Of a DNA stretch of 64,000 nt, positions 1 to 64,000 are shown piece by piece. The DNA comes from Watersipora subatra (lineage: Eukaryota > Bryozoa > Gymnolaemata > Cheilostomatida > Watersiporidae). Location: positions 22,338 to 86,337 of the forward strand of contig NW_027045314.1 in the NCBI RefSeq assembly GCF_963576615.1. The letters run 5' to 3'. The notes beneath the pieces are model-generated. The model was not told the DNA's origin. It did not search any database and saw nothing but the letters and a program-made list of their open reading frames with translations. The translations under genes were made by a program, and so were the position numbers. How positions within the stretch are numbered: the stretch's first letter is position 1; each line of letters opens with the position of its first letter.

Positions 1-2462
1 AATTACTGAATGAATGACAAGATATTATCAGTCCTCCTATCCAACATTTAAGGAATTTCTGAATGAATGACAATGTATTATCAGTCCTCTTATCCAACAT
101 TTAAGGAATTTCTGAATGAATGACATGGTATTATCAGTCTTCCTATTTAACATTTAAGGAATTTCTGAATGAATTGCAAGGTATTATCAGTCCTCCTATC
201 CAACATTTAAGGAATTTCTGAATGAATGACAGGGTATTATCAGTCTTCCTATTTAACATTTAAGGAATTTCTGAATGAATTGCAAGGTATTATCAGTCTT
301 CCTATCCAACATTTAAGGAATTTCTGAATGAATGACAAGGTATTATCAGTCCTCCTATCCAACATTTTAGGAATTTCTGAATGAATGACAATGTATTATC
401 AGTCCTCCTATCCAACATTCAAGGAATTACTGAATGAATGACAAGGTATTATCAGTCCTCCTATCCATCATTTAAGGAATTTCTGAATGAATTGCAAGGT
501 ATTATCAGTCCTCCTATCCAACATTTAAGGAATTTCTGAATGAATGACAAGGTATTATCAGTCCTCCTATCCAACATTTAAGGAATTTCTGAATGAATGA
601 CAAGGTATTATCAGTCCTCCTATCCAACATTTTAGGAATTTCTGAATGAATGACAAGGTATTATCAGTCCTCCTATCCATCATTTAAGGAATTTCTGAAT
701 GAATTGCAAGGTATTATCAGTCCTCCTATCCAACATTTAAGGAATTTCTGAATGAATGACAAGGTATTATCAGTCTTCCTATCCAACATTTAAGGAATTT
801 CTGAATGAATGACAAGGTATTATCAGTCCTCCTATCCAACATTTAAGGAATCTCTGAATGAATGACAAGGTATTATCAGTCCTCCTATCCAACATTCAAG
901 GAATTACTGAATGAATGACAATGTATTATCAGTCCTCCTATCCAACATTTAAGGAATTACTGAATGAATGACAAGGTATTATCAGTCCTCCTATCCAACA
1001 TTTAAAGAATTTCTGAATGAATGACAAGGTATTATCAGTCCTCCTATCCAACATTTTAGGAATTTCTGAATGAATGACAAGGTATTATCAGTCCTCCTAT
1101 CCAACATTTAAGGAATTTCTGAATGAATGACAAGGTATTATCAGTCCTCCTATCCTACATTTAAGGAATTTCTGAATGAATGACAAGGTATTATCAGTCT
1201 TCCTATCCAACATTTAAGGAATTACTGAATGAATGACAATGTATTATCAGTCCTCCTATCCAACATTTAAGGAATTACTGAATGAATGACAAGGTATTAT
1301 CAGTCCTCCTATCCAACATTTAAGGAATTACTGAATGAATTGCAAGGTATTATCAGTCCTCTTATCCAACATTTAAGGAATTTCTGAATGAATGACAATG
1401 TATTATCAGTCCTCCTATCCAACATTTAAGGAATTTCTGAATGAATGACAATGTATTATCAGTCCTCCTATCCAACATTTAAGGAATTTCTGAATGAATG
1501 ACAAGGTATTATCAGTCCTCCTATCCAACATTTAAGGAATTACTGAATGAAAGACAAGGTATTATCAGTCCTCCTATCCAACATTTAAGGAATTTCTGAA
1601 TGAATGACAAGGTATTATCAGTCCTCCTATCCAACATTTAAGGAACTACTGAATGAAAGACAAGGTATGATCAGTCTTCCTATCCAACATTTAAGGAATT
1701 TCTGAATGAATGACAAGGTATTATCAGTCCTCCTATCCAACATTTAAGGAATTTCTGAATGAATTGCAAGGTATTATCAGTCCTCCTATCCAACATTTAA
1801 GGAATTTCTGAATGAATGACAAGGTATTATCAGTCCTCCTATCCAAAATTTAAGGAATTTCTGAGTGAATGACAAGGTATTATCAGTCCTCCTATCCAAC
1901 ATTTAAGGAATTTCTGAATGAATGACAAGGTATTATCAGTCTTCCTATCCAACATTTAAGGAATTTCTGAATGAATGGCAAGGTATTATCAGTCCTCCTA
2001 TCCAACATTTAAGGAATTTCTGAATGAATGACAAGGTATTATCAGTCCTCCTATCCAACATTTAAGGAATTTCTGAATGAATGACAAGGTATTATCAGTC
2101 CTCCTATCCAACATTTAAGTAATTTCTGAATGAATGACAAGGTATTATCAGTCCTCTTATCCAACATTTAAGGAATTTCTGAATGAATTGCAAGGTATTA
2201 TCAGTCCTCCTATCCAACATTTAAGGAACTACTGAATGAATGACAAGGTATTATCAGTCCTCCTATCCAACATTTAAGGAATTTCTGAATGAATGACAAG
2301 GTATTATCAGTCCTCCTATCCAACATTTAAGTAATTTCTGAATGAATGACAAGGTATTATCAGTCCTCTTATCCAACATTTAAGGAATTTCTGCATGAAT
2401 TGCAAGGTACTATCAGTCCTCCTATCCAACATTTAAGGAACTACTGAATGAATGACAAGGTA
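1..2462. repeat. 53-bp satellite array, segment 1 (~46 units)
   Basis: Head-to-tail units of 53 bp. A typical unit opens AATTTCTGAATGAATGACAA, continues GGTATTATCAGTCCTCC and closes TATCCAACATTTAAGG. A few positions carry recurring alternatives: TTTCTG/TTACTG, ATGACAAGG/ATTGCAAGG/ATGACAATG, TCCTCCTA/TCTTCCTA/TCCTCTTA and ATTTAAGG/ATTTTAGG. There are no spacers and no credible coding. The array enters the window already in progress, so its true left end is not seen. The segment ends at the TA target site of the first pogo element. Confidence 0.97.
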
Positions 2463-2839
2463 GGGGTAACCGGGGCACCTTTGGCCATGGGGCAGTTTTG
2501 GCCACCCCTGTTTTACTAAGAAAAACATTATTGAAGTTGTTCTTTCTGTCATAATAATCTAGAAACAACGTAATGGACCAGCCATTGTGATCTTGGAGCC
2601 GCATGTGATGTATTTTGTAAGTGGTAAGTAAATTATTATTTTAGTGAGCTAAAGTTCATTCGAAAGACATTAGTTGGAAGTTTTTTTTTCTGATGAAGTA
2701 CAAATAGTAGAACAGCTTACTTACTAGGTAAAATTTAGGCATTAGTTGCTTATTTAATTTAGTAGTCAAAGCCAATATCCAATCACTTAGTAATTTGTGA
2801 AGGAGTATTTTGTCAATTATGAACTGATGGGGCAGCTTT

Positions 2840-2897
2840 GGCCACAGAGTTCGGGGCACATTTGGCCATGGCTAAATGTGCCCCGAAATCTGTGGCC
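2840..2897. repeat. Internal hairpin built from the terminal motif
   Basis: Arms of 27 bases at 2840-2866 and 2871-2897 pair with two mismatches around a 4-base loop. Each arm contains GGGGCACATTTGGC or its near match, closely resembling the GGGGCACCTTTGGCC core of the element end. The same hairpin is at 12690-12747 in copy 3; copy 2 has lost it. Extra transposase-binding sites are a plausible role. Confidence 0.8.
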
Positions 2898-2985
2898 CAA
2901 CTTTGTGCCCTGATACAAAGTTACTTGTCTGATATTATTTAACTCTGAGAAATTCATGCTTTAACTGATATAACAATGCATTTTA

Positions 2986-4260
2986 TTGCTTAGATTTCTA
3001 CATTATTATTGTATTTTAAAGGATTTACTGTTATTTTTGGAGTGTGACACTTCGGTTCGAACCTGTACCAGCAAAAGACCAACATGGGCATCTGAGGATG
3101 TAATGCTTACTGCAGTCAAGAATGTGTTAAAAAGTGGACTTTTTGTAAGGCAGATGTCAAAAGATCTTCGTACACCAAGGTCCTCACTACAAAACTATGA
3201 TAATGAAGCTAAACTAAATGGGCTTGACAACATAAAATTTGTAAAGTCAAATGTCACTAGACAGGTCTTCTTTGCAGACCCAGAATAAAAATTACAGGGT
3301 TACCTGCTTCTGCCATCAAAGCACCATCATGGGCTAACAAACTGACATCCGCGTTAGCTGGCATATGAATATGCTAAAAAGGAATGATAGGGTCTACCCA
3401 CCGCAGTGGGACACTAACAAATGTGCTGGCGATGACTGGATGAGTGGTTTTCTGAAAAGTCATCCAAATATTTCATGCCGCAAGCCAGAGGCTACTAGTT
3501 TATGCCGTGAAACAAGATTTTAGCTGACCAAAGCTGACCGGGGAATTCTGGTGACTATGATCGGAGTAGTAAATGCTTCTGGAGGATTTATTGCACCATT
3601 TCCATTTTTCCCCATGCTTTCAATAGCACCAACTGAAACTATTGGTGCGGCGAACTCTTCAGGGTGGATTAATGCCGAGATCTTCAAACAGTGGCCTCAG
3701 CACTTCATCAGGCATAGTCGATGCTCAAGAGAACCACCTGCCCTGTCATTACTTGACAACCATCATCAAACTAAACATCGCAGCAATTGAATTGGCTAAG
3801 CAGAATAGTGTGGTAATTTAACCTTCCTTCCCCATTGTAAAAACAAACACTAACCACTTGATATAACGAGTTTATGGCCTTCTAAAACTCTATTTAAATG
3901 ATGTAGTAAACTCATGGCACTTGAATCGTGGAAAACAGAATGTCACCATATATGATGTTGCTAGCCTATTAGGAAAAGCATTCCCATGAGCAATGACTAT
4001 CTAAAATATCACATGAGGGTTCAGACTTCCAGGGATTTCACCATTTGACAGACACACTTTTGCTGACGATGAGTTTCTAGGCACCTTTGTTACTGATCGT
4101 CCAAACCTGGATGCAGCATCATGTGAGATCCCATCTCTGAAACAGCCTATATCATCAGATCAACCTAGTTGCTCATACAGTGGAGTGCGGTTGTTACAAG
4201 TCACACCATAGTGGCCCCAGAGCAGATACATCCATTTGTCAATGCAAGTCCTTGACAAAT
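2986..4260 (+). pseudogene. Decayed pogo-family transposase
   Basis: Pieces of one pogo/Tigger-like transposase appear in order but in broken frames. At 3070-3240 there is an N-terminal Psq-type helix-turn-helix (TWASEDVMLTAVKNVLKSG, then LRTPRSSLQNY). At about 3434-3523 is the linker with GFLKSHPNISCRKPEATSL. At 3551-3790 is part of the DDE_1 domain (GVVNASGGFIAPF, IGAANSSGWI, and LSLLDNHH, which keeps the second catalytic Asp). At about 3910-4110 is the C-terminal part with IYDVASLLGKAF and GFRLPGISPFDRHTF. Stops follow the HTH (near 3286), the second Asp (near 3788) and the AF motif (near 3988, 4002). The region expected to hold the third acidic residue is not recognisable. It should not make an active enzyme. 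Confidence 0.85.
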
Positions 4261-4432
4261 GGACGGAAAATGCTATGAAAAATGTCATATTTTAGTTCAA
4301 AGAGCATTATATTATGTTTTAAATACAAAAATCAGTTACCTTGATATGTTTGAATAGTCAGTAAATGCATATATGCAACAGTAGTTATAAATTCTGAACA
4401 GTTCAGGGAGTGGCCATTTGTGCCCCAGTGGT

Positions 4433-4468
4433 GGCCAAAGCTGCCCCGGATACGGGGCAGCTTTGGCC
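4433..4468. repeat. Subterminal perfect hairpin in pogo element
   Basis: GGCCAAAGCTGCCCC (4433-4447) is followed after six bases by its exact complement GGGGCAGCTTTGGCC (4454-4468). It repeats the GGGGCA...TTTGGCC core of the termini. The same hairpin is at 5943-5978 in copy 2 and 14283-14318 in copy 3, so the deleted copy keeps it. Confidence 0.85.
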
Positions 4469-4653
4469 AGTAGCCAGGTACTTTTGTAATCTATTTTGCC
4501 GGAGACAAAAGCAACATTAGATTTTTGAAAATATCTGTTTTAATAGATAAAATATATGTGAATTCCATGTCCAAAATTCAAAAAGTTGTAATTACTATCA
4601 CACAAGTTATGGTGAAATAAGTGAATTTTGGCCAACGGTGCCCCGGTTACCCC

Positions 4654-5609
4654 TATTATCAGTCCTCCTATCCAACATTTAAGGAACTACTGAATGAATG
4701 ACAAGGTATTATCAGTCCTCCTATCCAACATTTAAGGAACTACTGAATGAATGACAAGGTATTATCAGTCCTCCTATCCAACATTTAAGGAATTTCTGAA
4801 TGAATGACAATGTATTATCAGTCCTCTTATCCAACATTTAAGGAATTTCTGAATGAATTGCAAGGTATTATGAGTCCTCCTATTTAACATTTAAGGAATT
4901 TCTGAATGAATGACAAGGTATTATCAGTCTTCCTATCCAACATTTAAGGAGTTTCTGAATGAATGACAAGGTATGATCAGTCCTCCTATCCAACATTTAA
5001 GGAATTTCTGAGTGAATGACAAGGTATTATCAGTCCTCCTATCCAACATTTAAGGAATTTCTGAATGAATGACAAGGTATTATCAGTCTTCCTATCCAAC
5101 ATTTAAGGAATTTCTGAATGAATGGCAAGGTATTATCAGTCCTCCTATCCAACATTTAAGGAATTTCTGAATGAATGACAAGGTATTATCAGTCCTCCTA
5201 TCCAACATTCAAGGAATTTCTGAATGAATGACAAGGTATTATCAGTCCTCCTATCCAACATTTAAGTAATTTCTGAATGAATGACAAGGTATTATCAGTC
5301 CTCTTATCCAACATTTAAGGAATTTCTGAATGAATTGCAAGGTATTATCAGTCCTCCTATCCAACATTTAAGGAACTACTGAATGAATGACAAGGTATTA
5401 TCAGTCCTCCTATCCAACATTTAAGGAATTTCTGAATGAATGACAAGGTATTATCAGTCCTCCTATCCAACATTTAAGTAATTTCTGAATGAATGACAAG
5501 GTATTATCAGTCCTCTTATCCAACATTTAAGGAATTTCTGCATGAATTGCAAGGTACTATCAGTCCTCCTATCCAACATTTAAGGAACTACTGAATGAAT
5601 GACAAGGTA
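4654..5609. repeat. 53-bp satellite array, segment 2 (~18 units)
   Basis: Same unit as segment 1, between pogo copies 1 and 2. From about 5008 to 5609 it reproduces the order of unit variants found at 1861-2462 (offset 3147), including the rare GGCAAGG unit at 1977/5124. It therefore represents a copied block, not independent drift. Confidence 0.96.
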
Positions 5610-6163
5610 GGGGTAACCGGGGCACCTTTGGCCATGGGGCAGTTTTGGCCACCCCTGTTTTACTAAGAAAAACATTATTGAAGTTGTTCTTTCTGTCATA
5701 ATAATCTAGAAACAACGTAATGGACCAGCCATTGTGATCTTGGAGCCGCATGTGATGTATTTTGTAAGTGGTATGAAAAATGCTATGAAAAATGTCATAT
5801 TTTAGTTCAAAGAGCATTATATTATGTTTTAAATACAAAAATCAGTTACCTTGATATGTTTGAATAGTCAGTAAATGCATATATGCAACAGTAGTTATAA
5901 ATTCTGAACAGTTCAGGGAGTGGCCATTTGTGCCCCAGTGGTGGCCAAAGCTGCCCCGGATACGGGGCAGCTTTGGCCAGTAGCCAGGTACTTTTGTAAT
6001 CTATTTTGCCGGAGACAAAAGCAACATTAGATTTTTGAAAATATCTGTTTTAATAGATAAAATATATGTGAATTCCATGTCCAAAATTCAAAAAGTTGTA
6101 ATTACTATCACACAAGTTATGGTGAAATAAGTGAATTTTGGCCAACGGTGCCCCGGTTACCCC
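5610..6163 (+). mobile_element. pogo element copy 2, internally deleted (554 bp)
   Basis: It has the same 24-bp inverted ends and TA duplication as copy 1, and identical neighbouring satellite units. About 164 bp of the left end and about 390 bp of the right end remain; the whole transposase is gone. The junction near 5773-5790 reads TATGAAAAATGC followed by TATGAAAAATGT. Compared with copy 1, this gives a short extra repeat at the deletion point. It is the size and form of a non-autonomous MITE. Confidence 0.92.
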
Positions 6164-9100
6164 TATTATCAGTCCTCCTATCCAACATTTAAGGAACTAC
6201 TGAATGAATGACAAGGTATTATCAGTCCTCCTATCCAACATTTAAGGAACTACTGAATGAATGACAAGGTATTATCAGTCCTCCTATCCAACATTTAAGG
6301 AATTTCTGAATGAATGACAATGTATTATCAGTCCTCTTATCCAACATTTAAGGAATTTCTGAATGAATTGCAAGGTATTATGAGTCCTCCTATTTAACAT
6401 TTAAGGAATTTCTGAATGAATGACAAGGTATTATCAGTCTTCCTATCCAACATTTAAGGAATTTCTGAATGAATTGCAAGGTATTATCAGTCCTCCTATC
6501 CAACATTTAAGGAATTACTGAATGAATTGCAAGGTATTATCAGTCCTCCTATCCAACATTTAAGGAATTACTGAATGAATGACAAGGTATTATCAGTCCT
6601 CCTATCCAACATTGAAGGAATTTCTGAATGAATGACAAGGTATTATCAGTCCTCCTATCCAACATTGAAGGAACTACTGAATGAATGACAAGGTATTATC
6701 AGTCCTCCTATCCAACATTTAAGGAATTACTGAATGAATGACAAGGTATTATCAGTCCTCCTATCCAACATTGAAGGAATTTCTGAATTAATTGCAAGGT
6801 ATTATCAGTCCTCCTAACCAACATTTAAGGAATTGCTGAATGAATTGCAAGGTATTATCAGTCCTCCTATCCAACATTTAAGGAATTTCTGAATGAATGA
6901 CAAGGTATGATCAGTCCTCCTATCCAACATTTAAGGAATTACTGAATGAATTGCAAGGTATTATCAGTCCTCCTATCCAACATTTAAGGAATTTCTGAAT
7001 GAATTGCAAGGTATTATCAGTCCTCCTATCCAACATTTAAGGAATTTCTGAATGAATGACAAGGTATTATCAGTCTTCCTATCCAATATTTAAGGAATTG
7101 TTGAATGAATTGCAAGGTATTATCAGTCCTCCTATCCAACATTTAAGGAATTACTAAATGAATGACAAGGTATGATCAGTCCTCCTATCCAACATTTAAG
7201 GAATTACTGAATGAATTGCAAGGTATTATCAGTCCTCCTATCCAACATTTAAGGAATTTCTGAATGAATTGCAAGGTATTATCAGTCCTCCTATCCAACA
7301 TTTAAGGAATTTCTGAATGAATGACAAAGTATTATCAGTCTTCCTATCCAATATTTAAGGAATTGCTGAATGAATTGCAAGGTATTATCAGTCCTCCTAT
7401 CCAACATTTAATGAATTTCTGAATGAATGACAAGGTATTATCAGTCCTCCTATCCAACATTGAAGGAATTTCTGAATTAATTGCAAGGTATTATCAGTCC
7501 TCCTAACCAACATTTAAGGAATTTCTGAATGAATGACAAGGTATTATCAGTCTTCCTATCCAATATTTAAGGAATTGCTGAATGAATTGCAAGGTATTAT
7601 CAGTCCTCCTATCCAACATTTAAGGAATTACTGAATGAATGACAAGGTATTATCAGTCCTTCTATCCAACATTTAAGGAATCTCTGAATGAATTGCAAGG
7701 TATTATCAGTCCTCCTATCCAACATTTAAGGAACTTCTGAATGAATGACAAGGTAATATCAGTCCTCCTATCCAACATTGAAGGAATTTCTGAATTAATT
7801 GCAAGGTATGATCAGTCCTCCTATCCAACATTTAAGGAATTTCTGAATGAAAGACAAGGTATTATCAGTCTTCCTATTCAACATTTAAGGAATTTCTGAA
7901 TGAATTGCAAGGTATTATCAGTCCTCCTATCCAACATTTAAGGAATTTCTGAATGAATGACAAGGTATTATCAGTCCTCTTATCCAGCATTTAAGGAATT
8001 TCTGAATGAATGACAAGGTATTATCAGTCCTCCTATCCAACATTTAAGGAATTTCTGAATGAATGACAAGGTATTATCAGTCCTCCTATCCAACATTTAA
8101 GGAATTTCTGAATGAATGACAAGGTATTATCAGTCCTCCTATCCAACATTTAAGGAATTTCTGAATGAATGACAATGTATTATCAGTCCTCTTATCCAAC
8201 ATTTAAGGAATTTCTGAATGAATGACAGGGTATTATCAGTCTTCCTATTTAACATTTAAGGAATTTCTGAATGAATGACAAGGTATTATCAGTCCTCCTA
8301 TGCAACATTTAAGGAATTTCTGAATGAATGACAAGGTATTATCAGTCTTCATATCCAACATTTAAGGAATTTCTGAATGAATGACAAGGTATTATCAGTC
8401 CTCTTATCCAACATTTAAGGAATTACTGAATGAATGACAAGGTATTATCAGTCTTCCTATTCAACATTTAAGGAATTTCTGAATGAATGACAAGGTATTA
8501 TCAGTCCTCTTATCCAACATTTTAGGAATTACTGAATGAATGACAAGATATTATCAGTCCTCCTATCCAACATTTAAGGAATTTCTGAATGAATGACAAT
8601 GTATTATCAGTCCTCTTATCCAACATTTAAGGAATTTCTGAATGAATGACAGGGTATTATCAGTCTTCCTATTTAACATTTAAGGAATTTCTGAATGAAT
8701 TGCAAGGTATTATCAGTCTTCCTATCCAACATTTAAGGAATTACTGAATGAATGACAATGTATTATCAGTCCTCCTATCCAACATTTAAGGAATTACTGA
8801 ATGAATGACAAGGTATTATCAGTCCTCCTATCCAACATTTAAGGAATTACTGAATGAATTGCAAGGTATTATCAGTCCTCTTATCCAACATTTAAGGAAT
8901 TTCTGAATGAATGACAATGTATTATCAGTCCTCCTATCCAACATTTAAGGAATTTCTGAATGAATGACAATGTATTATCAGTCCTCCTATCCAACATTTA
9001 AGGAATTTCTGAATGAATGACAAGGTATTATCAGTCCTCCTATCCAACATTTAAGGAATTACTCAATGAAAGACAAGGTATTATCAGTCCTCCTATCCAA

Positions 9101-12100
9101 CATTTAAGGAATTTCTGAATGAATGACAAGGTATTATCAGTCCTCCTATCCAACATTTAAGGAACTACTGAATGAAAGACAAGGTATGATCAGTCTTCCT
9201 ATCCAACATTTAAGGAATTTCTGAATGAATGACAAGGTATTATCAGTCCTCCTATCCAACATTTAAGGAATTTCTGAATGAATTGCAAGGTATTATCAGT
9301 CCTCCTATCCAACATTTAAGGAATTTCTGAATGAATGACAAGGTATTATCAGTCCTCCTATCCAACATTTAAGGAATTTCTGAGTCAATGACAAGGTATT
9401 ATCAGTCCTCCTATCCAACATTTAAGGAATTTCTGAATGAATGACAAGGTATTATCAGTCTTCCTATCCAACATTTAAGGAATTTCTGAATGAATGGCAA
9501 GGTATTATCAGTCCTCCTATCCAACATTTAAGGAATTTCTGAATGAATGACAAGGTATTATCAGTCCTCCTATCCAACATTTAAGGAATTTCTGAATGAA
9601 TGACAAGGTATTATCAGTCCTCCTAACCAACATTTAAGGAATTGCTGAATGAATTGCAAGGTATTATCAGTCCTCCTATCCAACATTTAAGGAATTTCTG
9701 AATGAATGACAAGGTATTATCAGTCCTCCTATCCAACATTTAAGGAATTACTGAATGAATGACAAGGTATTATCAGTCCTCCTATCCAACATTTAAGGAA
9801 TTTCTGAATGAATGACAAGGTATTATCAGTCCTCCTATCCAACATTTAAGGAGTTTCTGAATGAATGACAATGTATTATCAGTCCTCCTATCCAACATTT
9901 AAGGAATTTCTGAATGAATTGCAAGGTATTATCAGTCTTCCTATCCAACATTTAAGGAATTTCTGAATGAATGACAAGGTATTATCAGTCCTCCTATCCA
10001 ACATTTAAGGAATTACTGAATGAATGACAATGTATTATCAGTCTTCCTATCCAACATTTAAGGAATTTCTGAATGAATGACAAGGTATTATCAGTCCTCC
10101 TATCCAACATTTAAGGAATTACTGAATGAATGACAATGTATTATCAGTCCTCCTATCCAACATTTAAGGAATTACTGAATGAATGACAATGTATTATCAG
10201 TCCTCCTATCCAACATTTTAGGAATTTCTGAATGAATGACAAGGTATTATCAGTCCTCCTATCCAACATTTAAGGAATTTCTGAATGAATGACAAGGTAT
10301 TATCAGTCCTCCTATCCAACATTTAAGGAATTACTGAATGAATGACAATGTATTATCAGTCCTCCTATCCAACATTTAAGGAATTTCTGAATGAATGACA
10401 AGGTATTATCAGTCCTCCTATCCAACATTTAAGGAATTTCTGAATGAATGACAAGGTATTATCAGTCCTCCTATCCAACATTTAAGGAATTTCTGAATGA
10501 ATGACAAGGTATTATCAGTCCTCCTATCCAACATTTAAGGAATTACTGAATGAATGACAAGGTATTATCAGTCCTTCTATCCAACATTTAAGGAATTACT
10601 GAATGAATGACAAGGTATTATCAGTCCTCCTATCCAACATTTAAGGAATTTCTGAATGAATGACAAGGTATTATCAGTCCTCCTATCCAACATTTAAGGA
10701 ATTTCTGAATGAATGAGAAGGTATTATCAGTCCTCTTATCCAACATTTAAGGAATTTCTGAGTGAATGACAAGGTATTATCAGTCCTCCTATCCAACATT
10801 TAAGGAATTTCTGAATGAATGACAAGGTATTATCAGTCCTCCTATCCAACATTTAAGGAGTTTCTGAATGAATGACAAGGTATTATCAGTCCTCCTATCC
10901 AACATTTAAGGAATTTCTGAATGAATTGCAAGGTATTATCAGTCCTCCTATCCAACATTTAAGGAATTTCTGAATGAATTGCAAGGTATTATCAGTCCTC
11001 CTATCCAACATTTAAGGAATTTCTGAATGAAAGACAAGGTATTATCAGTCCTCCTATCCAACATTTAAGGAATTTCTGAATGAATGACAAGGTATTATCA
11101 GTCCTCCTATCCAACATTCAAGGAATTTCTGAATGAATGACAAGGTATTATCAGTCCTCCTATCCAACATTTAAGGAATTTCTGAATGTATGACAAGGTA
11201 TTATCAGTCCTCCTATCCAACATTTAAGGAATTTCTGAATGAATGACAAGGTATTATCAGTCCTCCTATCCAACATTAAGGAATTTCTGAATGAATGACA
11301 ATGTATTATCAGTCCTCCTATCTAACATTTAAGGAATTTCTGAATGAATTGCAAGGTATTATCAGTCCTCCTATCCAACATTTAAGGAATTACTGAATGA
11401 ATGACAATGTATTATCAGTCCTCCTATCCAACATTTAAGGAATTTCGGAATGAATGACAAGGTATTATCAGTCCTCCTATCCAACATTTAAGGAATTTCT
11501 GAGTGAATGACAAGGTATTATCAGTCCTCCTATCCAACATTTAAGGAATTTCTGAATGAATGACAAGGTATTATCAGTCCTCCTATCCAACATTTAAGTA
11601 ATTTCTGAATGAATGACAAGGTATTATCAGTCCTCTTATCCAACATTTAAGGAATTTCTGCATGAATTGCAAGGTACTATCAGTCCTCCTATCCAACATT
11701 TAAGGAACTACTGAATGAATGACAAGGTATTATCAGTCCTCTTATCCAACATTTAAGGAATTTCTGAATGAATTGCAAGGTATTATCAGTCCTCCTATCC
11801 AACATTTAAGGAACTACTGAATGAATGACAAGGTATTATCAGTCCTCCTATCCAACATTTAAGGAATTTCTGAATGAATGACAAGGTATTATCAGTCCTC
11901 CTATCCAACATTTAAGTAATTTCTGAATGAATGACAAGGTATTATCAGTCCTCCTATCCAACATTTAAGTAATTTCTGAATGAATGACAAGGTATTATCA
12001 GTCCTCTTATCCAACATTTAAGGAATTTCTGCATGAATTGCAAGGTACTATCAGTCCTCCTATCCAACATTTAAGGAACTACTGAATGAATGACAAGGTA

Positions 12101-12312
12101 TTATCAGTCCTCTTATCCAACATTTAAGGAATTTCTGAATGAATGACAAGGTATTATCAGTCCTCCTATCCAACATTTAAGTAATTTCTGAATGAATGAC
12201 AAGGTATTATCAGTCCTCTTATCCAACATTTAAGGAATTTCTGCATGAATTGCAAGGTACTATCAGTCCTCCTATCCAACATTTAAGGAACTACTGAATG
12301 AATGACAAGGTA
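6164..12312. repeat. 53-bp satellite array, segment 3 (~116 units)
   Basis: Continuous 53-bp units. 6164 to about 7800 repeats the variant order seen after copy 3 (14504 to about 16140, offset 8340) with only scattered single-base differences. About 9660-11500 is matched by about 38590-40530 beyond the large transposon. One unit near 11276 has lost a T (52 bp). Several units contain in-frame stops on both strands and no gene is present. Confidence 0.97.
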
Positions 12313-14503
12313 GGGGTAACCGGGGCACCTTTGGCCATGGGGCAGTTTTGGCCACCCCTGTTTTACTAAGAAAAACATTATTGAAGTTGTTCTTTCTGTC
12401 ATAATAATCTAGAAACAACGTAATGGACCAGCCATTGTGATCTTGGAGCCGCATGTGATGTATTTTGTAAGTGGTAAGTAAATTATTATTTTAGTGAGCT
12501 AAAGTTCATTCGAAAGACATTAGTTGGAAGTTTTTTTTTCTGATGAAGTACAAATAGTAGAACAGCTTACTTACTAGGTAAAATTTAGGCATTAGTTGCT
12601 TATTTAATTTAGTAGTCAAAGCCAATATCCAATCACTTAGTAATTTGTGAAGGAGTATTTTGTCAATTATGAACTGATGGGGCAGCTTTGGCCACAGAGT
12701 TCGGGGCACATTTGGCCATGGCTAAATGTGCCCCGAAATCTGTGGCCCAACTTTGTGCCCTGATACAAAGTTACTTGTCTGATATTATTTAATTCTGAGA
12801 AATTCATGCTTTAACTGATATAACAATGCATTTTATTGCTTAGATTTCTACATTATTATTGTATTTTAAAGGATTTACTGTTATTTTTGGAGTGTGACAC
12901 TTCGGTTCGAACCTGTACCAGCAAAAGACCAACATGGGCATCTGAGGATGTAATGCTTACTGCAGTCAAGAATGTGTTAAAAAGTGGACTTTTTGTAAGG
13001 CAGATGTCAAAAGATCTTGGTACACCAAGGTCCTCACTACAAAACTATGATAATGAAGCTAAACTAAATGGGCTTGACAACATAAAATTTGTAAAGTCAA
13101 ATGTCACTAGACAGGTCTTCTTTGCAGACCCAGAATAAAAATTACAGGGTTACCTGCTTCTGCCATCAAAGCACCATCATGGGCTAACAAACTGACATCC
13201 GCGTTAGCTGGCATATGAATATGCTAAAAAGGAATGATAGGGTCTACCCACCGCAGTGGGACACTAACAAATGTGCTGGCGATGACTGGATGAGTGGTTT
13301 CCTGAAAAGTCATCCAAATATTTCATGCCGCAAGCCAGAGGCTACTAGTTTATGCCGTGAAACAAGATTTTAGCTGACCAAAGCTGACCGGGGAATTCTG
13401 GTGACTATGATCGGAGTAGTAAATGCTTCTGGAGGATTTATTGCACCATTTCCATTTTTCCCCATGCTTTCAATAGCACCAACTGAAACTATTGGTGCGG
13501 CGAACTCTTCAGGGTGGATTAATGCCGAGATCTTCAAACAGTGGCCTCAGCACTTCATCAGGCATAGTCGATGCTCAAGAGAACCACCTGCCCTGTCATT
13601 ACTTGACAACCATCATCAAACTAAACATCGCAGCAATTGAATTGGCTAAGCAGAATAGTGTGGTAATTTAACCTTCCTTCCCCATTGTAAAAACAAACAC
13701 TAACCACTTGATATAACGAGTTTATGGCCTTCTAAAACTCTATTTAAATGATGTAGTAAACTCATGGCACTTGAATCGTGGAAAACAGAATGTCACCATA
13801 TATGATGTTGCTAGCCTATTAGGAAAAGCATTCCCATGAGCAATGACTATCTAAAATATCACATGAGGGTTCAGACTTCCAGGGATTTCACCATTTGACA
13901 GACACACTTTTGCTGACGATGAGTTTCTAGGCACCTTTGTTACTGATCGTCCAAACCTGGATGCAGCATCATGTGAGATCCCATCTCTGAAACAGCCTAT
14001 ATCATCAGATCAACCTAGTTGCTCATACAGTGGAGTGCGGTTGTTACAAGTCACACCATAGTGGCCCCAGAGCAGATACATCCATTTGTCAATGCAAGTC
14101 CTTGACAAATGGACGGAAAATGCTATGAAAAATGTCATATTTTAGTTCAAAGAGCATTATATTATGTTTTAAATACAAAAATCAGTTACCTTGATATGTT
14201 TGAATAGTCAGTAAATGCATATATGCAACAGTAGTTATAAATTCTGAACAGTTCAGGGAGTGGCCATTTGTGCCCCAGTGGTGGCCAAAGCTGCCCCGGA
14301 TACGGGGCAGCTTTGGCCAGTAGCCAGGTACTTTTGTAATCTATTTTGCCGGAGACAAAAGCAACATTAGATTTTTGAAAATATCTGTTTTAATAGATAA
14401 AATATATGTGAATTCCATGTCCAAAATTCAAAAAGTTGTAATTACTATCACACAAGTTATGGTGAAATAAGTGAATTTTGGCCAACGGTGCCCCGGTTAC
14501 CCC
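12313..14503 (+). mobile_element. pogo-type element, copy 3 (2191 bp)
   Basis: It has the same length, ends, TA duplication and phase in the satellite unit as copy 1. I found three substitutions relative to copy 1, at 12793, 13019 and 13301; the second changes an Arg codon to Gly in the helix-turn-helix. Near identity plus identical flanks indicate that the element was amplified with its satellite block. Confidence 0.93.
12836..14110 (+). pseudogene. Decayed pogo-family transposase, second copy
   Basis: It has the same broken reading frame structure as the relic at 2986-4260. The Psq-type helix-turn-helix has LGTPRSSLQNY where the other has Arg; Gly at that position looks like the family form, so this copy is slightly closer to the ancestor. 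The DDE part is at 13401-13640 and the C-terminal part at about 13760-13960. The same stops are present, so the inactivation predates the duplication. Confidence 0.85.
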
Positions 14504-17500
14504 TATTATCAGTCCTCCTATCCAACATTTAAGGAACTACTGAATGAATGACAAGGTATTATCAGTCCTCCTATCCAACATTTAAGGAACTACTGAATGA
14601 ATGACAAGGTATTATCAGTCCTCCTATCCAACATTTAAGGAATTTCTGAATGAATGACAATGTATTATCAGTCCTCTTATCCAACATTTAAGGAATTTCT
14701 GAATGAATTGCAAGGTATTATGAGTCCTCCTATTTAACATTTAAGGAATTTCTGAATGAATGACAAGGTATTATCAGTCTTCCTATCCAACATTTAAGGA
14801 ATTTCTGAATGAATTGCAAGGTATTATCAGTCCTCCTATCCAACATTTAAGGAATTACTGAATGAATTGCAAGGTATTATCAGTCCTCCTATCCAACATT
14901 TAAGGAATTACTGAATGAATGACAAGGTATTATCAGTCCTCCTATCCAACATTGAAGGAATTTCTGAATGAATGACAAGGTATTATCAGTCCTCCTATCC
15001 AACATTGAAGGAACTACTGAATGAATGACAAGGTATTATCAGTCCTCCTATCCAACATTTAAGGAATTACTGAATGAATGACAAGGTATTATCAGTCCTC
15101 CTATCCAACATTGAAGGAATTTCTGAATTAATTGCAAGGTATTATCAGTCCTCCTAACCAACATTTAAGGAATTGCTGAATGAATTGCAAGGTATTATCA
15201 GTCCTCCTATCCAACATTTAAGGAATTTCTGAATGAATGACAAGGTATGATCAGTCCTCCTATCCAACATTTAAGGAATTACTGAATGAATTGCAAGGTA
15301 TTATCAGTCCTCCTATCCAACATTTAAGGAATTTCTGAATGAATTGCAAGGTATTATCAGTCCTCCTATCCAACATTTAAGGAATTTCTGAATGAATGAC
15401 AAGGTATTATCAGTCTTCCTATCCAATATTTAAGGAATTGCTGAATGAATTGCAAGGTATTATCAGTCCTCCTATCCAACATTTAAGGAATTACTAAATG
15501 AATGACAAGGTATGATCAGTCCTCCTATCCAACATTTAAGGAATTACTGAATGAATTGCAAGGTATTATCAGTCCTCCTATCCAACATTTAAGGAATTTC
15601 TGAATGAATTGCAAGGTATTATCAGTCCTCCTATCCAACATTTAAGGAATTTCTGAATGAATGACAAGGTATTATCAGTCTTCCTATCCAATATTTAAGG
15701 AATTGCTGAATGAAATGCAAGGTATTATCAGTCCTCCTATCCAACATTTAATGAATTTCTGAATGAATGACAAGGTATTATCAGTCCTCCTATCCAACAT
15801 TGAAGGAATTTCTGAATTAATTGCAAGGTATTATCAGTCCTCCTAACCAACATTTAAGGAATTTCTGAATGAATGACAAGGTATTATCAGTCTTCCTATC
15901 CAATATTTAAGGAATTGCTGAATGAATTGCAAGGTATTATCAGTCCTCCTATCCAACATTTAAGGAATTACTCAATGAATGACAAGGTATTATCAGTCCT
16001 TCTATCCAACATTTAAGGAATCTCTGAATGAATTGCAAGGTATTATCAGTCCTCCTATCTAACATTTAAGGAACTTCTGAATGAATGACAAGGTAATATC
16101 AGTCCTCCTATCCAACATTGAAGGAATTTCTGAATTAATTGCAAGGTATTATCAGTCCTCCTAACCAACATTTTAGGAATCTCTGAATGAATTGCAAGGT
16201 ATTATCAGTCCTCCTATCCAACATTTAAGGAATTTCTGAATGAATGACAAGGTATTATCAGTCCTCCTATCCAACATTTAAGGAATTTCTGAATGAAAGA
16301 CAAGGTATTATCAGTCCTCCTATCCAACATTTAAGGAATTTCTGAATGAATGACAAGGTATTATCAGTCTTCCTATCCAACATTTAAGGAATTTCTGAAT
16401 GAATGACAAGGTATTATCAGTCCTCCTATCCAACATTTAAGGAATCTCTGAATGAATGACAAGGTATTATCAGTCCTCCTATCCAACATTTAAGGAATTA
16501 CTGAATGAATGACAATGTATTATCAGTCCTCCTATCCAACATTTAAGGAATTTCTGAATGAATGACAATGTATTATCAGTCCTCCTATCCAACATTTAAG
16601 GAATTACTGAATGAATGACAATGTATTATCAGTCCTCCTATCCAACATTTAAGGAATTACTGAATGAATGACAATGTATTATCAGTCCTCCTATCCAATA
16701 TTTAAGGAATTTCTGAATGAATGACAAGGTATTATCAGTCCTCCTATCCAACATTTAAGGAATTTCTGAATGAATGACAAGGTATTATCAGTCCTCCTAT
16801 CCAACATTTTAGGAATTTCTGAATGAATGACAAGGTATTATCAGTCCTCCTATCCAACATTTAAGGAATTTCTGAATGAATGACAATGTATTATCAGTCC
16901 TCCTATCCAACATTTAAGGAATTTCTGAATGAATGACAAGGTATTATCAGTCTTCCTATCCAACATTTAAGGAATTTCTGAGTGAATGACAAGGTATTAT
17001 CAGTCCTCCTATCCAACATTTAAGGAATTTCTGAATGAATGACAAGGTATTATCAGTCCTCCTATCCAACATTTAAGGAGTTTCTGAATGAATGACAAGG
17101 TATTATCAGTCCTCCTATCCAACATTTAAGGAATTTCTGAATGAATTGCAAGGTATTATCAGTCCTCCTATCCAACATTTAAGGAATTACTGAATGAATG
17201 ACAATGTATTATCAGTCCTCCTATCCAACATTTAAGGAATTTCTGAATGAATGACAAGGTATTATCAGTCCTCCTATCCAACATTTAAGGAATTTCTGAA
17301 TGAATGACAAGGTATTATCAGTCCTCCTATCCAACATTTAAGGAATTTCTGAATGAATGACAAGGTATTATCAGTCCTCCTATCCAACATTTAAGGAATT
17401 TCTGAATGAATGACAAGGTATTATCAGTCCTCCTATCCAACATTTAAGGAATTACTGAATGAATGACAAGGTATGATCAGTCCTCCTATCCAACATTTAA

Positions 17501-18217
17501 GGAACTTCTGAATGAATGACAAGGTATTATCAGTCCTCCTATCCAACATTTAAGGAATTTCTGAATGAATGACAAGGTATTATCAGTCCTCCTATCCAAC
17601 ATTTAAGGAATTACTGAATGAATGACAAGGTATGATCAGTCCTCCTATCCAACATTTAAGGAATTTCTGAATGAAAGACAAGGTATTATCAGTCTTCCTA
17701 TTCAACATTTAAGGAATTTCTGAATGAATTGCAAGGTATTATCAGTCCTCCTATCCAACATTTAAGGAATTTCTGAATGAATGACAAGGTATTATCAGTC
17801 CTCTTATCCAGCATTTAAGGAATTTCTGAATGAATGACAAGGTATTATCAGTCCTCCTATCCAACATTTAAGGAATTTCTGAGTGAATGACAAGGTATTA
17901 TCAGTCCTCCTATCCAACATTTAAGGAATTTCTGAATGAATGACAAGGTATTATCAGTCTTCCTATCCAACATTTAAGGAATTTCTGAGTGAATGACAAG
18001 GTATTATCAGTCCTCCTATCCAACATTTAAGGAATTTCTGAATGAATGACAATGTATTATCAGTCCTCCTATCCAACATTTAAGGAATTTCTGAATGAAT
18101 GACAAGGTATTATCAGTCCTCCTATCCAACATTTAAGGAATTTCTGAATGAATGACAAGGTATTATCAGTCTTCCTATCCAACATTTAAGGAATTTCTGA
18201 GTGAATGACAAGGTATT
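14504..18217. repeat. 53-bp satellite array, segment 4 (~70 units)
   Basis: Same satellite. It breaks off within a unit at 18217, after AGGTATT: the next bases should be ATCAGTCC but are CAGTATATCC, the start of the 20-kb element. 14504-16140 is the near-copy of 6164-7800. Confidence 0.97.
18211..18217. other. Left target-site duplication AGGTATT
   Basis: These are the last seven satellite bases before the 20-kb element. The same seven bases restart the satellite at 38482-38488. The overlap is defined by the satellite itself: the base expected after the left copy is A and C is found; the base expected before the right copy is A and G is found. Confidence 0.85.
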
Positions 18218-18399
18218 CAGTATATCCCTCACCTGTACGACTATATTAGTCGATAGAGTTGTGGGCGCGGGTCGGCGTATGTGGTCGTGGTGAAAGGCTA
18301 TGCGTATACGACTGATATCGTCGACAATACAACCCGCTTATAATATTGCAGTACATTCTTCACCTGCACGACTATATTAGTCGATATAGTTGTGGGCGT
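18218..18399. repeat. Duplicated transposon terminus (2 x ~51 bp)
   Basis: 18218-18268 and 18349-18399 are direct repeats 131 bp apart. Both start CAGTA and share CACGACTATATTAGTCGATA (first copy with TACGAC) followed by GTTGTGGGCG. Each contains the short palindrome CGACTATATTAGTCG. The element end is thus repeated once inside itself, as expected for a transposase-binding site. Confidence 0.85.
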
Positions 18400-18672
18400 G
18401 TCCATCCAAGCTGACCCGTAGATTTTTTTGTTAGGTGCTCTGTTGTATTCGGACACCACGCGTTTTCCGGAGAAATAATTTATTATTCTTTCGTTGGACA
18501 ATTCTTCAGCGCTAATAACTTGAACATAACGCTACGCTAGATAACTAGACTACTAAGCACCATAGATTTAGGCTTAACGATACGCTAAAAGAACTTGTGC
18601 AGTTTGGTCGTGTCATGAGAAACAGAATGAGAAAATGTCCGAACTGTGCTGTACCATTTGTTACAGTTATAG
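18218..18672. repeat. Left terminal inverted repeat, diverged
   Basis: The outer 200 bp are rich in CGAC/GTCG motifs, about nine occurrences in a locally less AT-rich stretch. The inner part (about 18418-18672) is the inverted counterpart of about 38040-38290, sharing TTTTTTTGTTAG, TGTTGTATTCGGACA, ACAATTCTTCAGC, CTAATAACTTGAACA and GAGAAACAGAATGAGAAAA. That inner part contains a decayed copy of KDZ exon 1: the ATG is lost, a stop precedes the conserved codons, and Lys-Glu-Leu-Val and Arg-Asn-Arg-Met-Arg-Lys are still readable. It may carry the promoter for the chromodomain gene. Confidence 0.8.
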
Positions 18673-19234
18673 TATTTTTATTGTGTTAACTTTTATTGTA
18701 TTGACAGTGTTGTCCGAAGATTTCTCCATAAAGTGAGCCTCAAATAACGAAGTAGTTGTAATTTTTTGTTTGTGAATTTCCAACATAAAAACGAACATTT
18801 TTGTGTAAGTTTTGTTAAGTACCGCGCGAGCCAGAAAACAGAAAATTATTTGTGTTGGTGCCATCATAACCAATTAAGATTCAGCTTTTCGTGATGACAC
18901 AAATAATTAAAATAGCATCATTGACTCTGATGATGGTGAACGTAATAGTTTTGGGAGAGTAAGGAACATTTTAGAGGATCGTTTTAGCTTCGAAGCGATC
19001 GTGGCTTCACATAGCTTTAGCAATGCACAAAGCGTGGATACATTGAATTTTTTTTCATAGTACTATTGGTTAACATGTTAGCAACATAAAATATATAACG
19101 AAGTGTTCTAGATAAGTTTGAAGTTGAAGAAAAAATTGTATACATATCATGAAGAAAAATCGGCAATTTTCGGTAAAAGGCTGGCAGTAGGCCGATAGCT
19201 AAATTTGTACATGGGCAGGAGTTAAAGGGTAGCT
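18673..19234. other. No gene recognised
   Basis: AT-rich, non-repetitive DNA inside the transposon between the left terminal repeat and the KDZ-derived fragment. Open frames here are short and show no family motif or splice context. It may be leader or intron of the chromodomain gene. Confidence 0.5.
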
Positions 19235-19502
19235 CACAGCAAACACAATTTGGAGAGTTCAAGGCCGTGAAAACTATCTAGCAACCTCATTAGTCTTATA
19301 CACAGCCAAGTTTTCAAACACTGTTGATTAAAAAACATCCAAACACAATTCAGTTGTAATGCATTTCTGAAATTACACACCTTATAAAGACCCAGCATAG
19401 GTACCCATAAGTATAGCAAAATAAAGGGAATTGATTGGGTGCAGACTTAATTAACCCTATCCATAAACTGATTTAGCGAGGTGGCTGTACCATTGAATAA
19501 CG
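19235..19502 (+). pseudogene. Inverted fragment of KDZ exon 8 and its intron
   Basis: The stretch is the reverse complement, diverged, of about 33996-34252. It starts with the last bases of KDZ exon 8 (ACAGCAAACACAATT) and runs into that exon's downstream intron; landmarks are CTATCTAGCAACCTCATTAG and GGTGGCTGTACCATTGAATA. The donor site is lost here (TTTGGAGAG instead of TTCGGTGAG). Together with the exon-1 relic in the left terminal repeat, it suggests the left arm descends partly from an inverted, collapsed copy of the right arm. Alternatively it is simply a copy of an intronic repeat (see 33838-34252). Confidence 0.7.
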
Positions 19503-19835
19503 ATTCAGGACATGTGTTTAATATCTTTGCTGAAGGTCATGTGTAGTTGAAAATTCATAATCACTACCTACTACGGCTGTACTGGTAATCTAAAATTCTG
19601 AACTTAGCCATACCTTAACTTTACAATGAGAGTGATCCAGGTGACTCAAGTGTTGATTTCTTTGCTTAGACGGTACGTCAATTGGTACATATTTAACATT
19701 ACAACTTTTCGACTTCATCTTGAGATTGGAGACCAGGCTCCTAGGCTGGGCATGTACCATATGAAGCGGCGCTCAGTTTATTAAAAAAAAGTTATTATCA
19801 TAAATCACCAGTGAACCACGCACAAAAATCTAATA
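19503..19835. other. No gene recognised
   Basis: Unique AT-rich sequence between the inverted KDZ fragment and the MITE. No coding, repeat or hairpin signal stood out. Confidence 0.45.
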
Positions 19836-20446
19836 CAGTAAAACTCGGCTAACTCGACATTCACGGAACCGAAAGAAAGTGTTAGAGTTATTAGAGCGTT
19901 CAAGTTATGAGAACACTCACAAGTGCATGTATTGTTGTATTTATCAGTACATATACAAACTATATATAAATCAAAAGCATTTATGGCTTGTTTCAAGTTA
20001 AGGGACCTCTCATGTAATGTTTTAACAATTTTTATCAGAAAGTATAAATATTTTCCTCTTATTACTTGAGATTCGTTTGTTTGTTTTTGGTGATGTGACG
20101 CTTCTCCTTGCTTGCGGAGGGCTATCCCCAAGCGGATGTTTGGTAAAATTTAATTTTTTGCTAACCTTTAAAAAAGTCGTTAACGAAAATATTTGGCAGA
20201 TAGTGGTAATAAGGACGCCTAAGAACTACTAAAAGTTGTTGTTTATCTTTATGGCTGGGAATAAAGTGATATTCTAAAGCGATAACAATCGTCTCGGTAG
20301 CCGTTGGGCAAAAAAACTTCGAATTAACGAAGTTAAGGTCGAGTTATCTAAAGCATTTTATCATTGCGTGGGAACGGACCAAACAAATCCATTCGAGTTA
20401 ACCATGTGTTCGAGCTATCCGAGGGCGAGTTATCCGAGTTTCACTG
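19836..20446. mobile_element. pogo/Tigger-like MITE (611 bp)
   Basis: The left end is CAGTAAAACTCGGCTAACTC and the right end reads, in complement, CAGTGAAACTCGGATAACTC, so the inverted repeats are about 21 bp with two mismatches. TA lies on both sides (19834-19835, 20447-20448). CAGT starts and TA duplications are typical of pogo/Tigger elements. No transposase is encoded. It is a different family from the GGGGTAACC element in the satellite. It lies upstream of the first certain exon of the chromodomain gene. Confidence 0.85.
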
Positions 20447-20655
20447 TATATGGCTTGAAGCAATAAAGTCTCTACAATATGTCTTTTCATTTTATTGTTT
20501 GTTTTATGAACATATCTAACAGCTCATTTTATATGCTGGAAGCGGTCAGACTGTTGGGGCGTCTCCTTGTTATTACTTATATTACTGGTATCACGCTACC
20601 ACCACCTCATATTTTATTGTCTGATGTTCTTTTGTCTGTTTTAGCTTGCAGCATT

Positions 20656-23600
20656 ATGGAAAGAAGTTGTAGCATTTGCGGTAGCACAGGAAATGTATCT
20701 AAAAATAAATGTAATGCATGTGGTAAGTTTGTCTATTTGTTTTAAAACAGTGAGCTCGCTACCCTTTTAATTCTGCAATATTTATAATAATTTGTTATGA
20801 TTCACAGGCAAAGCACCCAGTCACATCAAAATAAAAGTAAGCTGTCCTTAAATTTTCCTTTTTGCATTTATTTTTAGTTGTCAAGATGAAGTGCCAGTGT
20901 GGGGCCATTAATGCCATCAATGCCACAAAGTGTAGTGCATGTCGTAAGTCTAAAACAATCATCATTTAAAAGCTTCTGTGTTAATACTAATAGTCGTGAT
21001 TGCTTTGCATGGTCTTTTAGCATAGAACTCTTTTCTTGTTTTGCCTAAATCTCACTGTTCTCAATAACAGCTTTAGATCATCAGAACTCCACCCCATGTG
21101 GAAATGCGATGTTGGTTTAGCATGCTTTGCAGTGCCAGGTTATCCATCAATGTCAAAATGTCAAAGTTTTATTATGTTTGCGATAGTTTTATCTGTCCCC
21201 ATTTATTGTTTTCACAGCTATCATCTTCCGTGATTTGAAGGCACAGACAAGGACGTCTACACTTAAGAAAAGGCGGGAGGAGGGCTGGGCTGGGAAGAAG
21301 ACCACAAAATACTATGTGGATGCACTGGAGCGTGCTGTGAGTGAAGTAAAATATATTTTGCTTTACGTCAAGTTATAAGACTGACATGCCAAATTGTGTA
21401 AATAGAAAGCTTTAAATACGCTCAGGCTCAACTTTAAAACAACTTACTTTTGCGGCTGCAATTCAGGTTTTGTTTACATTAAAAATGTCCGAAAGTATGC
21501 AGATATCAAAGTATAGTAGATTCAGATACAAATGTGGTTAATGTGAAAAATCACTTGTAATATTGGTTTTGAAGCCTTGTGATGGTGGTGACTACAACGC
21601 TATTGATTGGTCCCCTAAAGCTTAACATGCCAGTAATAGTTGCACAAGCCCAACTGAGCATAGGACAGCTTTCCTTAGTAGATGAAATGAATAAGACAAC
21701 AACCCATGCAAAAGAGTTATTTTAGGAATACCTAGCATCCAAATAACTGAAAAAATAGTGCAAATTCTCCAAGCTCAACAAATCTGAACCAGCTCACGTC
21801 TAGTGCAATGGTATATTATCAGCTAGCAGAAGATTTGCTTTTCATGTTGTTGTTGTAATTCATGGTATGAGCGAATGTATCATACACTCTTATAATATTG
21901 TTTATGTTCATTTTTACAGGCTGCCCACGCCCACGGTGCAGGTTTATCTGTTTTATGCCTGGTATTCAAACCTTCAGGCAAAGGTACCTTGTCTACTATT
22001 ATCGAAGAAGGATGCCACCAGACTGAAATTGTGTCAGTCATCAAAGAAGCGTTCAATGACATGACAAGATGTAGTAAGTTCCCTTGGTCTTTTCAATGTA
22101 CAGCATAACTTAATTGCCTGTTTTACATTACATCCTACTCCCCTATGTGATTGTTTTGTTGCAGAAGACTATGTGCAAAGGACCTATAAACCGTATAACC
22201 CCACATCTGCTTCCACATCAGCTACTACATCAGCTTCCACATTTGCTACTTCTACATCTGCTCCCATATTAACGTCTACATCTGCTCCTACATTACCTTC
22301 TACATCTGTTCCCATATTACCTGCTACATCTGCTCCCACATTACCTTCCACATCTGCTCCCACATTAACTTATACATCTGTTCCCACATTACCTCCTACA
22401 TCTGCTCCCACATTACCTCCTACGTCTGTTCCCACATTAACTTCTATATCTGCTCCCATATCATCTGCTCCTACATTACCTTCCACATCTGCTCCCACAT
22501 TAACTTCTACATCTGCTCCCATATCACCTGCTCCCACATTACCTTCCACATCTGCTCCCACATTAACTTCTACATCTGTTCCCACATTACCTCCTACATC
22601 TGCTCCCACATTAACTTCTACATCTGTTCCCACATTACCTCCTACATCTGTTCCCACATTAACTTCTACATCTGCTCCCATATCATCTGCTCCTACATTA
22701 CCTTCTACCTCTACTCCCAGATCAGCTACTACTACTACTTCCTCAACCACACCAACACCTACAAAGGCTGTAAGTATAGTATTCCTAATATTTCGTCCCA
22801 AAAGAAACCAAAATTTTAAATAATACGAGATCTTTAGAGAAACAATGCATATGAATTGCTTCCCATTGTTTGGTCATCTTTCTTCATACAAATTATGACA
22901 TATAAGATAGACAAACAGTTCAGAAAAACTAATACAGACCCAGCAATGAAATGTTCAATATCGTTTGTTGTAGAAAAGGTGTGCTGACAAAGCATGGCAC
23001 ACACAGACACACAAAGTAAGTAAAGCCATAGCTCATTTCTCACTGTCTAATTTTGTTGAACCTCAGTCAAGCAATTTCATTGCTGATATGTTTGTCTACG
23101 CCATGAGATATTTACTTTGCAGTTGACCTTTACTCAAATTTAAAGTACCCATAATTTCTGAATGCCATTGACCTCAGTACTGTTATTTTCCAGTGTAAGC
23201 AGAGAAAAAGGCCGAATAAGCAGCGCTCTAGTAAGTAGAAAATGCTGTTTCATTTTTCATTGTCGTTGTGTTGAATCTCTTATCAATTGTACAGTAATGC
23301 GCTATGACCATGATGAAATTGACTATTTTGCTATTTTATTTTCTCTTAGAGAGGATGGCTGCTATGCAGGTAAAACTTTTCTTCTGTGTGGTGCATAGGC
23401 AGCAAAAACTTTTGTTATTCTCTTCTTTCCTTCCCTCACCACTCTTCTTGCGAGGAGAGGTGGTAGGGGAAGGAAAGAAGAGAATAAAAAGAGTTTTTGC
23501 TGCCCATGGGTGGTGTCTTTTTTGCCTATAGTGGAATTCACAAAACAACCCTGCAATACTATCAATTATAACAACCTGGTGTCGTGATTTTGTTACCATT

Positions 23601-25258
23601 TTGTTTAACATGTCATAATTTGACATGTTTGTATTTTAATTGGCAGCCAAATAACCACAACACAGCTTGCGTTTGCCTCACTCACTAACAGCTTTGTCAT
23701 AATCACGACATGCCAACAGCCCACAGGGTGGCAGTAAATGATCAAATAACTTGCTTTCTTCAGCTAACCATGGTTGATTTCAGGTCTGATTCAGGATGGG
23801 CTTTTCGCTTGTACAAATTACTTGTTGCGCTAACATGCTGTGATATGCACTGGTTGCTAGCAGCTCAATCATTGCGTCTTTTTTCACCAAAGATATGGTT
23901 TTTCTTTGTTGTATAGGAAATACTACTCCAGCAGAATATATTAACCCAAACAATTCTGACTCAGATGCAGAAGAGATATTGAGTGAAAAGTTGGTAAGTT
24001 GATGAACAGTCAAGGGCACTTTTCCAGTGTTTTAGAGTACACATTGAAGTATACCAAGGTCCAAATCATGGTAATTTTTCGTTTTCTCATGCCAATAAAC
24101 ATCTATAATCCTGGGGATCTATCCTTTCGCAAAAAATTGCCTAAAAGGACTAAATTGGTTAATTAACTGGGTATGATCATTACAAATACCTGAAATGGTG
24201 TACTCGGTAATCTATGTGTATTATTTTTAAATGACGTTCAATATCTTATGGCATTGTTTTATTAGATAGGTGCAAATTTGATCAATTTTTTGTATCAGCA
24301 ATGGGTAATGTTACTGTCGAGAAAAGACAACTTGACACATATTTGGAATGCAAATTGATATTTTGTGTTCAAAAAGTTTCAACCTCTGGTCATGCATGGA
24401 CTACATTCACTACCACATGTTACAATATGTTTGACATAGATTTTCTGCCCCTCCTCTCCTCTCTCTTTCACTTTTCGATTCTCATAATTTGTTTCTGAAT
24501 CTTTTTCAGGACAAGAATGGTAGAACACTGTACCTGGTCAAGTGGAAACATTATTCATCACAGTAAGTCACGTCAGCCGAATGTCTATTAGGGGCGAATA
24601 TTCATGGGCTGAGTCGTGACTAAAATCCATGCTTTTAGTCATGACTCAGCTTCAGCCAGTCAATACGATGAAAATAACAATTTAGCAGAGTATACACAAA
24701 TCAGGATTATCAACAATAGAGCAATTGATGCTGTATTGAGTTGTCATTTATTTATTTAGTCATTGCTGCAACAAAGCACAATGACCTTATGTTAAGAGCG
24801 GAAACATGTAGCATCTTAAAACCCACCAGCTGATCAGACTAATAATCATCTCAATTTTATTTTGTTGCAGAAGTAACACCTGGGAGCCCTCTAGAAATCT
24901 CAAACAAACTTTGGCACTGCTAAACTATAAGGTGAGTTTAGCCAGTTACACAAGCAAAAAGTGCTTTGCTGAAAGTCTTATTGTTTACCTAATCATTGAT
25001 AAAGATCGCCACAATCATGGAGTCAAATCTGCACCCCATTCATGGCTATATGTCGCCCGATTTTTGTCACGTAATGCATTCATATCATACAAGTTAGTTG
25101 CAAGGACATCAGCCGAAAAGAGTATCGCCTCCCCAGCTGAATCATCATATAGCCATGTGTTTTTACTGGGTAACTAATGCACATCTTGTTTTGTCACTTC
25201 AGACAGCATTTCTTTACCGTTTTTCCTTCTTTTGCAGGAACATGTCCAGTCAACATGA
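20656..25258 (+). CDS. Zinc-motif, Ser/Thr/Pro-repeat, chromodomain protein (transposon passenger)
   Basis: Exons: 20656-20722, 20878-20943, 21218-21336, 21920-22073, 22165-22769, 23194-23230, 23917-23993, 24510-24562, 24871-24931, 25238-25258. All have GT-AG borders and compatible phases, giving 419 residues with no internal stop. Residues 1-45 carry two cysteine clusters (CSICG...KCNAC and KCQCG...KCSAC), probably zinc-binding. About 45-135 is an unknown basic-to-mixed domain (ALERAAHAHGAGLSVLCLVF). About 146-330 is a Ser/Thr/Pro octad repeat. About 366-413 is a chromodomain (EEILSEKL, YLVKWKHYSS, NTWEPSRNL): the cage Trp and Tyr of VKWKHY are kept, while the first aromatic of the HP1 cage seems absent. 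Optional exons: 20808-20836 and an 18-base one at 23352-23369. The start is the ATG before the first CxxC; 5' exons could be missing. A role in targeting chromatin is inferred. Confidence 0.8.
22185..22755 (+). repeat. Coding minisatellite, Ser/Thr/Pro octads
   Basis: Within exon 5 of the chromodomain gene a unit of about 24 bp recurs about twenty times, alternating TCTGCTCCCACATTA with CTTCTACA or CTCCTACA. It encodes octads such as TSAPTLTS and TSVPTLPP. Some octads are shortened (SAPISSAP). The region is probably a disordered, possibly O-glycosylated or phosphorylated linker. The opposite strand is open only as a by-product of the repeat. Confidence 0.9.
23398..23504. mobile_element. 107-bp palindrome in an intron (MITE-like)
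   Basis: GGCAGCAAAAACTTTTGTTA at 23398 pairs with its counterpart ending GTTTTTGCTGCC at 23504. The arms are about 50 bases, with CTCTTCTTTCCTTCCC facing GGGAAGGAAAGAAGAG, and few mismatches. The loop is about 10 bases. It lies in an intron of the chromodomain gene. A tiny fold-back transposon is likely; no clear target duplication was seen. Confidence 0.75.
24608..24650. repeat. Intronic hairpin
   Basis: GCTGAGTCGTGACTAAAA (24608-24625) pairs with TTTTAGTCATGACTCAGC (24633-24650) with one mismatch and a 7-base loop, in the intron that splits the chromodomain. Function unknown. Confidence 0.75.
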
Positions 25259-25555
25259 CCAGCAACTCCTATCTGCCACCAGCAAGCATCCACATACACA
25301 GACATTCTTTACTTGTATAATGTAAAAATATGTAATATAATAGTAATATAATATATCAATTAATAATCAACAGAAAATAACACTTTGTTGCAATAATCAA
25401 TTCATCAGATCAAACTACCCGGCTTGCATTATTCTATTTGAGGATTGATAACAATAGGAAGAAGAAATAGAATAGAACGGAATCTTGCTTACTCTTGAGT
25501 GGAGTTCCCTACACAGCTTTGTTGTGATCCTTTGTGTAATCTTATAATTATGTTC

Positions 25556-25561
25556 AATAAA
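25556..25561 (+). promoter_or_regulatory. Candidate polyadenylation signal AATAAA
   Basis: First strong AATAAA about 300 bases after the stop of the chromodomain gene and ahead of the 359-bp array. It would close the plus-strand transcript before the convergent gene. Weak evidence on its own in AT-rich DNA. Confidence 0.4.
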
Positions 25562-25849
25562 AGTGATCACAGGGACCCCCTACACATAACCACAACATTC
25601 TAACACAATTCTAACCTGTTGTCCAATCAGGTTGATTTATGCAACTTGCTCACCTGCTTAGTCCATACAAACCATCATAAAGTTTTCGAAGCCTTAGGAT
25701 GTGCACTGATGTGGTCCAGAACAGTTTTGTAAATCACTGCTTTTTTGGTAAGGCAGTGATGGCTGAAAGTGTCATGGCTGTCTCACTGGTGCGGACACCT
25801 GCAGGTATGAATAGACAACTCCAGAGTAGATGGATAATATTTATCTATT

Positions 25850-27928
25850 AATAACGAATTTCTACAATTCTTGTCCCACATGTCTAAAAACTTGGTATTT
25901 ATACTGCTGAGCCATGTTAATACTCAATATTATTTCAGTGTTGCTACATTTGCGTTAGTTCCCATGTAAACAGTGAAATATATTCAGGATTTATCTCCCC
26001 CTTGTGTTGCCTGTAATAGTTGAATATTTTAATAATTCAACTCAGTAGATACAGTAGGCTTATTGAAATGCATTTTAGTCATTTTTACTTGTATCTTGAG
26101 AAATTGAAATGGTTAAAACTAGGTGCCCGACTTGCTTCTCCATACAAATCACAATACTTGTGGAAACCTATTACTTTATTTACTCATGTAGCCCTGAATA
26201 GTTTTGTGAGAATGAACTTTTACAATTTTTAGGCCACGTGTATAAAAACTTGGTATTTATACCGGTGAGCCTTGTTAATACTGAATATTACTTCAATATT
26301 GCTACATTTGCCTTAGTTCTTATGTAAACAGTGAAAGATATTCAGGATTTATCTCCCCCTTGTGTTGCCTGTCATAGTTGAATATTTTAATAATTCAACT
26401 CAATAGATACAGTAGGCTTATGGAAATGCATTTTAGTCATTTTGACTTGTACCCTGAAAAAATTGAAATGGTTAAAATTAGGTGCCCGACTTGCTTCTCC
26501 ATGCAAATCACAATACATGTGGAAACCTATTATTTTATTTACTCATGTCGCTCTGAATAGTTTTGTGAGAATGAATTTTTACAATTTTTAGGCCACATGT
26601 ATAAAAACTTGGCATTTATACTGCTGAACTATGTTAATACTGAATATTACTTCAATATTGCTACATTTGCCTTAGTTCTTATGTAAACAGTGAAAGATAT
26701 TCAGGATTTATCTCCCCCTTGTGTTGCCTGTCATAGTTGAATATTTTAATAATTCAACTCAATAGATACAGTAGGCTTATGGAAATGCATTTTAGTCATT
26801 TTGACTTGTATCCTGAAAAAATTGAAATGGTTAAAATTAGGTGCCCGACTTGCTTCTCCATGCGAATCACAATACTTGTGGAAACCTATTATTTTATTTA
26901 CTCATGTCGCTCTGAATAGTTTTGTGAGAATGAATTTTTACAATTTTTAGGCCACATGTATAAAAACTTGGCATTTATGCTGCTGAACTATGTTAATACT
27001 GAATATTACTTCAATATTGCTACATTTGCCTTAGTTCTTATGTAAACAGTGAAAGATATTCAGGATTTATCTCCCCCTTGTGTTGCCTGTCATAGTTGAA
27101 TATTTTAATAATTCATCTCAATAGATACAGTAGGCTTATGGAAATGCATTTTAGTCATTTTGACTTGTATCCTGAAAAAATTGAAATGGTTAAAATTAGG
27201 TGCCCGACTTGCTTCTCCATGCAAATCACAATACTTGTGGAAACCTATTATTTTATTTACTCATGTCGCTCTGAATAGTTTTGTGAGAATGAATTTTTAC
27301 AATTTTTAGGCCACATGTATAAAAACTTGGCATTTATACTGCTGAACTATGTTAATACTGAATATTACTTCAATATTGCTACATTTGCCTTAGTTCTTAT
27401 GTAAACAGTGAAAGATATTCAGGATTTATCTCCCCCTTGTGTTGCCTGTCATAGTTGAATATTTTAATAATTCAACTCAATAGATACAGTAGGCTTATGG
27501 AAATGCATTTTAGTCATTTTGACTTGTATCCTGAAAAAATTGAAATGGTTAAAATTAGGTGCCCGACTTGCTTCTCCATGCAAATCACAATACTTGTGGA
27601 AACCTATTATTTTATTTACTCATGTCGCCCTGAATAGTTTTGTGAGAATGAATTTTTACAATTTTTAGGCCACATGTATAAAAACTTGGCATTTATACTG
27701 CTGAACTATGTTAATACTGAATATTACTTCAATATTGCTACATTTGCCTTAGTTCTTATGTAAACAGTAAAAGATATTCAGGATTTATCTCCACCTTGTG
27801 TTGCCTGTCATAATTGAATATTTTATATAATGGATACAGGAGGCTCATTGCAATGGATTTTTTGTCATTCTCACCTGTATCCAAAGGTATCAAAATAGTT
27901 AAAACTAGGTGCCCGACAGGCTTGTTAT
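25850..27928. repeat. 359-bp tandem array (~5.8 units)
   Basis: Units recur at 359-bp steps; the ATG in each inner unit is at 26378, 26737, 27096 and 27455, and the first step is 358. The three or four central units are nearly identical, while the first and last are clearly diverged, the usual sign of homogenisation by unequal exchange. Each unit has a 60-codon open frame from an ATG. It ends early at the first and last units and has no recognisable domain, so I treat it as non-coding. The array separates the ends of the two convergent genes. Confidence 0.92.
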
Positions 27929-28540
27929 GACATTCTCACCTATTGTCGCATGGCCTAGACTCACCTGAGAGGGGTTGTCCATTTTATTCTGGCTGATAAC
28001 ATATGTGACCCAGGCAGTCAGAATGTACAATTGTGCTAAAACCACATTTTTGAGTTATTTAAAGATTTAAAATCAGCAAATTCTGAGGATTTTAATGCAT
28101 TTTATATTTTTTTAAATTGGATTATTTATACCCAGGTTAGGCAAGATTTAGTAGAGAAGGTCTCATGATAAACTAAAACTGTTGTTTTGAGTTTAATCAG
28201 AATAAAGTTGGTGATTCATGAACTGTAAATCATGGTATTTTCTTACAAATCAAAATGCCATAGCAACCAACCACTAAATCTCAACCTATATTGATGAAAC
28301 CCGGCATTCTTCACAATAAAACCTTGAAACAGATGATCGTTGCATTTTTATTCCAATTCGATTGACAGTTGACATCCCAAAGGTCATGGTAAGGTTAACA
28401 ATATATGTGGCTAAAAGCTCACCGTCCTGGATGTATTCATTAAAAGGGTATGCTTCAAACTGGGCAATTCTCATCAAGCTATATTGCTATGACTGCATTT
28501 AATGACAGTCCAACAACTTAACAAAGAGCTGGATGTGTAT
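27929..28540. other. No confident feature
   Basis: AT-rich DNA after the 359-bp array. The minus strand has a 63-codon frame at 28286-28477, ending FYCEECRVSSI. A segment there (ACCTTACCATGACCTT) resembles one at about 28565 (ACCTTACCACGACCTT), so this may be a diverged duplicate of the relic next door. I do not call a gene. Confidence 0.4.
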
Positions 28541-29132
28541 TCAGAATTGTCCACCTATACAGAAGGTCGTGGTAAGGTCAACGATGCGGAAAATATGTGA
28601 TGCGAAAATATCAACCCAACTCATCAAGTGACTATTCAATCTAGAGCTCTTTTTATGTAGTTTAACACTCACACAGTGTAGCACAAGTACGCTGCAGAGA
28701 TTTATTGTAGCACATTGGAGAGGTTTGTTTGTTATGCTAGCGGCAATTTGTCTCAACGCAACCATATCCAATGTTTCCTTCGGCAATCGTTGATATACAG
28801 TTCTAATGAGGCTTAATTGTTCAGATGACATAAAACTAGCGCATAATTCCCTACACTTGCACCCACTTATTAGTTTGATGTCAACAGCTAGAATGGGAAT
28901 GTTATCAGCAGTGATAGGCTGATCGTTATTCTCTGTAATTTGATTTAATTAATTCGCATTATCGTTAGCAGCCACATACTGCGTAAGCAGCTGTATTTCT
29001 AAGGTTGACCTATTATCATAATTCTCATCATCGCTTTCACTATGATCTGAGGCAGCTGACTCAGATTCTAAGTAGAAATACTCATCTAGCATCAACAAGC
29101 CGTAATTTGGCGATTGTTTATTTCGTTCTAGC
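28541..29132 (-). pseudogene. Unidentified coding relic (transposase-like N-terminus?)
   Basis: Read on the minus strand from 29132, after an acceptor-like CTTCAG, an open frame begins LERNKQSPNYGLLMLDEYFY, followed by an acidic Ser/Asp/Glu stretch. It stops at TAA (28949-28951) and continues in the same frame with GCKCRELCASFMSSEQ, then LIRTVYQRLPKETLDMVALR, to a stop at 28541. The Cys cluster followed by an LDMV-type helix recalls N-terminal regions of unnamed multi-copy proteins I associate with cnidarian genomes; I cannot name the family. The in-frame stop and lack of downstream exons suggest decay, unless a very short intron removes the TAA. Confidence 0.5.
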
Positions 29133-29266
29133 CTGAAGCATTAAAAGAGGAAATGGCCACATACATGCGCGCACCCGCAGTTAAAGCCTACAGTTGTGAT
29201 CTTGGGTTATGAAAAATTCCATAGCAACCACCAATATGGGTATAGTCAGAGCCGTATACGTAGTTG

Positions 29267-29614
29267 CACAGAGTCCCGTGACCAAAAGCCGGAAACAAAA
29301 ACGCTTGATTCCAAACAAACCCGATCGACATGCTGATCTCTAATGGAATATTCTTACCTCGCTCTCAACATCTCACTCTTTTGCATTTACTTATTACAAA
29401 AAATAATTTGTGGTTTCTTGTAGAAAATTTTGTCCTTTTTCAAGTGGTGTATAATACAACTATCAATTTCAAAGCGACTGCTAATGGGAGTAGTTTTTGT
29501 TGATTAATGTTGCGGCTTCTACATTATAACTTATATAAAACTAGTAGGCGTGGCCTGTTTGTTTGGAATCGAGCTCCCTCCCGTATACGCTTCTGTTGGA
29601 CGCCGGACTCTGTG
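29267..29614. mobile_element. MITE-like inverted repeat (348 bp)
   Basis: CACAGAGTCC at 29267 faces GGACTCTGTG at 29605-29614. Further in, GATTCCAAACAAAC (29307-29320) faces its exact complement (29557-29570). The intervening arm sequence is diverged, giving an inverted repeat of roughly 55 bases around an AT-rich core without coding. CGTATACG occurs in or beside both arms. Confidence 0.65.
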
Positions 29615-29896
29615 AAACCAGACGACACTGGGTATAGCTAAATGGCAATTCTGGATTTATGATTGGTCAGACACAAAAATAAACAAGACCATGTAAAAGA
29701 GCAGGGTTGAATGCACTGTAAACCACTGTTTACTAAAATAGTGACGGTGAGTCATATAATAGCGTGAAGCACGCTTAGCGCGCTATTGTGAACAATGGAA
29801 TTACCGCACGATTGTACATTCTGACGGCCGGGGTCACATGTACTAAAGGTTATACAAAAGACATTTCGTTTATTATTGAGAAATAAATTAATATAC

Positions 29897-29902
29897 TTTA
29901 TT
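29897..29902 (-). promoter_or_regulatory. Candidate polyadenylation signal of KDZ gene
   Basis: AATAAA on the minus strand about 75 bases after the stop codon of the transposase gene. Good position, but AT-rich context. Confidence 0.5.
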
Positions 29903-29977
29903 ACAATATTGTTTTGTGAAGATCAGCATAAAAAGTAATACAGAAAGTAGATCAGCATACATGTAAATCATGGCATT

Positions 29978-32900
29978 TCAATCCCCATAAAAACTTCCAT
30001 CAGAGTCATCGTCGTCCTCGTCATCATCAGATACATCTAAGTCCTGGCATAGTGATACAGCTAGCTGCATATCCTAACAATAGAATAATTCAATGAATGA
30101 AATCATAAGTAAATCATAGGTAAATCATCGGTCATGGCATAAATAATACTGGATGTTTTTTAAATCTGTCATTTGCTGCTATATGAAATGTTGTTGCTGA
30201 CTGGCAAACAGTGATTGGCAAAAGCTTGATCACTATTGCGATACTGTTCTTCCCCAATTTAATAGTACGTACCTCAACTTCCTCAGAGAAGAAAACAGAG
30301 GATTTTTCGACCATGTTTTGAAGAAATATGGCCTCTTCTCCATTGCATGTATCAAGTTGCTGGACTGAAAATGAAGAGGACCAAATTAGCCAGAAATCTG
30401 AACTCAGAATTCAACTAAATACTTAAAAAAGTATCTTATGTTTCAACGTGATGTTGTAGACAATTTGTTATAGAATGGACCTGCTAAAAACAACTGAGAC
30501 ATCACTATTGATACTATATCATGTATATTAAGCATCTACAAACACGGATGAGAAACTCACCTATTGTTCTTATCATTGTATGCCTTTCCTGTTCTAGAAT
30601 AGGGATTTCTTCTACAGTTCTCTGCCACAATTGATAGCTCTCCACTGCCTTAAGAACATCCTGTGAGAAGGTTATATCTGAAACATCAAAAAGTGACATC
30701 AGCATGGCTTGCTAATATAGGATTTTCATGTGTAAAAGTTGAACAAGGAATGTCTAGATTTGTTGCGGGGAATTGATATTTCATGAAAAAACTTACCTCC
30801 ACGGACAACTGCCCATGGGAATAACCCTGACTTCAAACAGCTTTGCAGCTTTTCTGTTGTCGTTTCTGGATGGAGGTTGCTGTATTCTAAAGCCTTTTTC
30901 TTATAGCTGCAATGGTTTGCACGCAGACGCGATCTCAACTTCTGTGCAATTTTTCCACTCTCTGTTAATATAAACAGAAATTACATTCTCGATAACACAA
31001 TACATAGAAAAATTTTAACTTTGATTTTTTTTCAGAGAGATCACCTGACAAACCTACCTGATTTCTTAAGAACATCTTCTTGCCGCAGGATATTGACTCT
31101 GAGGTCTTCTAAGACAGCTTGTATGTTATCTGGTTCTGAAAGATAATACAATATATCAATCACAACATTCTAATCATACATCTATATGTATACTTCTCAA
31201 AGTATGTATGTGTGTATTCCGGCTATAGCTACTATTAAAATTGCTATTATTAAAATAGCTACAGCTGGACAATGCTGACGCAACATCATGGCGTATGTCA
31301 TTAGAAGCCTAACGCTTATTAGCAAGCTTAATGGAATTTTCCAGTGGCAGTGTGCCAGGCTAATAGCAAAGTGGCAGGTAGCCTGTCTTGACAAAATGTT
31401 GTTTTTTGTAGGGTTGTCCCCCGTCGAGCGGGCGAGCAACAAAACAGCTTGTCAAAAGACGTACTGCACCTGATGCATCAGCTGCACTTATAGGGAGTTG
31501 TTCTTGTTCTCTTCCGTCTATGCGGCTTGGTGGCAATGCTATGTCGGTCGCTCCATTGGTAATCATAACCGATTTCGCGCAAAAAATTATGTAGAAAGAA
31601 ATAAGATTACAACGTTTAACCAAAGACTGTTGGTTGTTTACAACTCTGTTGTAAACTTTAGTAGAATTTAAGAATAAAACAAATTGAAAATAAAATCCAT
31701 AAGAACAAATAAAACTGACTGATACAAAAATAGAAATTAAACTGACCGAGCGCACAAATAATGACATGTTTAGTCGCTGTTGTTGCCTAAGTTCTCAAGT
31801 TCTACTAAAGTTTATCGCAGAGACTGGTCGCTAGTTAAGAGTTATAATCTTATTTCTTTCTACATAATTTTTTGCGCGAAATCAGTTATGATTACCAATG
31901 GAGCGACCGACATAACATTGCCACCAAGCCGCATAGACGGAAGAGAACAACTCCCTATAAGTGCAGCTGATGCATCAGGTGCAGTACGTCTTGTGATAAG
32001 CTGTTGGGTTGCTCGCCCGCTCGACGGGGGACAACTACGCAAAAACAACAGTTTGTCAAGACAGGCTAAGTGGCAGGCAACTCTCATCACTCCTCATTGT
32101 TTATAAGCTGATTTTTAATACCCGGGCAACGCCGGAGGCACAGCTAGTTGTTACTATAAACTACAATGAGCATCTTTCACCATGAAACGTGAAACGTCAT
32201 CTTTGCATCAGGGCCTCATATTATTCATACTCATATTATTATGAGCATTATCATGAAATACAAATCATCCACTGCTAATTGACACAGAAAAACAATCATT
32301 TACTCTCTAAGCATGCGGAAATAGTATAAGTAAAAAACTCACTTGGCGGCGGCTTGGCAACAAGGATTGCTCTGGCCTCAAGTTCAGCTAAAGTTAATCC
32401 AATTGAGTGGCAGTGTGCATCCACTTGTGCCTCTAGAATGGGTAGTTGTTTCTTGGCCTAAAACGAGACGTACTCGGCACTATAATTCTTCACTTGTTGT
32501 ATAACTGCAATAAAGCCAATTATTTATTGAGAAAGCTTGGCTTTTTGTCAATAGTTAAAACAAATTGAACCTGGGTAACAGTACGATTTCATCCTATGAT
32601 TGCTGTTTCTACATACTTTGGAAAGAGATGTAAATATCTGTTTGGGCAGATTGACAAACTTTCGGAGATTCCAAAAAGCTGCCCCTTGCTCCAAGCGTCT
32701 CCGTCTACCTTGAAACAAGAGAATAAATTGGGAAGTCATACCATTGACAAGTTGGCACTTAGGCACAATAGGCGCCAAAGTCACCAATGTGTATTGTCAT
32801 TAACCAAGTTATAAAACATATCACAGTGGTACAATACATTTAACATTGTCAAATGCAAAGCTAATAACTTACCCGATAGGTTTTAACTATCGGGTAAGTT

Positions 32901-35900
32901 ATTAGCTTACCCGACAGTTAAGGCCTAAAAAATACCTCCCTTGACAATATATAAAATAGTGCTCACTGAATAAACTCACCATCTGATGTCATGTGTCTTG
33001 TTACTTTTCCCAATCGGGACATGTAGCTATTAACAAGTTCTGTAGTCTCCCCAGTACTTAATCCTGTTCCTACAGTGACTCTTCCACTCCATTTCATCTG
33101 AAAAAAGCAAAAAAAGAAAATTTTGGTAATATGAAACTTAAAGTAAAGTAGATGAACGATTACTATATTCATTAGACAGATTACTGACAACTCCAACGGT
33201 GAGCTTTATTCATTAGACAGATTACTGACAACTCCAACGGTGAGCTTTATTCATTAGACAGATACCTGACAACTCCAACGGTGAGCTTTGGCGTGCATGA
33301 TACTAAGGAACGGGCGTTGCTGCTGTGGTAGCCTCTCCAGCCGCTCTAGCCAAGGCCAGTATCTGCACATTGTATCAAGGGCAATGAATTTTGCACCTTG
33401 AAATTCTCTCTAAAAACATAATACATTAGCTTTATGGAGGGAGCATCGTAGCAAAAACTATTTAAGATTTCTGCAATAGAAAGACCATTGTAATAAGTAG
33501 ACAGACATTCCTGTTGCCAGAAAAGAAGTTGTAGGTTTTAGGGAGGTTTGTGAATTTTTTCTGTGACAATAAAAAATGTTGACTGGACCGATGATGATGT
33601 ATTATGGACAACCACCAATACCTGCATAGTGTATGGATACGCGTATATCTCCCCCCTAGTCATATCCAATCCCTTCAACAGAAAACAGTGGCGGCATGTG
33701 GCTAGCAAACAACCAGTCACATCCTTCTTGGAGAATGCTTTTCCTTTGGCAGACGCAGCCTTCCAAACCGTATCACCACATCTATTGGAGACCTGTAATA
33801 ACGATCTAGGTAATTGAGGTTTATAAAGACAACCACAATTGGCCAGGTTCATTGGCTATAGACCAGGACTTCCCAGCAGTTATCTTTTCAAGATATTCCA
33901 TATAGTTTTTAAAATATTCTAAATTTGCCCATCAAACTTACTAAGATTTTTTTAACTTGGGTGGATGGCAGCACTATCAATTCAGTGCACTGATTGGTTA
34001 TTCAATGGTACAGCCACCTTGCTGTATGGGGTTTATTAGGCCTGCAACCAAACAATTCACTTGATTCTGCTATACCTATGGGTACCTATTCTGGGTCTTC
34101 ATAAGGTATGAGATTTCAGAAATGCATTACAACTGAATTGTGATTGGATGGTTTTTAATCAACAGGGTTTAAAAACTTGGCTGTGATTAAGACTAATGAG
34201 GTTGCTAGATAGTTTTGACGACCTTAAACTCACCGAATTGTGTTTGCTGTTCTCTATACGCGTGACCTGCTCTTCAACGTCACTAGTGGAAACAAAAAAC
34301 TCACTTGGCTCCTCAATTCCTGATGAAACTCTAAGATCAATGACAAGAATCAAATTAAAAATGAATAAACAAAGGCTTCCTCTTTGAATTACTACACAAT
34401 AGCCCCACTTGAGAAATCTAGTAATAGAATGCGAATAATATAGTTGCACATCAAAACTTTAAACACACAACATCATATTAAAAGCGTTGGGTGCGTCCAA
34501 ACATTTTATATGCTGAATGGAGCTAGTGCTTAGTAATTTGAAGATTGGATGATAGGCAGAACCCACTGTCCCAAAATGAAATTAACCCATATTAAATTGT
34601 TACTATCTGTAAACACAGAGAATGCAAAAATCTGATATATGGTTTTTTCATTAGATATCATACCTGCCGGCAGCTCTATAGTGAAATAGTTTTGCATTCC
34701 CGTCAATGTGAATCGCATGGGGCTCGTCCAAACATGCAGGGCAACTGAACAAACTACCACCGGTAGCTTTAGATAAATAGTCTGTCTCTTGAATCCTCCA
34801 TTCCGACATTGAATAGTTGAAGACATCTTGTTTGAGCATGAAACTCTAAATAACAACACAACACCTTTCAAATCTAATGGAAAAGTCAAAGAAATGTCAC
34901 AAAAGACTCTTTGTCTAGTTTTTCTGCTAATTGGATCCTTGCTTGATGACAAATGCGGCATTGCGCAAGTTGGCTGACTATATAGCTCGACACTCTACAC
35001 GTTATATAATGATGATATCACTAACATCCACTGTGAACATAACGATCAGATGTAATACCTCGCCATCCAAGGATGAGATAAAGCTGACGGAATCCAACAG
35101 ACTTTTAAGGCTTAGAGATGGTGAGAAGTGCTGCAGGATTGAAGCACTCAGAAGAAAACTGAAGTTGAAGTAGGCTCTTCCCTCAACGTCAACAGGCCAA
35201 AGTCCATACTGGACCAGCTGTTGAGGCTCCCGCCAAGAAGACCACGAACAGGCCTCACAGACCATAACGTCTATTTTTTGGCTGACCATCCCTGAAAGAT
35301 TAGTTCAGTTTTTACAAACACAAAAAACATTAGCCTATTCTAGTACAGCTAACTAGGGTAGCCTATGTTAGTACAAGTAACCCAGGGTAGCCTATACTAG
35401 TACATCTAACCTAGAGTAGCCTATTCTAGTACAGGTAACCTAGGGTAGCCTATACTAATATAGGTGACCTAGTGTAGCCCATGTTAGTACAGGTAACCTA
35501 GAGTAGCCTATGTTAGTACAAGTAACACAGGGTAGCCTATACTAGTACATCTAACCTAGAGTAGCCTATTCTAGTACAGGTAACCTAGGGTAGCCTATAC
35601 TAATATAGGTGACCTAGTGTAGCCCATGTTAGTACAGGTAACCTAGAGTAGCCTATGTTAGTACAAGTAACACAGGGTAGCCTATACTGGTACATATAAC
35701 CTAGAGTAGCCTATGTTAGTACAAGTAACCCAGGGTAGCCTATACTAGTACATCTAACCTAGAGTAGCCTATTCTAGTACAGGTAACCTAGGGTAGCCTA
35801 TACTAATATAGGTGACCTAGTGTAGCCCATGCTAGTACAGGTAACCTAGAGTAGCGTATGTTAGTACAAGTAACACAGGGTAGCCTATACTGGTACATAT

Positions 35901-38136
35901 AACCTAGAGTAGCCTATGTTAGTACAGGTAACCTAGGGTAGCCTATAATACTAATACAGCTAACCTAGTGCTCGTAAAGCTAACCTTTGCTAGTATAACT
36001 AATCAATTCAGTTGAAAACATACCTTCAAAAGAAATAATTCTAACCATCTCATATCTACCAGGTGGACAGAACACGGTTCCATTGCAGTCTGGGCAAACC
36101 TGATGAATGGCAGACTGACGATCATCTGTAAAATTATATGAAAAATGAAAAACATAATCGCCTTTTATTATCTTCTGAATTTGTGATATATATATATTCG
36201 ACATATTCTTGATCATCTCAGATAACGGAATAACACGGGGATGCTCACCAACTCTCATTTTTCGCACTCTCATTCCATCTGCAAACAATCTCCCAATCTC
36301 CTCTCGGTGAAGATCCCAATTCCCTTTCTGGGTCTGGATGTAAGTCTTCTTACGGTGTCTCAATGACTTTAGTCTGGTCAAAATAGTTTCATCTACAATA
36401 ACACATTAGATAGTACAACCAGTGTGTTAGTTAAACATGAATATTAATAAATTATAAGATGTATGAGGAAACAAATATTCATTTTACAACCTCTCAGACA
36501 TGTAAAAGGACCAATCAGATTGCAGCAGACTCATTATAGCGGTAGATTCAAGCTTGTTCAGTCAAATGACCTTAGGTCTAAGATTTTTGGCAATACAAAC
36601 AGCCAGCCATGCACAAATGCCACAAAACCTAGCCAGCTTCATTGGCTATAGACCAAAACTGTCCATACCAAGTCTTTTCTAGAGACCACATGTAGGTTTC
36701 AAGATATTCTATTTGAGCAGTAGGCAGCACTTGATTTGATTGACCTTGACCAGTCCTATCATCGTGTGAGTGCAATGATTCATTGGTACAGCCACCTTGT
36801 ATAAGTTTTGCTAAATGGGTATAAGGGTATGGTTAATTAAGCCTGCAACCAATCGATTCACTTGATTCTGATAATCCCCGTGGTAGGTGTGCTGGGTCTT
36901 TATTACCTATGCATCCTGTGTTTGTTATGACATCACCTCCACTGCCATCACCAACTTCCATATCACAAGCTGACGTATCTATAATATGAAAATCAATATT
37001 GGTAATTAAAAAATACAAACAAGAATAGAAAGCACACAACAGCACATTGATTTAATAATAGTATTTCCTTTGCTGCGGCTCTCACCTGTAAAAGTGGTTG
37101 CTGCTATTCTACTGTTGTCAATTGCATTCTTCAATTTATGGAGACTCTCCTGGGCTTTTTTTTTGCTCTTACTCTGCCTCTTCTCTTGAAACATACAATG
37201 CATGTTAACAACTAGGCAAGAATCATGATACCCATAATTACGCTACACATGGCATATTAATAAAACTGCATCACTGTCAAACTTTTTGACAGTGTGGTAG
37301 TTCATGATAAATGCTCAAAAAATATAAAGCCAGCACTGGGCCTTGCTGAACCAACGTGTAGTGTCTCATTACTTACTTTCCAATTGATCCTAAACGCCAG
37401 TTCAAGGCATGTAGGGTATATTAACCTGTATCACCGAGTATTAACTGAGCTCTGAGTAAAGTGAATCAAAGTATAGTTGTTGGCATAAAATGAGGGTTAT
37501 AAAGTGGTAAAAACTATATATACGAGTATTTATGTATCATCAGTCCGATTGTCTAAGGCCAAAGGTGATATAAATGATATATATGAGTATTTGTGCATAT
37601 CAGTGAGTATTATTAGTCTGATTGTCTGTGGGCAGAAAATATATTTTAACTTGGTTTTTAATGCGATTGTAAAAGCTAAATCGCCACACATTTGTTCGGT
37701 GTTGGTGGCTTAATATCTTACTTCTAGTATCATGTGTCACAAGTGCAAATTTAATGTATTCATTTAATTGTATGTTATAGAGACTCGCTTCAATTTTTCT
37801 CAGAAATAGGGTATCCAGACTGCCTCGCCTGTCACTCAGAAAAATAATTTCATTTTCGTCGCGGCATTTTGTTATACTAGCTCTTTTACGGAGCCAGAAA
37901 ATCATTCACCAAAGGTTACCAAATACAAGCCCATCCATTATCATAAGTCAAGATTGAATAAACCAACTTTAAATACATAAATAATTATATATGATATTGA
38001 ATATATTAATTTTAGTAAAGAATAACAAAAAAATAATGGTTTATAGTCAAATATAACAAATGGTAAAGTACAGACCTTTTCTCATTCTGTTTCTCCTGAC
38101 ACGACCAGACTCCACAAGTTCTTTGAGCGTTTCCAT
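29978..38136 (-). CDS. KDZ-class (Kyakuja-Dileera-Zisupton) transposase, 18 exons, intact
   Basis: Exons in order: 38136-38076, 37184-37086, 36978-36907, 36392-36249, 36125-36024, 35291-35059, 34845-34664, 34330-34234, 33792-33622, 33409-33266, 33097-32980, 32708-32617, 32457-32343, 31135-31058, 30961-30797, 30677-30561, 30364-30273, 30073-29978. All borders are GT-AG and all phases fit: 2178 nt, 725 residues, no break. Residues 1-125 are basic. Paired CxxC motifs (C136/C139, C171/C174) precede LVQYGLWP. Then come CPACLDEPHAIHIDGN (D285), CLLATCRHC (358-366), FIALDTMCRYWPWL (D399), MHAKAHRWSCQ and GTGLSTGETTE (E452). These are KDZ signatures and the Asp/Asp/Glu are my candidate catalytic triad. 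A coiled C-terminus ends in an acidic tail (DVSDDDEDDDDSDG). It should catalyse excision and integration in the nucleus. The ATG lies inside the right terminal repeat. Confidence 0.88.
31369..32079. mobile_element. 0.7-kb fold-back element in KDZ intron
   Basis: Arms at 31369 to about 31670 and about 31787-32079 are inverted copies, with long exact stretches such as TTGTCCCCCGTCGAGCGGGC and GCGCAAAAAATTATGTAGAA and some indels. They flank about 115 bp of AT-rich sequence. The open frames here (108 and 135 codons) are reflections of each other caused by the palindrome, not genes. It sits between exons 13 and 14 of the transposase gene. Confidence 0.88.
32121..32148 (+). mobile_element. Helitron-like 3' end
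   Basis: CCGG-GCAACG-CCGG hairpin (from 32122) followed 10 bases later by CTAGT (32144-32148). A short GC hairpin just before CTRRT is the classic Helitron 3' terminus. The fold-back immediately to the left may be the body of a non-autonomous Helitron; I could not fix a 5' end starting TC. Confidence 0.4.
32859..32907. repeat. Perfect 21-bp hairpin in KDZ intron
   Basis: AGCTAATAACTTACCCGATA(G) at 32859-32879 is followed after 7 bases by its exact complement (32887-32907). TTACCCGACAG then follows as a partial third copy. It lies in the intron between exons 11 and 12. Confidence 0.85.
33168..33290. repeat. 41-bp triplication covering a splice donor
   Basis: Three head-to-tail 41-bp copies (33168, 33209, 33250). 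Each contains the end of KDZ exon 10 (codons for AHRWSCQ) and its donor. Only the copy at the exon reads CAG|GTATCT; the two intronic copies read CAGTAATCT and cannot act as that donor, so the triplication is harmless to the reading frame. Confidence 0.9.
33838..34252 (+). repeat. Intronic repeat shared by two KDZ introns and the left arm
   Basis: Segments here (TTGGCTATAGACCA, GGTACAGCCACCTT, GCCTGCAACCAA, TTCACTTGATTCTG) recur in the same order at about 36630-36910, upstream of exon 4. Part of it recurs inverted at 19235-19502. It could be a small transposon family without visible ends, or an internal duplication within the gene. Confidence 0.65.
35332..35985. repeat. 29-bp intronic minisatellite (~22 units)
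   Basis: Units of the form AGTACAGGTAACCTAGGGTA + GCCTATACT. Five-unit blocks of 145 bp repeat: AGTACAAGTAAC starts at 35370, 35515, 35660, 35718 (a two-unit step) and 35863. It lies in the intron between exons 5 and 6 of the KDZ gene. Confidence 0.92.
36126..36248 (-). other. 123-base intron that is open in frame
   Basis: It has donor GTGAGC and acceptor TTTTACAG, phase 1. Its length is a multiple of three and it has no stop, so retaining it would add 41 residues and give a 766-residue protein. It is T-rich at its 3' end and interrupts the sequence before the first CxxC motif, so I treat it as an intron. Confidence 0.65.
37272..37294. repeat. Short perfect hairpin
   Basis: CACTGTCAAA, 3 bases, TTTGACAGTG. 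Lies in the first intron of the KDZ gene. No function assigned. Confidence 0.6.
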
Positions 38137-38481
38137 GAGTCAAAATCTATAAGACTTAGTAGTTTACTAGTCTTGCGAAGCGTTGTGTTCAAGTTATTAG
38201 TGCTGAAGAATTGTCAAGCAAAATAATAAATATTTATCCCTTCGCAAGCGGTGCTGTCCGAATACAACAGCGCATCTAACAAAAAAATTCTACTGCTCGG
38301 CATAGATATAGAGATAAAACGCAACTTTCCATTGGGTGCAGAATCGTTAGGGACAATTCGACCGTATGCGTCGTAGAACGCCCATCGACGAGATCAGGCG
38401 ACCATGAAGCACGACCGATTTCGTGGATAAGCTACACGCGTCTATCGACCGTTTTGAGCGTATGAACTGCGGTATGGACTG
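38040..38481. repeat. Right terminal inverted repeat with KDZ exon 1
   Basis: Inverted partner of 18218-18672. The outer 150 bp contain six CGAC/GTCG motifs, including CGGTCGATAG and GGTCGTG in complement. The inner part covers the AT-rich leader and exon 1 (38076-38136) of the transposase, so the gene's promoter and start codon lie within the repeat. Confidence 0.8.
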
Positions 38482-41400
38482 AGGTATTATCAGTCCTCCT
38501 ATCCAACATTTAAGGAATTTCTGAATGAATGACAATGTATTATCAGTCCTCCTATCCAACATTTAAGGAATTTCTGAATGAAAGACAAGGTATTATCAGT
38601 CCTCCTATCCAACATTTAAGGAATTTCTGAATGAATGACAAGGTATTATCAGTCCTCCTATCCAACATTTAAGGAATTACTGAATGAATGACAAGGTATT
38701 ATCAGTCCTCCTATCCAACATTTAAGGAATTTCTGAATGAATGACAAGGTATTATCAGTCCTCCTATCCAACATTTAAGGAGTTTCTGAATGAATGACAA
38801 TGTATTATCAGTCCTCCTATCCAACATTTAAGGAATTTCTGAATGAATTGCAAGGTATTATCAGTCTTCCTATCCAACATTTAAGGAATTTCTGAATGAA
38901 TGACAAGGTATTATCAGTCCTCCTATCCAACATTTAAGGAATTACTGAATGAATGACAATGTATTATCAGTCCTCCTATCCAACATTTAAGGAATTTCTG
39001 AATGAATGACAAGGTATTATCAGTCCTCCTATCCAACATTTAAGGAATTACTGAATGAATGACAATGTATTATCAGTCCTCCTATCCAACATTTAAGGAA
39101 TTACTGAATGAATGACAATGTATTATCAGTCCTCCTATCCAACATTTTAGGAATTTCTGAATGAATGACAAGGTATTATCAGTCCTCCTATCCAACATTT
39201 AAGGAATTTCTGAATGAATGACAAGGTATTATCAGTCCTCCTATCCAACATTTAAGGAATTACTGAATGAATGACAATGTATTATCAGTCCTCCTATCCA
39301 ACATTTAAGGAATTTCTGAATGAATGACAAGGTATTATCAGTCCTCCTATCCAACATTTAAGGAATTTCTGAATGAATGACAAGGTATTATCAGTCCTCC
39401 TATCCAACATTTAAGGAATTTCTGAATGAATGACAAGGTATTATCAGTCCTCCTATCCAACATTTAAGGAATTACTGAATGAATGACAAGGTATTATCAG
39501 TCCTTCTATCCAACATTTAAGGAATTACTGAATGAATGACAAGGTATTATCAGTCCTCCTATCCAACATTTAAGGAATTTCTGAATGAATGACAAGGTAT
39601 TATCAGTCCTCCTATCCAACATTTAAGGAATTTCTGAATGAATGAGAAGGTATTATCAGTCCTCTTATCCAACATTTAAGGAATTTCTGAGTGAATGACA
39701 AGGTATTATCAGTCCTCCTATCCAACATTTAAGGAATTTCTGAATGAATGACAAGGTATTATCAGTCTTCCTATCCAACATTTAAGGAATTTCTGAGTGA
39801 ATGACAAGGTATTATCAGTCCTCCTATCCAACATTTAAGGATTTTCTGAATGAATGACAAGGTATTATCAGTCCTCCTATCCAACATTTAAGGAGTTTCT
39901 GAATGAATGACAAGGTATTATCAGTCCTCCTATCCAACATTTAAGGAATTTCTGAATGAATTGCAAGGTATTATCAGTCCTCCTATCCAACATTTAAGGA
40001 ATTTCTGAATGAATTGCAAGGTATTATCAGTCCTCCTATCCAACATTTAAGGAATTTCTGAATGAAAGACAAGGTATTATCAGTCCTCCTATCCAACATT
40101 TAAGGAATTTCTGAATGAATGACAAGGTATTATCAGTCCTCCTATCCAACATTCAAGGAATTTCTGAATGAATGACAAGGTATTATCAGTCCTCCTATCC
40201 AACATTTAAGGAATTTCTGAATGTATGACAAGGTATTATCAGTCCTCCTATCCAACATTTAAGGAATTTCTGAATGAATGACAAGGTATTATCAGTCCTC
40301 CTATCCAACATTAAGGAATTTCTGAATGAATGACAATGTATTATCAGTCCTCCTATCTAACATTTAAGGAATTTCTGAATGAATTGCAAGGTATTATCAG
40401 TCCTCCTATCCAACATTTAAGGAATTACTGAATGAATGACAATGTATTATCAGTCCTCCTATCCAACATTTAAGGAATTTCGGAATGAATGACAAGGTAT
40501 TATCAGTCCTCCTATCCAACATTTAAGGAATTTCTGAATGAATGACAAGGTATTATCAGTCCTCCTATCCAACATTTAAGGAATTTCTGAATGAATGACA
40601 AGGTATTATCAGTCCTCCTATCCAACATTTAAGGAATTTCTGAATGAATGAGAAGGTATTATCAGTCCTCTTATCCAACATTTAAGGAATTTCTGAGTGA
40701 ATGACAAGGTATTATCAGTCCTCCTATCCAACATTTAAGGAATTTCTGAATGAATGACAAGGTATTATCAGTCTTCCTATCCAACATTTAAGGAATTTCT
40801 GAGTGAATGACAAGGTATTATCAGTCCTCCTATCCAACATTTAAGGAATTTCTGAATGAATGACAAGGTATTATCAGTCCTCCTATCCAACATTTAAGGA
40901 GTTTCTGAATGAATGACAAGGTATTATCAGTCCTCCTATCCAACATTTAAGGAATTTCTGAATGAATTGCAAGGTATTATCAGTCCTCCTATCCAACATT
41001 TAAGGAATTTCTGAATGAATTGCAAGGTATTATCAGTCCTCCTATCCAACATTTAAGGAATTTCTGAATGAATGACAAGGTATTATCAGTCCTTCTATCC
41101 AACATTTAAGGAATTTCTGAATGAATGACAAGGTATTATCAGTACTCCTATCCAACATTTTAGGAATTTCTGAATGAATGACAAGGTATTATCAGTCCTC
41201 CTATCCAACATTTAAGGAATTTCTGAATGAATGAGAAGGTATTATCAGTCCTCTTATCCAACATTTAAGGAATTTCTGAGTGAATGACAAGGTATTATCA
41301 GTCCTCCTATCCAACATTTAAGGAATTTCTGAATGAAAGACAAGGTATTATCAGTCCTCCTATCCAACATTTAAGGAATTACTGAATGAATGACAATGTA

Positions 41401-44400
41401 TTATCAGTCCTCCTATCCAACATTTAAGGAATTTCTGAATGAATGACAAGGTATTATCAGTACTCCTATCCAACATTTTAGGAATTTCTGAATGAATGAC
41501 AAGGTATTATCAGTCCTCTTATCCAACATTTAAGGAATTTCTGAATGAATTGCAAGGTATTATCAGTCCTCCTATCCAACATTTAAGGAATTTCTGAATG
41601 AATGACAAGGTATTATCAGTCCTCCTATCCAACATTTAAGGAATTTCTGAATGAATTGCAAGGTATTATCAGTCCTCCTATCCAACATTTAAGGAATTTC
41701 TGAATGAATGACAAGGTATTATCAGTCCTCCTATCCAACATTTAAGGAATTTCTGAATGAATGACAAGGTATTATCAGTCTTCCTATCCAACATTTAAGG
41801 AATTTCTGAATGAATGACAAGGTATTATCAGTCCTCCTATCCAACATTTAAGGAATTTCTGAATGAATGACAAGGTATTATCAGTCCTCTTATCCAACAT
41901 TTAAGGAATTTCTGAATGAATGACAAGGTATTATCAGTCCTCCTATCCAACATTTAAGGAATTTCTGAATGAATTGCAAGGTATTATCAGTCCTCCTATC
42001 CAACATTTTAGGAATTTCTGAATGAATGACAAGGTATTATCAGTCCTCCTATCCAACATTTAAGGAATTACTGAATGAATGACAATGTATTATCAGTCCT
42101 CCTATCCAACATTTAAGGAATTTCTGAATGAATGACAAGGTATTATCAGTCTTCCTATCCAACATTTTAGGAAATTCTGAATGAATGACAAGGTATTATC
42201 AGTCCTCTTATCCAACATTTAAGGAATTTCTGAATGAATGACAAGGTATTATCAGTCCTCCTATCCAACATTTTAGGAATTTCTGAATGAATGACAATGT
42301 ATTATCAGTCCTCCTATCCAACATTTAAGGAATTTCTGAATGAATTGCAAGGTATTATCAGTCCTCCTATCCAACATTTAAGGAATTTCTGAATGAATGA
42401 CAAGGTATTATCAGTCCTCCTATCCAACATTTAAGGAATTTCTGAATGAATGACAAGGTATTATCAGTCTTCCTATCCAACATTTAAGGAATTTCTGAAT
42501 GAATGACAAGGTATTATCAGTCCTCCTATCCAACATTTAAGGAATTTCTGAATGAATGACAAGGTATTATCAGTCCTCTTATCCAACATTTAAGGAATTT
42601 CTGAATGAATGACAAGGTATTATCAGTCCTCCTATCCAACATTTAAGGAATTTCTGCATGAATGACAAGGTATTATCAGTCCTCCTATCCAACATTTAAG
42701 GAATTTCTGAATGAATTGCAAGGTATTATCAGTCCTCCTATCCAACATTTAAGGAATTTCTGAATGAATGACAATGTATTATCAGTCCTCCTATCCAACA
42801 TTTAAGGAATTTCTGAATGAATGACAAGGTATTATCAGTCTTCCTATCCAACATTTAAGGAATTTCTGAATGAATGACAAGGTATTATCAGTCCTCCTAT
42901 CCAACATTTAAGGAATTTCTGAATGAATGACAAGGTATTATCAGTCCTCTTATCCAACATTTAAGGAATTTCTGAATGAATGACAAGGTATTATCAGTCT
43001 TCCTATTTAACATTTAAGAAATTTCTTAATGAATTGCAAGGTATTATCAGCCCTCCTATCCAACATTTAAGGAATTTCTGAATGAATTGCAAGGTATTAT
43101 GAGTCCTCCTATCCAACATTTAAGGAATTACTGAATGAATGACAAGGTATTATCAGTCCTCCTATCCAACATTTAAGTAATTTCTGAATGAATGACAAGG
43201 TATTATCAGTCCTCCTATCCAACATTTAAGGAATTTCTGAATGAATTGCAAGGTATTATCAGTCCTCCTATCCAACATTTAAGGAACTACTGAATGAATG
43301 ACAAGGTATTATCAGTCCTCCTATCCAACATTTAAGGAATTTCTGAATGAATGACAAGGTATTATCAGTCCTCCTATCCAACATTTAAGTAATTTCTGAA
43401 TGAATGACAAGGTATTATCAGTCTTCCTATTCAACATTTAAGGAATTACTGAATGAATGACAAGGTATTATCAGTCCTCCTATCCAACATTTAAGTAATT
43501 TCTGAATGAATGACAAGGTATTATCAGTCCTCCTATCCAACATTTAAGGAATTTCTGAATGAATTGCAAGGTATTATCAGTCCTCTTATCCAACATGTAA
43601 GGAATTTCTGCATGAATTGCAAGGTATTATCAGTCCTCCTATCCAACATTTAAGGAACTTCTGAATGAATGACAAGGTATTATCAGTCCTCCTATCCAAC
43701 ATTTAAGGAATTACTGAATGAATGACAAGGTATTATCAGTCCTCCTATCCAACATTTAAGGAATTACTGAATGAATGACAAGGTATTATCAGTCCTCCAA
43801 TCCAACATTTAAGGAATTTCTGAATGAATGACAAGGTATTATCAGTCTTCCTATCCAACATTTAAGGAATTTCTGAATGAATTGCAAGGTATTATGAGTC
43901 CTCCTATCCAACATTTAAGGAATTACTGAATGAATGACAAGGTATTATCAGTCTTCCTATCCAACATTTAAGTAATTTCTGAATGAATGACAAGGTATTA
44001 TCAGTCCTCCTATCCAACATTTAAGGAATTTCTGAATGAATTGCAAGGTATTATCAGTCCTCCTATCCAACATTTAAGGAATTTCTGCATGAATTGCAAG
44101 GTACTATCAGTCCTCCTATCCAACATTTAAGGAACTTCTGAATGAATGACAAGGTATTATCAGTCCTCCTATCCAACATTTAAGGAATTACTGAATGAAT
44201 GACAAGGTATTATCAGTCCTCCTATCCAACATTTAAGGAATTACTGAATGAATGACAAGGTATTATCAGTCCTCCTATCCAACATTTAAGGAATTACTGA
44301 ATGAATGACAAGGTATTATCAGTCCTCCTATCCAACATTTAATGAATTTCTGAATGAATGACAAGGTATTATCAGTCTTCCTATCCAACATTTAAGGAAT

Positions 44401-47400
44401 TTCTGAATGAATTGCAAGGTATTATGAGTCCTCCTATCCAACATTTAAGGAATTACTGAATGAATGACAAGGTATTATCAGTCTTCCTATCCAATATTTA
44501 AGTAATTTCTGAATGAATGACAAGGTATTATCAGTCCTCCTATCCAACATTTAAGGAATTTCTGAATGAATGACAAGGTATTATCAGTCCTCCTATCCAA
44601 CATTTAAGGAATTACTGAATGAATGACAAGGTATTATCAGTCTTCCTATCCAATATTTAAGTAATTTCTGAATGAATGACAAGGTATTATCAGTCTTCCT
44701 ATCCAACATTTAAGGAATTTCTGAATGAATTGCAAGGTATTATGAGTCCTCCTATCCAACATTTAAGGAATTACTGAATGAATGACAAGGTATTATCAGT
44801 CTTCCTATCCAACATTTAAGTAATTTCTGAATGAATGACAAGGTATTATCAGTCCTCCTATCCAACATTTAAGGAATTTCTGAGTGAATTGCAAGGTATT
44901 ATCAGTCCTCCTATCCAACATTGAAGGAATTTCTGAATGAATGACAAGGTATTATCAGTCTTCCTATCCAACATTTAAGGAATTTCTGAATGAATGACAA
45001 GGTATTATCAGTCCTCCTATCCAACATTTAAGGAATTTCTGAATGAATTGCAAGGTATTATCAGTCCTCCTATCCAACATTTAAGGAACTACTGAATGAA
45101 TGACAAGGTATTATCAGTCCTCCTATCCAACATTTAAGGAATTTCTGAATGAATGACAAGGTATTATCAGTCCTATCCAACATTTAAGGAATTGCTGAAA
45201 GAATGACAAGGTATTATCAGTCCTCCTATCCAACATTTAAGGAATTTCTGAATGAATGACAAGGTATTATCAGTCCTATCCAACATTTAAGGAATTTCTG
45301 AATGAATGACAAGGTATTATCAGTCCTCCTATCCAACATTTAAGTAATTTCTGAATGAATGACAATGTATTATCAGTCCTCTTATCCAACATTTAAGGAA
45401 TTTCTGCATGAATTGCAAGGTATTATCAGTCCTCCTATCCAACATTTAAGGAACTACTGAATGAATGACAAGGTATTATCAGTCCTCCTATCCAACATTT
45501 AAGGAATTTCTGAATGAATTGCAAGGTATTATCAGTCCTCCTATCCAACATTTAAGGAATTTCTGAATGAATTGCAAGGTATTATCAGTCTTCCTATCCA
45601 ACATTTAAGGAATTTCTGAATGAATGACAAGGTATTATCAGTCCTCCTATCCAACATTTAAGGAATTTCTGAATGAATTGCAAGGTATTATCAGTCCTCC
45701 TATCCAACATTTAAGGAATTTCTGAATGAATGACAAGGTATTATCAGTCCTCCTATCCAACATTTAAGGAATTTCTGAATGAATGACAAGGCATTATCAG
45801 TCCTCCTATCCAACATTTAAGGAATTTCTGAATGAATGACAAGGTATTATCAGTCCTCCTATCCAACATTTAAGGAATTTCTGAATGAATGACAAGGTAT
45901 TATCAGTCCTCCTATCCAACATTTAAGGAATTTCTGAATGAATTGCAAGGTATTATCAGTCTTCCTATCCAACATTTAAGGAATTTCTGAATGAATGACA
46001 AGGTATTATCAGTCCTCCTATCCAACATTTAAGGAATTTCTGAATGAATTGCAAGGTATTATCAGTCCTCCTATCCAACATTTAAGGAATTTCTGAATGA
46101 ATGACAAGGTATTATCAGTCTTCCTATCCAATATTTTAGGAATTACTGAATGAATGACAAGGTATTATCAGTCCTCCTATCCAACATTTAAGGAATTTCT
46201 GAATGAATGACAAGGTATTATCAGTCCTCCTATCCAACATTTAAGTAATTTCTGAATGAATGACAAGGTATTATCAGTCCTCTTATCCAACATTTAAGGA
46301 ATTTCTGAATGAATTGCAAGGTATTATCAGTCCTCCTATCCAACATTTAAGGAACTATTGAATGAATGACAAGGTATTATCAGTCCTCCTATCCAACATT
46401 TAAGGAATTTCTGAATGAATGACAAGGTATTATCAGTCCTCCTATCCAACATTTAAGTAATTTCTGAATGAATGACAAGGTATTATCAGTCCTCTTATCC
46501 AACATTTAAGGAATTTCTGCATGAATTGCAAGGTATTATCAGTCCTCCTATCCAACATTTAAGGAACTACTGAATGAATGACAAGGTATTATCAGTCCTC
46601 CTATCCAACATTTAAGGAATTTCTGAATGAATGACAATGTATTATCAGTCCTCTTATCCAACATTTAAGGAATTTCTGAATGAATTGCAAGGTATTATGA
46701 GTCCTCCTATTTAACATTTAAGGAATTTCTGAATGAATGACAAGGTATTATCAGTCTTCCTATCCAACATTTAAGGAATTTCTGAATGAATTGCAAGGTA
46801 TTATCAGTCCTCCTATCCAACATTTAAGGAATTTCTGAATGAATGACAAGGTATTATCAGTCCTCCTATCCAACATTTAAGGAATTTCTGAATTAATTGC
46901 AAGGTATTATCAGTCCTCCTAACCAACATTTAAGGAATTGCTGAATGAATTGCAAGGTATTATCAGTCCTCCTATCCAACATTTAAGGAATTACTGAATG
47001 AATGACAAGGTATTATCAGTCCTCCTATCCAACATTTAAGGAATTTCTGAATGAATGACAAGGTATTATCAGTCTTCCTATCCAATATTTAAGGAATTGC
47101 TGAATGAATTGCAAGGTATTATCAGTCCTCCTATCCAACATTTAAGGAATTACTGAATGAATGACAAGGTATTATCAGTCCTACTATCCAACATTTTAGG
47201 AATTACTGAATGAATGACAAGGTATTATCAGTCCTCCTATCCAACATTGAAGGAATTTCTGAATTAATTGCAAGGTATTATCAGTCCTCCTATCCAACAT
47301 TTAAGGAATTTCTGAATGAATTGCAAGGTATTATCAGTCCTCCTATGCAACATTTAAGGAATTTCTGAATGAATGACAAGGTATTATCAGTCCTCCTATC

Positions 47401-50400
47401 CAACATTTAAGGAATTGCTGAATGAATTGCAAGGTATTATCAGTCCTCCTATCCAACATTTAAGGAATTACTGAATGAATGACAAGGTATTATCAGTCCT
47501 ACTATCCAACATTTAAGGAATTTCTGAATGAATTGCAAGGTATTATCAGTCCTCCTATCCAACATTTAAGGAATTTCTGAATGAATTGCAAGGTATTATC
47601 AGTCCTCCTATCCAACATTTAAGGAATTTCTGAATGAATGACAAGGTATGATCAATCCTCCTATCCAACATTTAAGGAACTTCTGAATGAATGACAAAGT
47701 ATTATCAGTCCTCCTATCCAACATTTAAGGAATTTCTGAATGAATTGCAAGGTATTATCAGTCCTCCTATCCAACATTTAAGGAATTTCTGAATGAATGA
47801 CAAGGTATTATCAGTCCTCCTATCCAACATTTAAGGAATTACTGAATGAATGACAAGGTATTATCAGTCCTCCTATCCAACATTTAAGGAATTTCTGAAT
47901 GAATTGCAAGGTATTATCAGTCCTCCTATCCAACATTTAAGGAATTTCTGAATGAAAGACAAGGTATTATCAGTCCTCCTATCCAACATTTAAGGAATTA
48001 CTGAATGAATGACAAGGTATTATCAGTCCTCCTATCCAACATTTAAGGAATTTCTGAATGAATTGCAAGGTATTATCAGTCCTCCTATCCAACATTTAAG
48101 GAATTTCTGAATGAATGACAATGTATTATCAGTCCTCCTATCCAACATTTAAGTAATTTCTGAATGAATGACAATGTATTATCAGTCCTCCTATCCAACA
48201 TTTAAGGAATTTTTGAATGGAAGACAAGGTATTATCAGTCTTCCTATTCAACATTTAAGGAATTTCTGAATGAATTGCAAGGTATTATCAGTCCTCCTAT
48301 CCAACATTTAAGGAATTACTGAATGAATGACAAGGTATTATCAGTCTTCTTATCCAACATTTAAGGAATTGCTGAATGAATTGCAAGGTATTATCAGTCC
48401 TCCTATCCAACATTTAAGGAATTACTGAATGAATGACAAGGTATTATCAGTCCTCCTATCCAACATTTAAGGAATTTCTGAATGAATTGCAAGGTATTAT
48501 CAGTCCTCCTATCCAACATTTAAGGAATTTCTGAATGAAAGACAAGGTATTATCAGTCCTCCTATCCAACATTTAAGGAATTTCTGAATGAATGACAAGG
48601 TATTATCAGTCCTCCTATCCAACATTTAAGGAATTTCTGAATGAATTGCAAGGTATTATCAGTCCTCCTATCCAACATTTAAGGAATTTCTGAATGAATG
48701 ACAATGTATTATCAGTCTTCCTATTTAACATTTAAGGAATTTCTGAATGAATTGCAAGGTATTATCAGTCTTCCTATCCAACATTTAAGGAATTTCTGAA
48801 TGAATGACAAGGTATTATCAGTCCTCCTATCCAACATTTAAGGAATTTCTGAATGAATGACAATGTATTATCAGTCCTCTTATCCAACATTTAAGGAATT
48901 TCTGAATGAATGACAAGGTATTATCAGTCTTCCTATTTAACATTTAAGGAATTTCTGAATGAATTGCAAGGTATTATCAGTCTTCCTATCCAACATTTTA
49001 GGAAGTTCTGAATGAATTGCAAGGTATTATCAGTCCTCCTATCCAACATTTAAGGAATTACTGAATGAATGACAAGGTATTATCAGTCCTCCTATCCAAC
49101 ATTGAAGGAATTTCTGAATTAATTGCAAGGTATTATCAGTCCTCCTATCCAATATTTAAGGAATTTCTGAATGAATGACAAGGTATTATCAGTCTTCCTA
49201 TTTAACATTTAAGGAATTTCTGAATGAATTGCAAGGTATTATCAGTCTTCCTATCCAACATTTTAGGAAGTTCTGAATGAATTGCAAGGTATTATCAGTC
49301 CTCCTATCCAACATTTAAGGAATTACTGAATGAATGACAAGGTATTATCAGTCCTCCTATCCAACATTGAAGGAATTTCTGAATGAATGACAAGGTATTA
49401 TCAGTCCTCCTATATAACATTTAAGGAATTTCTGAATGAATTGCAAGGTATTATCAGTCTTCCTATCAAACATTTAAGGGATTTCTGAATGAATGACAAT
49501 GTATTATCAGTCCTCCTATCCAACATTTTAGGAATTTCTGAATGAATGACAATGTATTATCAGTCCTCCTATCCCACATTTAAGGAATTTCTGAATGAAT
49601 GACAAGGTATTATCAGTTCTCCTATCCAACATTTAAGGAATTTCTGAATGAATGACAATGTATTATCAGTCCTCCTATCCAACATTTAAGGAATTTCTGA
49701 ATGAATTGCAAGGTATTATCAGTCCTCCTATCCAACATTTAAGGAATTTCTGAATGAATGACAAGGTATTATCAGTCTTCCTATTTAACATTTAAGGAAT
49801 TTCTGAATGAATTGCAAGGTATTATCAGTCTTCCTATCCAACATTTTAGGAATTTCTGAATGAATTGCAAGGTATTATCAGTCCTCCTATCCAACATTTA
49901 AGGAATTACTGAATGAATTGCAAGGTATTATCAGTCCTCCTATCCAACATTTAAGGAATTTCTGAATGAATGACAAGGTATTATGAGTCCTCCTATCCAA
50001 CATTTAAGGAATTTCTGAATGAATGACAAGGTATTATCAGTCCTCCTATCCAACATTTAAGGAATTTCTGAATGAATTGCAAGGTATTATCAGTCTTCCT
50101 ATCCAACATTTTAGGAATTTCTGAATGAATGACAATGTATTATCAGTCCTCTTATCCAACATTTAAGGAATTTCTGAATGAATGACAAGGTATTATCAGT
50201 CTTCCTATTTAACATTTAAGGAATTTCTGAATGAATTGCAAGGTATTATCAGTCTTCCTATCCAACATTTTAGGAATTTCTGAATGAATTGCAAGGTATT
50301 ATCAGTCCTCCTATCCAACATTTAAGGAATTACTGAATGAATTGCAAGGTATTATCAGTCCTCCTATCCAACATTTAAGGAATTTCTGAATGAATGACAA

Positions 50401-53400
50401 GGTATTATGAGTCCTCCTATCCAACATTTAAGGAATTTCTGAATGAATGACAAGGTATTATCAGTCCTCCTATCCAACATTTAAGGAATTTCTGAATGAA
50501 TTGCAAGGTATTATCAGTCTTCCTATCAAACATTTAAGGGATTTCTGAATGAATGACAAGGTATTATCAGTCCTCCTATCCAACATTTTAGGAATTTCTG
50601 AATGAATGACAATGTATTATCAGTCCTCCTATCCCACATTTAAGGAATTTCTGAATGAATGACAAGGTATTATCAGTTCTCCTATCCAACGTTTAAGGAA
50701 TTTCTGAATGAATGACAATGTATTATCAGTCCTCCTATCCAACATTTAAGGAATTTCTGAATGAATGACAAGGTATTATCAGTCCTCCTATCCAACATTT
50801 AAGGAATTTCTGAATGAATGACAAGGTATTATGAGTCCTCCTATCCAACATTTAAGGAATTTCTGAATGAATGACAAGGTATTATGAGTCCTCCTATCCA
50901 ACATTTAAGGAATTTCTGAATGAATGACAAGGTATTATCAGTCCTCCTATCCAACATTTAAGGAATTTCTGAATGAATTGCAAGGTATTATCAGTCTTCC
51001 TATCAAACATTTAAGGGATTTCTGAATGAATGACAAGGTATTATCAGTCCTCCTATCCAACATTTAAGGAATTTCTGAATGAATGACAATGTATTATCAG
51101 TCCTCCTATCCCACATTTAAGGAATTTCTGAATGAATGACAAGGTATTATCAGTTCTCCTATCCAACATTTAAGGAATTTCTGAATGAATGACAATGTAT
51201 TATCAGTCCTCCTATCCAACATTTAAGGAATTTCTGAATGAATTGCAAGGTATTATCAGTCCTCCTATCCAACATTTAAGGAATTACTGAATGAATGACA
51301 AGGTATTATCAGTCCTCCTATCCAACATTTAAGGAATTTCTGAATGAATTGCAAGGTATTATCAGTCCTCCTATCCAACATTCAAGGAACTACTGAATGA
51401 ATGACAAGGTATTATCAGTCCTCCTATCCAACATTTAAGGAATTTCTGAATGAATGACAATGTATTATCAGTCCTCTTATCCAACATTTAAGGAATTTCT
51501 GAATGAATGACAAGGTATTATCAGTCTTCCTATTTAACATTTAAGGAATTTCTGAATGAATTGCAAGGTATTATCAGTTTTCCTATCCAACATTTAAGGA
51601 ATTTCTGAATGAATGACATGGTATTATCAGTCCTCCTATCCAACATTTTAGGAATTTCTGAATGAATGACAAGGTATTATCAGTCCTCCTATCCAACATT
51701 TAAGGAATTTCTGAATGAATGACAAGGTATTATCAGTCCTCCTATCCAACATTTAAGGAATTTCTGAATGAATTGCAAGGTATTATCAGTCCTCCTATCC
51801 AACATTTAAGGAATTTCTGAATGAATTGCAAGGTATTATCAGTCCTCCTATCCAACATTTAAGGAATTTCTGAATGAATTGCAAGGTATTATCAGTCCTC
51901 CTATCCAACATTTAAGGAATTTCTGAATGAATTGCAAGGTATTATCAGTCTTCCTATCCAACATTTAAGGAATTTCTGAATGAATGACAAGGTATTATCA
52001 GTCCTCCTATCCAACATTTAAGGAATTACTGAATGAATGACAAGGTATTATCAGTCCTCCTATCCAACATTTAAGGAATTTCTGAATGAATGACAAGGTA
52101 TTATCAGTCCTCCTATCCAACATTTAAGGAATTTCTGAATGAATGACAAGGTATTATCAGTCCTCCTATCCAACATTTAAGGAATTACTGAATGAATGAC
52201 AAGGTATTATCAGTCCTCCTATTCAACATTTAAGGAATTTCTGCATGAATTGCAAGGTATTATCAGTCCTCCTATCCAACATTTAAGGAATTTCTGAATG
52301 AATGACAAGGTATTATCAGTCCTCCTATCCAACATTTTAGGAATTTCTGAATGAATGACAAGGTATTATCAGTCTTCCTATCCAACATTTAAGGAATTAC
52401 TGAATGAATGACAAGGTATTATCAGTCCTCCTATCCAACATTTAAGGAATCTCTGAATGAATGACAAGGTATTATCAGTCCTCCTATCCAACATTTAAGG
52501 AATTTCTGAATGAATGACAAGGTATTATCAGTCCTCCTATCCAACATTTTAGGAATTACTGAATGAATGACAAGGTATTATCAGTCCTCCTATCCAACAT
52601 TTAAGGAATTTCTGAATGAATGACAAGGTATTATCAGACCTCCTATCCAACATTTAAGGAATTGCTGAATGAATTACAAGGTATTATCAGTCCTCCTATC
52701 CAACATTTAAGGAGTTTCTGAATGAATGACAAGGTATTATCAGTCCTCCTATCCAACATTTAAGGAATTTCTGAATGAATTGCAAGGTATTATCAGTCCT
52801 CCTATCCAACATTTAAGGAATTACTGAATGAATGACAATGTATTATCAGTCCTCCTATCCAACATTTAAGGAATTTCTGAATGAATGACAAGGTATTATC
52901 AGTCCTCCTATCCAACATTTAAGGAACTACTGAATGAATGACAAGGTATTATCAGTCCTCCTATCCAACATTTACGGAATTTCTGAATGAATGACAATGT
53001 ATTATCAGTCCTCTTATCCAATATTTAAGGAATTTCTGAATGAATGACAAGGTATTATCAGTCTTCCTATTTAACATTTAAGAAATTTCTTAATGAATTG
53101 CAAGGTATTATCAGCCCTCCTATCCAACATTTAAGGAACTACTGAATGAATGACAAGGTATGATCAGTCTTCCTATCCAACATTTAAGTAATTTCTGAAT
53201 GAATGACAAGGTATTATCAGTCCTCCTATCCAACATTTAAGGAACTACTGAATGAATGACAAGGTATTATCAGTCCTCCTATCCAACATTTAAGGAATTT
53301 CTGAATGAATGACCAGGTATTATCAGTCCTCCTATCCAACATTTAAGTAATTTCTGAATGAATGACAAGGTATTATCAGTCCTCTTATCCAACATTTAAG

Positions 53401-56400
53401 GAATTTCTGCATGAATTGCAAGGTATTATCAGTCCTCCTATCCAACATTTAAGGAATTTCTGCATGAATTGCAAGGTATTATCAGTCCTCCTATCCAACA
53501 TTTTAGGAATTTCTGAATGAATGACAAGGTATGATCAGTCTTCCTATCCAACATTTAAGGAATTTCTGAATGAATGACAAGGTATTATCAGTCCTCCTAT
53601 CCAACATTTAAGGAATTACTGAATGAATGACAAGGTATTATCAGTCCTCCTATCCAACATTTAAGGAATTTCTGCATGAATTGCAAGGTATTATCAGTCC
53701 TCCTATCCAACATTTTAGGAATTTCTGAATGAATGACAATGTATTATCTGTCCTCCTATCCAACATTTAAGGAATTTCTGCATGAATTGCAAGGTATTAT
53801 CAGTCCTCCTATCCAACATTTTAGGAATTTCTGAATGAATGACAATGTATTATCTGTCCTCCTATCCAACATTTAAGGAATTTCTGAATGAATGACAATG
53901 TATTATCAGTCCTCCTATCCAACATTTAAGGAGTTTCTGAATGAATGACAAGGTATTATCAGTCCTCCTATCGAACATTTAAGGAATTTCTGAATGAATG
54001 ACAAGGTATTATCAGTCCTCCTATCCAACATTTAAGGAATTTCTGAATGAATTGCAAGGTATTATCAGTCCTCCTATCCAACATTTAAGGAATTTCTGAA
54101 TGAATGACAAGGTATTATCAGTCCTCCTATCCAACATTTAAGGAATTTCTGAATGAATGACAAGGTATTATCAGTCCTCCTATCCAACATTTAAGGAATT
54201 TCTGAATGAATGACAAGGTATTATCAGTCCTCCTATCCAACATTTAAGGAATTACTGAATGAATTGCAAGGTATTATCAGTCCTCCTATCCAACATTTAA
54301 GGAATTTTTGAATGAATTGCAAGGTATTATCAGTCCTCCTATCCAACATTTAAGGAATTTCTGAATGAAAGACAAGGTATTATCAGTCCTCCTATCCAAC
54401 ATTTAAGGAATTTCTGAATGAATGACAAGGTATTATCAGTCCTCCTATCCAACATTTAAGGAATTACTGAATGAATGACAAGGTATTATCAGTCTTCCTA
54501 TCCAATATTTAAGGAACTACTGAATGAATGACAAGGTATTATCAGTCTCCCTATTTAACATTTAAGGAACTTCTGAATGAATGACAAGGTATTATCAGTC
54601 CTCCTATTCAACATTTAAGGAATTTCTGCATGAATGGCAAGGTATTATCAGTCCTCCTATCCAACATTTAAGGAATTTCTGAATGAATGACAAGGTATTA
54701 TCAGACCTCTTATCCAACATTTAAGGAATTTCTGAATGAATTGCAAGGTATTATCAGTCCTCCTATCCAATATTTAAGGAACTACTGAATGAATGACAAG
54801 GTATTATCAGTCTCCCTATTTAACATTTAAGGAACTTCTGAATGAATGACAAGGTATTATCAGTCCTCCTATTCAACATTTAAGGAATTTCTGCATGAAT
54901 GGCAAGGTATTATCAGTCCTCCTATCCAACATTTAAGGAATTTCTGAATGAATGACAAGGTATTATCAGTCCTCCTATCCAACATTTAAGGAATTTCTGA
55001 ATGAATGACAAGGTATTATCAGTCCTCCTATCCAACATTTAAGGAATTTCTGAATGAATGACAAGGTATTATCAGTCTTCGTATCCAACATTTAAGGAAT
55101 TTCTGAATGAATGACAAGGTATTATCAGTCTTCCTATCCAACATTTAAGGAATTTCTGAATGAATGACAAGGTATTATCAGTCTTCCTATCCAACATTTA
55201 AGGAATTTCTGAATGAATGACAAGGTATTATCAGTCTTCGTATCCAACATTTAAGGAATTTCTGAATGAATGACAAGGTATTATCAGTCTTCCTATCCAA
55301 CATTTAAGGAATTTCTGAATGAATGACAAGGTATTATCAGTCTTCCTATCCAACATTTAAGGAATTTCTGAATGAATGACAAGGTATTATCAGTCTTCCT
55401 ATCCAACATTTAAGGAATTTCTGAATGAAAGACAAGGTATTATCAGTCCTCCTATCCAACATTTAAGGAACTTCTGAATGAATGACAAGGTATTATCAGT
55501 CTTCCTATCCAACATTTAAGGAATTTCTGAATGAATGACAAGGTATTATCAGTCCTCCTATCCAACATTTAAGGAATTACTGAATGAATTACAAAGTATT
55601 ATCAGTCCTCCTATCCAACATTTAAGGAATTACTGAATGAATGACAAGGTATTATCAGTCCTCATATCCAACATTCAAGGAATTTCTGAATGATTTGCAA
55701 GGTATTATCAGTCTTCCTATCCAACATTTAAGGAACTTCTGAATGAATGACAAGGTATTATCAGTCTTCCTATCCAACATTTAAGGAATTTCTGCATGAA
55801 TGACAAGGTATTATCAGTCCTCCTATCCAACATTTAAGGAATTACTGAATGAATGACAAGGTATTATCAGTCTTCCTATCCAATATTTAAGGAACTACTG
55901 AATGAATGACAAGGTATTATCAGTCTCCCTATTTAACATTTAAGGAACTTCTGAATGAATGACAAGGTATTATCAGTCTTCCTATCCAACATTTAAGGAA
56001 CTTCTGAATGAATGACAAGGTATTATCAGTCCTCCTATTCAACATTTAAGGAATTTCTGCATGAATGGCAAGGTATTATCAGTCCTCCTATCCAACATTT
56101 AAGGAATTTCTGAATGAATTGCAAGGTATTATCAGTCCTCCTATCCAATATTTAAGGAACTTCTGAATGAATTGCAAGGTATTATCAGACCTCCTATCCA
56201 ACATTTAAGGAATTTCTGAATGAATGACAAGGTATTATCAGTCCTCCTATCTAACATTTAAGGAATTACTGAATGAATTGCAAGGTATTATCAGTCCTCC
56301 TATCCAACATTTAAGGAATTACTGAATGAATGACAAGGTATGATCAGTCCTTCTATCCAATATTTAAGGAATTTCTGAATGAATGACAAGGTATTATCAG

Positions 56401-59400
56401 TCCTCCTATCCAACATTTAAGGAATTTCTGAATGAATGACAAGGTATTATCAGTCCTCCTATCCAACATTTAAGGAATTTCTGAATGAATTGCAAGGTAT
56501 TATCAGTCCTCCTATCCAACATTTAAGGAATCTCTGAATGAATGACAAGGTATTATCAGTCCTCCTATCCAACATTTAAGGAATTTCTGGATGAATTGCA
56601 AGGTATTATCAGTCCTCCTATCCAACATTTAAGGAATTTCTTAATGAAAGACAAGGTATTATCAGTCTTCCTATTCAACATTTAAGGAATTTCTGAATGA
56701 ATGACAAGGTATTATCAGTCTTCCTATTCAACATTTAAGGAATTTCTGAATGAATGACAAGGTATTATCAGTCCTCTTATCCAACATTTAAGGAATTACT
56801 GCATGAATGACAAGGTATTATCAGTCCTCCTATCCAACATTTAAGGAATTTCTGAATGAATGACAAGGTATTATCAGTCCTTCTATCCAACATTTAAGGA
56901 ATTTCTGAATGAATGACAAGGTATTATCAGTCCTGTTATCCAACATTCAAGGAATTTCTGAATGAATGATAAGGTATTATCAGTCTTCCTATCCAACATT
57001 TAAGGAATCTCTGAATGAATGACAAGGTATTATCAGTCCTCCTATCCAACATTTAAGGAATTTCTGGATGAATTGCAAGGTATTATCAGTCCTCCTATCC
57101 AACATTCAAGGAATTTCTTAATGAAAGACAAGGTATTATCAGTCTTCCTATTCAACATTTAAGGAATTTCTGAATGAATGACAAGGTATTATCAGTCCTC
57201 TTATCCAACATTTAAGGAATTACTGAATGAATGACAAGGTATTATCAGTCTTCCTATTCAACATTTAAGGAATTTCTGAATGAATTGCAAGGTATTATCA
57301 GTCTTCCTATCCAACATTTAAGGAATTTCTGAATGAATGACAAGGTATGATCAGTCCTCCTATCCAACATTTAAGGAATATCTGAATGAATGACAATGTA
57401 TTATCAGTCCTCTTATCCAACATTTAAGGAATTTCTGAATGAATTGCAAGGTATTATGAGTCCTCCTATTTAACATTTAAGGAATTTCTGAATGAATGAC
57501 AAGGTATTATCAGTCTTCCTATCCAACATTTAAGGAATTTCTGAATGAATTGCAAGGTATTATCAGTCCTCCTATCCAACATTTAAGGAATTACTGAATG
57601 AATGACAAGGTATGATCAGTCCTCCTATCCAACATTTAAGGAATATCTGAATGAATGACAATGTATTATCAGTCCTCTTATCCAACATTTAAGGAATTTC
57701 TGAATGAATTGCAAGGTATTATGAGTCCTCCTATTTAACATTTAAGGAATTTCTGAATGAATTGCAAGGTATTATCAGTCTTCCTATCCAACATTTAAGG
57801 AATTTCTGAATGAATGACAAGGTATGATCAGTCCTCCTATCCAACATTTAAGGAATATCTGAATGAATGACAATGTATTATCAGTCCTCTTATCCAACAT
57901 TTAAGGAATTTCTGAATGAATTGCAAGGTATTATGAGTCCTCCTATTTAACATTTAAGGAATTTCTGAATGAATGACAAGGTATTATCAGTCTTCCTATC
58001 CAACATTTAAGGAATTTCTGAATGAATTGCAAGGTATTATCAGTCCTCCTATCCAACATTTAAGGAATATCTGAATGAATGACAATGTATTATCAGTCCT
58101 CTTATCCAACATTTAAGGAATTTCTGAATGAATTGCAAGGTATTATGAGTCCTCCTATTTAACATTTAAGGAATTTCTGAATGAATGACAAGGTATTATC
58201 AGTCCTCCTATTCAACATTTAAGGAATTTCTGCATGAATGGCAAGGTATTATCAGTCCTCCTATCCAACATTTAAGGAGTTTCTGAATGAAAGACAAGGT
58301 ATTATCAGTCCTCCTATCCAACATTTAAGGAACTTCTGAATGAATGACAAGGTATTATCAGTCCTCCTATCCAACATTTAAGGAATTTCTAAATGAATGA
58401 CAAGGTATTATCAGACCTCTTATCCAACATTTAAGGAATTTCTGAATGAATGACAAGGTATTATCAGTCTTCCTATCCAACATTTAAGGAATTTCTGAAT
58501 GAATGACAAGGTATTATCAGTCTTCGTATCCAACATTTAAGGAATTTCTGAATGAATGACAAGGTATTATCAGTCTTCCTATCCAACATTTAAGGAATTT
58601 CTGAATGAATGACAAGGTATTATCAGTCTTCCTATCCAACATTTAAGGAATTTCTGAATGAATGACAAGGTATTATCAGTCTTCGTATCCAACATTTAAG
58701 GAATTTCTGAATGAATGACAAGGTATTATCAGTCTTCCTATCCAACATTTAAGGAATTTCTGAATGAATGACAAGGTATTATCAGTCTTCCTATCCAACA
58801 TTTAAGGAATTTCTGAATGAATGACAAGGTATTATCAGTCTTCCTATCCAACATTTAAGGAATTTCTGAATGAAAGACAAGGTATTATCAGTCCTCCTAT
58901 CCAACATTTAAGGAACTTCTGAATGAATGACAAGGTATTATCAGTCTTCCTATCCAACATTTAAGGAATTTCTGAATGAATGACAAGGTATTATCAGTCC
59001 TCCTATCCAACATTTAAGGAATTACTGAATGAATTACAAAGTATTATCAGTCCTCCTATCCAACATTTAAGGAATTACTGAATGAATGACAAGGTATTAT
59101 CAGTCCTCATATCCAACATTCAAGGAATTTCTGAATGATTTGCAAGGTATTATCAGTCTTCCTATCCAACATTTAAGGAACTTCTGAATGAATGACAAGG
59201 TGTTATCAGTCTTCCTATCCAACATTTAAGGAATTTCTGCATGAATGACAAGGTATTATCAGTCCTCCTATCCAACATTTAAGGAATTACTGAATGAATG
59301 ACAAGGTATTATCAGTCTTCCTATCCAATATTTAAGGAACTACTGAATGAATGACAAGGTATTATCAGTCTCCCTATTTAACATTTAAGGAACTTCTGAA

Positions 59401-62260
59401 TGAATGACAAGGTATTATCAGTCTTCCTATCCAACATTTAAGGAACTTCTGAATGAATGACAAGGTATTATCAGTCCTCCTATTCAACATTTAAGGAATT
59501 TCTGCATGAATGGCAAGGTATTATCAGTCCTCCTATCCAACATTTAAGGAATTTCTGAATGAATTGCAAGGTATTATCAGTCCTCCTATCCAATATTTAA
59601 GGAACTTCTGAATGAATTGCAAGGTATTATCAGTCCTCCTATCCAACATTTAAGGAATTACTGAATGAATGACAAGGTATGATCAGTCCTTCTATCCAAT
59701 ATTTAAGGAATTTCTGAATGAATGACAAGGTATTATCAGTCCTCCTATCCAACATTTAAGGAATTTCTGAATGAATGACAAGGTATTATCAGTCCTCCTA
59801 TCCAACATTTAAGGAATTTCTGAATGAATTGCAAGGTATTATCAGTCCTCCTATCCAACATTTAAGGAATCTCTGAATGAATGACAAGGTATTATCAGTC
59901 CTCCTATCCAACATTTAAGGAATTTCTGGATGAATTGCAAGGTATTATCAGTCCTCCTATCCAACATTTAAGGAATTTCTTAATGAAAGACAAGGTATTA
60001 TCAGTCTTCCTATTCAACATTTAAGGAATTTCTGAATGAATGACAAGGTATTATCAGTCCTCTTATCCAACATTTAAGGAATTACTGCATGAATGACAAG
60101 GTATTATCAGTCCTCCTATCCAACATTTAAGGAATTTCTGAATGAATGACAAGGTATTATCAGTCCTTCTATCCAACATTTAAGGAATTTCTGAATGAAT
60201 GACAAGGTATTATCAGTCCTGTTATCCAACATTCAAGGAATTTCTGAATGAATGATAAGGTATTATCAGTCTTCCTATCCAACATTTAAGGAATCTCTGA
60301 ATGAATGACAAGGTATTATCAGTCCTCCTATCCAACATTTAAGGAATTTCTGGATGAATTGCAAGGTATTATCAGTCCTCCTATCCAACATTCAAGGAAT
60401 TTCTTAATGAAAGACAAGGTATTATCAGTCTTCCTATTCAACATTTAAGGAATTTCTGAATGAATGACAAGGTATTATCAGTCCTCTTATCCAACATTTA
60501 AGGAATTACTGAATGAATGACAAGGTATTATCAGTCCTCCTATTTAACATTTAAGGAATTTCTGAATGAATTGCAAGGTATTATCAGTCTTCCTATCCAA
60601 CATTTAAGGAATTTCTGAATGAATGACAAGGTATGATCAGTCCTCCTATCCAACATTTAAGGAATATCTGAATGAATGACAATGTATTATCAGTCCTCTT
60701 ATCCAACATTTAAGGAATTTCTGAATGAATTGCAAGGTATTATGAGTCCTCCTATTTAACATTTAAGGAATTTCTGAATGAATGACAAGGTATTATCAGT
60801 CTTCCTATCCAACATTTAAGGAATTTCTGAATGAATTGCAAGGTATTATCAGTCCTCCTATCCAACATTTAAGGAATTACTGAATGAATGACAAGGTATG
60901 ATCAGTCCTCCTATCCAACATTTAAGGAATATCTGAATGAATGACAATGTATTATCAGTCCTCTTATCCAACATTTAAGGAATTTCTGAATGAATTGCAA
61001 GGTATTATGAGTCCTCCTATTTAACATTTAAGGAATTTCTGAATGAATTGCAAGGTATTATCAGTCTTCCTATCCAACATTTAAGGAATTTCTGAATGAA
61101 TGACAAGGTATGATCAGTCCTCCTATCCAACATTTAAGGAATATCTGAATGAATGACAATGTATTATCAGTCCTCTTATCCAACATTTAAGGAATTTCTG
61201 AATGAATTGCAAGGTATTATGAGTCCTCCTATTTAACATTTAAGGAATTTCTGAATGAATGACAAGGTATTATCAGTCTTCCTATCCAACATTTAAGGAA
61301 TTTCTGAATGAATTGCAAGGTATTATCAGTCCTCCTATCCAACATTTAAGGAATATCTGAATGAATGACAATGTATTATCAGTCCTCTTATCCAACATTT
61401 AAGGAATTTCTGAATGAATTGCAAGGTATTATGAGTCCTCCTATTTAACATTTAAGGAATTTCTGAATGAATGACAAGGTATTATCAGTCTTCCTATCCA
61501 ACATTTAAGGAATTTCTGAATGAATTGCAAGGTATTATCAGTCCTCCTATCCAACATTTAAGGAATTTCTGAATGAATGAGAAGGTATTATCAGTCCTCC
61601 TATCCAACATTTAAGGAACTACTGAATGAATGACAAGGTATTATCAGTCCTCCTATCCAACATTTAAGGAATTTCTGAATGAATGACAAGGTATTATCAG
61701 TCCTCCTATCCAACATTTAAGGAATTTCTGAATGAATTGCAAGGTATTATCAGTCCTCCTATCCAACATTTAAGGAATTTCTGAATGAATTGCAAGGTAT
61801 TATCAGTCTTCCTATCCAACATTTAAGGAACTTCTGAATGAATGACAAGGTATTATTATCAGTCTTCCTATTTAACATTTAAGGAATTTCTGAATGAATT
61901 GCAAGGTATTATCAGCCCTCCTATCCAACATTTAAGGAATTTCTGAATGAATGACAAGGTATTATCAGTCTTCCTATCCAACATTTAAGGAATTTCTGAA
62001 TGAATGACAAGGTATTATCAGTCTTCCTATCCAACATTTAAGGAATTTCTGAATGAATTGCAAGGTATTATCAGTCCTCCTATTTAACATTTAAGGAATT
62101 TCTGAATGAATGACAAGGTATTATCAGTCTTCCTATCCAACATTTAAGGAATTTCTGAATAAATGACAAGGTAGTATCAGACTTCCTATCCAACATTTAA
62201 GGAATTTCTGAATGAATTGCAAGGTATTATCAGTCCTCCTATCCAAATTTTAAGGAATTT
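38482..62260. repeat. 53-bp satellite array, segment 5 (~449 units)
   Basis: The same satellite resumes at AGGTATT and runs for 23.8 kb, ending after GGAATTT at 62260. Local higher-order blocks are visible. 54.9-58.2 kb repeats at 58.3-61.5 kb (markers TCCTGTTATCC at 56931/60217 and GAATGATTTGC at 55688/59133). TATCAGTTCTCC recurs at 49611, 50671 and 51148. Rare irregular units lack 3 bases (near 45172 and 45277) or gain 3 (near 61855). Genes are absent. Confidence 0.97.
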
Positions 62261-62742
62261 AAGAAAGTAAATAGTTCAAAGATTTTAATTTCCGCAAGCA
62301 CTAGGCATAAAATGTTAATTATTTTGATATTTTGAATACAGACAACATATAGAGATATCAGCGTGCTTAGACTTTTCCTGAATTCTATCAGGCAAATTCA
62401 CATTTAGTGTTCATAGTTATATATCCATCAAAATTATAGTTTTAATGAACTGTCATCAAATTCTTCTACCATTTCCTATCCCGATCAATTTTCTAGGTTT
62501 CATGAAAGTTGGCAGACGATTTCATTATTAATATTAATGGGTTCTGTTGGTCCACTCTATCTTTAGTATGTGTAAAGAACTTAGCTGTGTGATAAGTTTG
62601 GAAGGAGATTAAATATTGCTGTCAGAAGTTTAGAAAAAGGTTGGACCACTGTTGTAGGAAAGTAAACATATTTTCATCCGCTGCTATCATAAAGTTTTAT
62701 GTTGAGCATTAACATATTTAATATTATTAACTAACCAGAATT
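62261..62742. other. Array-exit flank, no gene recognised
   Basis: AT-rich single-copy DNA after the satellite. No coding, hairpin or terminal-repeat signal was found; it is probably intronic or intergenic DNA of the neighbouring host gene. Confidence 0.45.
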
Positions 62743-63250
62743 AAATCTTGGTAGGAAAATTTCACACTTTTTGTAGCTGCCAGTTACAGTTTGATGAGTT
62801 CAGAGTAGTCCATCTTTAACCACTAACAGCGATTTTGATGAAAACCCAGTGCAGATTAAAATTGGTTCAGACTACTTAAGGTTTAAGTTATGTGAATAAT
62901 ACAGCAATAACAATAATAATACTTTAGATTATTAATATTAATAATAAAATACGTTAAATTAAAAAAGGTGCTCATGAGAAAAATAATAAAACTTCAAAAT
63001 AAAATCTTGGTAGGAAAATTTGGCACTTTTTTGTTGCTGCCAGTTACAATTTGATCAGTTTAGTGAAGTCCATATTTAATCAATAACAGTGGTTTTAATG
63101 AAAACTCAGTGCAGATTAAAAATGGTTCAGACTACATAATGTTTAAGTAATCTGAATAATACGGTAATAACAATACTAGTAGTTTAGATAAATGATATTA
63201 ACAATCTAATATGATACATTAAAAAAGGTGATCATGAAAAAAATAATAAA
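62743..63250. repeat. 259-bp tandem duplication
   Basis: AAATCTTGGTAGGAAAATTT at 62743 recurs at 63002. Matching landmarks follow in both copies (GCTGCCAGTTACA, CAGTGCAGATTAAA, GGTTCAGACTAC). The copies are diverged, so the duplication is not recent. Confidence 0.85.
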
Positions 63251-63426
63251 AGTTCATAAAAGTTGTTGATAATTATTACACTTTAATTCTATTTTAACAG
63301 TTTTAGGGTAAAGTAGCCCTCTTATAATATTCAATGTTTAATCACCAGCAAGTTAACATGGCTGGTGATCAATAGGTAGAGAAAGTTGTTCATAGAAGGA
63401 GTTCATATAACTATGTATATACTTAC

Positions 63427-63480
63427 CTATCTGGGAGTTGGCTTATCCTGCAATGTGACAGGTCCAGCTCTTCTAGTGAA
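63427..63480 (-). pseudogene. Truncated LRR exon copy
   Basis: Minus strand: SLEELDLSHCRISQLPD, followed by a good donor (AG|GTAAGT). The upstream half of the exon and its acceptor are missing, so it is a partial tandem copy of the exon at 63580-63717 and unlikely to be spliced. Confidence 0.7.
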
Positions 63481-63579
63481 TAACCAACTTATAGTAGTCA
63501 ATATTTAATCAGCAGCAATTTTATCATGGCTGCTGATAAAAACTTCATCGCAGTTCATACAAACTATGTGTATATTTAC

Positions 63580-63717
63580 CTCTCTGGGAGTTGGCTTATC
63601 TTGCAACCTGTCAGATCCAGCTCTTCTAGTGAACTCAATGCAGTGATAGACTCAGGAAACACTTCAATAGGATTACGAGAGAGATACAATGTTCTCAGCG
63701 ATGTCAGAGAGGCCAAG
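63580..63717 (-). CDS. Leucine-rich-repeat exon (partial host gene)
   Basis: On the minus strand an acceptor (TTTGCAG) at 63718 and a donor (AG|GTAAAT) at 63580 bound a 138-base exon, phase 2 at both ends. It encodes two 23-residue leucine-rich repeats (LASLTSLRTLYLSRNPIEVF and SLEELDLTGCKISQLP). LRR folds bind proteins. A symmetric exon of exactly two repeats fits a multi-exon LRR protein gene continuing on both sides; the neighbouring exons are not identified here. Function beyond LRR cannot be told. Confidence 0.8.
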
Positions 63718-64000
63718 CTGCAAATGAATTATATTAAACATATTTTTCTCTCATGAAATGTTCATATCCTTAGCCTTAATTTTAATAAATTTCCTAAAAG
63801 ATACAAATATGCTTTAAACACAGCAGTGACACACAGCTATACAGCAAAAACCTTTCTTTAACCAATCAAGTCATTATCATCAACTTTTTATTTAAAATAT
63901 CATATAAATGAGCTACAAATGTCTACCAATTGCTAAACTATCAAAGGTTTTCAACATTTTGCTTTAATTTTTAACTGTGTTTGAGCGCTAAAGATAGCTG
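63718..64000. other. Probable intron of the LRR gene
   Basis: AT-rich sequence upstream (minus sense) of the LRR exon. No further exon could be supported before the window ends. Confidence 0.4.

Follow-up and report, generated by a model that had tools for sequence, protein, structure and literature searches.

The element, its termini and its copies

The stretch of Watersipora subatra DNA analysed here (64,000 nucleotides, in the following termed the window) contains one complete copy of a KDZ transposon of 20,264 bp at 18218..38481, which was delimited by ends common to many copies, by flanking duplications and by an empty site. The element carries a KDZ transposase gene on the minus strand (28949..37203), a chromodomain accessory gene on the plus strand (20656..25258) and, between them, a 359-bp tandem repeat (25856..27831) found by repeat search, whose copy number varies between aligned transposon copies.

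A 53-bp satellite array directly adjoins both transposon ends and comprises positions 1-18217 (with interruptions at 2463-4653, 5610-6163 and 12313-14503) and 38482-62260. For the elements interrupting the array, Pfam yielded DDE_1 with 14.8 bits, which is below the cut-off of 22. Based on flank reading and on the count of exact duplications given below, AGGTATT was assigned as target-site duplication on the left (18211..18217) and on the right (38482..38488). After removal of the element in silico and joining of the flanks with a single AGGTATT, uninterrupted satellite was regained, which matched the array at 17946-18058 in 113 of 113 positions. The preliminary description of an intact KDZ transposon nested in satellite DNA with a 7-bp flank repeat is therefore adopted here, with 18218-38481 representing one complete member of its family. 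The 53-bp satellite was not found in the flanks of 26 other pairs of ends (one right flank, of C178, comprises only about 32 bases); since these flanks lack it, a preference for the satellite was not seen.

These other pairs originate from searches in the same genome, in which the best 40 of 84 left and the best 40 of 80 right candidates were scored. On each side 35 of the 40 matches were kept, while partial or diverged ones were left out. At least 35 near-complete left ends were obtained, of which 27 could be matched to a right end, at a spacing of 18-25 kb in 18 of the 27 pairs; seven unpaired right ends and an extra left flank of C7:21223216 are excluded from the counts. Exact flanking duplications of 7 bp (seven pairs) or 8 bp (five pairs) were determined for 12 of the 27 pairs compared to 0 of 702 mismatched pairs, C9:152900 being included after a two-base shift of its left boundary. 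Some of the 15 pairs without exact duplication are diverged, share flanks by segmental duplication or may be mispaired. Among the 300-bp flanks of the 26 other pairs, only one related flank pair between different copies was observed. Since the outside flanks differ among copies, the boundaries are regarded as real, and an origin by chance or assembly is rejected in view of these differing flanks, the exact duplications and the perfect empty site. As the preliminary description had anticipated, the genome contains numerous copies that share these ends and show differing 7-8 bp duplications.

Inspection of the 27 paired copies by eye showed a CAGT start at 26 left ends, while the right ends read GGGCTG in 23 cases, GGACTG in two (the window and C8:30616940) and otherwise in two. 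The CAGT/ACTG ends noted before are thus present here, but ACTG is particular to the window copy and its closest relative, and the 4-bp match of the two ends is a feature of the window copy. The family ends are fixed as CAG...CTG, and target duplications, when exact, are 7 or 8 bp long.

Tip-to-tip matching is limited to CAG...CTG, and no long inverted repeat begins at the tip. Motif and repeat searches revealed a left terminal region (18218..18487) with the CAGT end, GTCGATAGA at bases 32-40 and three RTCGAY motifs, and a right terminal region (38212..38481) with the ...CTG end, GTCGATAGA at bases 33-41 from the end and two RTCGAY motifs, in agreement with the motifs reported before at equal distance from both ends. 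On the left, a unit of about 50 bp recurs from 18349 as a direct repeat (by eye). Further inside, a subterminal inverted repeat (250-bp alignment, 81.2%) begins at base 201 from the left and base 189 from the right end, with its arms at 18418..18663 and 38054..38293. For Zisupton, inverted repeats at the termini have been described, whereas those of the present family start about 190-200 bp inside the ends.

A constrained transposase gene

The transposase gene comprises 17 exons on the minus strand and encodes 767 amino acids, with the KDZ domain at residues 271-477. Exons 1-6 are located at 37203-37086, 36978-36937, 36392-36249, 36125-35985, 35291-35059 and 34845-34664, exons 7-12 at 34330-34234, 33792-33622, 33409-33266, 33097-32980, 32708-32617 and 32457-32343, and exons 13-17 at 31135-31058, 30961-30797, 30677-30561, 30364-30202 and 29132-28949. 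The earlier finding that the transposase joins without a frame break is retained, as all exons share one frame across GT-AG introns, while the proposed 18 exons and 725 residues had to be revised. The gene model is a prediction with acceptors partly chosen by hand; for exons 6, 7 and 17 a manual choice was made, as the automatic chain had followed another frame there. At 34973-34664 this frame was rejected, since the alternative one gives a KDZ motif and a better Pfam score.

The Pfam KDZ score increased from 81.6 bits for a partial, differently joined piece to 100.2 bits for the final model (PF18758, cut-off 26.6, profile positions 5-217 of 217), while for the cysteine cluster associated with KDZ transposases the CxC3 profile gave 22.3 bits, short of the required 26.6. 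Candidate acidic residues D, D and E were located by eye in HIDGN, ALDTMC and GETTEL and may represent the catalytic acidic triad of KDZ transposases. For the transposase, the PDB gave no match at E<=0.1. When the whole genome was searched with the Pfam KDZ profile, two other places were reported but not the family of the window, the exons of which are short. In viral contigs, four pattern matches to KDZ relatives were obtained, of which none was confirmed.

An open frame on the minus strand at 28544..28948 was rejected as a part of the transposase, as it lies beyond a stop codon and matches many places in the genome (best 150 of 382 candidate matches scored). Its constraint was not significant, and it is probably a nested or shared repeat.

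Nine other copies, picked from the 26 other pairs by high identity and length and for this reason leaning young and unbroken, were compared in full. They are collinear with the window copy and diverge from it by 0.14-2.62%, while pairwise differences among the compared copies amount to 0.08-3.12%. The transposase showed a dN/dS of 0.19-0.48 across seven pairs of copies, and its variants comprise 44 silent and 58 amino-acid-changing ones (pN/pS 0.35, p=4.6e-7, variants treated as independent). As judged from this comparison of copies, the transposase shows purifying selection.

The window copy could nevertheless be an inactive relic of a once-mobile and now dead element, preserved by chance, as the transposase frame is broken in three of the ten copies and the accessory gene, too, is broken where its copies are older. 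This is improbable in view of the difference of 0.14% of aligned bases to the nearest copy and of 0.08% between the closest two others, of the transposase frame being unbroken in seven of the ten copies, and of splice sites conserved in nine of ten. The same divergences and unbroken frames are consistent with the element being young and possibly active, as suggested initially.

An accessory chromodomain gene

The accessory gene, which the preliminary description had missed and which is an addition to it, is convergent with the transposase gene on the opposite strand. Gene modelling and copy comparison resulted in 11 exons encoding 433 amino acids, at 20656-20722, 20878-20943, 21218-21336, 21920-22073, 22165-22769 and 22974-23015 (exons 1-6) and at 23194-23230, 23917-23993, 24510-24562, 24871-24931 and 25238-25258 (exons 7-11). 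The product comprises Cys pairs, a Ser/Thr/Pro-rich repeat encoded in exon 5 (22203..22680, detected by tandem repeat search) and a C-terminal chromodomain encoded by exons 8-10 (23917..24931). The chromodomain has relatives in the PDB and was assigned by Pfam Chromo (PF00385, cut-off 25.1) with 45.4 bits in a 427-aa model and 50 bits in a 63-aa piece. In HP1-type chromodomains, three aromatic cage positions are involved in methyl-lysine reading. An alignment to Clr4 (1g6z) by eye showed that W and the next Y are kept, while the first cage Y is replaced by S.

Since the gene model is a prediction in which candidate acceptors had to be selected manually for exons 5, 8 and 11, the gene might be an artefact of splice choice in non-coding DNA. 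This is highly improbable, given a chromodomain of 45.4 bits that spans three exons, strong GT-AG sites, a frame that is intact in eight of the ten copies and length differences of the Ser/Thr/Pro repeat that are multiples of three in the nine other copies.

The gene is present in all ten copies and broken in two of them. Of the matches to exon 8, 28 of 29 are located just inside family left ends, a count based on 29 out of 82 matches. With variants treated as independent, pN/pS was 0.46 for the whole gene (p=0.025) and 0.26 for the chromodomain exons (p=0.038), while constraint on the N-terminal exons alone was not significant (p=0.15). All three older copies of the gene were broken, with a dN/dS of 0.46-1.04 against these. 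The weak N-terminal constraint and the decay of fragments in older copies would also be expected of a passenger, i.e. a captured host gene without benefit to the transposon, and extra genes are described as common in giant KDZ elements in the part of the source covered (PMC12477816). Set against this are the frame kept in eight of ten copies, the repeat steps of three and a pN/pS below 1; moreover, in protein searches (69 matches, judged overall) nothing pointed to a host gene that separately encodes the N-terminal part. A passenger represents a serious possibility, about as probable as the accessory role considered below.

Relation to known elements and proposed mechanism

KDZ elements rank among the largest eukaryotic DNA transposons. 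Altogether, we interpret the locus as a recently mobile giant cut-and-paste KDZ transposon with a constrained transposase and a travelling convergent chromodomain gene, with a probability of roughly 0.88. The transposase would bind the 250-bp subterminal inverted repeats as well as the motifs that recur in the ends, would bring the two ends together and cut out the 20-kb element, and the latter would then be inserted where the target is cut with a stagger of 7 or 8 bp.

As far as the accessible part of the source describes it (PMC12730594), the fungal element Kyakuja resembles the present family in its KDZ transposase and its CA...TG termini without an inverted repeat at the very ends. Its duplication of 7 bp is found here in seven of the 12 exact cases, the other five being 8 bp long. 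It differs from the 20-kb element in that here a chromodomain gene is present, while no TET/JBP gene was recognised. Duplications of 8 bp are reported in the same part for the fish element Zisupton and the fungal element Dileera, which, like the window element, have a many-exon KDZ transposase. The Zisupton-like genes of Pristionchus also combine multi-exon KDZ transposases (18 and 31 exons compared to 17 here) with a recent spread, whereas in the portion of that source covered (PMC9297572) target duplications were undetected and no chromodomain gene is described. Size, nested foreign repeats and extra genes are shared with the giant KDZ elements known from the algae Ectocarpus and Chlamydomonas; these comprise 20-30 kb, up to about 30 kb (PMC12477816, seen in part). 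Hence, of the earlier statement that the element is unusually large, the length of 20 kb stands, but its size alone is not new. Chromodomains are described on Gypsy retrotransposons and not on KDZ elements, according to the same excerpt. Chromoviruses of the Gypsy type are likewise mobile elements encoding a chromodomain, but these elements are copied via RNA and carry it as a fusion to their integrase (PMC12477816, in part), while here a DNA transposon encodes it in a protein of its own. In the part of the open-access literature that was searched, a KDZ element with a chromodomain was not found.

Tentatively, the chromodomain protein may have an accessory role as a reader of modified chromatin, in which it would either tether the complex, upon insertion, to chromatin in a particular state or keep the element expressible in silent chromatin. 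A more specific version, which we consider rather unlikely but conceivable by analogy to chromoviral integrases, would be a two-part system in which the chromodomain protein guides the excised element to marked chromatin, so that a giant element could spread while sparing genes. Slightly less probable still, the protein would act towards the host, against silencing or in regulation, instead of as an insertion-site tether. The location of the chromodomain on a separate gene, unfused to the transposase, would fit such a role, and the TET/JBP gene borne by fungal KDZ elements is discussed with regard to silencing in the part covered (PMC12730594); the chromodomains of retrotransposon integrases, however, are reported to direct insertion (a title cited in PMC12477816), and this analogy favours a tether.

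Complete KDZ elements outside fungi and algae are little described in the literature as far as it was covered. With copies this similar and their empty sites known, mapping of insertion sites in populations becomes practical. With its exact ends, mixed 7/8-bp duplications and tied chromodomain gene, the family can be used to ask whether its own reader protein lets a cut-and-paste transposon choose or survive chromatin.

Insertion of the element into satellite DNA

The window lies at C112:22338-86337 of the 783.7-Mb assembly (239 contigs), and a 53-bp satellite occupies its positions 1-18217 and 38482-62260, the left block being interrupted three times. The insert between both arrays (18218-38481) comprises 20,264 bp, starts with CAGTATATCC, finishes with GGTATGGACTG and is adjoined on each side by AGGTATT, in agreement with the satellite surroundings and the 7-bp flank repeat named in the preliminary description. 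Joining of the flanks with one AGGTATT yielded the sequence of the array at 17946-18058 (113 of 113 bases, zero mismatches), and the window contains 684 matches to this joined sequence that are 110 bases or longer. Since the restored empty site matches the array perfectly, the insertion duplicated exactly seven satellite bases.

Two inserts of 2,191 bp were also observed in the satellite (2463-4653 and 12313-14503, 99.86% identical), together with a shortened form of 554 bp (5610-6163). All three comprise the ends GGGGTAACC...GGTTACCCC with TA beside both ends and use the identical base of the satellite monomer as site. A weak DDE_1 hint in these inserts was below the Pfam cut-off.

Family copies, ends and target-site duplications

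The first 501 and last 451 bases of the element were searched against the same genome. For the left end, 35 of the best 40 of 84 candidates covered at least 499 of 501 bases, and for the right end 29 of the best 40 of 80 candidates extended to the final base; as these queries begin or stop at the proposed ends, the proof of the boundary comes from the flanks and not from the match rows by themselves. The further copies with the same ends sought in the preliminary description were found, at least 27 of the 35 listed left ends (window copy counted) being paired with a same-strand right end at most 36 kb away. The paired copies had lengths from 1,863 to 34,910 bp, with ends 18-25 kb apart in 18 of the 27 listed pairs. 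Exact target duplications were determined in 12 of these pairs (7 bp in seven, 8 bp in five), every sequence being different, while 15 had no exact duplication. For one of the 12, the copy at C9:152900, the left boundary was shifted by two bases, its CAGT being CTGT. As a mismatched control, the left flank of one copy was combined with the right flank of another; 0 of 702 such combinations matched exactly over 7 or 8 bp. Due to the exact ends, the duplications and the restored empty site, the data show that the element was inserted by a transposase whose cuts in the target are staggered by 7 or 8 bp. Excision would be expected from the transposon class.

The window copy is located in satellite. 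Since the 53-bp satellite was absent from every flank read of the 26 other pairs, no satellite preference was seen. Between different copies, these flanks comprised a single related pair, on the right side of C8:48285 and C9:1761557. The same right-flank sequence was observed in C8:48285, C9:1761557, C9:884554 and C8:1161337, which suggests segmental duplication close to the beginning of contigs C8 and C9.

The CAGT/ACTG ends described before are present in the window copy, but ACTG is a variant: among the 27 listed paired copies, 23 finish with GGGCTG, two with GGACTG and two otherwise. The inverted match at the tips is limited to CAG...CTG, plus GTCGATAGA at bases 32-40 (left) and 33-41 (right). 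An inverted repeat of 250 bp (81.2% identity) has its left arm starting at base 201 and its right arm at base 189, counted from the respective end. The motif RTCGAY, picked post hoc after inspection, is found at seven places of the element; five of them are terminal, three within 270 bases of the left end and two within 270 bases of the right end. Judged from sequence, terminal motifs and inverted repeats are candidate transposase-binding sites.

Nine other copies, picked for high identity and therefore biased to young ones, were compared whole. They were collinear with the window copy and differed mainly in tandem-array length, with a few other insertions (e.g. 787 bp in C6:19264133). In aligned bases the difference from the window copy was 0.14% for C8:30616940, 1.73-1.85% in five copies and 2.42-2.62% in three, and among the ten compared copies the closest pair was 0.08% and the farthest 3.12% apart. 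Three shorter stretches of older copies showed 90.3-93.4% identity to the window.

KDZ transposase and classification

The transposase gene runs from 37203 to 28949 on the minus strand, with 17 exons, GT-AG introns and 767 aa. An automatic exon chain recovered most exons, with a different frame at 34973-34664 and different last exons. In our model exon 6 was replaced by hand, the exon-7 acceptor was set to 34330, guided by the KDZ motif and, by eye, by a second KDZ family of this genome (L089), and the stop in exon 17 was taken as the end. The protein falls in the Pfam family KDZ, as the preliminary description had claimed (100.2 bits, cut-off 26.6, profile 5-217 of 217); CxC3 reached 22.3 bits, below its cut-off of 26.6. 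A PDB search with the transposase gave zero matching chains.

Compared column-wise, none of the ten copies contained a stop, and the frame was unbroken in seven. Frame-breaking indels were found in C9:2544140, C8:54221433 and C6:25673354, the last also lacking one acceptor. The dN/dS was 0.19-0.48 for seven copy pairs, two more being too similar for counting. Variants across copies comprised 44 silent and 58 amino-acid-changing ones (pN/pS 0.35, p=4.6e-7, variants taken as independent).

Further observations concern this region and the genome. A minus-strand open frame at 28544-28948 (GCKCRELC...) showed no Pfam family; many of its listed matches, the best 150 of 382 candidates genome-wide, lie on contig C3 at 22-30 Mb. 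A fold-back structure resembling a MITE, its arms measuring up to ~300 bp, lies inside an intron of the transposase gene (31372-32075). The second KDZ family is represented by L089 (C5:50295733) and L090 (C5:50058911), both over the Pfam cut-off.

Fungal Kyakuja elements are described with CA...TG ends that lack terminal inverted repeats and with duplications of 7 bp; for Zisupton and Dileera the duplications are 8 bp (PMC12730594), and for Cryptococcus KDZ2 and KDZ3 4-8 bp (PMC12810828). Pristionchus Zisupton genes comprise 18 and 31 exons, with duplications not detected (PMC9297572), KDZ elements reach 30.3 kb in Ectocarpus and a 31.7-kb KDZ element moved in Chlamydomonas (PMC12477816). Compared to Kyakuja as described there, our family has similar ends, yet a mixed duplication length (7 and 8 bp). 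Therefore the element is filed as KDZ, without a subgroup.

Accessory chromodomain gene

A second gene, convergent to the transposase gene, extends from 20656 to 25258 on the plus strand, with 11 exons in one frame, 433 aa and a terminal stop; the acceptors of exons 5, 8 and 11 were hand-chosen. Its protein starts with two stretches of Cys pairs, continues with a Ser/Thr/Pro repeat that varies in length and a basic stretch, and has a chromodomain at the C-terminus. In Pfam, the chromodomain scored 50 bits when a piece of 63 aa was used and 45.4 bits within a 427-aa model (cut-off 25.1). A PDB search with the chromodomain gave 59 distinct sequences at E<=0.001, with Clr4 at the top (1.3e-10), followed by CDY-, HP1- and Polycomb-type domains. 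At what we take to be the aromatic cage positions of Clr4, W and Y are retained and the first Y is replaced by S.

In the genome, the chromodomain piece gave 82 matches, 29 touching the first chromodomain exon. Of these, 28 are located on the same strand as a listed left end and at most 8 kb inward from it; the remaining one is 18.9 kb inward from such an end. A weak match (46% identity) at C2:69645855 may be a host chromodomain. In the accessible text of PMC12062965 and PMC9926710, KDZ is mentioned with no chromodomain gene. Literature on chromodomains with Zisupton, KDZ transposase or DNA transposons, as far as its text was available, contained no KDZ element with a chromodomain that we recognised; the 2014 KDZ-defining paper, outside this scope, could mention one.

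All ten copies carry the accessory gene, and its frame is unbroken in eight, the exceptions being C6:25673354 (1-bp loss and missing last acceptor) and C9:2544140. Length changes of the repeat (-54, +30 and -42) are each a multiple of three. The accessory protein could be a passenger. In the three older copies the gene is broken in every case, and dN/dS against these was 0.46-1.04, as expected for decay. Across copies, the gene without the repeat showed a pN/pS of 0.46 (13 silent, 23 changing, p=0.025) and the chromodomain exons by themselves 0.26 (5 silent, 5 changing, p=0.038), with a non-significant 0.55 (p=0.15) for the N-terminal exons. Altogether, the data weakly favour a selected function of the accessory protein. 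It could act as a tether between the complex and marked chromatin or could protect the element against silencing, and the data are compatible with both roles.
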